Source: Streptomyces sp. NBC_00440 (GTDB lineage Bacteria > Actinomycetota > Actinomycetes > Streptomycetales > Streptomycetaceae). Taken from it: a stretch of DNA of 64,000 nt. Under the pieces are notes generated by a model. That model was not told where the DNA came from. It made no database searches and worked only from the letters and a program-made list of their open reading frames with translations. The stretch is taken from positions 6,383,501-6,447,500 of the forward strand of contig NZ_CP107921.1 in the NCBI RefSeq assembly GCF_036014215.1, in the 5' to 3' direction. Below are positions 1-64,000 of the stretch, one piece after another. Numbering within the stretch: the first letter of the stretch is position 1; each line of letters begins with the position of its first letter. Position numbers and translations under genes: made by a program.

Positions 1-1719
1 GTGACCGCGCACACGACGCAGTTCGCGCAGCCGGGCTGGCAGTACCTGGACGGCGCCAGCGGCTATCTGGGCGGCCAGACCTCCGACCAGGTCGGCAGCT
101 ACGTGACGTTGAAGTCGCCAGGCGGCAAGGACTGGAGTTCCGTCGTCGAGACGACCCGGGCCACCGGCCCGCAGACGGTCAAGCTCACCGTCAGTGGCGG
201 CCTGTCCACCCGGCCCGTGCACGTCTGGAGCACCAACCTGGTCTCCGGCGACCGTTCGCAGTGGTTCGCGCAGGGCCGGACGCTCGTGCCCGACGCGCAC
301 GGCACGGTGACGATGACCCTTCAGCCGAACTACCTCTACTCGTTCACCACCACCACCGGGCAGCACAAGGGAAGCACCGCGGTGCCGGCGAGCAAGCCGC
401 TCCCACTGCCCTACTCCGACTCGTTCACCACGGGGACCCAGGGCCAGCAGGCCCGCTACCTGGCCACCATGGAGGGCGCGTTCACCGTCGAGCCGTGTGC
501 GGGCCGTGCCGGTAAGTGCGTTCAGATGGACACTCCGGCCAAGCCGCTTGAGTGGCAGTCGAACATCCAGACCCCCTACCCCTACACGGTGGGCGGCAGC
601 GCAGCGTGGAGCAACTACCAGGTGTCCGCCGACGTGCGTAACGCCAAGCCGGGCTCGGTCGGGATCCTGGGCCGCCAGAGCAATCTCGGCGGCACGGAGG
701 AAGACCCGTCCCGGGTGCACTACTACTCGCTCACCCTCAGCGACACCGGCGCCTGGTCGATCAACCGCGCCGATGGCTCCGGGAAGCCCGCGGCGTCGCT
801 GACCGGCGGAACCGTGTCCTCGGCGGCCGGGCTGAAGACCTGGCACAACCTGGCACTCACGTTCGCCGGATCGCTGATCTACGCCTCGGTCGACGGCACC
901 ACGGTCGGCTCGGTCACGGACACCTCCTTCTCCGCCGGAAAGGTCGGTCTCGTCGCCGGCGGCTACCTGGCCGGCGAGCAGTACGACAACCTGAAGGTGA
1001 GCACGCTGACCGATCCGGCCGTCCCGGTGACGCTGCCGCCCGGCACACACACCCCGGAATCGGTGACGAACGTCAGCTACGCCACCATCGGCGGCGCGGT
1101 GAACCAGTGGCAGTACAGCGGCTCATGGCAGTCCGGCGGCGGAAACACGTGGGACGACACCCCCGGCGACAAGGCGACGCTCACCTTCCGGGGGGACGGC
1201 GTCACTCTCCAGTCCATGGCCAACGACAGCAACGGCATCGTCAATGTGTCGGTGGACGGCGACTCGCCCACCGCTGCCGACCTCTACAGCAACAGCGGCG
1301 GCCTGACACCGGTGTTCACCCGCACCGGTCTCGACCCCGCCAAGCAGCACACGATGACGGTGACCGCCACCGGTACGAAGAACCCCGCATCCGGCGGCAC
1401 CTTCGCCTCCGTGGCCGGTGCCCTGGTGACCGTGCCGGGCAAGGCGGTCTCCGCGCCGGTGCTCGCGAAGCCGGCGGACAATTCCTCGATCCACGCGGGC
1501 CAGGTACGGATCGAGGGCACCGCCACCCCGGGCGAACTGATCACCGTCTCGGTGTCCGGCAAGCCCGCCTGCGTGAACCAACCCGCCGACCGGCACGGGA
1601 ACTGGCGCTGCGGCGCGCACGTCCCGCGCGGGCGGGCGGTACTCACCGCAGCCGGCGTCGATCCGGTGACGGGCCTGATGTCGGCGCCCACCACCCCGGT
1701 CCACGTGCTCGCCTCGTAG
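1..1719 (+). CDS. GH59-type galactosylceramidase-like protein, C-terminal part (5' truncated by window edge)
   Basis: The reading frame is open from the first base, so the true start and almost certainly the catalytic (beta/alpha)8 barrel lie upstream of the window. What remains (572 codons) resembles the C-terminal half of secreted GH59 galactocerebrosidase-like proteins. It starts with a beta-sandwich (roughly residues 5-120, around FAQPGWQYLD and SYVTLKSP). A lectin/laminin-G-like domain follows (about 135-335, with LPYSDSFTT, WSNYQVSADV and an LxDTGxWS-type motif). Then comes a second carbohydrate-binding-like beta domain (355-480) and a short Ig-like domain (485-572) containing the pair PACVN...WRCG. 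These features fit an extracellular enzyme acting on galactosides. It is the left-flank neighbour of a GH92 gene and has no evident link to the PKS cluster. The GTG at position 1 is unlikely to be the real start. The family assignment is by pattern recognition; the substrate is not provable here. Confidence 0.7.
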   Translation: MTAHTTQFAQPGWQYLDGASGYLGGQTSDQVGSYVTLKSPGGKDWSSVVETTRATGPQTVKLTVSGGLSTRPVHVWSTNLVSGDRSQWFAQGRTLVPDAHGTVTMTLQPNYLYSFTTTTGQHKGSTAVPASKPLPLPYSDSFTTGTQGQQARYLATMEGAFTVEPCAGRAGKCVQMDTPAKPLEWQSNIQTPYPYTVGGSAAWSNYQVSADVRNAKPGSVGILGRQSNLGGTEEDPSRVHYYSLTLSDTGAWSINRADGSGKPAASLTGGTVSSAAGLKTWHNLALTFAGSLIYASVDGTTVGSVTDTSFSAGKVGLVAGGYLAGEQYDNLKVSTLTDPAVPVTLPPGTHTPESVTNVSYATIGGAVNQWQYSGSWQSGGGNTWDDTPGDKATLTFRGDGVTLQSMANDSNGIVNVSVDGDSPTAADLYSNSGGLTPVFTRTGLDPAKQHTMTVTATGTKNPASGGTFASVAGALVTVPGKAVSAPVLAKPADNSSIHAGQVRIEGTATPGELITVSVSGKPACVNQPADRHGNWRCGAHVPRGRAVLTAAGVDPVTGLMSAPTTPVHVLAS

Positions 1720-1734
1720 ACCGGCTGAACATCC

Positions 1735-1772
1735 GGCAGCCGGGGCCGTGGGAACACGGACCCGCGGCTGCC
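1735..1772 (+). terminator. Stem-loop after the GH59-type gene
   Basis: An imperfect inverted repeat starts 16 bases after the stop codon. GGCAGCCG (1735-1742) pairs with CGGCTGCC (1765-1772), and CCGTG (1746-1750) pairs with CACGG (1755-1759) around a GGAA loop. The stem is GC-rich with no T tract, as is usual for Streptomyces terminators. It separates this gene from the GH92 gene that starts at 1867. Confidence 0.5.
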
Positions 1773-1866
1773 CCGGTCGGGGACCGGCGTGGCGACACCG
1801 CCGCGCTCGGTCCCCGCTCGTGCGAGACTCGATCGCTTCGACAACGCTGCCACTCGGAGGTGTGTC

Positions 1867-4224
1867 ATGTACCTGGAGAGACCTGGTGGTTCGGGCATCC
1901 ACAGGCTCGGCCGATTCTCCGGGCCGGCGCCCCTGACGTGGACGATCATGATCGTGACCGCGCTCGTGGCCCTGTGCCTCCCGCCGTTCGCCGCCACCAG
2001 CCGGGCGGACGGCAGATCGTCGAATGTGAGCCTGGTCAACCCGTTCATCGGGACGACCGGTGCCAGCAGTACCGAGTACGGCGGCATGATCCCCAGCACG
2101 GCTCCGCCGTTCGGTATGACCAGGTGGTCGCCGATGACCCGGGACAACTACGTCAGCCGAACTCCGTACCACCTCAACGACCCGAAGATCACCGGCTTCA
2201 TCGGCACGCACCAGCCGGCGATCTGGATGGGCGACTCCGGCTATGTGGTGGGCATGCCGGGGGTCGGCGCCGTGAAGACGGCCGCGGCCGACCGCGGGCT
2301 GGCGTTCACCCATGCCGACGAGACCGCCTCGCCCGCGCGCTACACGGTGAACATGCAGACGGGCGCAGGGCAGACACTCCGGACGGAGATGACAGCGACC
2401 TCACGGGTCGGGTTCCTGCGGATGACCTACCCGCACGGCGCGGAGTCCAATTTCGTCCTGCAGGCCACGCGGCCGGGCATCACGGGCCAGGTGCACGTCG
2501 ATCCCCGAGCGCGGGAGATCACCGGCTACAACCCCGACCGGCAGGACAGCGACCTCGGCCCGTTCAAGGCACCCCACTTCAAGGGGTACTTCGTCGCGCG
2601 GTTCGACACCCCCTTCGCCGGCTACGGCACCGCCACGGGGGCCACCCGGTACGAGGGCCGGGCCGACCGCACCGACGGCAATGTGTCCGCGTACGTGCGC
2701 TTCCCGTCCGGCACCCAGAAGGTCCAGGTCCGGATCGCGACTTCGTTCATCTCGGTCACCCAGGCACGCGCCAACCTCGCCGCCGAAGTGCCCGACGACC
2801 AGAGCTTCGAGCAGACCGTGGCCAGGACCCGGGCGCAGTGGAGCGGCAAGCTCGACCGGGTCGATCTGACGGGTGCCACGCCTGACCAGAAGGCCGTCTT
2901 CTACACCGCGATGTACCACGCCCTGCAGTACCCGTCGGAGATGTCCGAGCATGGCCGCTACTACAGCGCCTACGACGACAAGGTCCACTCCGGCGTCAGC
3001 TACACCGGGTACTCGACGTGGGACACCTACCGGGCGGAGAACGCGTTCTTGACGCTCTTCGCCCCGGAACGCATCAACGGCATGGTCACCTCGATGCTCC
3101 AGGACTACCAGCAGGGCGGCTGGTTGCCGATGTGGAAGAACATCACGGAGACCAACATCATGGTCGGCACGAACGCCGACTCGATCATCGCCGAGGACAT
3201 GGCGAAGGGCTTCACCGGGTTCGACCGCGAACTGGCCTACCGGGCGGTGTACAAGGACGCGATGACACCACCGGACCGGGACACCGAACTGGACTTCCAC
3301 GACCGCGAGCAGGGCACACCCGTGGAGGCGAGAGCGGGTCTGACCACTTACAAGCGGAACGGCTGGGTCGCAGCCGACCACACCTCTGAGGCCGGGTCGC
3401 GCACGCTGGACTACGCCTACGAGGACTGGGCGGTCGCGCAGATCGCCAAGAAGGTGGGCAAGACCGCCGACGCCCATATGTTCCTGGCGCGCAGCAACAA
3501 CTACAAGAAGCTGTTCAACACTTCCACCGGCTTCATGCAGTCCCGTAACCTCGACGGTTCCTGGGCCGACGGAGGGTTCACCGAGGGCGACCAGTGGGTG
3601 TACACGCTCGACGTGCTGCACGACATCCCCGGACTGATCGCCCTCAAGGGCGGCGACGAGAAGTTCGCCTCCTGGCTGGACAGTTACTTCGCCGGCGGCC
3701 ACAACAACCACACCAATGAGCCCAGCCACCAGGCCGCCTACCTCTACGACTACGCCGGACAGCCGTGGAAGACGCAGGAACAGGTGCGCCGCATCGCCCG
3801 TACGAACTACGCCAACAGTCCCGACGGCCTCAGCGGCAACGAGGACTGCGGACAGATGTCCGCCTGGTATGTGCTGTCCTCACTCGGTATCTACCCGGTC
3901 AACCCCGCGTCGGCCCAGTACGCGGTCGGAAGCCCGTTCTTCGACAAGGCGGTACTCCGCCTTCCCGCCTCCTCCCGTCCGCTGGTGATCAGCGCACCGG
4001 GAGCAGCAGCGAAGCCGTACGTGCAGTCGTTGTCCCTCAACGGCCGGAGCATCACGGAGCCCTCCCTGAGCCAGACCGACCTGGTGCGCGGGGGACACCT
4101 GAAGTTCACCATGAGCTCCGCGCCGCAGGCATGGGCCGCCACCACCGCACCGCCTCCGCCGAACCCCGAACCGGCCTATGACATGGGCTGTGCCGGATGC
4201 GCGGGCAGCCGTAGCGCGCGATGA
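1867..4224 (+). CDS. Secreted GH92-family alpha-1,2-mannosidase-like glycosidase
   Basis: The 785-residue product has an N-terminal signal peptide or anchor: basic residues, then a hydrophobic run at about residues 27-43 ending in AATSRA. The GH92 fold follows, with the family start NPFIGT, the GGMIPSTAPPFGMTRWSP segment, the GFIGTHQ motif and a C-terminal half containing SWADGGFTEGDQWVYT and GLSGNEDCGQMSAWYV. GH92 enzymes are calcium-dependent exo-mannosidases acting on N-glycans or mannans outside the cell. I chose the ATG at 1867 because CGGAGG sits 6 bases upstream; an upstream in-frame start at 1789 lacks this. The catalytic domain looks complete, ending near PQAWAA. It then enters a Pro-rich linker (TTAPPPPNPEP) and a 19-residue Gly/Cys tail. 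That tail lies inside the 3' end of the oppositely oriented metF gene, overlapping it by 49 bases. A C-terminal domain has probably been lost. Confidence 0.85.
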   Translation: MYLERPGGSGIHRLGRFSGPAPLTWTIMIVTALVALCLPPFAATSRADGRSSNVSLVNPFIGTTGASSTEYGGMIPSTAPPFGMTRWSPMTRDNYVSRTPYHLNDPKITGFIGTHQPAIWMGDSGYVVGMPGVGAVKTAAADRGLAFTHADETASPARYTVNMQTGAGQTLRTEMTATSRVGFLRMTYPHGAESNFVLQATRPGITGQVHVDPRAREITGYNPDRQDSDLGPFKAPHFKGYFVARFDTPFAGYGTATGATRYEGRADRTDGNVSAYVRFPSGTQKVQVRIATSFISVTQARANLAAEVPDDQSFEQTVARTRAQWSGKLDRVDLTGATPDQKAVFYTAMYHALQYPSEMSEHGRYYSAYDDKVHSGVSYTGYSTWDTYRAENAFLTLFAPERINGMVTSMLQDYQQGGWLPMWKNITETNIMVGTNADSIIAEDMAKGFTGFDRELAYRAVYKDAMTPPDRDTELDFHDREQGTPVEARAGLTTYKRNGWVAADHTSEAGSRTLDYAYEDWAVAQIAKKVGKTADAHMFLARSNNYKKLFNTSTGFMQSRNLDGSWADGGFTEGDQWVYTLDVLHDIPGLIALKGGDEKFASWLDSYFAGGHNNHTNEPSHQAAYLYDYAGQPWKTQEQVRRIARTNYANSPDGLSGNEDCGQMSAWYVLSSLGIYPVNPASAQYAVGSPFFDKAVLRLPASSRPLVISAPGAAAKPYVQSLSLNGRSITEPSLSQTDLVRGGHLKFTMSSAPQAWAATTAPPPPNPEPAYDMGCAGCAGSRSAR

Positions 4225-5099
4225 ATGTCGAGGGCGGCTGTCGAATGGTTCAGCGTGATGTAGTGCAGGCCGGGGGCCTCCGCGTCAAGGAGTTGTTGCG
4301 CCAGCTCCGTCGCATGGTCGACGCCGATGCGGTGTGCCGCCTGCGGGTCGTTCCGTGCGGCCTCCAGCCGCCGGGCCAACTGATCGGGGAATGTGGCATC
4401 GCTGAGTTCGGCGAACCGGGTGATCTGCTCGAACCGTACGGGCGGCATGATCTCGGGAATCACCGGTGCGTGGCACCCCGCCGCGGCAAGTCTGTCGCGC
4501 AGACGGAAGTAGTGGTCCGCGCTGAAGAACATCTGGGTGATGGCGTACCCGGCTCCCGCCCGGAACTTCGCCGTGAGATGCCGGATCTCGCTCTCCCAGT
4601 CCGCAGACCGCGGATGCCGCTCCGGGAAAGCCGCGACTCCGATGTCGAAGTCACCGCAGCGGCCCACGAGTTGCACCAGATCGATGGCGTGCTGAAGCCC
4701 GTCGGGGTGCGGCACCCAGGGTCCCCGTGGGTTGCCCGGCGGATCACCCCGGAGTGCGAGGACGTCACGGATGCCCGCGTCCGCGTAGCGTCCGATGATG
4801 TGCCGCAGCTCAGCGAGCGAATGCCCGACGGCGGTCAGATGCGCGACCGGTCGCAGTGTCGTCTCCTCCGCGATCCGTTCGGTGATGGCGGCAGTGCGCT
4901 CCCTGGAGGAGCCTCCGGCGCCGTACGTCACGGAGACGAACGTCGGGTTCACCGCCTCCACGCGGCGCAGTGCCTGCCACAGCGTCCGCTCGCCGCGCTC
5001 CGTCTTCGGCGGGAAGAACTCGAAGGAGTACGAGCGCTGCCCGGTCGCCAGTGTGTCCGTGATGCTCCGGCGGGCTGCCGGAGCCTGAAGGGTCGTCAT
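4176..5099 (-). CDS. metF: Methylenetetrahydrofolate reductase (MetF)
   Basis: The 307-residue product shows the MetF TIM-barrel signatures: SFEFFPPKTERGE near the start, FVSVTYGAGGSSRE, HLTAVGHS, DVLALRGDPP (folate/FAD region) and YAITQMFFSADHY. It reduces 5,10-methylene-THF to 5-methyl-THF with FAD, feeding methionine and hence SAM synthesis. The ATG at 5099 gives MTTLQAPAARRSI and is preferred over the upstream in-frame start at 5147, which adds an Arg-rich stretch untypical of the family. It lies directly downstream of metK on the same strand (123-bp gap) at the edge of the PKS cluster. The pair probably serves as a cluster-linked methyl-donor supply for the O-methyltransferase at 56 kb, though a housekeeping copy cannot be excluded. 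Its 3' end overlaps the GH92 gene. Confidence 0.92.
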   Translation of the reverse strand: MTTLQAPAARRSITDTLATGQRSYSFEFFPPKTERGERTLWQALRRVEAVNPTFVSVTYGAGGSSRERTAAITERIAEETTLRPVAHLTAVGHSLAELRHIIGRYADAGIRDVLALRGDPPGNPRGPWVPHPDGLQHAIDLVQLVGRCGDFDIGVAAFPERHPRSADWESEIRHLTAKFRAGAGYAITQMFFSADHYFRLRDRLAAAGCHAPVIPEIMPPVRFEQITRFAELSDATFPDQLARRLEAARNDPQAAHRIGVDHATELAQQLLDAEAPGLHYITLNHSTAALDIHRALRLPAHPAQPMS

Positions 5100-5130
5100 G
5101 GGGCGCCGCCGAAGACGGCCCTGGCGACGG

Positions 5131-5181
5131 TGGTGACCGGGCGGCATCCGCCTACCAGCGGTTCATGAGGGGCGGTCACCA
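5131..5181. promoter_or_regulatory. Inverted repeat between metK and metF
   Basis: TGGTGACCG (5131-5139) is matched by its exact complement CGGTCACCA (5173-5181). A smaller GCGG-CAT-CCGC hairpin (about 5141-5151) lies between the arms. The element is downstream of the metK stop and upstream of the metF start, both on the minus strand. It could be a metK terminator, an attenuator, or an operator controlling metF. No known riboswitch pattern was recognised. Confidence 0.35.
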
Positions 5182-5222
5182 GGTGACCGGTGGAGGCCGG
5201 GGCTCCGGTGGTGATGCGCATA

Positions 5223-6440
5223 TCAGGCCTCCGCGGCCCTGCGCAGTGCGGCTGCCCGATCGGTGCGCTCCCAGGTGAAGTCGGGGAGTTCGCGGCCGAA
5301 GTGGCCGTACGCGGCGGTCTGGGCGTAGATCGGGCGCAGCAGGTCCAGGTCGCGGATGATCGCGGCCGGACGGAGGTCGAAGACGTTGTTGATGGCGTGC
5401 TCGATCTTCTCGGTGTCCGTGGTGGCGGTGCCGAAGGTTTCGACGAACAGGCCCACCGGCTCGGCCTTGCCGATCGCGTAGGCGACCTGGACCTCGCAGC
5501 GGGTGGCGAGGCCTGCGGCCACCACGTTCTTGGCGACCCAGCGCATCGCGTACGCCGCCGAGCGGTCCACCTTCGACGGGTCCTTACCGGAGAACGCGCC
5601 GCCGCCGTGGCGGGCCATCCCGCCGTACGTGTCGATGATGATCTTGCGACCGGTCAGACCCGCGTCACCCATCGGGCCACCGATCTCGAAACGACCGGTC
5701 GGGTTGACCAGCAGCCGGTACCCCTCGGTGTCCAGCTTGATGCCGTCATCGATCAGCTGCTTCAGCACATGCTCGACAACGAACTCACGAATGTCCGGGG
5801 CGAGCAGCGAGTCCAGATCGATATCACTCGCATGCTGCGAGGAGACCACGACCGTGTCCAGCCGCAGCGCCTTGTCACCGTCGTACTCAATGGTGACCTG
5901 AGTCTTCCCGTCCGGACGCAGGTACGGGATCGTCCCGTTCTTACGAACCCCGGACAGACGACGCGACAACCGGTGCGCCAGATGGATCGGCAGCGGCATC
6001 AGCTCGGGCGTCTCGTCACACGCGTAGCCGAACATCAGGCCCTGGTCGCCCGCGCCCTGCTTGTCGAGATCATCATCCTCGGTACCCGAAGCGGCCACCC
6101 GCTTCTCGTACGCGGTGTCGACACCCTGCGCGATGTCCGGGGACTGCGCCCCGATCGACACCGACACACCACAGGAAGCACCGTCGAAGCCCTTCTTCGA
6201 CGAGTCGTAACCGATCTCCAGGATCTTCTCCCGCACGAGCTGCGCGATCGGCGCGTACGCCTTCGTGGTGACCTCACCGGCCACATGCACCTGGCCCGTG
6301 GTGATCAGCGTCTCCACGGCCACACGGGAAGCGGGGTCCTCACGCAGAAGCGCGTCGAGAATCGTGTCGCTGATCTGGTCAGCAATCTTGTCAGGGTGGC
6401 CCTCGGTAACAGATTCCGAGGTGAACAGACGACGGGACAT
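5223..6440 (-). CDS. metK: S-adenosylmethionine synthetase (MetK)
   Basis: The 405-residue product matches MetK over its whole length. It has [19 protein letters not shown] at the N-terminus (ATP-binding His and Asp), the hexapeptide [12 protein letters not shown] near residue 125, and the phosphate-binding [19 protein letters not shown] near residue 270. It makes SAM from methionine and ATP in the cytoplasm. The ATG at 6440 is preceded on the minus strand by CGGAG at suitable spacing. A metK-metF pair inside a cluster that encodes an O-methyltransferase suggests dedicated SAM supply, but MetK is also essential for primary metabolism. Whether this is the only copy cannot be told from the window. 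Confidence 0.96.
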
Positions 6441-6500
6441 GGCACTCCGTACGGGACGTATTCGGTGTGGACGTATGTGAAGTATTCGAAGTATTCGATT
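6441..6500 (-). promoter_or_regulatory. metK upstream region with a perfect 9-bp tandem repeat
   Basis: GAAGTATTC occurs twice head to tail (6479-6487 and 6488-6496). On the minus strand this reads as two tandem GAATACTTC units 38-56 bases upstream of the metK ATG, with further GAATACG-like matches closer to the gene. The stretch is unusually AT-rich for this window, so it probably contains the metK promoter and possibly a repeated operator. I do not recognise the binding protein. Confidence 0.4.
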
Positions 6501-6547
6501 CGGTGACGAGAGGGGCGGGGGCCGTGACCGCCGTCCCTGACCGCGAT

Positions 6548-7318
6548 TCAGGGGGCCGCGCCTGCCGGGTGTTCCAAGGGGCCCGGCCCGGTGTGCGGAG
6601 GAGTTGCTGGGGCGGCCACCGTACGGGCGGTCGCGGCGTCGGCCCCGGCCCCGGAATCGGCCCGGGTCAGGGTGATCGCGGTGAGGACCAGCCCGTTCCT
6701 GACCAGCCAGCCGCCACGGAAACCGTGCACCCGGACGCCGTCCACGAGCGGCCCGGGTACCAGCAGCCGCGAGGAGAACGTGCCTTCATCGGGATCGATG
6801 ACGACCGTGGCCTCCAGGAAGTCCAGCCAGCGGCCGGCCAGCGGGAACCAGGCCTTGTAGATGCTCTCCTTGGCACTGAAGAGCAGCCGGTCCCAGCAGA
6901 CGTCGGGCCGCTTCTCGGCGAGCCGGACGAGCAGGCGCTGCTCCTCGGGCCGCGCCACGTGGTCCAGCACCCCGGTGCTGGGCAGCGGTTGGTTGGGCTC
7001 GGCGTCCAGTCCGATGGTGGTGACGTCCGTCGACCGGGCGACCGCAGCTGCCCGGTACCCACGGCAGTGGGTCATACTGCCCACGATCCCGGCCGGCCAC
7101 AGGGGCTCACCGGACGCCCCGGGCAGCAGCGGCCCGGGAGGAATACCGAGCCGGCCCAGCGCCTCCCGGGCACACACCCGGACGGTCGCGTACTCGCGGC
7201 GCCGCACGGGTACCGCACGTGCGACGATCTCGGCTTCCGCGGGGAAGAGCGACTCGACGGGGGCGTCACCGAACGACTCGGCCACCTCTGCGGGCGACGG
7301 CAGCAGATCTTCGATCAC
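6548..7318 (-). CDS. Sfp-type 4'-phosphopantetheinyl transferase
   Basis: The 256-residue protein carries both hallmark motifs of Sfp/EntD-type enzymes: GLDAEP (the GxDxE magnesium site) and [11 protein letters not shown] (F-S-x-K-E-S-x-x-K). It also has the HCRGY substrate-loop region. It transfers phosphopantetheine from CoA to the active Ser of carrier proteins, so it should activate the PKS ACPs and the two discrete ACPs of this cluster. The GTG at 7318 overlaps the stop of the metallophosphoesterase in a GTGA junction, indicating translational coupling. The longer upstream open frame has no conserved sequence. A short CCCTGA/TCAGGG inverted repeat (6535-6553) at the stop codon could end this minus-strand operon. 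Confidence 0.93.
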
Positions 7319-8184
7319 GGGCGCACCATCCTCCCGTTGCTCCGACCGGCGGCGGCCGGGAGGACTTCCACGAGCCGGCCCGGGGCCCTGCCGTACCGCC
7401 GCCACTCGCGTGGATACCCGAGGGACACTTCGTGGTGCGGCACCCCGTCGTGGTGGATGAGCCGGGGGATGTGCAGATGCCCGTAGACCACCGCCGACGC
7501 ACGGAAACGGGTTGGCCAGTCGGCGGTGGCGACGGTCCCGCACCACATGGCGAACTCCGGATGGGTGAGGATGAACGTGGGTTCGCGGACCAGCGGAAAA
7601 TGGTTCACCAGCACGGTGGGCAGGTCGGCGGGCAGCGCGGCCAGCCGTGCTTCGGTGCTCTCCAGCCTGGCCCGGCACCATGCTTCCCGGGAGGGATACG
7701 GGTCCGGATGCAGCATGAACTCGTCACTGCAGACGATCCCCGCCCGCTCCGCGATGGCGAGCCCGGACTGCTTGTCCACGGCGCCCGCGGGCAGGAAGGA
7801 GTAGTCGTACAGGACGAACAGCGGGGCGATCGCCGTGGGTCCGTCCGCGCTCTCCCACACAGGGAAGGGGTCCTCGGGAGTCACCACACCCAATTCGCGG
7901 CACATTGCGACCAGATGCTCGTATCTCCGCACCCCGTTGAGCCGCAGGGGATCGTCCGGAGTGGTCCACAGTTCGTGATTGCCCGGCACCCAGATCACCT
8001 TGCTGAACCGGTCGGCGAGCAGCTCCAGTGTCCGGTGGATATCGGTGCTGGTTTCCCCGACGTCCCCCGCGACCAGCAGCCAGTCGTCGTCCGAATCCGG
8101 CCGGATCCCTTGGACGATCTCCTCGTTGTCCTCGTAGCGGACATGGAGGTCGCTGATGGCCAGGAGTTTTCCGTGCCCCGACAT
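7315..8184 (-). CDS. Calcineurin-like metallophosphoesterase
   Basis: The 289-residue protein has the dimetal phosphoesterase motifs in order: DLH (residues 12-14), GDV (40-42), GNHE (68-71), a late VNHFP and GHLH near the C-terminus. All expected metal ligands appear to be present. It lies in a minus-strand operon between the type II thioesterase (26-38 bp upstream, depending on start) and the PPTase (4-bp overlap), so it is probably co-expressed with PKS maintenance genes. A specific substrate cannot be inferred. Removal of a phosphate from a protected intermediate, or housekeeping of CoA-type nucleotides, are only guesses. I chose the ATG at 8184 because GGGG lies 6 bases upstream and homologous proteins begin just before the LLAISDLH strand. 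An ATG at 8196 would add four residues. Confidence 0.85.
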   Translation of the reverse strand: MSGHGKLLAISDLHVRYEDNEEIVQGIRPDSDDDWLLVAGDVGETSTDIHRTLELLADRFSKVIWVPGNHELWTTPDDPLRLNGVRRYEHLVAMCRELGVVTPEDPFPVWESADGPTAIAPLFVLYDYSFLPAGAVDKQSGLAIAERAGIVCSDEFMLHPDPYPSREAWCRARLESTEARLAALPADLPTVLVNHFPLVREPTFILTHPEFAMWCGTVATADWPTRFRASAVVYGHLHIPRLIHHDGVPHHEVSLGYPREWRRYGRAPGRLVEVLPAAAGRSNGRMVRP

Positions 8185-8222
8185 CGAAAGCCCCATTTTC
8201 TGAACTGCCCGTGGTGTTCGGC

Positions 8223-8996
8223 TCAGGCCGGTATACGGCCGTCGATGAACTCGCTGATTGCCTGAATCACCGCGGGTGCGTGGTCGTTGATGAAGAAGTG
8301 TCCGCCGGAGAACACCCGCAGCCCGAAGTCGCCCGATGTGTGCGTGGACCAGGCCCTGGCTTCGGCGGTCGACACATGCGGATCGGAATTCCCCGTCATG
8401 GCGACGATCCGGCAGTTGATGCCGGATCCGTCACCGGGACGGTAGCGGTATGTCTCGGCGGCTTTGTAGTCGGCGCGTACGTACGGAAGGATCATTGCCA
8501 GGATTTCCGGGTCGTTGAGCATCCGGTCATCCGTTCCGCTCAACCGCTTCAGGTCCTCGATCAGTCCCTTGTCGTCCATCTCGTGGATGCGTTCCTCGCG
8601 GTACCGGGAAGGGGCCCGGCGTCCCGAGGCCACCAGACCGGTCAATTCGATTCCCGCACGCTCCAGCCGTACCGCGACCTCGAATGCCAGCGTGGCCCCG
8701 AGGCTGTGGCCGAAGAGGGTGAGCGGGCGGTCGGCCCACTGGAGCAGTTCGGCGGCCGCGAGATCCGCCAGCTGGTGCACATCCTCCACGCAGGGCTCCG
8801 CGCGGCGGTCCTGCCGACCCGGATACTGGACCGCCAGTACGTCCACCGCGGGCGACATCGCGCGGGCGACCGGGAGGAAGTACGCTGCCGAACCGCCCGC
8901 GTGCGGGAAGCAGACCAGCTGCGTGGCTGCCTCCGGCGCCGGCTGGAAGCGTCGGATCCACGCACTGGTTCGTTCCGGTGCCGCGACCTCATTCAC
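8223..8996 (-). CDS. Type II (editing) thioesterase
   Basis: The 257-residue alpha/beta-hydrolase of the GrsT/TEII family has the N-terminal LVCFPHAGGSAAYF oxyanion region, nucleophile GHSLG with Ser98, an Asp in TGNSDPHV and His in GGHFF. Type II thioesterases hydrolyse mis-primed or decarboxylated acyl groups from PKS carrier proteins. I chose the GTG at 8996, with AAGGGA upstream, because the longer open frame (to 9077) adds 27 unconserved residues. It heads the minus-strand operon TEII - metallophosphoesterase - PPTase, diverging from PKS A across a 352-bp shared promoter region. Confidence 0.92.
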   Translation of the reverse strand: MNEVAAPERTSAWIRRFQPAPEAATQLVCFPHAGGSAAYFLPVARAMSPAVDVLAVQYPGRQDRRAEPCVEDVHQLADLAAAELLQWADRPLTLFGHSLGATLAFEVAVRLERAGIELTGLVASGRRAPSRYREERIHEMDDKGLIEDLKRLSGTDDRMLNDPEILAMILPYVRADYKAAETYRYRPGDGSGINCRIVAMTGNSDPHVSTAEARAWSTHTSGDFGLRVFSGGHFFINDHAPAVIQAISEFIDGRIPA

Positions 8997-9348
8997 TGGC
9001 AGGGTTCCCTTCTGTGCTCCGCCCACAAGGCGAGCGCCGTCCTGGCCGACGGGCAGTCGAACCTGAGCAACATTCAAGCCGGACCGATACGGCGGCCACC
9101 AGACGAATCACCCCCTGAAGACGCCCGGGGACCTCCCTTTCACCCCCTAACCCAAGGCCCGGCCCGGACTAGGGGTACCCCCTTGGCCTCAGTCAGGGGT
9201 TGGCCACCCACAAGGGCCTCAGTAGCCTCCGAAGCGAAGATCAGGCGTCTTGTGAAACGTCGAGACGAATGACTGAAAACGACTCAACTCCCGGCTTCGG
9301 TGCCGTGTGGGCCATGGGTATCCGGACTGACGCAGAGGGGGGCCTCCG
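8997..9348. promoter_or_regulatory. Divergent control region between the type II thioesterase and PKS A
   Basis: The 352-bp gene-free stretch separates two divergent operons. I see CTAGGGG-type elements on both strands: TTAGGGGG on the minus strand at 9143-9150, TAGGGG on the plus strand at 9170-9175 and a CAGGGG at 9194-9199. There is a perfect GGGGTACCCC palindrome (9172-9181) flanked by CCAAGG (9152-9157) and CCTTGG (9181-9186). GGCCTCAGT is repeated directly at 9185-9193 and 9215-9223, a 30-bp spacing close to three helical turns. These fit operators for a pathway regulator shared with the TAGGGG pairs elsewhere in the cluster. No gene was found here. The RBS of PKS A is the G-rich run at 9333-9341. 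Confidence 0.55.
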
Positions 9349-12300
9349 GTGGGCAACGAGGAAAGACTTCTGGAATACCTGAGGCGCGCCACCGCCGATT
9401 TGCAGACGACGCGCGAACGTCTCTCCCGTGCGGAGGGGTTGTTGGCGGGGGAGTCGGTTGCGGTGGTGGGGATGGCGTGTCGGTATCCGGGTGGGGTGTC
9501 GTCGCCGGAGGGTTTGTGGGGTGTGGTGTCCGGTGGTGTGGATGCTGTGGGGGTGTTTCCGGGGGATCGTGGTTGGGATGTTGGTGGGTTGTTCGATCCG
9601 GTGGTGGGTCGGGCGGGGAAGTCGTATGCGCGGGAGGGGGGTTTTCTGGGGGGTGCGGGTTTGTTTGATGCGGGTTTGTTCGGGGTGAGTCCGAATGAGG
9701 CGTTGTCGATGGATCCGCAGCAGCGGTTGTTGTTGGAGGCGTCGTGGGAGGCGTTGGAGCGGTCGGGTGTTGATCCTTTGTCGTTGAAGGGGAGTGCGAC
9801 GGGTGTTTTCGCGGGGTTGATGTATCACGATTATGGTTTGGGTGCTGAGGCTGCGGTGACCAGTGGGGGGAGTCTGGTTTCTGGTCGGGTGGCTTATACG
9901 TTGGGTCTTGAGGGTCCGGCGGTGACGGTGGATACGGCGTGTTCGTCGTCGTTGGTGGCGATGCATCTGGCGGCGCAGTCGTTGCGGTCGGGTGAGAGCT
10001 CGCTGGCGTTGGCGGGTGGTGTGACCGTCATGTCCACCCCCGATGTCTTCATCTACTTCAGCCAGCAGCGCGGCCTGGCCCCGGACGGCCGGTGCAAGCC
10101 CTATGCCGGCGCCGCCGACGGGACCGGCTGGGGCGAGGGCGTGGGTGTGCTGGTGCTGGAGCGTCTGTCGGACGCGCGGCGCAATGGTCATCCGGTGCTG
10201 GCGCTGCTGAAGGGATCAGCCGTCAACCAGGACGGCGCGTCGAGCCGTCTGACGGCTCCCCACGGACCGTCGCAGCGACGCGTCATCCAGCAGGCTTTGG
10301 CGGATGCGCAGTTGTCGGCTGCTGATGTGGATGTGGTGGAGGGCCACGGCACGGGGACGACGCTGGGTGATCCGATCGAGGCGCAGGCGTTGTTGGCGAC
10401 GTACGGCCAGGACCGTGCGGAGGATCGGCCGTTGTGGTTGGGGTCGGTGAAGTCGAACATTGGTCATACGCAGGCTGCTGCTGGTGTGGCGGGTGTGATC
10501 AAGATGGTGATGGCGTTGCGGGAGGGTGTTCTTCCGCGGACGTTGCATGTGGATGAGCCGTCGTCGCAGGTGGATTGGTCTGCGGGTGCGGTCGAGTTGT
10601 TGAGGGAGGAGCGGGCGTGGCCGGCTGAGGTGGGTCGTCCGCGGCGGGCGGGTGTGTCGTCGTTCGGCCTGAGCGGGACGAATGCGCACGTCATCCTGGA
10701 GGAGCCGGAGGCGCTGTCGGTGCCGGTTGAGGCTTCTGTTGGTGGTGTGGTGCCGTGGGTGGTGTCGGGGCGTAGTGCTGAGGCGTTGCGTGCTCAGGCT
10801 GCTGCTTTGGTGGCGCATGTGGAGTCGGGTGTGAGTGTCGTGGATACGGCGTTCTCGCTGGCGGTGTCGCGGGCGGCTCTGGAGCATCGGGCTGTGGTGG
10901 TGGCGGGGGACCGTGAGGGGTTTGTCGCTGGGTTGTCGGCGCTTGCGGCGGGTGAGTCCGGGGCGGGTGTGGTCCGGGATGTGGCGCGTGCCGGTGAGGG
11001 AACGGCGTTTCTCTTTACGGGGCAGGGTGCTCAGCGGGTGGGGATGGGGCGTGGTCTGTATGAGGCGTTCCCGGTGTTTGCTGAGGCGTTTGATGCGGTG
11101 GTGGGGTTGCTGGATGCCCAGCTGTCGGATGCCGGGTTGGGTGTGTCGGTGCGTGAGGTGGTCTGGGGCACTGATGCTGGTGTGTTGAATCGGACGGTGT
11201 TTGCTCAGGCGGGGTTGTTCGCGGTTGAGGTGGCGTTGTTCCGGTTGCTTGAGTCGTGGGGTGTGCGGCCTGACTTTGTGACCGGTCATTCGATCGGTGA
11301 GGTGGCTGCGGCTCATGTGGCGGGGGTGTTGTCGCTTGAGGATGCTGCGGTGTTGGTGGCCGCGCGTGGGCGGTTGATGCAGGCGCTGCCTTCGGGTGGT
11401 GCGATGGTCGCGGTCGGGGCTCCGGAGAGTGAGGTTGCCGGGCTGTTGTCGGCTGGTGTGTGTATCGCCGCCGTCAACGGCCCGTCTTCGGTGGTGATTT
11501 CGGGTGCTGAGGCCGAGGTCATGGAGCTGGCCGGGCGGATCGCTGGGCTCGGTCGTAAGACGAAGCGGCTTGATGTGAGTCACGCGTTCCACTCGGTGTT
11601 GATGGATCCGATGCTGGATGAGTTCGCCGCCGTGGTGGAGAAGCTGACCTTCAATGCACCTCAGTTGTCGGCGGTTTCGACGGTGACTGGTGGTGTGGTT
11701 GAGGGTGAGTGGTCGGATCCTGGTTATTGGGTGCGGCAGGTGCGTGAGCCGGTGCGTTTCGCGGATGCGGTGACGGCTCTCACGGCTCGTGGTGTGGGTT
11801 CGTTTGTGGAGGTGGGGCCGGATGCGGCTCTGGTTCCGATGGGTGTGGAGGTGGTCGGCGATGATGGGGCCGCTGACGGGGTGGCGTTTGTTGGGTTGCA
11901 GCGTCGTGGTCGTGATGAGGCCACGGAGCTTCTGACAGGTCTGGGTGGGCTGTTTGCGCGTGGCGTTCCGGTGGACTGGCGTGCGTTCTTCGCCGGGTCC
12001 ACTGCCCGGCTGACCGAACTCCCCACGTACGCCTTCCAACACCAGCACTACTGGCTGAACGCCCAGCCGCTCGACAACGTGGCGAGCGTCGGACTTACGG
12101 CGGCCGAACATCCCCTCCTGCGTGCCGTTGTCGAGCTGCCCGAGGGCGACGGCCTGGTTCTGGCCGGACGCCTCGGCCTCGGCGACCAGCGATGGCTCGC
12201 AGATCACAGCCTGAACGGTGTCAAGGAGTTCCCCGCGACCGGGCTCATTGAGCTTGCGCTGGCCGCTGGTCAGCAGATCGGGTGCGACGTCGTACGGAGC

Positions 12301-14901
12301 CTCACCGTTGAGGAACCCCTCCTCCTGGCGCATGACGGGCCGCCCACCGCCCTGCGCGTCTGGGTAGGGGCCTCTGACGAGACAGGGGAGCGGCCGCTGA
12401 GCGTGCACTCCCGAGCAGAAGGCATCGATACGCCGTGGACCCTGCATGCCAAGGCCGTGCTGGCGGTTGGTGAGGGGGCGCCGGAAGCCTATGACCCGCC
12501 CGGTGCCTGGCCGCCGGTCGGAGCTGTCCCGCTCGATGTCGACGAGGTGTACGAGCAACTGTTCGCGCGCGGCCACGACTATGGGCCGGCGTTCCAGGGG
12601 ATCACGGCCGCGTGGAAGGACGGGGAACACCTGCTCGCCGAGGTCGCTCTGCCCGGAGAGGCCGGCGAGGGCGCGGAGTTCGGAGTCCATCCGGCGCTGC
12701 TGGACGCGGCGTTGCAGACGCATCACGCCGGTGCGGAGCACGACGGAACCCCCATCGCGCCCGCCGAATGGAGCGACGTCACCCTGCACACGGCGGGAGC
12801 GTCCCAGCTGCGTGTCCGTATCGTGCCCGGCGAGGCAGGCCGGGTGGGTGTCAGCCTGACCGATCCGGCGGGCGCTCCCGTTCTCACGGTCGGTTCCCTC
12901 CTGTCGCGCCGGATCCAAGCCCGTGCCGTGGCGCCGACAGGCCGTGGCGCGCTGTACGGACTCAACTGGGCACCGAGGGAACGGACTCGGCCCGGCGATC
13001 CCCATGCGCAGGACGTCGTGCTGCTGGGCAGTGCGGAGTACGCGCCGCTCGGTCCCGTACCTGTCTATGCGACGCCGGCCGAACTCTCCGCCGAGCTGGC
13101 CGTGGACGGCTCCGGTCCTCGTACGGCGGTCCTGCCGCTGCCCCGTACCGATGGTGATGTCGCGCATGCCGCAGGAGACCTGGCACGACGTACTCTCCGG
13201 ACCGTTCAGGAATGGCTGGCTGAGGACGGGTTGGACACTTCCCGCCTCGCCGTGGTGACGCAGGGCGCCGTTCCTGTACACGGGGGCGCGGCCGATCCTG
13301 CCCAGGCGGGTGTATGGGGTCTGATACGCGCGGCCCAGGCCGAGCACCCCGACGCGTTCCTGCTCATCGACCTGGATCCGGCGGCCGGTACGGAGGAGTG
13401 CGCGCGGGCCCTTGGAGCGGCATTCGGCGCTCGCGAGCCCGAGACCGCCGTACGCGACGGGGTACTGCTCCGTCCCGGGCTGGCTCCTGCCTCCCCTCCC
13501 ATCCGCGAAGACCACCCGGTGGCCCCGGCGGAGGGCACCGTCCTCATCACCGGTGGCACCCGGGGCGTGGGCGCCGTCCTGGCGCGCCACCTGGTCTCCG
13601 CTCACGGAGCGCGGCGGCTGGTCCTGACCGGTAGTTCCGGCGCCGAAGCCGCAGCTCTGGTGTCCGCGCTGGCGGAACTCGGTGCCCACGTCACCGTCGA
13701 ACCGGGTGACATGGCCGACCCCGGTGCAGTTGCCGGGCTGCTGTCACGTATCGACGAGGCCTACCCGCTGACCGCCGTGGTGCACGCCGATTCCACTGAG
13801 CACAATGCGCTGATCGGCACGCTGAGCCCGGAACAGCTGACCGCGGTCCTGGGTGCACGGGCCACCGCGGCCTGGAACCTGCACGAGGCGACGCGAGACC
13901 TCGCCCTGGACGCCTTCGTCCTGATCGGGACATCGGGCGGAATCCTGCACGGAGCCGGCCGGCCCGGCACCGCTGCCGCGGCCACCTTCGCGGAGGCACT
14001 CGCCGCGACCCGGCTGGCCGCGGGGCTCCCGGCGGTCGCGCTGGCCTATGGTCCGTGGGCCGCGGACGCGGACGACGGGTCGGCAGACGAGTACCACCGG
14101 CGCATGGGAGCGCTGGGGCTCCCCGCGCTGACCGAGGAAGAAGGGCTGGCCCTCTTCGACCTGGCCTTCCTCGACCTTGCCGTCGAGTCGGGTGAGTCAG
14201 GAGAGTCGGTCGAGTCGGGTGAGTCGGCGCTGTTCGCCCTCTGCCTCGACCGCCCCGTACTGCGCTCGATGGGCGACGATGTGCCGCCGGTTCTGCACGG
14301 TGTGGTGCCCGCGAACGGGCGACGCCGGCAGCAGGCACCGGGCCGGCGTACGGGCGACCTGCGGCGACGGCTCGCCGGACTGCCGCCTCAAGAACGTGAG
14401 GACGAGCTGCTGGACGTCGTACGTACACACGCCGCAGCGGTCCTCGGACACCCCTCGGTGGACGACGTCGAGCCCGGCCGGGCTTTCCAGGAGCTGGGGT
14501 TCGACTCGCTCGCGGGCGTCGAACTGCGCAGGCGGCTCAGCGAGGCGACCGGGCTTCAGCTCACCGCCACTCTGGTCTTCGACTACCCCAACTCCCTTGC
14601 AGCTGCGGCCTACATCGCGACCCTGATCGCCCCGGCCGATGAGGACATCGCGCGTCGGCTGATCGGGGAGATCGACCGGCTGGAGTCCCTGCTCGGCGAG
14701 ACCGCGCTCGACGACGGCCACACGGACGACGGCCGGACAGACAGCCGTACAAGGGTCACCTCACGACTGGAAGCACTGATGCGCAAGTGGCGCGACACCC
14801 AGGGCGCAGGTGCGGGGGAGCCTGAGATCAAGGCGATCGCCGACGCGGCTACGGACGACGAGCTGTTCGACGTCCTCGATCAGGAACTCGGCATTTCGTA
14901 G
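9349..14901 (+). CDS. Type I PKS, one module: KS-AT(malonyl)-DH-KR(inactive)-ACP (PKS A)
   Basis: The 1850-residue subunit begins with a class 1 docking coiled coil (1-30). KS spans about 36-455 with Cys198, His333 (in EGHGT, normally EAHGT) and His373. AT spans about 550-850 with Ser648 in GHSIG and HAFH at 745-748, the malonyl-CoA signature. DH (920-1190) keeps His953 in H-x3-G-x4-P and Asp1119. The KR (about 1396-1580) keeps an NADPH loop, but its catalytic residues are replaced: Lys by Arg1504, the FSS serine region by IGT, Tyr by Thr1541 and Asn by Ala1545. It should not reduce, leaving a beta-ketone despite the DH. ACP Ser is 1720, and a docking tail ends in ELGIS. GTG start with a G-rich RBS 8 bases upstream. 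Best placed as the sixth-last module, passing its chain to PKS B. The KS N-terminal half and AT have unusual T/G-ending codons. Confidence 0.95.
9431..12050 (+). repeat. Long intra-cluster repeat, copy in PKS A (KS-AT)
   Basis: The stretch aligns without gaps to 35896-38515 in PKS D over its first ~1.3 kb (constant offset of 26465). From 9431 to 10043 I count only about four mismatches. Positions 10044-10320 diverge and return to normal GC-rich codons, and identity rises again through the end of AT. The near-identical parts use T/G-ending codons unlike the rest of the gene. This is a recently homogenised segment, not a mobile element: no terminal repeats or transposase are present. Confidence 0.85.
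14183..14227 (+). repeat. In-frame GAGTCGGGT-type minisatellite in PKS A
   Basis: Variants of GAGTCGGGT (Glu-Ser-Gly) repeat about four to five times, encoding a Ser/Gly/Glu-rich insert between the dead KR and the ACP. It lies in a linker region and is probably length-variable and structurally neutral. Confidence 0.6.
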
Positions 14902-15032
14902 CCGGGCCGCCCATCACTACAGAGGCTGCGGCGACTTCGACAGCCGCGACGGCCGGCCACGGCCGCCGCGTCGCCGGTGACATCCCCCGCAACATTCCGC
15001 TTCCCTGCAACACGAGATCGGTCAAGGTGGAG

Positions 15033-18000
15033 ATGAGCGACAACGAGAAGCTCCGCGAGTACCTCAAGCGTGCCACTGCTGAACTGCAGCAGACCAAGCG
15101 GCGGCTGCGCGAGGCGGATGCACGCCAGCACGAGCCGATCGCCATTGTCGCGATGAGCTGCCGGTACCCGGGCGGGGTGGATTCGCCCGACGCCCTCTGG
15201 CAGCTGGTGGCGGAGGGCCGGGACGCCATCACCACCCTTCCCGAGAACCGTGGCTGGGACGTCGAGGGGCTGTACGACCCGGAGCCGGCGACCCCCGGCA
15301 AGACGTACTCCCGCGACGGCGGATTCCTGCACGAGGCCGACGAGTTCGACGCCGACTTCTTCAAGATCAGCCCGCGGGACGCCAAGGCGATGGATCCGCA
15401 GCAGCGGCTGTTGCTGGAGACGTCGTGGGAGGCGCTGGAGCGGGCCGGGATCGATCCGCTGTCGCTGAAGGGCAGCCCGACCGGTGTCTTCGCCGGGATC
15501 GCCTACCACGACTACGTCGGAGACGGCGGCATCGGCGGCCTGGCCAGTGTGGCTTCGGGGCGCGTCGCCTACAGCCTGGGGCTTGAGGGTCCGGCGGTGA
15601 CGGTGGATACGGCGTGTTCGTCGTCGCTCGTGGCGATGCATCTGGCGGCGCAGTCGTTGCGGTCGGGTGAGAGTTCGCTGGCGCTGGCCGGAGGTGTGAC
15701 GGTCATGGCGACGCCCCGGGCCTTCGTCGGCTTCAGCCAGGACCGGGGCCTCGCGCCGGACGGCCGGTGCAAGTCGTTCGCCGCGGCTGCCGACGGGACC
15801 GGCTGGGGCGAGGGCATCGGCATGTTGGTGCTGGAACGTCTGTCGGATGCGCGGCGTCATGGGCATCAGGTGCTTGCCGTGCTGCGGGGGAGCGCCATCA
15901 ACCAGGATGGTGCGTCGAATGGTCTGACGGCTCCGAACGGTCTGGCGCAGCAGCGGTTGATCCGGCAGGCGTTGGCGGACGCGCAGTTGTCGGCTGCTGA
16001 TGTGGATGTGGTGGAGGCGCACGGCACGGGCACGACGCTGGGCGATCCCATCGAGGCGCAGGCACTACTGGCGACATACGGCCAGGACCGTCCCGCCGAC
16101 CGACCGTTGTGGCTCGGCTCGCTCAAGTCCAACATCGGCCACGCGCAAGCTGCGGCGGGTGTCGGCGGCGTGATCAAGATGGTGCAGGCCATGCGCCATG
16201 AACTGATCCCGCGCACCCTCAACATCGACGAGCCCACATCCCAGGTGAACTGGTCGGAAGGCAACATCTCGCTGCTGACGGAGGAGCGGGCGTGGCCGGT
16301 TGAGGTGGGTCGTCTGCGGCGGGCTGGTGTGTCGTCGTTCGGTCTGAGCGGGACGAATGCGCATGTGATTCTGGAGGAGCCGGAGGCGCTGTCGGTGCCG
16401 GTTGAGGCTTCTGTTGGTGGTGTGGTGCCGTGGGTGGTGTCGGGGCGTAGTGCTGAGGCGTTGCGTGCGCAGGCTGCTGCCTTGGTGGCGTTTGTGGAGT
16501 CGGGGGTTGAGCTGCGTCCGGTGGATGTGGCGTTCTCGCTGGCAACGTCGCGGGCGGCTCTGGAGCATCGGGCTGTGGTGGTGGCGGGGGATCGTGAGGG
16601 GTTCATCGAGGGTCTGCGTTCGGTGGTTTCGGGTGCGGGTCGTGTGGTGGATTCGGTTCGGCGTGGGCGTGTTGGGTTCTTGTTCACGGGTCAGGGTGCT
16701 CAGCGGGTGGGGATGGGGCGTGGTCTGTATGAGGCGTTCCCGGTGTTTGCTGAGGCGTTTGATGTGGTGGTGGGGTTGCTGGACGCCGAGCTGTCGGGTG
16801 CCGGTACGGACGTTTCGGTGCGTGAGGTGGTGTGGGGTACCGATGCTGGTGTGCTGAATCGGACGGTGTTTGCTCAGGCGGGGTTGTTCGCGGTTGAGGT
16901 GGCGTTGTTCCGGTTGCTTGAGTCGTGGGGTGTGCGGCCTGACTTTGTGGCTGGCCATTCGATCGGTGAGGTGGCTGCGGCTCATGTGGCGGGGGTGTTG
17001 TCGCTTGAGGACGCGGCGGTGTTGGTGGCTGCCCGTGGGCGGTTGATGCAGGCCCTGCCTTCGGGTGGTGTGATGGTCGCGGTCGGGGCCCCGGAGGCTG
17101 AGGTTGCCGGGCTGTTGTCGGCCGGTGTGTGTATTGCCGCGGTCAATGGCCCGTCTTCCGTGGTGGTTTCGGGTGCTGAGGCCGAGGTTCTGGAGCTGGC
17201 CGGGCGGATTGCTGGGCTCGGTCGTAAGACGAAGCGGCTTGATGTGAGTCACGCGTTCCACTCGGTGTTGATGGACCCGATGCTGGACGACTTCGCGGCT
17301 GTAGTAGAGAAACTCACCTTCAATACACCCCAGTTGTCGGCCGTCTCGACCGTCACCGGTGGTGTGGTCGGGGGCGAGTGGTCGGATCCTGGTTACTGGG
17401 TGCGGCAGGTGCGTGAGCCGGTGCGTTTCGCGGATGCGGTGACCACACTCGCCGGTCGTGGTGTGGGGTCGTTTGTGGAGGTGGGGCCGGATGCGGCTCT
17501 GGTTCCGATGGGTGCGGAGGTGGTCGGTGACGATGACGGGGTGGCGTTTGTTGGGTTGCAGCGTCGTGGTCGTGATGAGGCCACGGAGCTTCTGACCGGT
17601 CTGGGCGCGCTGTTCGCTCGGGGTGTTGGGGTGGACTGGCGGGCGTTCTTCGCCGGCTCCAGTGCCCGGCTGACCGAACTCCCCACGTACGCCTTCCAAC
17701 GCCAGCACTACTGGTACGACTTCGCTGCTGAGGCCGCCACCCGCCCCCAGCAGAGCGACGTGGACGCGCTCGGATACGAGGTGGAGTGGCTCCGGCTTCC
17801 GCCCACCGAAGGTCCCTCCGTCGACGGACTCTGGCTCGTCGTCGTACCGGAAGGCCGCAGCAAGGACCAGTCCGTCTCCGCGGTTACAGACGGCCTCGTC
17901 CGCGGCGGTGCCGCCGTAGCCCTGATCGAGAGCGACGGCACGGACCGGCGGGCCCTCGCCGAGCAGTTGAGGTCTGCCGCCGCCGGTGAGACACCGGCCG

Positions 18001-19748
18001 GGGTGCTGTCACTGCTGGCTCTGGAGGACCGTGCTCACGACCAGTATCCCGAGCTGGCTCACGGAACCGCCGCCACCCTGCTGCTCGTCCAGGCGCTCGG
18101 CGACGCGGGCTGCACGGCGCCGCTCTGGTGTGTCACCACCGGGGCCGTGGCTGTACGCGATCCCGCCGAGGCCGCCAGCCCGGGGCAGACCGCCCTGTGG
18201 GGCCTGGGTATCGGACTGTCCCTCGACCAGCCCGACACCTGGGGGGGCATCCTGGACCTTCCGGTCAGTGTGGGCGAGTCGGTCGCCCAGCGGCTCTCCC
18301 AGGTACTGGCCGGGGGACCGGGTGGTGAGGACCAGGTCGCGCTCCGCTCCGACGGGGCGTACGGCCGTCGCCTCGTGCGGGCTCCGCTCACCGGCGTCCC
18401 GTCCGCCAAGCTGCCCGCCCAGGCCGCCACGGAGGGGCCCGGAACCGTACTGATCACCGGCGGAACCGGCGGCCTCGGCGCCCACGTGGCCCGCATGATG
18501 GCGGCCGACGGCGCACCCCATCTGCTGCTCACCAGTCGCCGGGGCAGCGCCGCCGAAGGGGCCGCCGAGCTGGAGGCCGAACTCGTGGCACTGGGATCCC
18601 GGGTGACCATCGCGGCCTGTGACGTGGCCGACCGTGAGGCGCTCGCCGAGCTCATCGAGGCCATCGGGCCGGAGCTGCCGCTCACGACGGTCGTGCACGC
18701 CGCCGGAGCCATGCAGCGGCCCTCCACGGCGGCGGAGACCACGGTCCAAGAACTGGCCTCGACGGCCCGCGCCAAGGTGCTCGGCGCGGCCCATCTGGAC
18801 GAGATCCTCGGTGACCGACCGCTCGACGCGTTCGTGCTGTTCTCCTCCGGCGCAGCTGTCTGGGGCAGCGCCGGACAGGCCGCTTACGGCAGTGCCAACG
18901 CCTACCTGGACGGCCTGGCCCACAAGCGCCGGGCACGAGGGCTCGCCGCGACCTCGATCGCCTGGGGTTCCTGGGAGGCCGGGATGGTCGACGCCGAGGT
19001 CAGCGCGATGAGCCGGCGCATCGGCGCACCTCCCATGAGCCCTCGCCGGGCTGTCGCGGCACTGCGGGAGGTGCTCGCGAGCGGCGGGAGCCATGTGGTG
19101 GTCGCCGACTTCGACTGGTCGCGCTTCGCCCCCACGTACACGCTCGCCCGTCCTCGTCCTCTGCTTGACTCGCTGCCCGAGGCCGTGGCGGGCCTGGAGG
19201 ACGACGACGTCGCAACATCGGACACCCCGGGGGCCCGGCTGGCCGGGGAACTGGCCGGGCTGTCGCAGCCCGAGCAGGACCGGGTGCTGCTCAACCTGGT
19301 CCGTACGCACGTGGCCGGCCTGCTCGGCTACGACACACCGGGCGAGGTCGACGCGGCCCGGTCCTTCGACGACCTGGGCTTCGACTCCGTCGCCGCGGTC
19401 GATCTGCGCACCAGGCTGGTGAAGGCCGTGGGCAGGAAGCTCCCGGCCACGATGGTCTTCGACTTCGCGAGCCCCGGGGCTCTCGCGGCCTATCTGCGCA
19501 CGCAGTTGTGCGAGGGGGAAGCCGCCGGGGAGCTGCCCGTACTCGCGGCGCTCGACCGGTTCGAGACGACGGTGGCAGCGCTCGCCCCCGAGGAAGTGGA
19601 GCGCATGGGGATCACCGGTCGGTTGCAGGCCCTGCTGGGGCGGCTGGCCGGTGACGAGGGGAACGGCAGTGATGTGAGCGGTCAGCTCGATTCGGCGTCG
19701 GCAGAGGACGTCTTCGACTTCATCGACAAGGAACTGGGCCTCGCCTGA
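15033..19748 (+). CDS. Type I PKS, one module: KS-AT(malonyl)-KR-ACP (PKS B)
   Basis: The 1571-residue subunit has an N-terminal docking helix ([15 protein letters not shown]). KS has Cys195; AT has Ser643 in GHSIG and HAFH at 740-743 (malonyl-specific). No DH is present: after AT the chain goes straight into the KR structural half. The KR has a GTGGLG NADPH motif, FSS, Tyr1285 and Asn1289, so it should be active. It lacks the LDD motif and has a Trp eight residues before Tyr, an A-type pattern predicting an L-configured 3-hydroxyl. ACP Ser1452 sits in GFDSV rather than the usual GFDSL. The docking tail ends in ELGLA. Predicted role: extension with malonate, leaving a free hydroxyl that would be a natural glycosylation site. 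ATG 15033 is favoured by homology, with AGGTGG very close upstream; a GTG at 15027 would add two residues. Confidence 0.95.
16413..17725 (+). repeat. Long intra-cluster repeat, copy in PKS B (KS-AT linker and AT)
   Basis: The KS-AT linker and AT DNA is near-identical to the corresponding parts of PKS A, PKS C module 2, PKS D module 2 and the start of the AT in the right-edge PKS. Its first 214 bases match 63787-64000 without gaps and with four mismatches counted by eye. T/G-ending codons are strongly enriched relative to the flanks. Confidence 0.85.
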
Positions 19749-19792
19749 GTGCAGGGACCGTTGCCGCCGGACAAAGGATTCGTGGGACTGAC

Positions 19793-22700
19793 ATGCCGAA
19801 CGACGACAAGAAGCTGCTCGACTACCTCAAGCGGGTCACCGCTGACCTGCACCAGACCCGGCACCGGCTGCGCGAACTGGAGACCGAGGGGGACGAACCC
19901 ATCGCCATCGTGGCGATGAGCTGCCGTTTCCCCGGTGACGTCAACTCCCCCGAAGATCTGTGGCGGTTGGTCGCCGAAGGACGGGACGCTATCACGGGCC
20001 TTCCCGAGGACCGCGGCTGGGACCTCGATGAACTGCTGGGCGGCGGCCCGGACGGCGGCGGCACGAACTACGTGCGCGGCGGCGGCTTCCTGCGTGAGGC
20101 GGGGGCCTTCGACCCGGGCTTCTTCGGTATGAGCCCGAACGAGGCCCTTGCCACCGACCCGCAGCAGCGCCTCGTCCTGGAGGTCTGCTGGGAGGCCTTC
20201 GAACGGGCCGGGATCGACCCGGACGCGCTTCGCGGTGAGTCGGTCGGCGTGTACGTCGGTTCCGGTGCGCAGGACTACGGCGACGTGGCCGGCAGCTCCG
20301 ACCTGGTCGAGGCCTACATGGCCACCGCCAGTGCGGCCTCCGTCATCTCCGGCCGGGTCGCGTACACGCTGGGCCTGGCAGGTCCGGCGATCACTGTCGA
20401 CACCGCCTGCTCCTCCTCCCTCGTGGCCATGCACCTGGCGGCCGGAGCTCTGCAGCGCGGCGACTGCGCGATGGCGCTTGCCGGTGGCGTGATGGTCATG
20501 TCCACCGCCGCCCCGTTCGTCGCCTTCAGCCGCCAGCGCGGGCTGTCCGCCGACGGCCGGTGCAAGGCCTTCTCCGACTCCGCCGACGGTACGGGCTGGT
20601 CGGAGGGCGCCGCGGTGGTGCTCCTGGAGCGTCTGTCGGACGCCCGGCGCAACGGCCACCAGGTGCTCGCGGTCATCAAGGGGTCCGCGGTCAACCAGGA
20701 CGGGGCGTCCAACGGGCTCACCGCTCCCAACGGCCCCGCCCAGCAGCGCGTGATCCGGCAGGCCCTGGCCGACGCGCGCATTCCCGCCTCCCAGGTGGAC
20801 GCGGTGGAGGCGCACGGCACCGGTACGACACTGGGCGACCCGATCGAGGCGCAGGCCCTGCTCGCTACGTACGGCCAGGACCGGACCGGCGACCAGCCGC
20901 TGTGGCTCGGCTCGCTCAAGTCCAACATCGGTCATGCCCAGGCCGCGGCGGGTGTCGGCGGTGTCATCAAGATGGTGATGGCGATCCGCAACGGCAGGCT
21001 TCCGCAGACACTTCACGTCACCGAACCGTCCCGGCACGTCGCATGGGACGAGGGCGCAGTCGAACTGCTCACCGAGGCGCGCGACTGGCCCGAGAACCCC
21101 CACCCGCGGCGGGCCGCCGTCTCCGCCTTCGGTCTGAGCGGCACCAATGTGCATGTGATCATCGAGGAGACGCCTCCCGCGGAGAATGTGCCGGAACCGG
21201 CCGATGAGGCGCCGGCCGCCACCACCGGGCCCGCCGGCACTGTGACCGCCGCCGACGCCCCCGTGGCGCCGTTCCTGGTCTCGGCCCGGGGCGGAGAGGC
21301 ACTGAAGGCGCAGGCCGCCCGGCTGGCCTCCTTCGTACGGGAACACGACGGACTCTCCGTCGCAGGCATCGGCCGCGCTCTCGTCACCACGCGCGCCCGG
21401 ATGGAGCACCGGGCGGTGGTCCTCGGGGCGGAGCGCGACGAGCTGATCGCCGGACTGGACGTCCTCGCCGACGGCGGCAAGAGCGCCGGAGTGGTCCGCG
21501 GGACGGTCATCGGCGACGCCAAGGTCGCCTTCGTCTTCCCCGGCCAGGGCTCGCAGTGGCAGGGCATGGCCGTGGAACTCAGCTCCTCCGCACCGGAGTT
21601 CGCGGCCCGGCTCGACGAGTGTGCGCAGGCGCTGGCCCCCTTCGTCGACTGGGACCTGCTGTCCGTACTGCGGGGTGAGCCCGGCGCGCCGTCCCTCGTC
21701 GAGGTGGACGTGGTGCAGCCGGTGCTCTGGGCCGTGATGGTCTCGCTGGCCGAACTGTGGCGCGCCCGCGGTGTGGAGCCCGGCGCCGTCGTGGGTCACT
21801 CGCAGGGAGAGATCGCCGCGGCGTGCGTGGCGGGCGCCCTGTCGCTGGCGGACGGTGCCCGCGTCGTCGCCCTGCGCAGCAAGATCATCCGCCATGAACT
21901 GGCAGGCCGGGGCGGCATGATGTCCGTGGCCCTGCCCGCCGACCGGGCCGCGGACCGGCTGCACGAGTGGGACGGGCGCCTCCAGCTCGCCGTCGTCAAC
22001 GGTCCGGGCTCGGTGGTGGTGTGCGGCCACACCGACGCGCTCGACGAGCTGAAGGTGCAGCTGGAGGCCGAGGGGGTCCAGGCCCGCCGCATCCCGGTGG
22101 ACTACGCCTCCCACTCGATGTTCGTCGAGGAGATACGCGACCGGCTGCTGGCCGAACTGGCGGACGTACAGCCCCTCGTACCCACGGTGCCGTTCTACTC
22201 CACCGTGACCGGAGCCAGGCTGGACACCGCCGCGACGGATGCCGAGTACTGGTACTGGAACCTGCGTCACACGGTCCGCTTCGAGGAGACCACCCGGGCG
22301 CTGCTGGCGGACGGGTACGCGATCTTCATCGAGAGCAGCCCGCACCCGGGCCTGCTGGTCGGCATGAAGGAGACCATCGAGGACGCCGGGGCGACCGCCG
22401 TGACCGTCGGCTCGCTGCGCCGCGAGGAGGGCGGCCCACAGCGCTTCGCCACCTCCCTCGCCGAGGCCTATGTGCACGGTGCGTCCGTCCGCTGGAGCGA
22501 CTTCTACCCCACGGGCGAGCCCGCGGGTGACTCCGCGGGCAACGCAGGTCCTGCGGACCCCGGGAGCCCCGTGGACCTCCCCACGTACGCCTTCCAGCGT
22601 GAGTCGTTCTGGATCCAGCCGCCCACCGACCTCGGGGACGTGGCCGGCGCGGGCCTGGAACCGGTGGGCCACCCCCTGCTGGGCGCCGCTGTCGCCGCGC

Positions 22701-25700
22701 CGGACACCGACACGACGGCCCTGACCGGCCGGATCTCGGTGAAGTCCGTCCCGTGGCTGGCCGATCACGTCGTGGACTCCACGATGCTCTTCCCCGGCAC
22801 CGGCTTCGTCGAAATCGCGATCCGGGCCGGTGACCGGGTCGGCTGCCCCGGTCTCGAAGAACTGACCATCGAGGCACCGCTGGTCGTTCCCGGGCGCGGT
22901 GCGATCGCCGTGCATGTGGCGGTGGACGCCCAGGACGCCACCGGACGGCGAGCGGTCGCCGTGTACGCACGCGCCGAGGACGCCGGCTCGCCCTGGACCC
23001 GGCATGCCTCCGGTGTACTCGCCCCCGTGGCCGGCACCCCGGACGCCGACCTCACCCAGTGGCCGCCCGCCGGCGCCGAACCGGTCGGCATCGACGGCTA
23101 CTACGAGGCCCTGGCCGGTGCCGGACTCGCCTACGGCAGCGGATTCCAGGGCCTGCGGACCGTCTGGCGGTCCGGCGACGAGATCTTCGCGGAGGCGGAG
23201 CTGCCGTCCGGCATCGCCGTCGACGGCTACGGTCTGCACCCCGCCCTGCTCGACGCCGCACTCCACACGGTCGGCCTGACGCCGATCGCCGGCGACGAGG
23301 CCGTGCTCCCCTTCGCGTGGAGCGGAGTCGCCCTGCACGCCGAAGGCGCTTCGAGCGTACGGGTGCACGTCACCCCGGTACGCGAGGACGCGGTGTCGGT
23401 CCTGGTGACCGACCCGAGCGGCCGCCCGGTCCTGACGGTGGACTCCCTGACGCTGCGCAGGCTCGCGGAGCAGCGGCCCGCCTCCGCCTCCGCCCTCCAC
23501 GACGCGCTGTACCGGATCGACTGGACCACGGCGCCGGTGACGTCACCCCGCACCGTGGCGACCCAGGACTGGGACACGGCCGACGGCGAGGACGTGGCCG
23601 AGCTGGTCGTCCTGTCCGTCGCCGACGACGCCCCTGAGGGCGGCTCCGGCCGTGCCGGCGGCACGGGGCGCGGGGGCCCGGACGCCGCCCGCGCACGGAC
23701 GCAACATGTGCTGGCCGCACTGCAGACCTTCCTCACGGACGAGCGCTTCGAGGCGTCCCGGCTCCTCGTGGTCACCCGTGGCGCGGTGGCGACCGGGGAC
23801 GGGGAGCCTGTGGACCTCACCGCAGCCGCGGTCTGGGGCCTGGTGCGATCAGCCCAGTCCGAGCACCCCGGACGCGTGGTACTCGCCGACCTGGAGGCCG
23901 GCACGGACCTCGACGCCGCGCTGCCGCTGCTCACCGGCACGGACGAGACGCAGATCGCCCTGCGCGCGGGCGCACCCCTGATGCCGCGGCTGGTCAGGGT
24001 GCCCGCACCCGGGGCGGCCGCGACAGTGTCCTCGGACCCGGGCGATTCCGGGTCCTTCGACCCGGCCGGGACCGCGCCCTCGGCCGCGTCCTTCGACCCG
24101 GCGGGCACCGTGCTGATCACCGGCGGCACCGGCATGCTCGGCAAGCTGTTCGCACGCCACCTGGTCACCACCCACGGTGTACGGCGGCTGCTGCTCACCA
24201 GCCGCTCGGGCGCCGCAGCGGACGGTGTGGCGGAACTCGTCGCCGAACTCGCCGCCCTGGGCGCCGAGACCGAGGTGGCTGCCTGCGATGTGGCCGACCG
24301 TGAGGCCCTGGCCGCCGTGCTCGCCGCGATCCCCGACGACCGGCCGCTCGTCGGCATCGTGCACACAGCGGGCGTTCTCGACGACGGCATCATCGGCTCG
24401 CTGACACCGGAGCGTCTCGACACGGTGCTGCGGCCCAAGGCCCTGGCGGCATGGAACCTGCACGAGCTGACCCGCGACCTGGATCTGACGGCGTTCGTGC
24501 TGTTCTCCTCCGTCGCCGGAGTGTTCGGCAACCCCGGCCAGGGCAACTACGCCGCCGCCAACGCCTTCCTGGACGGCCTCGCCGCACAACGGCATGCCGA
24601 AGGCCTGCCCGCGCAGTCCCTCGCCTGGGGCATGTGGGCCCAGGGAAGCGGCATGACGGGCGACCTGACGGCCGACGACCGGGGCCGCATCGGGCGCACA
24701 GGTGTCGTCGCCCTCTCCGACGAGCAAGGGACCGGCCTGTTCGACACAGCCCTCCGACTGGCCGACCCCGCCCTGGTCGCGGCCAGGCTCGACCTCGCGA
24801 CTCTGAGGTCCCAGGGCGCCGGGATGCTGGGTCTCTTCCGTACGCTCGTCCCGGGCGTACGGCGTCGGCGGGCGGAATCAGGTGCCGAAGCCGGCGGCCT
24901 GGCTCAGCGGCTCGCCGCACTGCCCGCGCACGAGCACGAGGCGGCCGTCCTGGACGTGGTGCTGCGCCAGGTCGCCGAGGTGCTCGGATTCAGCTCGGCC
25001 TCGGCGATCGAACCGGAGAAGGCCTTCAAGGACCTGGGCTTCGACTCACTGCGCGCGGTGGAGTTCCGTAACGGCGTGAACGATGCCACCGGTCTGCGGC
25101 TGCCCGCCACCCTGGTCTTCGACTATCCGAGCCCGATGGTGCTCGCCCGCCATCTGCTGGCCGAGAGCGTCGGCACGGGAGAGGGCGCCGGTGCCGTGGC
25201 AGGCTCGGCCCAGCCGCGGAAGGCCGGCCGGGCGGCTGGTACGACGGACGACCCGATCGCCATCATCGCGATGAGCTGCCGCTACCCCGGCGGCGCCGAG
25301 TCCCCCGAGGACCTCTGGCGGATCGTCGCTCAGCGGACGGACGCGATAGGGGAGTTCCCCAAGGACCGAGGGTGGAACCTCCCGGACATCTACGACCCCT
25401 CGTCCTCCCGGGACGACACCAGCTATGTCCGGCACGGCGGATTCCTCTACACGGCCGGCGATTTCGACGCCGACCTGTTCGGTATCAGCCCGAACGAAGC
25501 GCTGTCGATGGATCCGCAGCAGAGGCTGTTGCTGGAGACGTCGTGGGAGGCGCTGGAGCGGGCCGGGATCGATCCGCTGTCGCTGAAGGGCAGCCCGACC
25601 GGTGTCTTCGCCGGAATGATGGCTCACGACTACAAGTACAACAGCAGTACCGGTGCCGTGGCTTCGGGACGGATCTCCTACAGCCTGGGTCTTGAGGGTC

Positions 25701-28700
25701 CGGCGGTGACGGTGGATACGGCGTGTTCGTCGTCGTTGGTGGCGATGCATCTGGCGGCGCAGTCGTTGCGGTCGGGTGAGAGTTCGCTGGCGCTGGCGGG
25801 TGGTGTGACCGTCATGTCCACCCCGGAACTCTTCGTGGAGTTCAGCCGGCAGCGCGGCCTGGCGGCCGACGGCCGGTGCAAGTCGTTCGCGGACTCCACC
25901 GACGGCACCGGGTTCTCGGAAGGCGTGGGTGTGCTGGTGCTGGAGCGTCTGTCGGATGCGCGGCGTCATGGGCATCAGGTGCTTGCGGTGTTGCGGGGCA
26001 GTGCGGTCAATCAGGATGGTGCGTCGAATGGTCTGACGGCGCCGAACGGTCTGGCGCAGCAGCGGTTGATCCGGCAGGCGTTGGCGGATGCGCAGTTGTC
26101 GGCTGCTGATGTGGATGTGGTGGAGGCGCACGGCACGGGCACGACGCTGGGCGATCCCATCGAGGCGCAGGCGTTGTTGGCGACGTACGGCCAGGACCGT
26201 GCGGATGACCGGCCGTTGTGGTTGGGGTCGGTGAAGTCGAACATCGGTCATACGCAGGCTGCTGCTGGTGTGGCGGGTGTGATCAAGATGGTGATGGCGT
26301 TGCGGGAGGGTGTTCTTCCGCGGACGTTGCATGTGGATGAGCCGTCGTCGCAGGTGGATTGGTCTGCGGGTGCGGTGGAGTTGCTGACGGAGGAGCGGGC
26401 GTGGCCGGTTGAGGTGGGTCGTCCGCGGCGGGCTGGTGTGTCGTCGTTCGGTCTGAGCGGGACGAATGCGCATGTGATTCTGGAGGAGCCGGAGCCGGAG
26501 CCGGAGCCGGAGGCGGAGGCGCTGTCGGTGCCGGTTGAGGCTTCTGTTGGTGGTGTGGTGCCGTGGGTGGTGTCGGGGCGTAGTGCTGAGGCGTTGCGTG
26601 CGCAGGCTGCTGCTTTGGTGGCGCATGTGGAGCAAGGCGCCGACTTGCGGCCGGTGGATGTGGGGTTCTCGCTGGCGGTGTCGCGGGCGGCTTTGGAGCA
26701 TCGCGCTGTGGTGGTGGGTTCGGATCGCGTGGAGTTGGTGCGTGGTCTGGAGTCGGTGGTTTCGGGTGCGGGTCGTGTGGTGGATTCGGTTCGGCGTGGG
26801 CGTGTTGGGTTCTTGTTTACGGGTCAGGGTGCTCAGCGGGTGGGGATGGGGCGTGGTCTGTATGAGGCGTTCCCGGTGTTTGCTGAGGCGTTTGATGCGG
26901 TGGTGGGGTTGCTGGATGCCCAGCTGTCGGATGCCGGGTTGGGTGTGTCGGTGCGTGAGGTGGTCTGGGGCACTGATGCTGGTGTGTTGAATCGGACGGT
27001 GTTTGCTCAGGCGGGGTTGTTCGCGGTTGAGGTGGCTTTGTTCCGGTTGCTTGAGTCGTGGGGTGTGCGGCCTGACTTTGTGGCTGGTCATTCGATCGGT
27101 GAGGTGGCTGCGGCTCATGTGGCGGGGGCGTTGTCGCTTGAGGATGCTGCGGTGTTGGTGGCTGCCCGTGGGCGGTTGATGCAGGCGCTGCCTTCGGGTG
27201 GTGTGATGGTCGCGGTCGGGGCCCCGGAGGCTGAGGTTGTCGGGCTTTTGTCGGGCGGTGTGTGTATCGCTGCCGTCAACGGCCCTTCCTCGGTGGTGGT
27301 TTCGGGTGCTGAGGCCGGGGTTCTGGAGCTGGCCGGGCGGATCGCTGCGCTCGGTCGTAAGACGAAGCGGCTTGATGTGAGTCACGCGTTCCACTCGGTG
27401 TTGATGGACCCGATGCTGGACGACTTCGCCGCCGTGGTAGAGAAACTCACCTTCAACGCACCCCAGTTGTCGGCCGTTTCGACGGTGACTGGTGGTCCGG
27501 TCGGGGGTGAGTGGTCGGATCCTGGTTATTGGGTGCGGCAGGTGCGTGAGCCGGTGCGTTTCGCGGATGCGGTGACGGCTCTCACGGCTCGTGGTGTGGG
27601 GTCGTTTGTGGAGGTGGGGCCGGATGCGGCTCTGGTTCCGATGGGTGTGGAGGTGGTCGGTGATGATGGGGCCGCTGACGGGGTGGCGTTTGTTGGGTTG
27701 CAGCGTCGTGGTCGTGATGAGGCCACGGAACTTCTGACCGGTGTGGGCGCGCTGTTCGCGCGGGGTGTTGGGGTGGACTGGCGGGCGTTCTTCGCCGGGT
27801 CCACTGCCCGGTTGACCGAACTCCCCACGTACGCCTTCCAACGCCAGCACTACTGGCTGGAGCACTCCGGCACCGGGATCAGCCCCGCCGCCATCGGTCT
27901 TGAAGCCGCCGGTCACCCTCTGCTCGGTGCGGTGGTTCCCCTCGCCGACGGCGACGGCGCGCTGTTCAACAGCCGGCTGTCCACGCAGTCGCACCCCTGG
28001 CTCCAGGACCACGCGGTCGGCGGTATCACGCTGTTCCCCGGTACCGGATTCGTCGAGCTAGCCATCCGGGCCGGCGACCAGTTCGGCTGCGACGTGCTGG
28101 AGGAGCTCACCATCGAGTCTGCGCTCGCCCTGCCGGAACACGGTGGTGTGGCGCTCCAGGTGGCGGTCGGTCCGGACGACGGTTCCGGACGGCGCACCTT
28201 CGGGGTGTACACGCGCCCCGACGCCACCGAACCCGACTGGACCAGGCACGCCACCGGTGTGCTCGCCCCCGGGGCGGTGGAGCCGCCCGTGACCGACGGC
28301 GTCTGGCCACCGCCGGGAGCGGAGCCGGCCGACCTGACCGGGTTCTACGCATCGATGGCCGAGGCAGGTCTGGAGTACGGGCCCGCGTTCCAGGGGCTGA
28401 AGGCCGCCTGGCGCCACGGGGAGGACATCCTCGCCGAGGTCGCTCTGCCCGACGAGGACGCGGGGCAGGGTTACGAGCTGCACCCCGCACTGCTCGACGC
28501 GGCGCTGCACGCCGTCGCGCTGACCGAGGTGGACGGGGGCGCCGCCCGCCTGCCCTTCGCCTGGTCCGGAGTGTCCCTCAGCGCCTCGGGCGCCTCCCGG
28601 CTGAGGGTACGTATCACCGCCCCCGGCGGCGGTGAGGTGTCGCTGACCGCCACCGACCCCGCGGGCAACCCCGTCCTGGTGGTCAACTCCCTTGTGTCGC

Positions 28701-30601
28701 GGGAGATCCCGGCCGGTGGACCGGCCGTTCCCGGGCGCGCCGTGCACGACTCGCTGTTCCGCCCGGAGTGGCACGAGGTGCCCGTCGCCGAGCCTGCCGA
28801 GGTGTCCATCGGGGAGTGGGACGACCTCGGCGACGGCCCCGCCCCCGATGTCGTCGTGCTGTCCTGCACGGGCGGCACCGATGCCGCGTCGGTGCACGCG
28901 GCGACGCACCGGGCCCTGGCCGGGCTGCAAGCGGCCCTGACCGAGGACCGCTTCGCGCACTCCACGCTGCTGATCCGGACCGAAGGCGCCGTGGCACTGC
29001 CCGGCGAGGACGTCACGGACCTGGCCGGTGCGGCGGTCTGGGGCCTGGCCCGCTCGGCCCAGTCCGAGCACCCCGGCCGGATCCTGCTGGCCGATGCGCC
29101 CCGTGCCCTGCTTCCCGCGGTGATCGCCACGGCGGAATCGCAGGTGGCGGTGCGCGACGGTGTCGTTCATGCCGCCCGTCTCGTCAGGGCGGTCGGCGGT
29201 ACGGCCGAGGTTCCCGCAGGCTTCGACGCCGACGGCACGGTGCTGCTCACCGGCGGCACCGGCAGCCTGGGCCGGCTCTTCGCCCGCCACCTCGTGACCG
29301 AGCGGGGAGCGCGCCGGCTGCTGCTGGCCAGCCGTACGGGCCCGAAGGCCGAAGGAGCCGGTGAACTCGTCGCGGAACTCGCCGCACTCGGTGCCCACGC
29401 CGACGTCGTCGCCTGCGACGCCGCCGACCGGGACGCGCTGGCCGGGGTGCTGGACGCGATTCCGGCCGAGCACCCGCTCACCGCGGTCATCCACCTGGCC
29501 GCCGTACTGGACGACGGGGTGATCGGTTCGCTCACGCCGGACCGGCTGGACGCGGTGCTGGAGGCGAAGGCCGACGCCGCGCTGAACCTCCACGAGCTGA
29601 CCCGCGGCCTGGATCTGACGGCGTTCGTCCTCTTCTCCTCGGCCGCAGGTGTGCTCGGCAACCCGGGGCAGGGCAACTACGCCGCCGCCAACGCCCTGTT
29701 GGACGCGCTGGCCACACACCGCCGCGCCCACGGGCTGCCGGGTCAGTCGCTGGCCTGGGGCCCCTGGGCCGGTGAGAGCGGCCTGGCCGGTGGTCTGGCC
29801 GCCGCCGACCGGCAGCGGATGGACCGGACGGGCATCACGGCCCTGTCCGGCGCCGAAGGAGCCGCCCTGTTCGACACGGCAGGCACTCTGGACGCCCCGG
29901 TGCTCCTGCCCATGCGCTTCGACCCGTCGGCCCTGGCCGCAGACCCGGCGGGCGCGGTGCCCGACCTGTTCCGTGCCCTGGTCCGGACGCGTACCCGGCG
30001 TACGGCGCAAGGCCGCCAGGACGCCGGTGCCACACTCCGGCAGCGCCTCGCGGGGCTGTCGACGGTCGAGCGCCACGAAGCGCTCCTGGACCTCGTGAGG
30101 TCCAGGGTGGCGGTGATCCTGGGGCACCCGGGTGCCGAGGCCGTGGCACCCGACCGTGCCTTCGGCGACCTGGGCTTCGACTCCCTCGCGGCCGTGGAGC
30201 TGCGCAACGTCATGAACGAGGTGACCGGGCTGCGACTGCCCGCCACGCTCGTCTTCGACGCCCCGAACTCCCGCGCCCTCGCCGACTATCTGACGCTGGA
30301 GCTGTCGACGGAACTCGGCGCCGGGCAGGGCGGATCCGGTCCGGAGGGGTACCCGGACGGGAACCCGGCGGACAGCCCGGAGGACGCGGAGGTGCGCCGC
30401 ATCCTGCGTGCCCTGCCCATCGCCAGACTGCGTCAAGCGGGTCTGGTGGAAAGCCTGTTGGAACTGGCCGGAAGCCGGCCGGAGCACGCCGGCGGAGACG
30501 CGGCGGGCGAGCTCGGTTCGATCGATGAGATGGACGCCGAGAGTCTGATCAACATTGCACTCGGAGGCTCCGGCCTCGACGACGCGAACCGGGAAGTGTG
30601 A
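19793..30601 (+). CDS. Type I PKS, two modules: KS-AT(methylmalonyl)-DH-KR-ACP, KS-AT(malonyl)-DH-KR-ACP (PKS C)
   Basis: A 3602-residue subunit with an N-terminal docking helix ([14 protein letters not shown]). First module: KS Cys206; AT Ser670 in GHSQG and YASH at 771-774, the methylmalonyl signature and the only clear one in the window; DH His992 in [10 protein letters not shown], where the usual Gly is Ser; B-type KR with LDD and Tyr1586; ACP Ser1752. Second module: KS Cys1978; AT with HAFH 2531-2534 (malonyl); DH His2740 in a canonical HAVGG; B-type KR with LDD and Tyr3296; ACP Ser3464. No ER, so each module should form an E-double bond, the first with an alpha-methyl branch. The first module is GC-rich with ordinary codons, while the second carries the T/G-ending KS-AT repeat and an expanded PEPEPEPE linker. 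Its stop is 7 bases before the PKS D start. Confidence 0.95.
26531..27855 (+). repeat. Long intra-cluster repeat, copy in PKS C module 2 (AT)
   Basis: The AT DNA is near-identical to the AT DNA of PKS A, PKS B and PKS D module 2, with T/G-ending codons. It is preceded by a GAGCCG hexamer expansion encoding Pro-Glu repeats (about 26485-26520); that expansion is absent in PKS A and PKS B and shorter in PKS D. The matching continues upstream into parts of the KS. Confidence 0.85.
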
Positions 30602-30608
30602 GGCTGTG

Positions 30609-33600
30609 ATGGGTGGCTCCGAGCAGAAGCTGGTCGATGCGCTGCGGGCATCGGTCAAGGAGGCCGAGCGGCTGCGCACGCAGAACCGCAAGCTGGCCGC
30701 GGCCTCCAGTGAACCGATCGCCATCGTCGGCATGGCCTGCCGGTACCCGGGGGGCGCGGATTCCGCGGACGCCCTGTGGCAGCTGGTCGCCGACGAGACC
30801 GACGCGATCAGCGCGTTCCCGGACAACCGGGGCTGGGATCTGGAGCGGCTGTACGACCCGGAGGCGCGCCGCGAGAACACCTCGTACGTCGACCAGGGCG
30901 GATTCCTGCACGAGGCAGGCGACTTCGACGCCGAGTTCTTCGGGATCAGCCCGAACGAGGCGCTGATCATGGACCCCCAGCAGCGGCTGCTGCTGGAGAC
31001 GGCGTGGGAGGCGTTCGAGCACGCGGGTATCGACCCCCGCCCCCTCAAGGGCAGCCCCACCGGGGTCTTCACCGGGATGATGTACCACGACTACACGCAC
31101 AACAATAATTCGGGCGCCATAGCCTCCGGGCGGATCTCCTACGTCTTCGGTTTCGAAGGCCCGTCGGTGACCCTGGACACCGCGTGCTCCTCCTCTCTCG
31201 TGTCGCTGCACCTCGCCGCGCAGGCGCTGCGCTCCGGAGAGTGCACACTCGCGCTGGCGGGCGGCGTCGCCGTGATGTCCACGCCTGAGACGTTCATCGA
31301 GTTCAGCCGCCAGAAGGCATCCGCCAGGGACGGCCGCTGCAAGTCCTTCGCCGCGGCGGCCGACGGATCGGCCTGGGCCGAGGGTTCGGGCCTGCTCCTC
31401 CTGGAGCGTCTGTCCGACGCGCGGCGCAACGGCCACCAGGTGCTCGCGGTCATCAAGGGGTCCGCGGTCAACCAGGACGGTGCGTCCAACGGCCTTTCGG
31501 CGCCGCACGGCCCCTCCCAGCGCCGGGTGATCCGGCAGGCGCTGGAGAACTCCGGGCTGACCCCGGCGGATGTCGACGTGGTCGAAGCGCATGGTACGGG
31601 CACCACGCTCGGCGACCCGATCGAGGTGCAGGCGCTGCTGGCGACGTACGGGCAGGACCGGCCCGCTGACCGGCCGTTGTGGCTCGGCTCGCTCAAGTCC
31701 AACATCGGCCACACCCAGACCGCGGCCGGAGCCGCCGGTGTCATCAAGATGGTGCAGGCGATGCGGCACGGCCTGCTGCCCAGGACACTGCACGTGGACG
31801 AGCCCACCGACCAGGTGGACTGGAGCACGGGCAACGTACGGCTGCTGACCGAGGCCAGGCCCTGGCCCGAGAACGAGCGGCCGCGCCGGGCCGGAGTCTC
31901 CTCCTTCGGCTTCAGCGGCACCAACGCGCACGTCATCGTCGAGCAGGCCCCGGAACTCAGCCCCGAGCAGGCCACCGATCGCGGCTCGGCGCCGGTGCCG
32001 GAGCAGCCCCCGCAGCAGGCCACGGGTGTACTTCCGTGGGCCCTGTCCGCGCGGACCGGGCCGGCGCTGCGCGCCCAGGCCGGCCGCCTGATCGCGCACC
32101 TCGATGAGCACCCCGGTCTCCGGGCGGCCGACGTCGGCCATTCCCTGCTGACCGGCCGTACGGTCTTCGACCAGCGCGCCGTGGTCGTCGGCAGTGACCG
32201 GGAATCCCTGCTCACCGGGCTGCACGCCCTGAGCGAGGGCCTGCCGTCCGCCGGCCTGGTACAGGGCACGGCCGAGGAACCCGGCAAGACCGTGTTCGTC
32301 TTCCCCGGGCAGGGCTCGCACTGGCCGGGCATGGCCGCAGGGCTGCTGGATGTCTCCGAGGTGTTCACGGCACGGATGCACGAGTGCGCCCGTGCGCTGG
32401 CCCCGCACATCGACTGGTCACCGCTGGAGGTGGCACGCCAGGCGCCGGACGCCCCGACCCTGGACCGCGTCGACGTGGCGCAGCCGATGCTGTGGGCCGT
32501 CATGATCTCCCTGGCCGAGGTGTGGCGTGCGCACGGGGTGCGGCCCTCCGCGGTCATCGGGCACTCCCAGGGCGAGATCGCGGCCGCGTGCGTGGCCGGT
32601 GCTCTCTCGCTGGAGGACGGCGCGCGCATCGTGGCGCTGCGGAGCAAGGCTCTGCTCTCCATCTCGGGCAAGGGCGCGATGATGTCCATCGTCAAGCCCG
32701 TCGACTTCGTGCGTGAGCGGCTCGGCCCGTACGGGGACAGGATCTCGGTGGCCGCGGAGAACGGTCCCAACGCCGTCGTGGTGTCGGGCGACGCGGTGGC
32801 CCTGCGGGAGTTCGAGACCGTCCTGGCCAAGGCCCGGGCCATGCGCTGGACGATCCCGGGTGTGGACTTCGCCGCTCACTCGGCGCATGTCGAGGAGATC
32901 GCCGGCGAACTGGCCGACGCCCTCTCCGGAGTGACGCCGCGCGCCCCGGAGGTGCCCGTCTACTCGACCCTCACCGGGGCGCTCCTGCCTGCCACGGACG
33001 CCATGGATTCCGCGTACTGGTACCGCAATCTGCGCTCTCCCGTGCAGTTCCACCAGGCGGCCCTGGCCGCGCTGGCCGACGGGCACACCCTGTTCGTGGA
33101 GTGCAGCCCCCACCCGGTGCTCAGGCCCGGACTTGAGGAGATCTTCGAGGACACGGGCGCCCGCGCCGCCTCCGTCGGTTCACTCGCCCGCGAGGACGCG
33201 GGCCCCACCCGTATGACCCTGTCCCTCGCGGAGGCCCATGTGCGCGGTGCCTCCGTGGACCTGACGCGCTGCGCCCCCGCGGGTGAACGGGTCGCGCTGC
33301 CCACCTACGCCTTCCAGCGGCGGCGCGACTGGATCATTCCCGACGCCGGCGCGTCGGACGTGACCGCGCTCGGCCAGCTGCCCGTGGAGCATCCCCTGCT
33401 CGGGGCGGCCGTCGCCCTCGCGGACAGCGACGGCTACGTGTTCACCAGCAGGCTCTCCCTGCAGACCCACCCGTGGCTCGGTGACCACGACGCGCTCGGC
33501 ACCGTCCTGGTGCCGGGCACCGGTCTTGTGGAGCTGGCCATCCGGGCGGGCGACCAGGTCGAGTGCGACGTGCTGGAGGAACTGACGCTGCGTGCACCGC

Positions 33601-36600
33601 TGGTACTGCCCCGGCAGGGCGGCATCCATCTGCAGGTGGTGGTCGGTTCGCCGGACGACGCGCTGCGGCGCGGTGTGCAGGTCTACTCGCGTCTCCAGGA
33701 CGCGACGACCGACCCGTGGACGCTGCACGCCGAGGGGGTCCTCGGGTGCGGCGCGGCCAGCCCGTCGTTCGAGCTCACCGAATGGCCGCCGGTGGACGCC
33801 ACTGAGGTCTCCCTCGACGGCGCGTACGACCGGCTGCTGGAGCAGGGCTACTACTACGGGCCGGTGTTCCAGGGCCTGAAGGCGCTCTGGACCCGGGGCG
33901 ACGAGGTCTTCGCCGAGGCGGTGCTGCCCGAGCAGGCCCATGCCGACGCCGAACGGTTCGGGCTGCACCCGGCGCTCTTCGACGCGGCCATGCACGCCGG
34001 CCTCCTCGAAGACGGCGGCAGCAGGGACGGCGCGACCGTCCTGCCCTTCGCCTGGAGCGGCGTCACCCTCCACGCGGCCGGGGCCAAGGCACTCCGGGTG
34101 CGGATCACCAAGGCAGAGCACGACTCGGTGTCCGTCGCCGTCGCCGACGCGACGGGGCGTGCGGTGCTCTCGGTCGATTCGCTGGCCGCACTGCCGGTGA
34201 CCGCCGAGCAGCTGGGCGCCGCCGGGGAGGGCCGCCGCGAGCTTCCGTACCGCATCAGCTGGCAGCCGGTCCCGGGCGAAGGGGCGGACGAGAACACCGA
34301 GTTCACCGAATGGGACGCACGGTACGAGGGGGAGACCGCACCGGACACCGTCGTGCACCGGGTGGAGCCGTCCGTCGCCGACGACGTCCTCGGCGGCGTA
34401 CGGGACATCGCGCACCGCACGCTGGCCGCCCTCCAGGAATGGTTGGCCGACGAGCGCTTCGCGAACTCACGACTGGCCGTCGTCACCCGCCACGCCGTCG
34501 CTGTCACCGGCTCAGAGCCGGGCCAGGGCAGCACCGGTGCTCCGGACGGGGACATCGATCTGGGCCAGGCGCCCGTGTGGGGAATGGTCCGTGCGGCGCA
34601 GGCGGAGAACCCGGGGCGTTTCCTGCTGGTCGACCTCGGCACCGTGGACGGGCCCCAGGGCCTCGCCGCTGCCATCGGGTCGGGGGAGACGGAGACGGCC
34701 GTACGCGACGGCGTAGTGCTGACCCCCAGGCTCGTGGCGGCCAACCACCCCGAGGACGCCGCACCTCCCGTCCTGAACCCGGCGGGTACCGTCCTGATCA
34801 CCGGCGGAACCGGCGGAATCGGCGCGGAAGTCGCACGCCACCTGGCGACGGTCCACGGCGTACGGCATCTGCTGCTGACCAGCCGGCGGGGCGAGCAGAC
34901 CCCCGGTGTGGGTGAACTGCGCACGGAACTGGCCGCTTTGGGCGCCGAGACCACCGTGGCCGCCTGTGACGTCACGGACCGCGCGGCGCTGACGGCGCTG
35001 CTGGGCACCGTCCCCGCCGGGCACCCCCTCACCGGTGTCGTCCACGCGGCCGGTGTCACCGACAACGGGCTGCTCAGCACGCTCACACCGGAACGGTTCG
35101 ACGCCGTGCTCGGCGCCAAGGCGGACGCCGCCTGGCATCTGCACGAGCTGACCCGCGACATGGATCTCGGCCTGTTCCTGCTGTTCTCCTCCTCCGGCGG
35201 CATGGTGCTGGCCTCGGGCCAGGCCAACTACGCAGCAGCCAACGTGTTCCTGGACGCGCTCGCCGTCCACCGGCACCACCACGGCCTGGCCGGTACGTCA
35301 CTGGCATGGGGCCTGTGGCTGGGGGCCGGTATGAGCGGGCTCCTCCAGGACGTCGATCTTCAGCGGATGGCCCGTCAGGGTCTGCCCGGTTTCCGGGTGG
35401 ACGAGGGCCTCGCCCTGCTCGACACCTCCCTGGAGATCGGGGCCCCGGTGCTGGCCCCCCTCCGGATCGATCAGGCGGCGCTGCGTGCCCGTGCGGACGA
35501 GATCCCCGCGCTGCTGCGCGGTCTGGCCAGGGTGCCCGGCCGTCGCCTGCGCAAGGCCGCGGACGGGACGTCGGACGCGTCCGCCGTCCAGCGGATGCTG
35601 GCCGGTGCCGGCCCCGAGCAGCGGATACGGAAACTGCTGGACCTGGTACGGAGCCATGTCGCGGGCGTGCTCGGACATGCGGACCCGGACGCGCTCGACC
35701 CGGACCAGGCGTTCAAGGATCTCGGCTTCGACTCGCTCACCGCGGTGGAACTGCGCAACCGCCTCAACGCGGCCACCGGACTGAGGCTGCCCGCGACCCT
35801 GATCTTCGACCATCCCACCGCGCAAGCCGTCGCGGCCTACCTGGACACGGCACTCGCCGGTGTGAAGCCGAAGCAGCCCAACCGGGCAGTCCCCGCGGAG
35901 GGGTTGTTGGCGGGGGAGTCGGTTGCGGTGGTGGGGATGGCGTGTCGGTATCCGGGTGGGGTGTCGTCGCCGGAGGGTTTGTGGGGTGTGGTGTCCGGTG
36001 GTGTGGATGCTGTGGGGGTGTTTCCGGGGGATCGTGGTTGGGATGTTGGTGGGTTGTTCGATCCGGTGGTGGGTCGGGCGGGGAAGTCGTATGCGCGGGA
36101 GGGGGGTTTTCTGGGGGGTGCGGGATTGTTTGATGCGGGTTTGTTCGGGGTGAGTCCGAATGAGGCGTTGTCGATGGATCCGCAGCAGCGTTTGTTGTTG
36201 GAGGCGTCGTGGGAGGCGTTGGAGCGGTCGGGTGTTGATCCTTTGTCGTTGAAGGGGAGTGCGACGGGTGTTTTCGCGGGGTTGATGTATCACGATTATG
36301 GTTTGGGTGCTGAGGCTGCGGTGACCAGTGGGGGGAGTCTGGTTTCTGGTCGGGTGGCTTATACGTTGGGTCTTGAGGGTCCGGCGGTGACGGTGGATAC
36401 GGCGTGTTCGTCGTCGTTGGTGGCGATGCATTTGGCGGCGCAGTCGTTGCGGTCGGGTGAGAGTTCGCTGGCGTTGGCGGGTGGTGTGACCGTCATGTCC
36501 ACCCCCGACATGTTCGTGGACTTCAGCCGCCAGCGGGGCCTGGCCCCCGACGGCCGGTGCAAGTCCTTCGCCAGCGGCGCCGACGGCACCGCGCTCTCCG

Positions 36601-39600
36601 AGGGCGTGGGCGTGCTGGTGCTGGAGCGGCTGTCGGACGCGCGGCGCAACGGTCACCCGGTGCTGGCGCTGCTGAAGGGATCGGCCGTCAACCAGGACGG
36701 CGCGTCCAACGGCATGACCGCCCCCCACGGACCTTCGCAGGAACGCGTCATCCAGGCCGCCCTGTCCATCGCCGGCCTGCGTCCGATCGATGTGGATGTG
36801 GTGGAGGCACACGGTACGGGGACCCGGCTGGGTGATCCGATCGAGGCGCAGGCGCTGTTGGCGACGTACGGCCAGGACCGTGCGGAGGATCGGCCGTTGT
36901 GGTTGGGGTCGGTGAAGTCGAATATTGGTCATACGCAGGCTGCTGCTGGTGTGGCGGGTGTGATCAAGATGGTGATGGCGTTGCGGGAGGGTGTTCTTCC
37001 GCGGACGTTGCATGTGGATGAGCCGTCGTCGCAGGTGGATTGGTCTGCGGGTGCGGTGGAGTTGCTGAGGGAGGAGCGGGCGTGGCCGGCTGAGGTGGGT
37101 CGTCCGCGGCGGGCTGGTGTGTCGTCGTTCGGCCTGAGCGGGACGAATGCGCACGTCATCCTGGAGGAGCCGGAGCCGGAGCCGGAGCCGGAGGCGCTGC
37201 CGGTGCCGGTTGAGGTGCCTGTTGGTGGTGTGGTGCCGTGGGCGGTGTCCGGGGGCAGTGCTGAGGCGTTGCGTGCGCAGGCTGCGGCTCTGTTGGCACA
37301 TGTGGAGCAAGGCGCCGACGTGCGGCCGGTGGATGTGGCCTACTCCCTGGCTACCTCGCGCTCGGCACTGAAACATCGGGCTGTGGTGGTGGCGGGGGAC
37401 CGTGAGGGGTTCGTCGAGGGTCTGCGTTCGGTGGTTTCGGGTGCGGGTCGTGTGGTGGATTCGGTTCGTCGTGGGCGTGTTGGGTTCTTGTTTACGGGTC
37501 AGGGTGCTCAGCGGGTGGGGATGGGGCGTGGTCTGTATGAGGCGTTCCCGGTGTTTGCTGAGGCGTTTGATGCGGTGGTGGGGTTGCTGGATGCCCAGCT
37601 GTCGGATGCCGGTACGGACCTCTCGGTGCGTGAGGTGGTGTGGGGTACCGATGCTGGTGTGCTGAATCGGACGGTGTTTGCTCAGGCGGGGTTGTTCGCG
37701 GTTGAGGTGGCGTTGTTCCGGTTGCTGGAGTCGTGGGGTGTGCGGCCTGACTTCGTTGCCGGTCATTCGATCGGTGAGGTGGCTGCGGCTCATGTGGCGG
37801 GGGTGTTGTCGCTTGAGGATGCTGTGGTGTTGGTGGCTGCCCGTGGGCGGTTGATGCAGGCGCTGCCTTCGGGTGGTGTGATGGTCGCGGTCGGGGCCCC
37901 GGAGGCTGAGGTTGCCGCGCTCTTGTCGGGCGGTGTGTGTATCGCCGCCGTCAACGGCCCGTCTTCCGTGGTGGTTTCGGGTGCTGAGGGCGAGGTTATG
38001 GAGCTGGCCGGGCGGATTGCTGCGCTTGGTCGTAAGACGAAGCGGCTTGATGTGAGTCACGCGTTCCACTCGGTGTTGATGGATCCGATGCTGGACGACT
38101 TCGCGGCTGTAGTAGAGAAACTCACCTTCAATGCACCTCAGTTGTCGGCGGTTTCGACGGTGACTGGTGGTCCTGTCGAGGGTGAGTGGTCGGATCCTGG
38201 TTATTGGGTGCGGCAGGTGCGTGAGCCGGTGCGTTTCGCGGATGCGGTGACGGCTCTCACGGCTCGTGGTGTGGGGTCGTTTGTGGAGGTGGGGCCGGAT
38301 GCGGCTCTGGTTCCGATGGGTGTGGAGGTGGTCGGTGATGATGACGGGGTGGCGTTTGTTGGGTTGCAGCGTCGTGGTCGTGATGAGGCTACGGAGCTTC
38401 TGACCGGTGTGGGTGGGCTGTTCGCGCGGGGTGTTGGGGTGGACTGGCGTGCGTTCTTCGCCGGATCCAGTGCCCGGTTGACCGAACTCCCCACGTACGC
38501 CTTCCAGCACCAGCGCTACTGGGCCCACTCACCCGTCGGCTCCGGCGACGCGTCATCGCTCGGCCTGGGCGACCCCGAGCACCCGTTGCTCGGTGCTGTC
38601 GTCGAACTGCCGGGAGATGACAGCCGCGTACTGACCGGACGGCTTTCGCCTGGCCTCCAGCCCTGGCTGGGTGATCACCGGCTCGGTGAGACCATCCTCT
38701 TCCCGGCCACCGGCTTCGTCGAGCTCGCACTGCGCGCCGGCGATCAGGTCGGCTGCGATGTACTGGAGGAACTCACCCTCCAGGCGCCCCTCGTGCTCGC
38801 CGAGGACCAGGGAACGCAGATCCAGGCAGTGGTCGCCGGCCCCGACGCGTCAGGGCGCAGGTCGCTGAGCGTCTACTCCCGAGCGGAGGACGCATCCGGC
38901 GGCCCGTGGACCTGCCATGTGGAGGGGTTCCTCGCGCCGGGCGCGCGTCCGGCGGCGTTCGAGCTGACGCAGTGGCCGCCCGCCGGTGCGGAGCCGATGG
39001 ATGTGACCGATGCGTACGCCCGGCTGCTGGGCCGGGGATACGGCTACGGTCCGGTGTTCCAGGGACTGACGGCCGCATGGACCGCCGGGGAGGAGATCTT
39101 CGCGGAGATCACGCTGCCCGAGGAGGCCCACGACGATGCGGGCCGGCTCGGCCTGCACCCCGCACTGCTGGACGCGGCCACCCACGCCGCACTGATCCAT
39201 GACGGTGCACCCGGCGGAGACAGCGCCGTGCTGCCCTTCGCCTGGATGGATGTGTCCCTCTACGCCACCGGCGCCTCCGGTCTGCGCGTCCGGCTCACCC
39301 CCACCGAACAGGGCATCGCACTGGCCGTGGCCGACCAGACCGGACGGCCCGTGCTGGCAGCCGGATCCGTGCTGTCCAGGCCCGTGTCCCTCGACCAGCT
39401 GGGGGCAGCCGGAGCGGGCGGGCACCACAAGAGCCTCTACCAGGTCGATTGGGCCCCGCTTCCTGCCCCGGCACTCGACGGACCGCCACTCACCTGGGCG
39501 GACTGGGCGGACTGGGCGGGTCGCGCCGAGCACGGGGCAGCGGTCCAGGACAGCCCCCTGCCCGACCTGTTCCTCCTGCGGAGCAGGCCCGGCCACGACG

Positions 39601-41969
39601 CCGCGGCCGTGCACGACCGTACGAGGCAGGCACTGGAAGCCGTCCAGGCCTATCTCGCCGAGGACCGGCTCGCCGGAACCAGGCTGCTCGTCCTCACCCG
39701 GGGCGCCGTGGCGATGTCCGGCGAGGACGTGACCGACCTGGCGGGTGCGACGGTATGGGGGCTGGTGCGCGCGGCGCAGCAGGAGAACCCCGGCCGCATC
39801 CTGCTCGCCGACACGGACGAGGACCTCGGCACGGACGATGGTCCCGGCACGGTGGCCGACGTCGAAGTGCCGCGGATCGCTGCCGCGGCCGCTGCGGAGT
39901 CCCAGGCGGTGCTGCGGGGCGGTACCGCCCATGTGGCGAGGCTGAGCAGGGTCCCGGCAGGCCCCGTGCGCCCCGGCGGGTTCGGCGAGGCCGGCACGGT
40001 GCTGGTCACCGGCGCCTCGGGCACCCTCGGCCGGCTGATCGCGCGTCACCTCGTGGCCACCCATGGAGTCAGGCACCTGCTCCTGACCAGCAGGCGCGGT
40101 GCGGCCGCCGACGGCATACCGCAGCTGATGGACGAACTGACCGCGATGGGGGCCGAGGTCCGGGCCGTGGCGGCCGACGCGGGTGACCGTGCCCAGCTGG
40201 CCGCCGTACTGGACGGCATACCGGCAGCACACCCGCTGACCGGTGTGGTGCACGCGGCGGGGCTGCTGGACGACGGAGTGATCGCCACACTGACGCCCGG
40301 ACGTGTCGATGCGACTCTGCACAGCAAGGTCGATGCCGTACTCCATCTCCACGAACTCACCAAGGAGTTGGACCTCACCGCGTTCGTGCTGTTCTCCTCC
40401 ATGGCCGGTGTGTTCGGCAACGCCGGCCAGGCCGGCTACTCGGCGGCCAACGCCTTCCTGGACGCCTTCGCCACGCACCGCAGGGCCGCCGGACTCCCGG
40501 GAACCTCGCTCGCCTGGGGCGCCTGGTCCAGGGACGTGGGCATGGCGAGCACGCTGACCGACCACGACCGGGAGCGGATGAGCGGGCGCGGCATCGACGA
40601 ACTCACCACCGACCAGGGGCTCGCGCTCTTCGACGCGGCGATCCGTGCGGAGGCTCCCGTACTGCTCCCGGTCGGTTTCAACCCGGCGGTGCTCGCCGCG
40701 GCGGGCGAGGAACTGCCGCCCCTGCTGCGCGGCCTGGTGCCCGCGGTCAGGCGCCGCCCGGCCGGTGCCGGTGCACCAGTTCAGGTATCCGTACGCGAAC
40801 AGCTGGCCGGTCTGGACGAGCAGGAGCAGGAGGCGCTGCTCCTCCAGCTCGTCAGGGACGGCTCGGCCAAGGTCCTGGGGCACGACAGTGCCGACGCGGT
40901 GGACCCGGAGCGGGACTTCCTGGAGTCGGGCTTCGACTCGCTGACCTCCCTCGAACTGCGGAACGGCCTCAACCGGGCAACCGGGCTGCGGCTTTCGCCG
41001 ACCGCTGTGTTCGACAACAAGACCCCGGCCGAGCTGGCCCGGTTCCTGCACGGCCTGCTGGCGGCGCAGGCGCCGTCGGGGGCGAGCGAAGCGGAGGCGG
41101 GTGAGGTCTCCGGAGCGGGCTCTCTGAGCACACTGTTTCGGGCAGCGGCCGAGGCAGGGCGGATGGACAAGGGATTCGACCTGCTGCGTACGGTGGCCGA
41201 CTTCCGGCCGACGTTCGACGCGGCGGCACAGGCCGGACCGCTCGCGGCTCCGGTACGGCTGGCCGAAGGCCCGGGCGCACCCCGGCTGATCTGCATCAGC
41301 ACCCCCATGGCAACCGGAGGCGTCGCCCAGCACGCCCGGCTGGCCGCGGCGTTCCGGGGGGAACGCCAGGTCTCCGCGGTACCGCTGCCGGGATTCCGGA
41401 CCGGGGAGCCGCTGCCCGCGAGTACATCCGCCGCGGTCGACGTCGTGGCAGGCGCGGTGCTCGACGCCGCCGAGGGCGAACCGTTCGTCCTGATCGGCTA
41501 CTCGGCCGGCGGCACACTCGCGTACGCGACCGCCGCGTACCTGGAGAACGAACTGGGCATCACCCCGGCCGGAGTCGTCCTGCTCGACAGCTTCCGGATG
41601 GACTCGGCGACGGGCGGGGTGTCACTGGACGCCCTGGCGCACGGGCTGCTCGCCAAGGAGTCCGCCTTCGGCGGCTTCGACGACGCACGGCTTTCGGGCA
41701 TGGCGGGCTGGGGCAAGGTCCTCTCCGAGTTCGCACCGGCCCCCGTGGCCGCTCCGGTGCTGCTCGTGCAGTGCACGGAGTCCTTCGCACCGTCCGGGGA
41801 GAGCGAGGGGCAGGACGCCGACACCTGGCGGGCCCAGCCCTGGTTCCCGGAACATGACGTCGCCCCGATACGGGCGAACCACTTCACGGTCATCGAGGAG
41901 CAGGCGACGGACACCGCCGCGCTGATCTCCGACTGGCTCAACTCAACGGATCGAGGGCGAACTTCATGA
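30609..41969 (+). CDS. Type I PKS, last two modules plus thioesterase: KS-AT(atypical)-DH-KR-ACP, KS-AT(malonyl)-DH-KR-ACP-TE (PKS D)
   Basis: The 3786-residue subunit starts at ATG 30609 (GTGAGG upstream), 7 bases after PKS C. First module: KS Cys193; AT Ser653 in GHSQG but FAAH (754-757) where methylmalonyl ATs have YASH, so a bulkier or ACP-linked extender is likely, methoxymalonyl-ACP being the obvious candidate here; DH His960; KR with Tyr1541 and TDN in place of LDD; ACP Ser1709. Second module: KS Cys1933; AT Ser2387 and HAFH 2484-2487 (malonyl); DH His2690 with Glu2694 in place of the motif Gly; B-type KR with Tyr3277; ACP Ser3444. A C-terminal TE follows, with Ser3632 in GYSAG and a late NHF histidine. 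This TE should release the chain by attack of the starter amine, giving a macrolactam. The stop overlaps the next start (ATGA). Confidence 0.95.
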   Translation: MGGSEQKLVDALRASVKEAERLRTQNRKLAAASSEPIAIVGMACRYPGGADSADALWQLVADETDAISAFPDNRGWDLERLYDPEARRENTSYVDQGGFLHEAGDFDAEFFGISPNEALIMDPQQRLLLETAWEAFEHAGIDPRPLKGSPTGVFTGMMYHDYTHNNNSGAIASGRISYVFGFEGPSVTLDTACSSSLVSLHLAAQALRSGECTLALAGGVAVMSTPETFIEFSRQKASARDGRCKSFAAAADGSAWAEGSGLLLLERLSDARRNGHQVLAVIKGSAVNQDGASNGLSAPHGPSQRRVIRQALENSGLTPADVDVVEAHGTGTTLGDPIEVQALLATYGQDRPADRPLWLGSLKSNIGHTQTAAGAAGVIKMVQAMRHGLLPRTLHVDEPTDQVDWSTGNVRLLTEARPWPENERPRRAGVSSFGFSGTNAHVIVEQAPELSPEQATDRGSAPVPEQPPQQATGVLPWALSARTGPALRAQAGRLIAHLDEHPGLRAADVGHSLLTGRTVFDQRAVVVGSDRESLLTGLHALSEGLPSAGLVQGTAEEPGKTVFVFPGQGSHWPGMAAGLLDVSEVFTARMHECARALAPHIDWSPLEVARQAPDAPTLDRVDVAQPMLWAVMISLAEVWRAHGVRPSAVIGHSQGEIAAACVAGALSLEDGARIVALRSKALLSISGKGAMMSIVKPVDFVRERLGPYGDRISVAAENGPNAVVVSGDAVALREFETVLAKARAMRWTIPGVDFAAHSAHVEEIAGELADALSGVTPRAPEVPVYSTLTGALLPATDAMDSAYWYRNLRSPVQFHQAALAALADGHTLFVECSPHPVLRPGLEEIFEDTGARAASVGSLAREDAGPTRMTLSLAEAHVRGASVDLTRCAPAGERVALPTYAFQRRRDWIIPDAGASDVTALGQLPVEHPLLGAAVALADSDGYVFTSRLSLQTHPWLGDHDALGTVLVPGTGLVELAIRAGDQVECDVLEELTLRAPLVLPRQGGIHLQVVVGSPDDALRRGVQVYSRLQDATTDPWTLHAEGVLGCGAASPSFELTEWPPVDATEVSLDGAYDRLLEQGYYYGPVFQGLKALWTRGDEVFAEAVLPEQAHADAERFGLHPALFDAAMHAGLLEDGGSRDGATVLPFAWSGVTLHAAGAKALRVRITKAEHDSVSVAVADATGRAVLSVDSLAALPVTAEQLGAAGEGRRELPYRISWQPVPGEGADENTEFTEWDARYEGETAPDTVVHRVEPSVADDVLGGVRDIAHRTLAALQEWLADERFANSRLAVVTRHAVAVTGSEPGQGSTGAPDGDIDLGQAPVWGMVRAAQAENPGRFLLVDLGTVDGPQGLAAAIGSGETETAVRDGVVLTPRLVAANHPEDAAPPVLNPAGTVLITGGTGGIGAEVARHLATVHGVRHLLLTSRRGEQTPGVGELRTELAALGAETTVAACDVTDRAALTALLGTVPAGHPLTGVVHAAGVTDNGLLSTLTPERFDAVLGAKADAAWHLHELTRDMDLGLFLLFSSSGGMVLASGQANYAAANVFLDALAVHRHHHGLAGTSLAWGLWLGAGMSGLLQDVDLQRMARQGLPGFRVDEGLALLDTSLEIGAPVLAPLRIDQAALRARADEIPALLRGLARVPGRRLRKAADGTSDASAVQRMLAGAGPEQRIRKLLDLVRSHVAGVLGHADPDALDPDQAFKDLGFDSLTAVELRNRLNAATGLRLPATLIFDHPTAQAVAAYLDTALAGVKPKQPNRAVPAEGLLAGESVAVVGMACRYPGGVSSPEGLWGVVSGGVDAVGVFPGDRGWDVGGLFDPVVGRAGKSYAREGGFLGGAGLFDAGLFGVSPNEALSMDPQQRLLLEASWEALERSGVDPLSLKGSATGVFAGLMYHDYGLGAEAAVTSGGSLVSGRVAYTLGLEGPAVTVDTACSSSLVAMHLAAQSLRSGESSLALAGGVTVMSTPDMFVDFSRQRGLAPDGRCKSFASGADGTALSEGVGVLVLERLSDARRNGHPVLALLKGSAVNQDGASNGMTAPHGPSQERVIQAALSIAGLRPIDVDVVEAHGTGTRLGDPIEAQALLATYGQDRAEDRPLWLGSVKSNIGHTQAAAGVAGVIKMVMALREGVLPRTLHVDEPSSQVDWSAGAVELLREERAWPAEVGRPRRAGVSSFGLSGTNAHVILEEPEPEPEPEALPVPVEVPVGGVVPWAVSGGSAEALRAQAAALLAHVEQGADVRPVDVAYSLATSRSALKHRAVVVAGDREGFVEGLRSVVSGAGRVVDSVRRGRVGFLFTGQGAQRVGMGRGLYEAFPVFAEAFDAVVGLLDAQLSDAGTDLSVREVVWGTDAGVLNRTVFAQAGLFAVEVALFRLLESWGVRPDFVAGHSIGEVAAAHVAGVLSLEDAVVLVAARGRLMQALPSGGVMVAVGAPEAEVAALLSGGVCIAAVNGPSSVVVSGAEGEVMELAGRIAALGRKTKRLDVSHAFHSVLMDPMLDDFAAVVEKLTFNAPQLSAVSTVTGGPVEGEWSDPGYWVRQVREPVRFADAVTALTARGVGSFVEVGPDAALVPMGVEVVGDDDGVAFVGLQRRGRDEATELLTGVGGLFARGVGVDWRAFFAGSSARLTELPTYAFQHQRYWAHSPVGSGDASSLGLGDPEHPLLGAVVELPGDDSRVLTGRLSPGLQPWLGDHRLGETILFPATGFVELALRAGDQVGCDVLEELTLQAPLVLAEDQGTQIQAVVAGPDASGRRSLSVYSRAEDASGGPWTCHVEGFLAPGARPAAFELTQWPPAGAEPMDVTDAYARLLGRGYGYGPVFQGLTAAWTAGEEIFAEITLPEEAHDDAGRLGLHPALLDAATHAALIHDGAPGGDSAVLPFAWMDVSLYATGASGLRVRLTPTEQGIALAVADQTGRPVLAAGSVLSRPVSLDQLGAAGAGGHHKSLYQVDWAPLPAPALDGPPLTWADWADWAGRAEHGAAVQDSPLPDLFLLRSRPGHDAAAVHDRTRQALEAVQAYLAEDRLAGTRLLVLTRGAVAMSGEDVTDLAGATVWGLVRAAQQENPGRILLADTDEDLGTDDGPGTVADVEVPRIAAAAAAESQAVLRGGTAHVARLSRVPAGPVRPGGFGEAGTVLVTGASGTLGRLIARHLVATHGVRHLLLTSRRGAAADGIPQLMDELTAMGAEVRAVAADAGDRAQLAAVLDGIPAAHPLTGVVHAAGLLDDGVIATLTPGRVDATLHSKVDAVLHLHELTKELDLTAFVLFSSMAGVFGNAGQAGYSAANAFLDAFATHRRAAGLPGTSLAWGAWSRDVGMASTLTDHDRERMSGRGIDELTTDQGLALFDAAIRAEAPVLLPVGFNPAVLAAAGEELPPLLRGLVPAVRRRPAGAGAPVQVSVREQLAGLDEQEQEALLLQLVRDGSAKVLGHDSADAVDPERDFLESGFDSLTSLELRNGLNRATGLRLSPTAVFDNKTPAELARFLHGLLAAQAPSGASEAEAGEVSGAGSLSTLFRAAAEAGRMDKGFDLLRTVADFRPTFDAAAQAGPLAAPVRLAEGPGAPRLICISTPMATGGVAQHARLAAAFRGERQVSAVPLPGFRTGEPLPASTSAAVDVVAGAVLDAAEGEPFVLIGYSAGGTLAYATAAYLENELGITPAGVVLLDSFRMDSATGGVSLDALAHGLLAKESAFGGFDDARLSGMAGWGKVLSEFAPAPVAAPVLLVQCTESFAPSGESEGQDADTWRAQPWFPEHDVAPIRANHFTVIEEQATDTAALISDWLNSTDRGRTS
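35896..38515 (+). repeat. Long intra-cluster repeat, copy in PKS D module 2 (KS-AT)
   Basis: Near-identical to 9431-12050 of PKS A. Identity begins abruptly at the ACP-KS linker, at the codons for AEGLLAGES, preceded by unrelated GC-rich linker DNA in both genes. Such a sharp edge at a domain boundary fits gene conversion or module duplication. Confidence 0.85.
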
Positions 41970-42883
41970 CGCTGGCACCCACCGCCAAGGGAACGGTCCC
42001 GTTCGGTGAGTACGAGACCTGGTACCGGATCACCGGCGACCTGAGCTCCGGACGCCCGCCCGTCGTCGTCGTACACGGCGGGCCCGGCAGCACGCACGAC
42101 TACCTGCTGAGCCTGACCGCGCTCGCCGAAGAGGGCTGGCCCGTCGTCCACTACGACCAGCTCGGCAACGGGGGCTCCACCCACCTGCCCGGACGCGGCG
42201 CCGACTTCTGGACCACCGACCTGTTCGAGGCCGAGCTGGACAACCTGATCCAGCGGCTCGGCATCGCCGGCGGCTACATCCTCTACGGGCAGTCCTGGGG
42301 CGGCATGCTGGTCGCCCGGCACGCCGCTGCCCGGCCGGCCGGACTGCACGGCCTCGTCATCGCCAACTCGCCCGCCTCGTACCCGCTGTGGCGCCAGGAG
42401 ATGGACCGGCTCCGGGCCGAACTGCCCCCGGGCGTCGATGAGACGCTACGCCGCCACGAGGCCGCGGGCACCACCGAGAACGACGAGTACCACCAGGCCA
42501 TGCGGGTCTTCTACGAGAAGCATGTCTGCCTGCTCAGGCCCTGGCCGCGGGACTACCTGGCCTCGTTCTACGAGGTCTACAACGACCCGACGGTGTACTA
42601 CACCATGAACGGCCCGACCGAGTTCCATGTCACCGGAACACTGCGCGACTGGTCCGTCGAGGACTGCTGCCCGGACATCGAGGTGCCGACGCTGCTGATC
42701 TCGGGACGGCACGACGAGGCCACCCCTGCCACCGTCCAGCCGTTCCAGGACCTCATACCGGACGTGAGGTGGGAGATCCTGGAGAACTCCAGTCACCTGC
42801 CGCACCTGGAGGAGCCGGAACTGTTCAACAAGATCATGACGGAGTATCTGACGAGTCTGCGGTCCGGGCAGAGAAACGTGTAG
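41966..42883 (+). CDS. Alpha/beta-hydrolase aminopeptidase, VinJ-like (removes the protecting amino acid)
   Basis: The 305-residue protein belongs to the proline iminopeptidase family. It has HGGPGST oxyanion loop near residue 33, nucleophile GQSWGG with Ser110, Asp250 in SGRHDEATP and His277 in SSHLPHLEEP. In vicenistatin biosynthesis the homologous VinJ cuts the N-terminal alanyl cap from the finished polyketide so the freed amine can close the macrolactam. The gene overlaps the end of the terminal PKS gene by 4 bases (ATGA), and VinK-, VinL- and VinM-like genes follow in the same order as I recall for that cluster, so the same role is very likely. It probably acts in the cytoplasm on the ACP- or TE-bound chain. 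Confidence 0.9.
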   Translation: MTLAPTAKGTVPFGEYETWYRITGDLSSGRPPVVVVHGGPGSTHDYLLSLTALAEEGWPVVHYDQLGNGGSTHLPGRGADFWTTDLFEAELDNLIQRLGIAGGYILYGQSWGGMLVARHAAARPAGLHGLVIANSPASYPLWRQEMDRLRAELPPGVDETLRRHEAAGTTENDEYHQAMRVFYEKHVCLLRPWPRDYLASFYEVYNDPTVYYTMNGPTEFHVTGTLRDWSVEDCCPDIEVPTLLISGRHDEATPATVQPFQDLIPDVRWEILENSSHLPHLEEPELFNKIMTEYLTSLRSGQRNV

Positions 42884-42915
42884 TCCGGGCAGCGGCAGGG
42901 GAGTCCGGGAACCGG

Positions 42916-42931
42916 TAGGGGCCGCTAGGGG
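42916..42931 (+). promoter_or_regulatory. Paired TAGGGG operator upstream of the VinK-like gene
   Basis: TAGGGG occurs at 42916-42921 and again at 42926-42931, exactly one helical turn apart. The second copy is followed by TACTGGCGGCGG, similar to the sequence after the second copy at 46089. The pair lies 94-109 bases upstream of the next ATG in a 141-bp intergenic gap. It probably marks an activator site with a promoter just downstream. Confidence 0.55.
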
Positions 42932-43024
42932 TACTGGCGGCGGCCCCACCGGAACAAACTGGCCGGGACGGCCGGAACCTGCCGTCGCACCGCCGATACG
43001 AGAATTGCGTAGGGGGACAGGACC

Positions 43025-43978
43025 ATGGAGAGTGCTCCGCCGTCCGGCAGCGCGACCAGCGCGGTCATTTTTCCCGGAATGGGTCCCTGCCCATTCAGTG
43101 ACGTGGCGAAGTTCATGCTGGTGAATCCCGCAGCGAGGAAACTCGTGGCCACTGCGGACGAAGTACTTGGATATTCACTCGTGGACCGGTTCCGGGAGAC
43201 CGAAGGGGATTACAGCGAATACGCCCAGGTCGCTTTCCTCGTCAACTGCCTGGCGCTGGCCGAATGGGCGGAGGAATCAATCGGGCTGCGGCCGGACCTC
43301 TGTGTGGGGCCGAGTTTCGGCGGAAAAGCAGTGGCCGTGTATTCGGGCGCCCTGCCCTTCGAGGAGGCCGTCGGCATGACGGCGCGCTGGGCGCGGGCCC
43401 TGGAGGAGTACTTCGCCGTCGCGCACCGGGACGTGGTGACGCACTCCTTCGCCCGCACCGATGAGGACGCGCTGGCCAAGATCCTGGCCGAGTTCGACGA
43501 GCAGGGCGAGTGGTACGACATCTCCTGCCGCGTCGACCACGACTTCCACATGCTCTCGCTCCACGAGAGCCGGCTGGAGTGGCTGAAGTCCCGTGTGCGG
43601 TCCCTCGGCGGTCTGCCGCTCTACACGATGCGCCCGCCGATGCACTCCGGCGCGTTCCGTCCGCTGCGCGACAGCGTGGAGCAGGACATCTTCGCCGACC
43701 TGCACTTCACCGACCCGGTGCGGCCGGTGGTCGCCGATCAGGACGGCCGCGTCCTCACCACGGGTGCGGAGGTGCGCGCCATGCTGCTGGACGGTTTCGT
43801 CCAGGCGGTCCAGTGGCCGGACGTGGTGACGGCGCTGAAGGACGCGGGCGTGCGGAAGGTGTTCGTCTCCGGTCCGGACAGCCTCTTCGGCCGGGTCGGC
43901 GTCACGACCCGCAACTTCGAGGTCGTTCCGGTCAATCCGAGGCTCGCGCTGCAGCCGCGCCGCCGGGGCGCCGCATAA
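43025..43978 (+). CDS. Discrete acyltransferase, VinK-like (dipeptidyl starter transfer to the loading ACP)
   Basis: The 317-residue acyltransferase-fold protein starts with IFPGMGPCPF (oxyanion region) and has nucleophile GPSFGG with Ser97. Unlike module ATs it has no HAFH or YASH specificity motif, and the Arg that binds a malonyl carboxylate is not evident. VinK of the vicenistatin pathway moves the alanyl-3-aminoisobutyryl group from VinL to the loading ACP of the first PKS. This protein fits that role: it sits next to the VinL-like ACP, and the first PKS here begins with a bare loading ACP with no AT of its own. The start at 43025 follows a G-rich RBS (AGGGGGACAG). It is convergent with the ACP gene. 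Confidence 0.9.
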   Translation: MESAPPSGSATSAVIFPGMGPCPFSDVAKFMLVNPAARKLVATADEVLGYSLVDRFRETEGDYSEYAQVAFLVNCLALAEWAEESIGLRPDLCVGPSFGGKAVAVYSGALPFEEAVGMTARWARALEEYFAVAHRDVVTHSFARTDEDALAKILAEFDEQGEWYDISCRVDHDFHMLSLHESRLEWLKSRVRSLGGLPLYTMRPPMHSGAFRPLRDSVEQDIFADLHFTDPVRPVVADQDGRVLTTGAEVRAMLLDGFVQAVQWPDVVTALKDAGVRKVFVSGPDSLFGRVGVTTRNFEVVPVNPRLALQPRRRGAA

Positions 43979-43991
43979 CGAGGGAACGCGC

Positions 43992-44043
43992 ACACAGAAG
44001 TGCCCTCCGTAATCGAGGAGATCGCGAAGGGCAATTTCTGTGT
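43992..44043. terminator. Bidirectional terminator hairpin between VinK-like and ACP genes
   Basis: ACACAGAAGTGCCCT (43992-44006) pairs with AGGGCAATTTCTGTGT (44028-44043) with one bulge and a mismatch. A second CTCC/GGAG pairing lies in the loop. The element lies between two convergent genes, in the right place to stop transcription from both sides. Confidence 0.65.
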
Positions 44044-44082
44044 CCGGACCCGCTGTTGTCCGGGGCCGCAGGAGGAACCGGG

Positions 44083-44325
44083 TCAGCGGGCGAGACTCCG
44101 GGAGACCGCCGCCCAGAGCACCCCCGGAGTCGCGAACGTCTCCGTGGTCAGCATGTCGTCGACGAAGCGAACGTCGTACATCGTCTCCAGTGACGCCAGC
44201 ATTTCCACGGTACCGAGCGAGTCCAGTCCGAGGTCACGCAGACCTGAATCGGCGGTCAGGGTCTCATGCGGACCCAGGAACGGCAGATACTTGCGCAGCA
44301 GCTCTTCGAATTGCTCGTCCCACAT
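44083..44325 (-). CDS. Discrete acyl carrier protein, VinL-like (starter amino acid carrier)
   Basis: The 80-residue ACP has the phosphopantetheine site DLGLDSLGTVEML with Ser36 and an N-terminal helix rich in acidic residues. In the vicenistatin-type route it first carries 3-methylaspartate, then 3-aminoisobutyrate after decarboxylation, and finally the capped dipeptide. It is the only gene of this supply pathway on the minus strand, diverging from the VinM-like gene. On the minus strand GGAG lies about 6 bases before the ATG at 44325. Confidence 0.92.
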   Translation of the reverse strand: MWDEQFEELLRKYLPFLGPHETLTADSGLRDLGLDSLGTVEMLASLETMYDVRFVDDMLTTETFATPGVLWAAVSRSLAR

Positions 44326-44348
44326 GGTGACTCCGCATCTTGTAATTG

Positions 44349-44421
44349 CTAGGTGCCGGACTGTGTGCCGGACTTGTGTGCCGGACTATGCGTCTGGCTA
44401 TGTGTCGGGCTATGTGCCGCA
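44349..44421. repeat. Six imperfect 12-bp tandem repeats in the divergent ACP / VinM-like promoter region
   Basis: Units begin at 44349, 44361, 44373 (13 bp), 44386, 44398 and 44410; the consensus is about CTATGTGCCGGA. They occupy most of the gap between the divergent starts (44325 and 44513). An AT-rich stretch (44421-44445, with AATAATTTTCAA) that probably holds the plus-strand promoter follows. The array may be a multi-site operator or a slippage-prone spacer. Confidence 0.75.
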
Positions 44422-44512
44422 ATAATTTTCAATGTGACTGTATTCGGCGTGTGCGATGAAGGCACCCCCTATCTCCCCCTTCTTTTCGGTACCTCTTGAG
44501 GAGGCTGGAAAC

Positions 44513-46081
44513 ATGTCCGCCGACAAGGCTCTCCACGCGCGCTTCTTGCGTGGTCTCGAACTTTCGCCCGGGAAGGCCGCGGTACGGGCCGGCCGGGAGT
44601 CCGTCACCTACGAGGAGGCCCACGAGCGTGCGCTGCGCTGGGCCGGCGCCCTGCTGGCAGGTTCGAGCGGGGAGAGCGCGCCGCGCGCGGTCGGCGTACT
44701 GGCCGCCAAGAGCGTCGACGCCTACGTGGGACTGCTGGCCGCGCTCTACGCCGGTGCCGCCGCCGTCCCGCTGAACCCCGGCTTCCCCGCCGCCCGCACC
44801 CGGTACATGCTCCAGACCTCCGGGGTGTCGGCGGTCCTGGCGGACGAACAGGGGCTGGCCGCGCTGGCGGACGGGGCCGCGCCCGGCACGGACCTTCCCG
44901 TCCTGCCGCTCGGCGGCGCATCCGTGCCCCACGGGCACCGGGCCATCGGGACCGGGCCACGCGGCACCCTCGACGCCCCGCGGCCCGCCGGGAGCGACGA
45001 CACCGCGTACATGCTCTTCACCTCCGGTTCCACCGGCCGGCCCAAGGGCGTACGGATCACCCACGGCAACCTGCACCACTACTTCCAACTCCTCGACCGG
45101 CGCTACGACTTCCACCAGGACGACGTCTTCTCCCAGACCTTCGACCTGAACTTCGACTGCGCCATGTTCGACGTCTTCAACGCCTGGGGCGCGGGAGCCA
45201 CTGTGCAGGCGGTGCCCGCGCAGGCCTACAGCGACATGCCGTCCTTCTTCGCCGGACACGACATCAGCGTCTGGTTCTCCACGCCGAGTGCCATCCCCCT
45301 GATCCGCAGGATGAGCGGCCTCGGGCCGGGATCCCTGCCCACACTGCGCTGGTCCCTGTTCGCGGGTGAGGCACTGAAGGCCGCCGACGCCGTGGACTGG
45401 CAGTCGGCGGCCCCCGGTTCGACGCTGGAGAACATCTACGGGCCCACCGAGCTGACCGTCACCATCACCGGGCACCGCTGGTCCCCGCAGGACTCGCCCG
45501 CCCGGTGCGTCAACGGCCTGGTCCCCATCGGCGCCGTCAACGAAGGCCACGACCACCTGCTGCTCGACGGCAACGGTGACCCGGTGCGGGGCGAGGGCGA
45601 ACTGTGCGTCACCGGGCCCCAGATGGTCCCCGGCTATCTGGATCCCGCCGACGAGCAGGGCCGCTTCCACCCCTACGACGGCCGTACGTGGTACCGCACG
45701 GGGGACAGGGTGCGCACGCTGGACAACGGAGAGCTGATCTACCTGGGCCGGCTCGACAACCAGGTGCAGATCCAGGGCTGGCGCGTCGAGCTCTCCGAGG
45801 TGGAGCACGCCCTGCGCGCAGCCGAAGGTGTCACGGAAGCGGTCGCCGTCACCCGCGCCTCGGGCAACGGACTCGAACTCGTCGTCTACTACACCGGATC
45901 CCCGACCGCGCCGTCCGTGCTGGCCAGGGAGCTGCGCCAGACGCTGCCGCAGGGGATGCTGCCGCGCGAGTACCGGCACCTGGACGAATTGCCCCTGAAC
46001 TCGAACCGGAAGATCGACCGGGGCAAACTCGCGGCCGCGTGCGCCACCGGGACCCCCATGGCTGAAACAGCAGTGGTTTAG
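44513..46081 (+). CDS. AMP-forming amino acid ligase, VinM-like (adds the protecting amino acid)
   Basis: The 522-residue protein is an NRPS-type adenylation enzyme. It has FTSGSTGRPKGV (P-loop, near residue 183), FDLNFD (the position of the Asp that binds an alpha-amino group), NIYGPTELTV, YRTGDRV, and the C-terminal GWRVELSEVE and NSNRKIDR with the catalytic Lys. By order and family it corresponds to VinM, which couples L-alanine to the amine of 3-aminoisobutyryl-ACP so that it is not attacked during chain growth. The exact amino acid cannot be read with certainty. I chose ATG 44513 because GAGGAGG (44498-44504) sits 8 bases upstream; an upstream in-frame ATG at 44456 lacks this and adds an unconserved leader. 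Confidence 0.88.
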   Translation: MSADKALHARFLRGLELSPGKAAVRAGRESVTYEEAHERALRWAGALLAGSSGESAPRAVGVLAAKSVDAYVGLLAALYAGAAAVPLNPGFPAARTRYMLQTSGVSAVLADEQGLAALADGAAPGTDLPVLPLGGASVPHGHRAIGTGPRGTLDAPRPAGSDDTAYMLFTSGSTGRPKGVRITHGNLHHYFQLLDRRYDFHQDDVFSQTFDLNFDCAMFDVFNAWGAGATVQAVPAQAYSDMPSFFAGHDISVWFSTPSAIPLIRRMSGLGPGSLPTLRWSLFAGEALKAADAVDWQSAAPGSTLENIYGPTELTVTITGHRWSPQDSPARCVNGLVPIGAVNEGHDHLLLDGNGDPVRGEGELCVTGPQMVPGYLDPADEQGRFHPYDGRTWYRTGDRVRTLDNGELIYLGRLDNQVQIQGWRVELSEVEHALRAAEGVTEAVAVTRASGNGLELVVYYTGSPTAPSVLARELRQTLPQGMLPREYRHLDELPLNSNRKIDRGKLAAACATGTPMAETAVV

Positions 46082-46094
46082 GGGTCGTTAGGGG
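46079..46094 (+). promoter_or_regulatory. Paired TAGGGG operator upstream of the P450 gene
   Basis: TAGGGG at 46079-46084 (its TAG is the stop codon of the VinM-like gene) and at 46089-46094, again 10 bases apart. The second copy is followed by TGCTGGAGGCG and, about 20 bases further on, GAATAGCG, a possible -10 element. The P450 ATG is at 46226. Confidence 0.55.
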
Positions 46095-46225
46095 TGCTGG
46101 AGGCGTCCCGCGCTGAATAGCGTTTGGCTCAAGAAACTCGCTCGTGCCGTGTGCGGGACCGTGGCCGCAGCCATTGACCGCGAGGTGGATCACCTGCCGG
46201 CAAGGCCCGTCCCAAGAGGGGAATC

Positions 46226-47461
46226 ATGACCGAAATAGCTGAAGCGGAAAACACTGAGGCAGAGGTAAGGCGCCCGTTTCCGCTTGCCGCTCGTTGTCCG
46301 TTCGGTGCACCGGCCGAGTACGCGGAGCTGCGTAAGACCGAACCGGTGTCCAAGGTGACCGTAGCCGTGAACGGCCGGCCCGCCTGGCTCTTCACCAAAT
46401 ACGACCTCATCCGGCAGATCCTCTCCGACCCCCGGCTGAGTGCGAACATCAAGCTGCCGGGATATCCGATCCCGATCAATGTGGACGACGCGTACGTCCA
46501 GACGGTCCGCCGGGGGCTCTTCAACCTGGACGGTCACGACCACGCCGTGCAGCGACGCCTTCTCGGCCCCGAGTTCAGCGTCAAGACGCTGGAGAAGCTG
46601 CGCCCGCGCATTCAGTCGATCGTCGACGGATACATCGACCGGATGATCGAGCAGGGTGGCCCTGTCGACCTGGTGGCGGCCCTCTCCATCCCCATGCCGT
46701 CGCAGGTCGTCTGCGAGATCCTGGGCATTCCCTTCCAGGACCGGGAAGTCTTCCAGAAGTGGTCGGGCACGCTGATGAACAGCGCCACCCTGCCCGAGGA
46801 GCAGATCCGGATCATCGGGCAGATGGAGGAGTACCTCGGCAAGCAGATCGCCGAGAAGGCCGCCAACCCCGGTGACGACCTGCCCAGCCGTGTCCTGGAG
46901 AAGAACGAGCGTGAGGGCCACGGCCTCACTCACGAGGACATCGCCTGGATGACGAACGTCCTGAATGGCGCCGCCCACGAGACCACGGCCAACAACCTCA
47001 CCCTCGGGGTCCTCGCGCTGCTCCAGCACCCGGACCAGCTCGCCGAGTTCAAGGCCGACCCCTCGCTCGCGCCCAAGGTCGTCGAAGAGGTGCTGCGTTA
47101 CGCCAGCACCAACGACTGGGGTACCTCCCGGGTCGCGACCGAGGACATCGAGATCGGCGGAGTGCTGATTCGCGCGGGTGACGGAATCATCACCTCACGC
47201 GTCGCGGCCAACTACGACGACGAGGCCTTCGAGGACCCGGGCACCTTCGACATCCACCGGGGCGCGAGCAGCCACCTCGCATTCGGATACGGCCCGCACG
47301 GGTGTGTCGCGCAGAACCTGGCACGCCTGGAACTCCAGATAGCCCTCACCACCCTGTTCACGCGCATTCCCGAGCTGCGGCTCGATGTTCCCGCCGTGGA
47401 ACTGCGTGTGCGCGAGGACGCGCTCATCCACGGGATTCACGAACTCCCGGTCACCTGGTAA
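46226..47461 (+). CDS. Cytochrome P450 (macrolactam tailoring oxidase)
   Basis: The 411-residue bacterial class I P450 has an I-helix AAHETT (the oxygen-activating Thr is present, with His in place of the usual Gly/Asp-type residue), K-helix EEVLR and heme loop FGYGPHGCV with Cys360. The residue two after the Cys is Ala rather than the common Gly. It should hydroxylate or epoxidise the polyketide after or during assembly. It is followed 16 bases later by its own small ferredoxin, and the pair has an upstream TAGGGG operator. AGAGGGGA lies just before the ATG. Regiochemistry cannot be predicted from the sequence. Confidence 0.93.
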   Translation: MTEIAEAENTEAEVRRPFPLAARCPFGAPAEYAELRKTEPVSKVTVAVNGRPAWLFTKYDLIRQILSDPRLSANIKLPGYPIPINVDDAYVQTVRRGLFNLDGHDHAVQRRLLGPEFSVKTLEKLRPRIQSIVDGYIDRMIEQGGPVDLVAALSIPMPSQVVCEILGIPFQDREVFQKWSGTLMNSATLPEEQIRIIGQMEEYLGKQIAEKAANPGDDLPSRVLEKNEREGHGLTHEDIAWMTNVLNGAAHETTANNLTLGVLALLQHPDQLAEFKADPSLAPKVVEEVLRYASTNDWGTSRVATEDIEIGGVLIRAGDGIITSRVAANYDDEAFEDPGTFDIHRGASSHLAFGYGPHGCVAQNLARLELQIALTTLFTRIPELRLDVPAVELRVREDALIHGIHELPVTW

Positions 47462-47477
47462 CGGAGGAAATCCCCTT

Positions 47478-47675
47478 ATGCGTGTGCTGGTTGATGACGA
47501 TCGGTGCGTGGGTGCAGGCTGCTGTGTGCTCGCGGCGCCGGACCTGTTCGAGCAGAACGATGAGGACGGCCGGGTCTTTCTGCTCATCGACAATCCCGGT
47601 TCCGAGCTGCGCGATGCCGTGCTCGAAGCCATTGACGTCTGCCCGGCGGACGCGCTCAAGCTGATCGACGAGTAA
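47478..47675 (+). CDS. 3Fe-4S ferredoxin partner of the P450
   Basis: The 65-residue acidic protein has the single-cluster pattern C10-x5-C16 ... C55-P (a further Cys15 is present). It lacks the fourth cysteine spacing of 4Fe-4S proteins, which is typical of Streptomyces ferredoxins that donate electrons to P450s. Start ATG 47478 has GGAGGA 9 bases upstream. Next to the P450 with a 16-base gap, so co-transcribed. No ferredoxin reductase gene is in the window. Confidence 0.93.
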   Translation: MRVLVDDDRCVGAGCCVLAAPDLFEQNDEDGRVFLLIDNPGSELRDAVLEAIDVCPADALKLIDE

Positions 47676-47680
47676 TTGCG

Positions 47681-47715
47681 CGGTACGTGGGGAGTTTCTG
47701 ACTCCCCACGTACCG
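47681..47715 (+). terminator. Perfect 15-bp hairpin between ferredoxin and the starter/extender operon
   Basis: The arms CGGTACGTGGGGAGT (47681-47695) and ACTCCCCACGTACCG (47701-47715) are exact complements around a 5-base loop. The hairpin starts 5 bases after the ferredoxin stop. Only 43 bases separate it from the next start, leaving little room for a promoter, so it may act as a partial terminator or an mRNA-stabilising 3' end rather than a full stop. Confidence 0.8.
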
Positions 47716-47758
47716 GAATGCGACCCGGCCCGCCTTTTCCAGAAATCGGAGAACGGCT

Positions 47759-49306
47759 TTGCATGCCCAAAATCAACTGACCGATCGTGAAACGGGACTC
47801 GCGTACCCGCAGGGGACACTCGTCCACAGCCTGCTGGACGACGCCACGGCAGAGGTGCCCGATGCCCGCGCCGTACGCGACTCCGTCACCGCCCTGAGCT
47901 ACCGCAGGCTGCACGAGCTGAGCCACGCCGTCGCCCACTGGCTGCGGGGACAGGGCGTCGCCCCCGGTGATCGGGTGGTCGTGCAACTGCCCAGCCGGGT
48001 CGAACTGGTCGCCCTGTTCTACGGAGTCGTACGGTGCGGCGCGATCTTCGTGCCGCTCAACCCGGCCATGAAGCGGTTCCACCTCTCGTCGGTGCTGGAG
48101 AACGCGGAGCCGGCGCTGGTCATCGGCGACGCCGCCTCGGCTCCCGGTCTGCGCGAGAACACCGCCGTACCGGTCCACGACATCTCCGTCGCCTGGACCC
48201 ACATCCTCGCCGTGGCCGACAGGACGCCGGAGCCGGTGGCCGTCGAGGTCGGCGTCGAGGACGTCGCCGCCCTCGTCTACACCTCGGGCAGCACCGCGGC
48301 CCCCAAGGCCGTGGTGTGCCCGCACCGGCAGGTCACCTTCGCATCGTCGGCGATCAACGCGGAGCTGGGATACCGCGCGGACGACGTGGTCTTCTGCCGC
48401 TTCCCGCTCTCCTGGGACTACGGCCTGTACAAGGTCCTGCTCTCCTGCCTGGGGCGTTCCGAACTGATCCTCGCCGGCGAGGAGTCCGACCTCGTCCTGC
48501 TCACACGTATGCGGGAGACCGGCGCCACCGTCGTGCCGATCGTGCCCTCGCTCGCCGCGATGATCGCCACCCTCGCTGCCCGGGACACCGGACAGCCGCC
48601 GCCGGTACGGATGTTCACCAACACCGGCGCCGCCCTCCCGGCGACCACCATCTCGGCGCTGCGGGAGGCGTTCCCCGGCGTACGGGTGGTGCGCCAGTTC
48701 GGGCAGACCGAGTGCAAGCGGATCTCCATCATGCCGCCCCACGAGGACGGCGAACGCCTCCAGTCGGTCGGCCGCCCGCTGCCCGGCACCCGGGTGCTGA
48801 TCCTCGACGCGGACGGCGCCGAACTGCCGGTCGGCGAGACCGGCGAGATCGTGGCCGCGGGACCGCATGTGATGCCCGGCTACTGGCGTTCCCCCGAGCT
48901 GTCGGCCGGCAACTTCCGGCCGGACCCGGTCACCGGCGAACCGCGCCTGCACACCGGCGACTACGGAAGCCTCGACGCCGACGGCTACCTCTACTTCGAG
49001 GGCCGCCGGGACGACATGTTCAAACGCAAGGGCATCCGCATGAGCACCGTCGAGATCGAGGCGGCCGCCATGGACGTCCCCGGTGTCCGGGTCGCCGCGG
49101 TGCTCCCGCCGCACGACGGGCGGGACCTGACGGTCTTCGTCGAAGCCGATCTGGCGCCGACCGTCGTGCTCAAGGAGCTGGCGAAGCGGCTGGAACCCGC
49201 CAAGGTACCCGCCCTGTGCAAGGTCATCCCCGAACTGCCGCTGACGCTCCACGGGAAGAACGCGCGCCAGGCGCTGATCGACATGCTCGAAGGGGAGGGA
49301 CGGTGA
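47759..49306 (+). CDS. Beta-amino acid (3-methylaspartate) adenylating ligase, VinN-like
   Basis: The 515-residue acyl-adenylating enzyme has YTSGSTAAPK (P-loop), FPLSWDYGL with Asp220, FTNTGAALP, FGQTECKR, HTGDYGSLD, and C-terminal FKRKGIRMSTVEIE and GKNARQ with the catalytic Lys. In the VinN family the SWD aspartate binds the beta-amino group, and this enzyme keeps it. It should load (2S,3S)-3-methylaspartate onto the discrete ACP (44083-44325). The start is a TTG at 47759 with TCGGAGA upstream; a nearby ATG at 47763 is out of frame and hits a stop at once. It overlaps the decarboxylase gene by GTGA. Confidence 0.9.
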   Translation: MHAQNQLTDRETGLAYPQGTLVHSLLDDATAEVPDARAVRDSVTALSYRRLHELSHAVAHWLRGQGVAPGDRVVVQLPSRVELVALFYGVVRCGAIFVPLNPAMKRFHLSSVLENAEPALVIGDAASAPGLRENTAVPVHDISVAWTHILAVADRTPEPVAVEVGVEDVAALVYTSGSTAAPKAVVCPHRQVTFASSAINAELGYRADDVVFCRFPLSWDYGLYKVLLSCLGRSELILAGEESDLVLLTRMRETGATVVPIVPSLAAMIATLAARDTGQPPPVRMFTNTGAALPATTISALREAFPGVRVVRQFGQTECKRISIMPPHEDGERLQSVGRPLPGTRVLILDADGAELPVGETGEIVAAGPHVMPGYWRSPELSAGNFRPDPVTGEPRLHTGDYGSLDADGYLYFEGRRDDMFKRKGIRMSTVEIEAAAMDVPGVRVAAVLPPHDGRDLTVFVEADLAPTVVLKELAKRLEPAKVPALCKVIPELPLTLHGKNARQALIDMLEGEGR

Positions 49307-50544
49307 CCCGTCACGAAGAGCTGGCGGTGCGCTACGGCACACCCCTCTACGTCTACGACCTCGCCGAGGTCACCGCGGCCCGCCGCGAGCTGTTCGACGC
49401 GCTGCCCGAGAGCTTCCACCTCTACTACGCGCTCAAGGCGAACCCCCACCCCGACCTGGTCCGGGCGCTGCGCGAGGGCGAAGGCCGGACCTGCCGCCCC
49501 GAGATCAGCTCGACGGGCGAACTCGCTGCCGCGCTCGAAGCGGGATTCTCCGGCGCGGACTGCCTCTACACGGGCCCCGGCAAGACCCTCGGGGAGCTGA
49601 GTGAGGCCATCGGCCTGGGCGTGCGGATGTTCTCGACGGACTCCGTCACCGATGTGCGCAGGGTCGGCGCGGCCGCGCTGGAACACGGCGTCGTGGCCGA
49701 CTGTCTGCTCCGTATCAACAGCGCGTCGGCCAGCGCCACCAGCAGCATCCGGATGACAGGCACCCCCTCGCAGTTCGGCTTCGACAGCGAGACGCTCGCC
49801 GAAGTGCTGCCCGAACTGCGGGACGTCCCCGGCACCCGGCTCACGGGCATGCACTTCTTCCCGCTGAGCAACGCCAAGGACGAGGAATCGCTGATCGGCG
49901 AGTTCCAGCACACCATCGCCGTCGCCGCGCAGCTCCACCAGGAGCTGGACATCCCGCTGGAATACCTGGACATCGGCGGCGGCTTCACCGTCCCGTACGG
50001 AGTCCCGGGCGAGCGCGGCAGCTACCCCAAGCTCCGCGCCGAACTCGAAGCCGCCCTCGACACGCACTTCCCCGAGTGGCGGTCCGGCAGCCCCAGGCTG
50101 GCCTGCGAATCGGGCCGCTTCCTCATCGGCGCGAGCGGCACGCTGCTCGCCTCCGTCAGCAACGTCAAGGTCAGCCGCGGCCGTAAGTTCGTGATCACGG
50201 ACGCCGGCATCAACACCTTCGGCGGCATGTCGGGCCTGGGACGGCTGCTGCCCGTGGCGGTGCAGCCCCGGGCGGGTGCCGATGTGGAGTCCGCGAGCCT
50301 GGTCGGCCCCCTGTGCACGCCCGGTGACGTACTGGGCCGGGAGATCAAACTGCCGGTGCTCCGGGCCGACGACCTCGTCAGTGTCCCCAACGTCGGAGCG
50401 TACGGCCCCACCGCGAGCCTCCTCATGTTCCTCGGCAGGCCGGCGCCCACCGAGGTGACCGTCCGTGCGGACGGGAGCGTCTCCGCCTCGCGCATCGAAC
50501 ACCACCGCGCGTACCTGCCGACCGGAACCGGAGCACGAGAGTGA
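49303..50544 (+). CDS. PLP-dependent decarboxylase, VinO-like (methylaspartyl-ACP to 3-aminoisobutyryl-ACP)
   Basis: The 413-residue fold type III PLP enzyme is related to diaminopimelate/ornithine decarboxylases. PLP Lys45 is in YYALKANPHP, the Gly-rich phosphate loop is DIGGGFTVPYG, and the catalytic Cys is in GPLCTPGD, followed by NVGAYG. VinO-type enzymes remove the alpha-carboxyl of 3-methylaspartate while it is bound to the ACP. The GTG start overlaps the ligase stop and its own stop overlaps the mutase small-subunit start, so all three are translationally coupled. A role in primary lysine synthesis is unlikely in this setting. Confidence 0.9.
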   Translation: MTRHEELAVRYGTPLYVYDLAEVTAARRELFDALPESFHLYYALKANPHPDLVRALREGEGRTCRPEISSTGELAAALEAGFSGADCLYTGPGKTLGELSEAIGLGVRMFSTDSVTDVRRVGAAALEHGVVADCLLRINSASASATSSIRMTGTPSQFGFDSETLAEVLPELRDVPGTRLTGMHFFPLSNAKDEESLIGEFQHTIAVAAQLHQELDIPLEYLDIGGGFTVPYGVPGERGSYPKLRAELEAALDTHFPEWRSGSPRLACESGRFLIGASGTLLASVSNVKVSRGRKFVITDAGINTFGGMSGLGRLLPVAVQPRAGADVESASLVGPLCTPGDVLGREIKLPVLRADDLVSVPNVGAYGPTASLLMFLGRPAPTEVTVRADGSVSASRIEHHRAYLPTGTGARE

Positions 50545-51032
50545 ACAGCGCACCGTCCGCAGTCCTCCCCCCGAGTCCGGAGGCGCCCGCTGCCCGCGGC
50601 ACCGTCGTCGTCACCGGGATGGCTTCCGACTCCCACACCTGGAACCTGGTCTTCCTCCAGCTCCTGGTGGAAGAGCTGGGATACGACGTCGTCAACCTCG
50701 GCCCGTGCGTGCCCGACGAACTCCTCGTCGACGAATGCCGCGCGCTCTCCCCCCACATGGTCGTCATCAGCAGTGTCAACGGACACGGCTATCAGGACGG
50801 AATGCGCGTCATCGGCCGGCTGCGGTCCTGCGCGGAGCTCGCCGACACCCCCGTCGTCATCGGCGGGATGCTCGGCATCTCCGATGAGAACGCCACCTAC
50901 GTCGACGAGCTGATGGCGGCCGGCTTCCACGCCGTGTTCGAGGGCAGCAGCACCGCGGGCTTCCAGGACTTCGTCCACTCGCTGCCCGCGAAGGCCGGCG
51001 CCACGGCGGAGATGGCCGCTGTCGCGTCATGA
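50541..51032 (+). CDS. Glutamate (methylaspartate) mutase, B12-binding small subunit
   Basis: The 163-residue cobalamin-binding domain has SDSHTWN at the site of the classical DxHxxG motif: the cobalt-ligand His is kept but the Gly is Asn. LGYDVVNLGPCVPDE, VISSVNGHGYQDG and VIGGMLG follow, as in the MutS/GlmS fold. With the next gene it forms the adenosylcobalamin enzyme that converts L-glutamate to L-threo-3-methylaspartate, the precursor of the starter unit. GTG start in a GTGA overlap with the decarboxylase; its stop overlaps the next start in an ATGA. The first ~18 residues are Pro/Ala-rich and not part of the fold. Confidence 0.92.
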   Translation: MNSAPSAVLPPSPEAPAARGTVVVTGMASDSHTWNLVFLQLLVEELGYDVVNLGPCVPDELLVDECRALSPHMVVISSVNGHGYQDGMRVIGRLRSCAELADTPVVIGGMLGISDENATYVDELMAAGFHAVFEGSSTAGFQDFVHSLPAKAGATAEMAAVAS

Positions 51033-52441
51033 CCTCCATCGTCCGCTCGGTGCGCCGGGCCCTCGCCCACAGCCGGCCCGTCGACTTCGGTGCGTTCGTA
51101 CGCCGTGCGGGCGGCTCGGGCGGGCTCGTCGTCCAGCCGCGCATGGGGTTCGGCGGCCCCGGCCCGATGCGGACGGGCCTCGCCGCGACCAGGGCGGCCA
51201 GGGCCACCACGGTCGGCACCATCACCCTCGACAGCTTCACCCGCGTCGGTGAACTGGAGTCGGTCGAGGAAGCCCTGCGCCACGGAGTGGGCCTCAACGG
51301 CTATCCGATCGTCACCTACGGGACGGAGGTCACCGAAGCGGTACTCGACGGCATCCGGGACCACCGCTTCCCGGTACAGGTCCGGCACGGCTCCGCCGTA
51401 CCGCAGGACATCTTCGAACGGCTCATCGAGCTGCGCCTCAACGCGACCGAGGGCGGCCCCGTCTCCTACTGCCTGCCGTACGGGCGCACCGCTCTCGCCG
51501 ATTCCATCGAGAACTGGCAGCAGTGCACACGGCGCTACGCCACCCTGCTGGAGGCCGGGGTCGAACCCCATCTGGAGACCTTCGGCGGCTGCATGCTGGG
51601 ACAACTCTGCCCGCCCAGCATGCTGGTGGCGCTCAGCGTCCTGGAAGCACTGTTCTTCTGCCGGTACGGAATCCGCAGCGTCTCCGTCAGCTACGCCCAG
51701 CAGACCAGCGCCGCCCAGGACAGGGAAGCGGTGCTCGCCCTGCGCCGGCTCTGCGCCGAACTCCTGCCGACCGAGAACTGGCACGTGGTCATCTACGCCT
51801 ACATGGGCGTCTACCCGATGACCGACCACGGCGCACAGGCCCTGCTGGGCCGGGCGGCCGAACTGGCGGTCGGCACCGGGTCGGAGCGGCTCATCGTCAA
51901 GACCGTCGCGGAGTCCCGCCGCATCCCCACCGTCGAGGAGAACGTCGACGCGCTGGAATTCGCCGGGGACACCGCCGCGGGCAGCGGGCCGGTGATCGGT
52001 GACGCGGATGCCACCGACTCGCAGACCTACCGGGAGGCCCGCGCTCTCGTCGAGGCCACCCTGGACCTCGACCGCGACATCTCGCGGGCACTGCTCCTCG
52101 CCTTCCGGCGGGGGTTCCTCGACATCCCGTACTGCCTCCACCCGGACAACCGCGGCAGCTGCCGCAGCTACATCGACGGGGACGGCCGGCTGCGCTGGGC
52201 CGACACCGGCTCGCTCCCCCTGGGCGGGCTGGCCGAGGGCGGGCACAGCCGCCGGGTCACCTCGGCCGGGCTGCTCACCGACCTCTCCTACATGCGCCGC
52301 CGATTCGACGAGGCGCCACCTGGACCCGCGCCGCTGCCCGGCCCGCGTGACGGGGCCGCCGGCGCACCCCGTACGCCCCTTCAGGGGGCCACCCGAGCGA
52401 CCGTACAACCGCCAGCGAAGGACGGTGCACAGAGCCGATGA
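51029..52441 (+). CDS. Glutamate (methylaspartate) mutase, catalytic large subunit
   Basis: The 470-residue protein matches the epsilon/E subunit of glutamate mutase: VVQPRMGFGGPGPM near residue 38 (substrate and cofactor face), LNGYPIVTYG, VRHGSAVP (substrate-binding Arg region), YCLPYGRT, HLETFGGCMLGQLCPPS and DIPYCLHPDNRG near the C-terminus. A Pro/Gly-rich tail of about 40 residues after the fold is probably disordered. Together with the small subunit it catalyses the carbon-skeleton rearrangement of L-glutamate. It overlaps both neighbours by 4 bases, giving 1:1 coupled translation. Confidence 0.92.
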   Translation: MTSIVRSVRRALAHSRPVDFGAFVRRAGGSGGLVVQPRMGFGGPGPMRTGLAATRAARATTVGTITLDSFTRVGELESVEEALRHGVGLNGYPIVTYGTEVTEAVLDGIRDHRFPVQVRHGSAVPQDIFERLIELRLNATEGGPVSYCLPYGRTALADSIENWQQCTRRYATLLEAGVEPHLETFGGCMLGQLCPPSMLVALSVLEALFFCRYGIRSVSVSYAQQTSAAQDREAVLALRRLCAELLPTENWHVVIYAYMGVYPMTDHGAQALLGRAAELAVGTGSERLIVKTVAESRRIPTVEENVDALEFAGDTAAGSGPVIGDADATDSQTYREARALVEATLDLDRDISRALLLAFRRGFLDIPYCLHPDNRGSCRSYIDGDGRLRWADTGSLPLGGLAEGGHSRRVTSAGLLTDLSYMRRRFDEAPPGPAPLPGPRDGAAGAPRTPLQGATRATVQPPAKDGAQSR

Positions 52442-53304
52442 CAACCGATGGACAGAACCAGCGCCTGACGATTCTCGGCGCGGGCGTGATGGGCGTGAAC
52501 ATCGCGACGACGGCCCTGGGCCACGGGATCCCCGTCGTCCTGGTCGACGTCGAGCAGAGCACGCTCGACCGCGCCCGCACCCAGATCTCCCAACTGCTGC
52601 GCCACGCACAGCTGATGGGGGCGCTCCCGGCGGACACCCCCGCCGGTGAGCTCACCACCGCGCTGTCCCCCGTGGACGGCGCGGACGCCACCGCGGTGAT
52701 CGAGGCGATCACCGAGGACGCCGCTCTCAAGGCCAAGGTGCTGGCCGAGGTCTCCGGAGTGATCCGGCGCGGCACCCCGCTGATCTCCAACACCTCCGGC
52801 ATCCCCATCGACGAACTCGCCGAAGCCGTGGCCCGGCCGGACGAACTGGTCGGCACCCACTTCATGAACCCCACCTATCTGATCGCGATGGTGGAGGTGA
52901 TCAAGGGTCCGCGCACCAGCGAGGAGACGATGGCCGGGGTCGTGGGACTGCTCACGGCGATGCGGCGGCGCTCGGTCGTCGTCCAGGACGCACCCGGCTT
53001 CGTCACCAGCCGGCTGCTCCACCCCATGATCAACGACGCGGCGCGGCTGGTCGAGGCCGGCACCGCCGACGCCGAAGCGGTCGACGCCCTGATGGAAGGG
53101 TGCCTCGGGCACCCCACCGGGCCGCTGCGCACAGCCGACCTGATCGGGATCGACAACCTCGTCGACTCGCTCGCCGCGCTGTACACGCGGACCGGCGACG
53201 AGGGCTGCCGCCCCTGTGACCTGCTGCTCGAAAAGGTCCGGCTCGGCCACAACGGCCGCAAGTCGGGCCGCGGTTTCTATGACTACGGAAAGGCACTGTC
53301 GTGA
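52438..53304 (+). CDS. 3-Hydroxyacyl-CoA dehydrogenase family protein, FkbK-like (glyceryl-ACP oxidation)
   Basis: The 288-residue NAD-dependent dehydrogenase has an N-terminal Rossmann loop GAGVMGVNIA, a SNTSGIP segment, GTHFMNPTYL with the catalytic His, and DAPGFVTSRLLHPMINDA, which is followed by the C-terminal 3HCDH helical domain. In methoxymalonyl-ACP pathways (FK520, geldanamycin, ansamitocin) this family oxidises the 3-hydroxyl of glyceryl-ACP. It is the first of five genes in the order K-J-I-H-G and overlaps the mutase gene by ATGA, physically fusing the extender pathway to the starter pathway. Confidence 0.9.
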   Translation: MTTDGQNQRLTILGAGVMGVNIATTALGHGIPVVLVDVEQSTLDRARTQISQLLRHAQLMGALPADTPAGELTTALSPVDGADATAVIEAITEDAALKAKVLAEVSGVIRRGTPLISNTSGIPIDELAEAVARPDELVGTHFMNPTYLIAMVEVIKGPRTSEETMAGVVGLLTAMRRRSVVVQDAPGFVTSRLLHPMINDAARLVEAGTADAEAVDALMEGCLGHPTGPLRTADLIGIDNLVDSLAALYTRTGDEGCRPCDLLLEKVRLGHNGRKSGRGFYDYGKALS

Positions 53305-53591
53305 CCACGAATGACACCACCCGGACTGCCGAGATCACCGCCGAGACCATCGAGGCCGAGCTGCTCGCTCACCTGGAGGGCCGGACGAAGACGAAGCTCA
53401 CCCCCGACCACGACCTGTTCGGATCGGGCCTGGTCACCTCCATGTTCGCCATGGAACTCGTCGTCCACCTCGAAGGCGAGTACGACATCGTCATCTCCGG
53501 CCCCGACCTGAAGCTGGAGAACTTCCGCACGGTCCAGTCGATGGGCTCCCTGGTGCTCAGGCTCCGTGAGGCCGTGGTCGACCGTGGCTGA
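53301..53591 (+). CDS. Discrete acyl carrier protein, FkbJ-like (methoxymalonyl carrier)
   Basis: The 96-residue ACP carries its phosphopantetheine Ser47 in DLFGSGLVTSMFAMELV, the atypical motif seen in ACPs of glycerate-derived extender pathways rather than the GFDSL of module ACPs. It would hold the glyceryl, 2-hydroxymalonyl and methoxymalonyl intermediates and present the last to a PKS AT. GTG start in a GTGA overlap with the upstream dehydrogenase; its end overlaps the acyl-CoA dehydrogenase gene by 8 bases. Confidence 0.92.
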   Translation: MTTNDTTRTAEITAETIEAELLAHLEGRTKTKLTPDHDLFGSGLVTSMFAMELVVHLEGEYDIVISGPDLKLENFRTVQSMGSLVLRLREAVVDRG

Positions 53592-54693
53592 CCTGCTCGA
53601 CGGTGAGCGCGAAACGGTCCGCGCACTCGTCGGCGACCAGGCCGGCGTATGGGACCGTGCGGGACTGCTGCCCCTGGAGCTGCTGCGCAAGCTCGGCGGC
53701 CTCGGTCTGCTGAGCGCGCAGATCCCCGCCGCCCACGGCGGCCGGGGCGCGGACAGCCGCACGAACGGCGAGTTCACCGCCTATGTGGGCAGCCTGTGCA
53801 GCTCGCTGCGGAGCGTCATGACCTCCCAGGGCATGGCCGCCTGGACCATCGAGCGGCTGGGCACCCGGGAGCAGCACCGCGCGTTCCTGCCGGGTCTGAG
53901 CAGCGGACAGCTGGCCGCGGTCGGCTTCAGCGAGACCGACGCGGGCAGTGACCTGTCCGCGATCGGCACCCGGATCCGCCGCGACGGCGACTCGGTCGTG
54001 GTGGACGGCGCCAAGCGCTGGATCACCGCGTCGCACTACGCGGACCTGCTGGTGATCGTCGGCCAGTACGACGACGGCGCGGCGGCGGTGGTCATCCCGG
54101 CCGACACACCGGGCGTGCACGTGGAACGCGTCGCCGAGCCGATGGGCTGCCGGGCGGCCGGCCACGCCGACCTGCGCTTCGACTCCGTACGCGTACCGGC
54201 GGAGAACGTGCTGGGCGGAACGGGGCTCCCGCTGCCGCTCGTCGTCACCGCGGCGCTCGGCTACGGCCGGATGTCGGTGGCCTGGGGCTGTGTGGGCATC
54301 CTGCGGGCCTGCCTGGACGCCGCTGCCACCCACGCCAAGGGCCGGCAGCAGTTCGGCAAACCGATCGCCGAACACCAGCTGGTCGCCCGGCACATCGCCG
54401 AACTGTATGTGTCCGAGCAGATCGCGTCGCGTGCCTGCGAGCACGCCAGCGGCCGCTGGGACGCGAAGTCCCCGGACATGGTCGTGGCGGCCGTCACGGC
54501 CAAGCACATCGGCGCAGGCCATGCCGCACGAGGGGCCGCGGCCGCGGTGCAGGTGCTGGCATCCGCCGGGGCCCAGGACGGCCATGTGGTGGCGCGGGCC
54601 TACCGCGACGCCAAGCTCATGGAAATCATCGAGGGCAGCAACGAGATCTGCCAGCTGATCCTGTCTCAGCACGCCCTCAGCCATGCCGAGTGA
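53584..54693 (+). CDS. Acyl-CoA dehydrogenase family protein, FkbI-like
   Basis: The 369-residue flavoprotein of the acyl-CoA dehydrogenase fold has GFSETDAGSD (FAD/substrate loop), WITASHYAD, GYGRMSVAWGCVGI, RQQFGKPIAEHQ and EIIEGSNEICQ near the end. In methoxymalonyl-ACP synthesis it completes the oxidation of the glyceryl-ACP carbon toward hydroxymalonyl-ACP. I use the GTG at 53584, which overlaps the ACP gene by 8 bases and starts at the conserved VADLLDGER. An in-frame ATG at 53566 would add six residues. Confidence 0.9.
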   Translation: MADLLDGERETVRALVGDQAGVWDRAGLLPLELLRKLGGLGLLSAQIPAAHGGRGADSRTNGEFTAYVGSLCSSLRSVMTSQGMAAWTIERLGTREQHRAFLPGLSSGQLAAVGFSETDAGSDLSAIGTRIRRDGDSVVVDGAKRWITASHYADLLVIVGQYDDGAAAVVIPADTPGVHVERVAEPMGCRAAGHADLRFDSVRVPAENVLGGTGLPLPLVVTAALGYGRMSVAWGCVGILRACLDAAATHAKGRQQFGKPIAEHQLVARHIAELYVSEQIASRACEHASGRWDAKSPDMVVAAVTAKHIGAGHAARGAAAAVQVLASAGAQDGHVVARAYRDAKLMEIIEGSNEICQLILSQHALSHAE

Positions 54694-54717
54694 CTCGAAC
54701 GAGGGGAAGAACACGAC

Positions 54718-55827
54718 GTGTCCGGCAAACCGAACGTGGTGAAGTGCCTGGTCTGGGATCTCGACAACACCCTGTGGTCGGGAACCCTGCTGGAGGACGG
54801 TGAGGTCAGCATGGACGATGCGGTGCATGACGTCATCGTCGAGCTGGACTCCCGTGGCATCCTGCACTCCGTCTCCAGCAAGAACGACCACGACCGGGCG
54901 TGGGCGCGGCTCGAAGAGCTGGGCGTCGCCCAGTACTTCGTGCTTCCGCACATCGGCTGGGGCCGCAAGTCGGACGCGGTGCTCGACATCGCCGAGCAGC
55001 TCAATTTCGCACAGAACACCATCGCCTTCATGGACGACCAGCCCGCCGAGCGGGCCGAGGTGGCCTTCCACGCGCCCGAGGTCCGCTGCTACGACGCCAC
55101 CCAGGCCCTGTCGCTGCCTGACCTGCCGGAGTTCAGCCCCGCGTCGGTGACCGTGGACTCCCGCCGGCGCCGTGAGATGTACCAGGCAGGCTTCCGCAGG
55201 TCGGCCGAGCAGGAGAAGTTCAACGGCCCCGACGAGGAGTTCCTGCGCTCGCTCCAGCTGGAGCTGCGCATCGGCCGGGCCGGTGGAGAGGAGCTGTCCC
55301 GGGTCGAGGAACTGACCCTGCGCACCAGCCAGATGAACGCGACGGGTGTGCACTACTCGGACGAGACGCTGCGCGGGCTGCTGGCCGATCCGGACCACGA
55401 GGTCCTGGTGGCAACACTGACCGACCGGTTCGGCACGCATGGCGCCATCGGCGTGATGCTGCTCGACACCAGCGGCGAGGCCGCCTGGAACCTGAAGCTG
55501 CTGGCCACCTCGTGCCGGGTGGTGTCCTTCGGAGTGGGCACCGCCATCCTGAACTGGCTTGCCGACCAGGCGGCCAGGGCAGGCGTCCACCTCCTTGCCG
55601 ACTTCCGGCGTACCGACCGCAACCGGATGATGGAAGTCGCCTACCGCTTCGCGGGCTTCGGGGACGGCGAGGACTGCGCGTGCCTCGCCGGAACGGACGG
55701 GGACGGCGGCGGGGACGGCGGTGACGACATCCAGCGGCTGCACCTCGTCCCGGCCCGGCACGAAGCCCCGTCGACCCTGACCCTCATCGCCCCCCACCTC
55801 GCCGGAGGCGTGCCCTCCGCGGTCTGA
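54718..55827 (+). CDS. fkbH: FkbH-like HAD-family glyceryl transferase/phosphatase
   Basis: The 369-residue protein has an N-terminal HAD domain with nucleophile region WDLDNTLWSG (Asp14, Asp16), SSKNDHDRAW, the WGRKSDAV lysine motif and FMDDQPAERAEV. A C-terminal acyltransferase-like domain follows, with LRTSQMNATG and WLADQAARAGVHLL. FkbH enzymes dephosphorylate 1,3-bisphosphoglycerate and transfer the glyceryl group to the cognate ACP, the committed step to methoxymalonyl-ACP. The GTG start has GAGGGGA about 10 bases upstream. A Gly/Asp-rich insert near residues 325-340 is probably a loop. It is followed by a hairpin and then the O-methyltransferase. Confidence 0.95.
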   Translation: MSGKPNVVKCLVWDLDNTLWSGTLLEDGEVSMDDAVHDVIVELDSRGILHSVSSKNDHDRAWARLEELGVAQYFVLPHIGWGRKSDAVLDIAEQLNFAQNTIAFMDDQPAERAEVAFHAPEVRCYDATQALSLPDLPEFSPASVTVDSRRRREMYQAGFRRSAEQEKFNGPDEEFLRSLQLELRIGRAGGEELSRVEELTLRTSQMNATGVHYSDETLRGLLADPDHEVLVATLTDRFGTHGAIGVMLLDTSGEAAWNLKLLATSCRVVSFGVGTAILNWLADQAARAGVHLLADFRRTDRNRMMEVAYRFAGFGDGEDCACLAGTDGDGGGDGGDDIQRLHLVPARHEAPSTLTLIAPHLAGGVPSAV

Positions 55828-55885
55828 CCGGGGGATCCGTCCCCGCCCTGACCCGGCCGCCCCGCACCTGCCCCGCTCCTCCGAC

Positions 55886-55920
55886 ACCGCCGTCGGCACC
55901 CCCTACGGGGTACCGGCGGT
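55886..55920 (+). terminator. Stem-loop downstream of fkbH
   Basis: ACCCC (55899-55903) pairs with GGGGT (55907-55911) around a short CTA loop. The stem extends outward with ACCGCCG (55886-55892) against CGGCGGT (55914-55920). A TAGGGGG element follows at 55928, so the gap may hold both a terminator and a new promoter for the O-methyltransferase gene. Confidence 0.5.
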
Positions 55921-56046
55921 GGCCGTGTAGGGGGCGGGGAACCCCCAACTCGCCCTTTCCTTCCGGTCCGGCCCCGGCCGGCCCGGTCATTCTTCGTGAG
56001 GAGGACGGGGGCGTGGCCGCGACGCGGCGGCGCCCCCTCACCAGCC

Positions 56047-56715
56047 ATGGCGCAACAGATACTGTCCGGCCCGGAGCTGCTCGACTACGTCCGGGGGGTC
56101 TCCCTGCGCGACGACGACATCCTGGCCGCCCTCCGCGCGGAGACGGCCGAGCTGCCCGCAGGGCAAGCCATGCAGGTCATGGCCGAGGAGGGCCAGCTGC
56201 TGGCCCTCCTGGTCGGTCTGACCGGAGCCCGCACCGTACTGGAGATCGGCACGTTCACCGGCTACAGCACCCTGTGCATGGCCCGTGCCCTCCCGGCCGG
56301 CGGGCAGGTCATCACCTGCGACATCCTCGACAAGTGGCCCGAGATCGGCGCCGGTTACTGGAAGCAGGCCGGAGTCCAGGACCGGATCGACCTGCGCGTC
56401 GGCAACGCGGTGGACACCCTCGCGGACCTCACCGCCGAACGCGGCCCGGAGAGCGTCGACTTCGTGTTCATCGACGCGGACAAGGCGAACTACCCGGCGT
56501 ACTACGAGGCGTCGCTCGCGCTCCTCAAGCCGGGCGGGCTCATCGTGGTGGACAACACCCTCTTCTTCGGCCGGGTCATCGACCCCGCGGCCCAGGACGC
56601 GGACACCCTCGCGGTACGCGAACTCAACGCGTTCCTGCACGGGGACGACCGGGTGGAGATGTCCCTCCTCGTCATGGCGGACGGCATCACGCTCGTCCGC
56701 AAGAAATCCCTCTGA
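56047..56715 (+). CDS. SAM-dependent O-methyltransferase, FkbG-like (methylates hydroxymalonyl-ACP)
   Basis: The 222-residue protein of the caffeoyl-CoA/catechol O-methyltransferase type has SAM loop [15 protein letters not shown], acidic residues in ITCDILD, and the metal-binding segment [23 protein letters not shown] follows. It completes the methoxymalonyl-ACP pathway by methylating the 2-hydroxyl. The ATG at 56047 fits the family start, but its own RBS is weak. A strong GAGGAGGA lies about 40 bases upstream (near 55998-56006), nearer to a GTG in another frame at 56013, so the start deserves checking. It should be a consumer of the SAM made by the cluster's MetK. Confidence 0.88.
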
Positions 56716-56722
56716 TCCCTTT

Positions 56723-56738
56723 TAGGGGCAGCTAGGGG
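56723..56738 (+). promoter_or_regulatory. Paired TAGGGG operator upstream of the first PKS gene
   Basis: TAGGGG at 56723-56728 and 56733-56738, the same 10-base spacing as at 42916 and 46079. It starts 8 bases after the O-methyltransferase stop and about 100 bases before the PKS ATG, so it probably drives the loading PKS gene. Confidence 0.6.
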
Positions 56739-56751
56739 TGGGGTCGGTGTG

Positions 56752-56772
56752 CGGCACCGGCATACGGTGCCG
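56752..56772. promoter_or_regulatory. Perfect 8-bp inverted repeat in the leader of the first PKS gene
   Basis: CGGCACCG (56752-56759) and CGGTGCCG (56765-56772) are exact complements around GCATA. The element starts 13 bases after the TAGGGG pair and lies 66 bases before the PKS start. It could be a repressor site, a leader hairpin, or the terminator of the O-methyltransferase gene. Confidence 0.5.
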
Positions 56773-56838
56773 GGTGTGCCGTGGCCGGACGTGGCTGAGG
56801 TTGGTCTGCGTATTACAGGGATAGCGTGGAGTGGTGAG

Positions 56839-59800
56839 ATGAGCGAGTCCGGTAGCTTCTTTTCTGACCGTGCGGAAACGGCCGGGGAGGGATGGGCGCA
56901 GGCATTGTCCGGCGGGCTGGAAAGCATGCCGGCCGCTGAACAGACCCGTATTCTCACCGACCTTGTCCGCGCCGAGACGCAGGCGGTCCTGAGCCGGTAC
57001 GGGCGGGACCACGCCGACGGGGTGGACGCGGGGCTCTCCTTCCGCGAGCTGGGCTTCGACTCGCTGGCCGGGGTCGACCTGCACGCCAGGATCGTTGCCG
57101 CCACCGGCCTCGACCTGCCGGTGACCCTCACCTTCGACCACCCGACCCCACGGCACCTGGCCGACCGCCTGCGGACCGCGCTGCTCGGCATCACCGCCGA
57201 GGCCGACGAGGAGCCGCTGCCGGCCGGCGCCGCCGACGACGAGCCCGTCGTCATTGTCGGAATTGGCTGCCGCTATCCGGGCGGAGTGGATTCCGCGGAG
57301 AAACTGTGGCATCTGGTTTCCGATGGCCGGCATGTCATCACCGATTTCCCGGACGACCGCGGATGGGATCTGGAAAAGCTCTTCGACCCCGACCCGGCCA
57401 CTCCGCACACCACTTATGTGCGGCAGGGCGGATTCCTTCCCGACGCGGCCGATTTCGATGCGGAATTCTTCGGGATCGGCCCGCGGGAGGCCTCCGCGAT
57501 GGACCCGCAGCAGCGGCTCGTCCTCGAAACGGTCTGGGAAGCCCTTGAGCGGTCCGGCATCGCTCCGGACTCGCTGCACGGCACCTCGACGGGGGTCTTC
57601 ATCGGGGCGGAGCCCCAGGAGTACGGGATGCGGCTGCACGAGGCCCCCGACGGCCTCGACGGTTACCTCCTCGCCGGCAACGCCCCGAGTGTCGTCTCGG
57701 GCCGCGTCTCCTACACGCTCGGGCTGGAAGGCCCGGCGCTGACCGTCGACACCGCCTGCTCCGGCTCGCTGGTGGCGCTGCACCTGGCGGCGCAGTCACT
57801 GCGCCGTGGCGAGTGCACGCTCGCGCTGACCGGCGGTGTGGCCGTCATGGGCAGCCCCGGCGTCTTCACCTCCTTCAGCCGTCAGCGCGGGCTGGCAGCG
57901 GACGGGGTGGCGAAGCCGTTCGCGGCCGCCGCCGACGGCACCGGTTTTTCCGAGGGCGTCGGCGTCCTCGTCCTTGAGCGGCTCTCCGACGCACGCCGCA
58001 ACGGGCACCGGGTCCTGGCCGTCGTACGCGGCTCCGCCGTCAACCAGGACGGAGCCTCCAACGGGCTCACGGCCCCCAGCGGTCCTGCCCAGCAGCGGGT
58101 GATCCGCCAGACACTGGCCAACGCGGGACTGACCGCCGCCGAGGTCGACGCCGTCGAGGCCCATGGCACAGGTACGACGCTCGGCGACCCCATCGAGGCA
58201 CAGGCGCTCATCGCCACGTACGGCAGGGACCGCGCCGCCGGAAACCCGCTGTGGCTCGGCTCCGTCAAGTCGAACATCGGCCACACCCAGGCCGCGGCCG
58301 GTGTCGCCGGTGTGATCAAGATGGTGCAGGCCATGCACCACGGGATCCTGCCGCGCACGCTCCATGTCGACGCGCCGTCCCCTGCCGTCGACTGGACCGC
58401 GGGCGACGTACGCCTGCTCACCGAGCAGGTGAGCTGGGACGAGTCCGGCCACCCGCGCCGGGCCGGAGTGTCCTCGTTCGGTGTGAGCGGCACCAACGCC
58501 CACGTCATTCTGGAGGAGCCGGCCGAAGCCGACCGGCCCGTCGACGACGCCACGCCTGCGGAGACCGGCACCGCCACGGAGACCGGCACCGCCGTGGGGC
58601 CCGCCCTGCTGCCGCTCTCGGCCCGCAGCGAACCGGCCCTGCGCGCCCAGGCGACCCGGCTGCTGGCGCATGTCGAGGCCCGGCCCGACGCCTGCCCCGC
58701 CGACCTCGGCCACTCCCTGGGCGTCACCCGCGCCGCGCTGTCCCACCGCGGAGTCGTCCTGGCAGGCGACCGCGCCGAGGCGATCCGGGGCCTGCGGGCC
58801 CTCGCCGACGGAACCGACGCCCCCGGCGTGCTGCGCGGCACCGCGGCCGGCGGCCGGCTCGCGTTCCTGTTCACCGGCCAGGGCAGCCAGCGGCTCGGCA
58901 TGGGCCGGGAACTGTATGACGCCTGGCCCGCGTACGCCGAGGCGCTCGACGAGGCCATCGGCCACCTGGACCTCCAGCTCGAACGCTCCCTGTGGGACGT
59001 GCTCTTCGCCGCAGAGGGCTCGCCGGAGGCGGCGCTGCTGGACGAGACGGTGTACACCCAGGCCGCGCTGTTCGCCGTCGAGGTGGCGCTCTTCCGGCTC
59101 CTCGATTCGTGGGGGGTGCGCCCCGACTTCGTGGCCGGCCATTCCATCGGTGAGCTGGCCGCGGCCCATGTGGCGGGGGTGCTGTCGCTGGAGGACGCGG
59201 CGACACTGGTCGGCGCGCGGGGCCGGCTGATGCAGGCGCTGCCCCGCGGCGGCGCGATGGTCGCCCTCCAGGCGACGGAGGCGGAAGTCGCCCCGCTGCT
59301 CACCGGCGGGGTGAGCATCGCCGCCGTCAACGGGCCATCGGCCGTGGTGATATCGGGCACCGAGGACGAAGTCCTGGCGGTGGCCGCACAGTTCACCGAC
59401 CGGGGCCGTAAGACGAAGCGACTGCGGGTCAGCCACGCGTTCCACTCGCCGCTCATGGAGCCCATGCTGGCCGAGTTCCGGCTGCTCGCCCAGATCCTCG
59501 ACTACCACCGGCCGCACATTCCGGTCGTCTCGAACGTGACCGGCCGGGCCGCCACATCCGAGGAACTCTGCTCGCCCGAATACTGGGTGCGGCACGTACG
59601 CGAAGCGGTCCGGTTCGCGGACTCCGTCGAGTGGCTGGCCGCCCAGGACGTCCGCACCTATCTGGAGCTCGGCCCCGACGCGGTGCTCTGCGCCATGGGC
59701 CGCGACTGCCTCGACGGGCTGCCGGACACCCATGCCTTCGCACCCCTGCTGCGGGCCGGCCGCGCCGAACAGCGCGAACTGCTCTCCGCGCTGGCCCTCG

Positions 59801-62800
59801 CACATGCCCGCGGGGCCGGCCTGGACTGGCACGCGCTGCTCGCCGGCCATGCCCCCCGGCAGGTCGAGCTGCCGTCCTACGCCTTCCAGCGGCGCCGGTT
59901 CTGGCTGGCCGCGCCGGACTCCACCGCCGACGCGTCCCGCTTCGGCCAGACAGCCGCCGGACACCCGCTGCTCAGCGCGGTCGTCGGCCTCGCCGACACC
60001 GGCGGCGCCGTACTCACCGGCCGCCTGTCGCTGCGTACCCACCCCTGGCTCGCCGATCACGTCATCGGGGACACCAACCTGCTGTCCGGCACCACCTTCG
60101 TGGAGCTGGCCGTACGCGCCGGTGACCACGTCGCGTGCGACCTGCTCGAAGAGCTGACCCTGCAGACCCCGCTCGCGCTGCCGCAGCACGGCGGCGTCGC
60201 CCTGCAAGTGGTCGTCGGCGCGGCCGACGGGACCGGCCGCCGCAGGGTGGAGTTCTACTCGCGCGCCGAGGACGCGCCGGCCGACGTCCCCTGGACCCGC
60301 CATGCCGGCGGTGTCCTCGCACCGTCCGGCACCACCCGGCCCGCCACCGAGACCTTCGGCCTGACCCAGTGGCCGCCGCCGGACGCCGAGACCATCGATC
60401 TCACCGGGCTCTACGCCGACCTGGCCCGCCAGGGTTACGCCTACGGTCCGGCGTTCCAGGGCCTGCGGGCAGCCTGGCGCGCCGACGGCGCGGTGTACGC
60501 CGACGTCGCCCTGCCTGCCTCCGCCGCCGATGAAGCGGCCTCGTTCGCCCTGCACCCGGCGCTGCTCGACGCCGTGCTGCACGCCACCGACTTCGCCGCG
60601 GACGAGCCGGTCTCCGAGCGGACCCGGCTGCCGTTCGCCTGGAGCGGGGTGGAGCTGTACTCGACCGGCGCCGCATCGGTACGGGTACGCATCGAGGCGA
60701 CCGGAACCGACGAGGTCTCCCTGGCGCTCGCCGACGCCACCGGAGCGCCCGTCGCGACCGTCGACTCCTTCCTCGTCCGCGAGGTCTCCGACGAACAACT
60801 GCGCGCCGCCCGGGTGACGCGGCAGGCGACCCCGCTGCAGGTGCGCTGGACCGCGGTAGCCGACGCGAGCCACGACACCCCGCACGACCTGGATGTCCAC
60901 TGGTGCACGGCCGGGACGGACGCAGGCTCCGGGGACGTGCCGGCGGCGGTGCTCGCCGCGACGGCCGCCGTACTGGAGCAGATCCAGCTGCGGCTGGCCG
61001 ACGAGTCGTCCACGGCCCGCCTGGCGATCGTCACCCGGGGTGCGGTCGTCACCCGGGCCACGGACACCATCGACCTGGCACTCGCCCCCGTCTGGGGCCT
61101 CGTCCGGGCGGCCCAGGCGGAACACCCCGGCCGCTTCCTGCTCCTCGATGTCGAAGGCGGCTCCTGGGCCGACGCCGAAGCCGGTGGCGACGGCCTGCCC
61201 CCGCACATCAGGAACGCCATCGCCGCGACCGACGAGCCGGAACTCGCCCTGCGCGGCGGCACGTTGCTCGCACCCCGCCTCGCCACCGCGGGGACGCCCG
61301 AAGGCGACCCCGCCGAGCCGTGGACGGCCGACGGGACGGTCCTGATCGCCGGCGGAACCGGCGGTCTCGCCGCCCACGTCGCCCGGCACCTGGTGACCGA
61401 ACACGGCGTACGACACCTCCTCCTCGCGGGACGACGCGGAGCGCAGGCCCCCGGTGTGGCCGAGCTGACCGCCGAACTGTCCGGCCTGGGCGCCCAGGTG
61501 ACCGTCGCGGCCTGCGACGTGGCCGACCGTGCCGCGCTCGCCGCGCTCATCACGGCGATCCCCGCCGAGCACCCGCTGACCGGCGTGGTGCACATGGCAG
61601 GCACGCTCGACGACGGGCTGGTCACCTCCCTCGACCCCGGGCGGCTGGACACCGTACTGCGCTCGAAGGCGTACGCCGCCTGGCACCTGCACGAGCTGAC
61701 CCGTGACCTCGACCTGTCGGCGTTCGTCCTGTTCTCCTCGACGGCCGGCCTCCTCGATGGCGCGGGCCAGGGCAACTACGCCGCCGCCAATGTCTTCCTG
61801 GACGCCCTGGCCGCCCACCGCAGCGCGCTGGGACTGCCCGCCACCGCCCTCGCCTGGGGGCTGTGGAGCGACGGCGGCGGCATGGGCGGAACCCTGGACG
61901 TCCCGGCCCTTGAGCGCATCCGGCGGATCGGGCTGGAAGCCCTGACCACCCGGGAGAACCTCCAGCTGCTCGACGCCGCACTGTCCGGCCCCGCACCCGT
62001 GGTCGTGCCGGTACGTGTCCACACCGCGGCGAGGGCACAGGGGAACCCCGTGCCCGCCCTGCTGCGCGGACTGATCCGGACGCCCGCCCGCAGGGCAGGC
62101 ACACCGGAGCCCGCCGGCGGCGGAGTGCTGCCGCTCGCCGCGACACTGGCGGACCTCGCCGGAGCCGAGCAGGCCGCGCTGGTGCTCGACCTGGTCAACA
62201 CCGCCGCGGCCAGGGTCCTCGGTCACGACGGCGCTGAAATGATCGACCCCGACCGGGCGTTCACCGAGATGGGCTTCGACTCGCTCGCCGCCGTCGAGCT
62301 GCGCAACCAGCTCAACACCGCGACCGGCCTGCGACTCACCGCCACCCTCACCTTCGACTACCCGACACCCGTCGCGCTGGCCGCCCACCTCGTGGAGCGA
62401 CTGCTCGACGCGGGTACGACGACCGGGCCGCGGCCCGGAGTACGGCAGCGCTCCGCCGGTGCGGACGACCCGATCGTCATCGTGGGAATGGCCTGCCGCT
62501 ACCCGGGCGATGTCACCTCGCCCGAGGACCTCTGGCGGCTCGTCCTCGACGGGACGGACGCGGTGGCGCCGTTCCCGACGGACCGGGGCTGGGACCCGGA
62601 CATCCACGATCCGGAACTCGGCAAGCCCGGGAAGAGCTACGCGAGCGAGGGCGGATTCCTCTACGACGCCGCCCAGTTCGACGCCGGGTTCTTCGGTATC
62701 AGTCCCCGTGAGGCCCAGGCGATGGACCCGCAGCAGCGGCTGCTCCTGGAGACCTCGTGGGAGACCTTCGAGCGGGCGGGTATCGACCCGCACAGCGTCA

Positions 62801-64000
62801 AGGGCAGCGACACCGGTGTCTTCGCCGGTGTCATGTACCACGACTGGGGCCTGCGGCTCGGTCCACTGCCCGAGGACGTCGCCGGGTACCACGGCAACGG
62901 CAGTATCGCCAGCATGATCTCCGGCCGGGTGGCCTACACACTCGGCCTTGAGGGCCCGGCGGTGACGGTGGACACGGCGTGCTCCTCGTCGCTCGTGGCC
63001 CTGCACTGGGCTGCCCAGGCCCTACGCCAGGGCGAGTGCAGCCTGGCGTTGGCGGGCGGGGTGACCGTCATGTCCACCCCGGACACGTTCGTGGACATGA
63101 GCCGCCAGCGGGGCCTGGCCGCCGACGGCCGGTGCAAGTCGTACGGCGCAGGAGCCGACGGGACCGGCTGGGGCGAAGGCGTCGGAATGCTCCTCCTGGA
63201 GCGCCAGTCGGACGCACGGCGCAACGGGCACCAGGTGCTTGCGGTGCTGCGGGGGAGTGCCATCAACCAGGATGGTGCGTCCAATGGTCTGACGGCTCCG
63301 AACGGTCCTTCGCAGCAGCGGGTGATCCGGCAGGCGCTGTCCTCGGCCGGTCTGGTCGCGGCGGATGTGGACGTGGTCGAGGGGCACGGTACGGGGACCC
63401 GGCTGGGTGATCCGATCGAGGCGCAGGCGCTGCTGGCGACATACGGCCAGGACCGCGCGGATGAAAGGCCGTTGTGGCTGGGCTCGGTGAAGTCGAACAT
63501 CGGTCATACGCAGGCTGCTGCGGGTGTGGCGGGTGTGATCAAGATGGTGATGGCGATGCGGGAGGGCGTCCTCCCGGGAACCCTCCACGCGGCCGAGCCC
63601 TCGCCGCAGGTCGACTGGACGGCGGGCGCGGTCCAGCTGCTCCAGGAGCAGACCGCATGGCCGGCGCGCACAACCCCTCGCCGGGCCGGTGTCTCGTCCT
63701 TCGGTATCAGCGGCACGAATGCGCATGTGCTGCTGGAGGAGGCGCAGGCGGTGCCCGTATCCGTGCCGGCGTCTGCCGATGTGCCTGTTGGTGGTGTGGT
63801 GCCATGGGTGGTGTCGGGGCGTAGTGCTGAGGCGTTGCGTGCGCAGGCTGCTGCTTTGGTGGCGTTTGTGGAGTCGGGGGTTGAGCTGCGTCCGGTGGAT
63901 GTGGCGTTCTCGCTGGCAACGTCGCGGGCGGCTCTGGAGCACCGGGCTGTGGTGGTGGCGGGGGACCGTGAGGGGTTCATCGAGGGTCTGCGTTCGGTGG
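56839..64000 (+). CDS. First PKS gene: loading ACP, module 1 KS-AT(malonyl)-DH-KR-ACP, module 2 KS-(AT...) (3' truncated by window edge)
   Basis: The open frame runs 2387 codons to the edge. The start is ATG 56839, with GGAG 7 bases upstream. It opens with a loading ACP (Ser75 in GFDSL) and no loading KS or AT, as expected when a VinK-type enzyme delivers the starter. Module 1: KS Cys307 (ACSGSLV); AT Ser769 in GHSIG and HAFH 866-869 (malonyl); DH with His1074 but a degraded motif ([10 protein letters not shown], with Gly to Asp and Pro to Ser), so dehydration is uncertain; B-type KR with LDD and Tyr1647; ACP Ser1815. Module 2: KS from about 1875 with Cys2048 and an EGHGT His motif, ending in a KS-AT linker nearly identical to PKS B, so a malonyl AT is likely to follow. 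The gene starts the assembly line although it lies downstream of the terminal PKS genes. Confidence 0.95.
63787..64000 (+). repeat. Long intra-cluster repeat, start of a further copy at the window edge
   Basis: The last 214 bases align without gaps to 16413-16626 of PKS B with four mismatches, all counted by eye. The switch from GC-rich to T/G-ending codons occurs at the KS-AT linker. The copy presumably continues through the AT beyond the window. Confidence 0.85.

Follow-up and report, generated by a model that had tools for sequence, protein, structure and literature searches.

The vicenistatin cluster of Streptomyces halstedii (vinH-vinO) provides the closest described counterpart of the starter genes analysed here, with the same eight enzyme types. 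A passage of the Kudo review reports that a vinI mutant no longer produced vicenistatin but gave a desmethyl analogue, for which L-Asp is the supposed precursor. As regards the assembly line, the nearest described systems are those of weddellamycin, bombyxamycin and piceamycin, together with that of sceliphrolactam (sce), a ten-module PKS for which module iteration has been proposed and whose product is 26-membered. A 2023 survey counted 435 macrolactam-encoding genomes.

We analysed a window of 64,000 nucleotides from Streptomyces sp. NBC_00440 (the whole stretch of DNA under study). All eight starter genes were found between positions 41966 and 52441, with open frames lacking internal stops, and their family matches bore out the preliminary description, in which homologues of VinJ, VinK, VinL, VinM, VinN, VinO and both glutamate mutase subunits had been recognised. 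We consider that these genes probably supply a polyene macrolactam cluster with its 3-aminoisobutyrate (3-amino-2-methylpropionate) starter, with a probability of about 0.9; this figure covers the starter pathway, the exact ring being less certain. In itself the starter cassette is nothing unusual: it belongs to a known family, is common and is of textbook type. Its context (methoxymalonyl cassette, P450-ferredoxin pair and PKS features) is less ordinary, the methoxy building block being rarer, and suggests a ring-shaped product resembling antibiotics.

Genes are on the plus strand unless otherwise indicated. The VinJ-type amidohydrolase (41966-42883) had 3wmr_A as best solved match (526 bits), scored above the cut-off of NCBIfam TIGR01250 and keeps the GQSWGG motif in the printed alignments, as the VinK-type dipeptidyl acyltransferase (43025-43978; Pfam VinK_C, 110 bits; 5czc_A, 437 bits) keeps GxSFG. 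The VinL-type standalone ACP, with its GLDSL motif, lies on the minus strand (44083-44325; PP-binding; 6m01_B, 5czd_B and 8k4r_B at 103, 100 and 99 bits); its presence had been rightly noted but its strand had to be corrected, the plus-strand ORF 44000-44425 giving no Pfam match. It is followed by the VinM-type ligase for the protecting alpha-amino acid (44513-46081; 8k4r_A, 647 bits; 6akd_A, 621 bits), the VinN-type (2S,3S)-3-methylaspartate ligase (47759-49306; 3wvn_A, 619 bits; specificity residues discussed below) and the VinO-type PLP decarboxylase for ACP-thioester substrates (49303-50544; Pfam Orn_Arg_deC_N), in which the lysine of LKAN is kept and whose nearest solved relative is BtrK, an ACP-linked glutamyl decarboxylase. 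For the J, K, M and N types the vicenistatin enzyme was the best solved match and for L the vicenistatin protein came second, 3wmr and 8k4r being entries that we take to be vicenistatin proteins. With 619 bits for the VinN-like, 526 for the VinJ-like, 437 for the VinK-like and 647 for the VinM-like protein against solved structures, chance matches are no concern.

The glutamate mutase S subunit (50541-51032; Pfam B12-binding; VinH in the review) and E subunit (51029-52441; Pfam MutE, 272 bits; 1cb7_B; VinI in the review) both passed the Pfam cut-offs and stayed below those of the NCBIfam methylaspartate mutase models, including the S models for the former. The E subunit is the sole MutE match in the whole genome and keeps the RHG and EGGxxSY motifs. 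The canonical S-subunit motif is DxHxxG; here it reads DxHTWN, as it does in 77 of 78 loci. A cytochrome P450 (46226-47461; Pfam p450) and a small ferredoxin, its probable partner (47478-47675; Pfam Fer4_13), are located between the M and N genes, within the starter operon, and were absent from the preliminary description. The gene order is J-K-L-M-(P450-Fd)-N-O-S-E. A nearly vicenistatin-like order had been announced earlier; the mutase genes come last here and first in the vicenistatin-like locus L073.

By analogy with the vicenistatin enzymes, from which each catalytic step, enzyme activity, protecting group and product is inferred, glutamate mutase (50541 and 51029) would convert L-Glu into (2S,3S)-3-methylaspartate, which the ligase at 47759 would load onto the minus-strand carrier at 44083 and the enzyme at 49303 would decarboxylate to carrier-bound 3-aminoisobutyrate. 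The 44513 product would then attach a protecting alpha-amino acid, which for VinM is Ala, Ser or Gly, and the 43025 product would pass the resulting dipeptide on to the bare loading ACP with which the PKS at 56749 begins. After ten extensions, the amidohydrolase at 41966 would strip off this protecting amino acid, and ring closure to the lactam would fall to the thioesterase of the 30555-41969 protein. Starter, aminoacyl protection and macrolactam release had all been predicted beforehand, and the matches, kept motifs, loading ACP and thioesterase support them.

The first PKS (56749-64000, its ORF running on to 73149 beyond the window) carries this loading ACP and three KS-AT-DH-KR-ACP modules; as had been stated, the ACP is bare, with a carrier domain at residues 72-140 (GFDSL) and the KS directly after it. 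PKS C (9349-14901) holds module 5, with a KR devoid of the catalytic Tyr (a ketone is predicted); PKS D (15027-19748) holds module 6, a KS-AT-KR-ACP module without DH (predicted hydroxyl); PKS E (19793-30601) holds modules 7 and 8, and PKS F (30555-41969) modules 9 and 10 with the terminal thioesterase. A type II thioesterase (8223-9077, minus strand; Pfam Thioesterase, 192 bits) adjoins the PKS, and a 4'-phosphopantetheinyl transferase is encoded at 6548-7681 (minus strand). Ten modules were counted, against the eleven extension modules of the weddellamycin/bombyxamycin type; the succession of a dead KR, a DH-less module and a methylmalonyl AT is that of the weddellamycin report.

Colinear operation of the assembly line would give a 24-membered aglycone bearing 4-OMe, 8-Me, 11-OH, 13-keto and 22-Me groups (C26H33NO4), i.e. 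an O-methylated, 13-keto-11-hydroxy polyene macrolactam akin to weddellamycin, and the P450-ferredoxin pair may oxidise it further. The DH of module 1 has a degenerate motif (G to D, P to S), and three others (those of B, E1 and F2) carry another residue at the G of HxxxGxxxxP, so that some predicted double bonds could instead be hydroxyls. Our searches brought up no described match. Glycosylation was provisionally set aside: no glycosyltransferase was detected among the 16 downstream ORFs searched with Pfam, in a non-exhaustive search that covered part of the upstream ORFs. Genes at about 85-102 kb (NeuB, transketolase and CDP-alcohol transferase) look like a separate cluster.

The O-methyl group is suggested by five adjacent genes (52438-56715), identified with Pfam and, for FkbH, a curated cut-off: a 3-hydroxyacyl-CoA dehydrogenase (52438-53304), an ACP (53301-53591), an acyl-CoA dehydrogenase (53566-54693), FkbH (54718-55827; 347.5 bits, cut-off 146.65) and an O-methyltransferase (55996-56715). 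They would provide methoxymalonyl-ACP, probably for the divergent AT of module 9, to which this substrate is tentatively assigned by co-occurrence of its FAAH motif with methoxymalonyl genes. The other nine ATs are canonical, eight being HAFH and one, in module 7, YASH (methylmalonyl). Of 16 AT loci read from searched genomes, two were FAAH, both from genomes with starter and methoxymalonyl genes (Actinomadura sp. WMMA1423 and a Hamadaea MAG); the eight AT loci read from four comparison genomes were YASH, and the AT of L092 proved to be YASH too. This distribution argues against a rather unlikely alternative in which the module 9 AT takes methylmalonyl-CoA and the methoxymalonyl cassette feeds another pathway. 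That alternative draws on the GHSQGE motif, which places FAAH ATs clearly in the methylmalonyl-like group, and on identities of 65% and 57% to the two other FAAH ATs yet 47-58% to YASH ATs, in a comparison made among FAAH and YASH ATs. On the other side stand L019 and L060, which also combine mutase genes with methoxymalonyl genes but were rejected as members of the same branch: neither VinJ/K nor a type I PKS was found within the 21 kb fetched, and no FAAH AT was found in their genomes, one having 3 of its 11 AT matches read and the other giving no AT match.

Ten modules need not equal ten extensions, as sceliphrolactam illustrates, and with the same starter pathway a non-colinear PKS in which module 5 or 6 acts twice would yield a 26-membered ring. 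Ten KS domains were likewise read in SirexAA-E, credited in the sceliphrolactam paper with a highly similar cluster. We nevertheless hold such iteration to be improbable here: module 5, with its Tyr-less KR, can itself give the ketone, while a dead KR was sought in vain in module 5 of SirexAA-E, which keeps the Ser-Tyr-Asn pattern; the module D KS finds its best matches (70-71%) in the DH-less modules placed after the keto module of Actinomadura and Hamadaea, and not in the SirexAA-E module; and using module C twice would produce two ketones. For the colinear assembly line we tentatively propose, at slightly less than even odds, an undescribed 24-membered O-methylated polyene macrolactam (13-keto, 11-hydroxy and 4-methoxy ahead of P450 oxidation). 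The cluster would then open a methoxymalonyl-using branch of the 3-Amp macrolactams, shared with the Actinomadura and Hamadaea clusters, in which the site of the methoxymalonyl unit varies from cluster to cluster, perhaps through the repeat-driven recombination visible in its PKS genes; the KR-dead module 5 would be the one missing from the sceliphrolactam PKS.

The ligase at 47759 bears directly on the starter. Against its 619 bits with VinN, it scored 140 with IdnL1, 136 with HitB and 132 with CmiS6, and on these scores we rejected 3-aminobutyrate, beta-Phe and 3-amino fatty acids as starters. Among the VinN specificity residues, whose roles are taken from a passage of a review, D230, K330 and R331 are kept (short K330-R331 loop), with Tyr at Phe231 and Thr at Ser299. 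We discarded an unusual specificity because F231Y/S299T is the family norm, present in 65 of 66 genome loci and in 120 of 120 proteins among the matches listed; the exception is L073, as is VinN itself. A fluvirucin-type beta-alanine starter made from L-Asp, the mutase serving another purpose, appears highly improbable: within a single gene run, overlaps of a few bases link the mutase genes to each other and to the decarboxylase gene, and of the 80 genome loci retrieved with the mutase, 44 have the eight genes together, although VinN accepts L-Asp at low efficiency and the vinI analogue supposedly derives from Asp (both from the review passage), and FlvN, like VinN, is of the carboxylate-recognising class, the ligase comparison covering VinN, IdnL1, HitB and CmiS6. 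Since the vinI mutant makes a desmethyl analogue, a mutase mutant with a desmethyl product would not disprove the 3-aminoisobutyrate pathway. That the cluster is a decayed relic without product, as the single dead KR and the degenerate DH might suggest, is scarcely credible given open frames in all starter and PKS genes and a dead KR at the same position in the working weddellamycin system.

The gene order seen here recurs in 40 of the 44 complete loci; L073, with its mutase genes in front, is the sole vicenistatin-like locus. Of 295 searched genomes of the genus, 58 (this one among them) carry VinK_C-type genes. The starter cassette is a dependable marker: it fixes starter and release mode, and thereby the product class. 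The cluster becomes a concrete prediction of mass and structure, the FAAH/methoxymalonyl correlation is testable, and module 5 supplies a counterpart from nature for the module 'missing' in sceliphrolactam.

Compared with vicenistatin, the mutase genes close the cassette instead of opening it, the carrier gene is inverted, P450 and ferredoxin genes are inserted between M and N, Tyr and Thr replace Phe and Ser in the ligase pocket, and sugar-transfer genes are absent among the ORFs searched with Pfam. The Actinomadura (L048) and Hamadaea (L041) loci share starter genes, methoxymalonyl genes, a FAAH AT and a keto module followed by a DH-less one, but their FAAH module stands just before the keto module and not at module 9. 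In Actinomadura, starter and methoxymalonyl genes are linked within 80 kb, a P450 likewise lies between M and N, and twelve KS-containing modules were counted in the stretch; in Hamadaea the two gene sets are on different contigs, with the PKS on another contig and VinJ not seen in the fetched stretch. The sce cluster also has ten modules and the same starter set, but its KRs are all reported intact, its keto module is missing and it has two methylmalonyl ATs, where our cluster has a KR-dead keto module and one YASH AT. Weddellamycin, bombyxamycin and piceamycin likewise combine a Tyr-less KR (C-13 ketone), a DH-less module (C-11 OH) and a YASH AT (C-8 methyl) followed by the same number of modules, and weddellamycin also has a P450 and ferredoxin, besides the tailoring isomerase WdlF; its PKS has 11 modules, one more ahead of the ketone than here, whereas the methoxymalonyl cassette and FAAH AT set the present cluster apart from all three.

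The 8.68-Mb genome consists of two contigs, and the window lies on the larger one. The starter would be made along the pathway set out in the Kudo 2024 review (PMC11284099, in part). Gene order was established from ORFs together with Pfam and NCBIfam scans: VinJ type (41966-42883), VinK type (43025-43978), VinL-type carrier (44083-44325), VinM type (44513-46081), P450 (46226-47461), ferredoxin (47478-47675), VinN type (47759-49306), VinO type (49303-50544) and the glutamate mutase subunits S (50541-51032) and E (51029-52441). All lie on the plus strand except the carrier gene, which is antisense to the other cassette genes. The eight starter genes listed in the preliminary description were all recovered, and two features came in addition: the carrier gene is encoded on the minus strand, and a P450 and a ferredoxin lie within the cassette.

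The cassette proteins were searched against all solved structures. The VinJ-like protein matched 3wmr_A (525.9 bits), the VinK-like protein 5czc_A (437.5 bits) and the VinM-like protein 8k4r_A (646.7 bits), with 6akd_A next; we take 3wmr to be VinJ, 8k4r to be VinM and 6akd to be IdnL7. The VinO-like protein matched BtrK (186 bits), which decarboxylates a glutamyl group carried on an ACP. The top match of the 47759 ligase was 3wvn (618.9 bits), listed as VinN in a review table (PMC11253843, in part), far ahead of IdnL1 (5jjq, 140.2 bits), HitB (7dq5, 135.6 bits) and CmiS6 (5jjp, 132.2 bits). Matches of the carrier were close together, i.e. 6m01_B (103 bits; the HitB-HitD entry, PMC11253843, in part), 5czd_B (100 bits) and 8k4r_B (99 bits). 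Mutase E matched 1cb7_B (111 bits) and scored 272.4 with Pfam (cut-off 26.6) and 157.9 with NCBIfam, under the cut-off of 390.1. For mutase S, only general B12-binding proteins were found among all solved structures, without a close match, and its NCBIfam score for methylaspartate mutase S (50.2) was under the cut-off of 110.

The VinN specificity residues are D230, F231, S299, K330 and R331 (PMC11253843, in part); the 47759 ligase carries D, Y, T, K and R at these positions. Among 66 genome loci with a VinN match at E 1e-100 or better, 65 share the D-Y-T-G-K-R pattern of the window ligase, the exception being a vicenistatin-like locus with D-F-S-A-K-R and the gene order S E J K L M N O. The same pattern was found in 120 of 120 protein homologues, which are biased to close relatives because they are the best 120 of 928. 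It also occurs in SirexAA-E, a strain named in the part of PMC5785472 available as carrying a cluster highly similar to that of sceliphrolactam. Being near-universal among relatives, the Y/T variant is no argument against 3-methylaspartate as the putative substrate. The cassette noted in the preliminary description is real, and its reading as a vicenistatin-type starter pathway is supported.

Genomes scanned with mutase E gave 473 relatives; the 80 best were kept and examined with flanks of up to 10 kb, many ended early by contig ends. At the thresholds used, both mutase subunits were present in 78 of these 80 loci. The mutase S subunits carry DxHTWN in 77 of the 78 loci and DSHTWG in one; the canonical cobalamin motif is DxHxxG. 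All eight genes lay within the fetched flanks in 44 of the best 80 loci, in the order J K L M N O S E (40/44), J L N O S E K M (3/44) or S E J K L M N O (1/44), and the carrier gene was inverted in 23 of the 44. A P450 between M and N was seen in two complete loci: that of Streptomyces sp. NBC_01306, which has the same cassette (protein identity 99-100%) and is therefore a close relative of the host, and that of Actinomadura sp. WMMA1423. With the NBC_00440 genome counted in, VinK_C was found in 58 and MutE in 114 of 295 same-genus genomes; a 2023 survey reports 435 macrolactam-encoding genomes (PMC10662134, in part). The starter cassette itself is typical of a widespread family, and its genomic context puts the cluster slightly above routine.

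For the PKS, 20 kb of genomic DNA were added on each side of the window, giving six genes and ten extension modules in total: A (56749-73149; loading ACP and three modules), B (73169-78460; one module), C (9349-14901; one module, 1850 aa, KR dead), D (15027-19748; one module, 1573 aa, without DH), E (19793-30601; two modules) and F (30555-41969; two modules and TE). No ER motif was found in the ten modules by pattern scan. Eight ATs carry HAFH, the first module of E (E1) carries YASH (motif meanings from PMC6164871, in part) and the first of F (F1) a divergent FAAH. The KR of module C lacks the catalytic Ser-Tyr-Asn pattern, which is present in the nine other KRs. Among the nine DHs compared, that of module 1 has lost both the G and the P of HxxxGxxxxP, and the G is replaced in those of B, E1 and F2, so that dehydration is not certain at every step. 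The order A-B-C-D-E-F was assumed, A being placed by its loading ACP, F by its TE and the middle genes by gene order and the relatives of the D KS. Assuming this order, the colinear aglycone would be a 24-membered ring, C26H33NO4 (formula derived by hand), with [M+H]+ 424.248. These values apply prior to any P450 oxidation and presuppose that all DHs work, apart from the module with the dead KR; oxidised or hydrated forms may also occur.

At the DNA level, G/T strand-skewed stretches (9200-12099, 16100-17699, 25600-27899, 35700-38599, 63400-65199 and, outside the window, 68800-69999) lie at or inside KS-AT coding DNA, with a GC skew of 0.27-0.35 and an AT skew of -0.32 to -0.41. Malonyl-type KS-AT segments are near-copies of one another, C and F2 at 91.2% over 2533 bases, A3 and C at 94.2% over 981 bases and other pairs at 83-88%. 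These skewed near-copies fit the published GRINS description.

Genes at 52438-56715 match the methoxymalonyl-ACP gene set (FkbH, 347.5 bits; cut-off 146.65). Eight genomes picked from the loci were searched for relatives of the F1 AT, and 16 of the 32 matches were read as loci: FAAH occurred in two, from Actinomadura sp. WMMA1423 and a Hamadaea MAG, and YASH in the other 14. In WMMA1423, a stretch of 80 kb takes in the cassette, the FAAH module and all but one of the five methoxymalonyl genes; the fifth was not seen in this stretch, which starts beside the other four. Locus L041 of the Hamadaea MAG holds the starter genes K to E, VinJ not being seen in the stretch, and all five methoxymalonyl genes; its FAAH module is on another contig, so that physical linkage is not established. 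In the 80 kb read of SirexAA-E there were neither methoxymalonyl genes nor FAAH among the ATs, and methoxymalonyl genes were not seen in the fetched flanks of ST-888, Kutzneria buriramensis and Herbihabitans. Two Streptomyces loci, L019 and L060, combine mutase and methoxymalonyl genes and count against a simple FAAH-methoxymalonyl rule; VinJ/K and type I PKS were not found within their fetched 21 kb, FAAH was not seen in the three of 11 AT matches read in the L019 genome, and the L060 genome gave no AT match at threshold. Given this co-occurrence and these exceptions, the F1 AT probably takes methoxymalonyl. In L019 and L060, mutase and decarboxylase genes (with a ligase gene in L060) adjoin the methoxymalonyl cassette, perhaps for another product class built on 3-methylaspartate. 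No described macrolactam combining a 3-aminoisobutyrate starter with methoxymalonyl was found in the literature covered, outside which lie most subscription journals; the term 'methoxymalonyl' is absent from the main text of PMC9230918, PMC10662134 and PMC11284099, and PMC9137728, in its available part, uses it in general terms only.

Beside the cluster, methylenetetrahydrofolate reductase (metF, 4176-5147) and S-adenosylmethionine synthetase (metK, 5223-6440) genes lie on the minus strand. The genome has four metF matches, one with an internal stop, and four metK matches, one of them elsewhere and 98% identical to that at 5223-6440, with three metK-metF neighbour pairs spaced by 0.1 to 4.5 kb; such pairs are possibly a dedicated methyl-donor supply for biosynthetic clusters. 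Downstream, beyond the window end at 85000-102000 in window numbering, genes for NeuB, transketolase, CDP-alcohol phosphatidyltransferase, class IV aminotransferase and ATP-grasp ligases form a separate group, which appears to be a further small biosynthetic cluster.

The sceliphrolactam PKS, with ten modules for a 26-membered ring, lacks a keto-forming step between SceQ and SceR, for which iteration was proposed (PMC5785472, in part). At the places matching this gap, the window has C, with its dead KR, and D, without DH. The fifth KR of SirexAA-E, which corresponds to that of C, is intact, and the KS of D is closest (70-71%) to the DH-less modules that come after the keto modules of Hamadaea and Actinomadura, not to its SirexAA-E counterpart. 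In the Actinomadura keto module, too, the KR lacks its Tyr, and neither DH nor KR was found in that of Hamadaea (G295:C68, loci L110 and L111); together with the window, these may form a decay series. Module iteration instead of colinear synthesis, which would add one malonyl-derived unit and give a 26-membered ring of different mass, is a conceivable but less favoured alternative: the dead KR of C, the intact SirexAA-E KR and the relatives of the D KS favour a colinear, putatively 24-membered product. For the 11-module weddellamycin PKS, PMC11051340 (in part) traces the C-13 ketone to a KR that lacks the catalytic Tyr, the C-11 hydroxyl to a module without DH and the C-8 methyl to a YASH AT. 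This run of dead KR, DH-less module and YASH AT is common to both assembly lines, that of the window having one module fewer ahead of the ketone.
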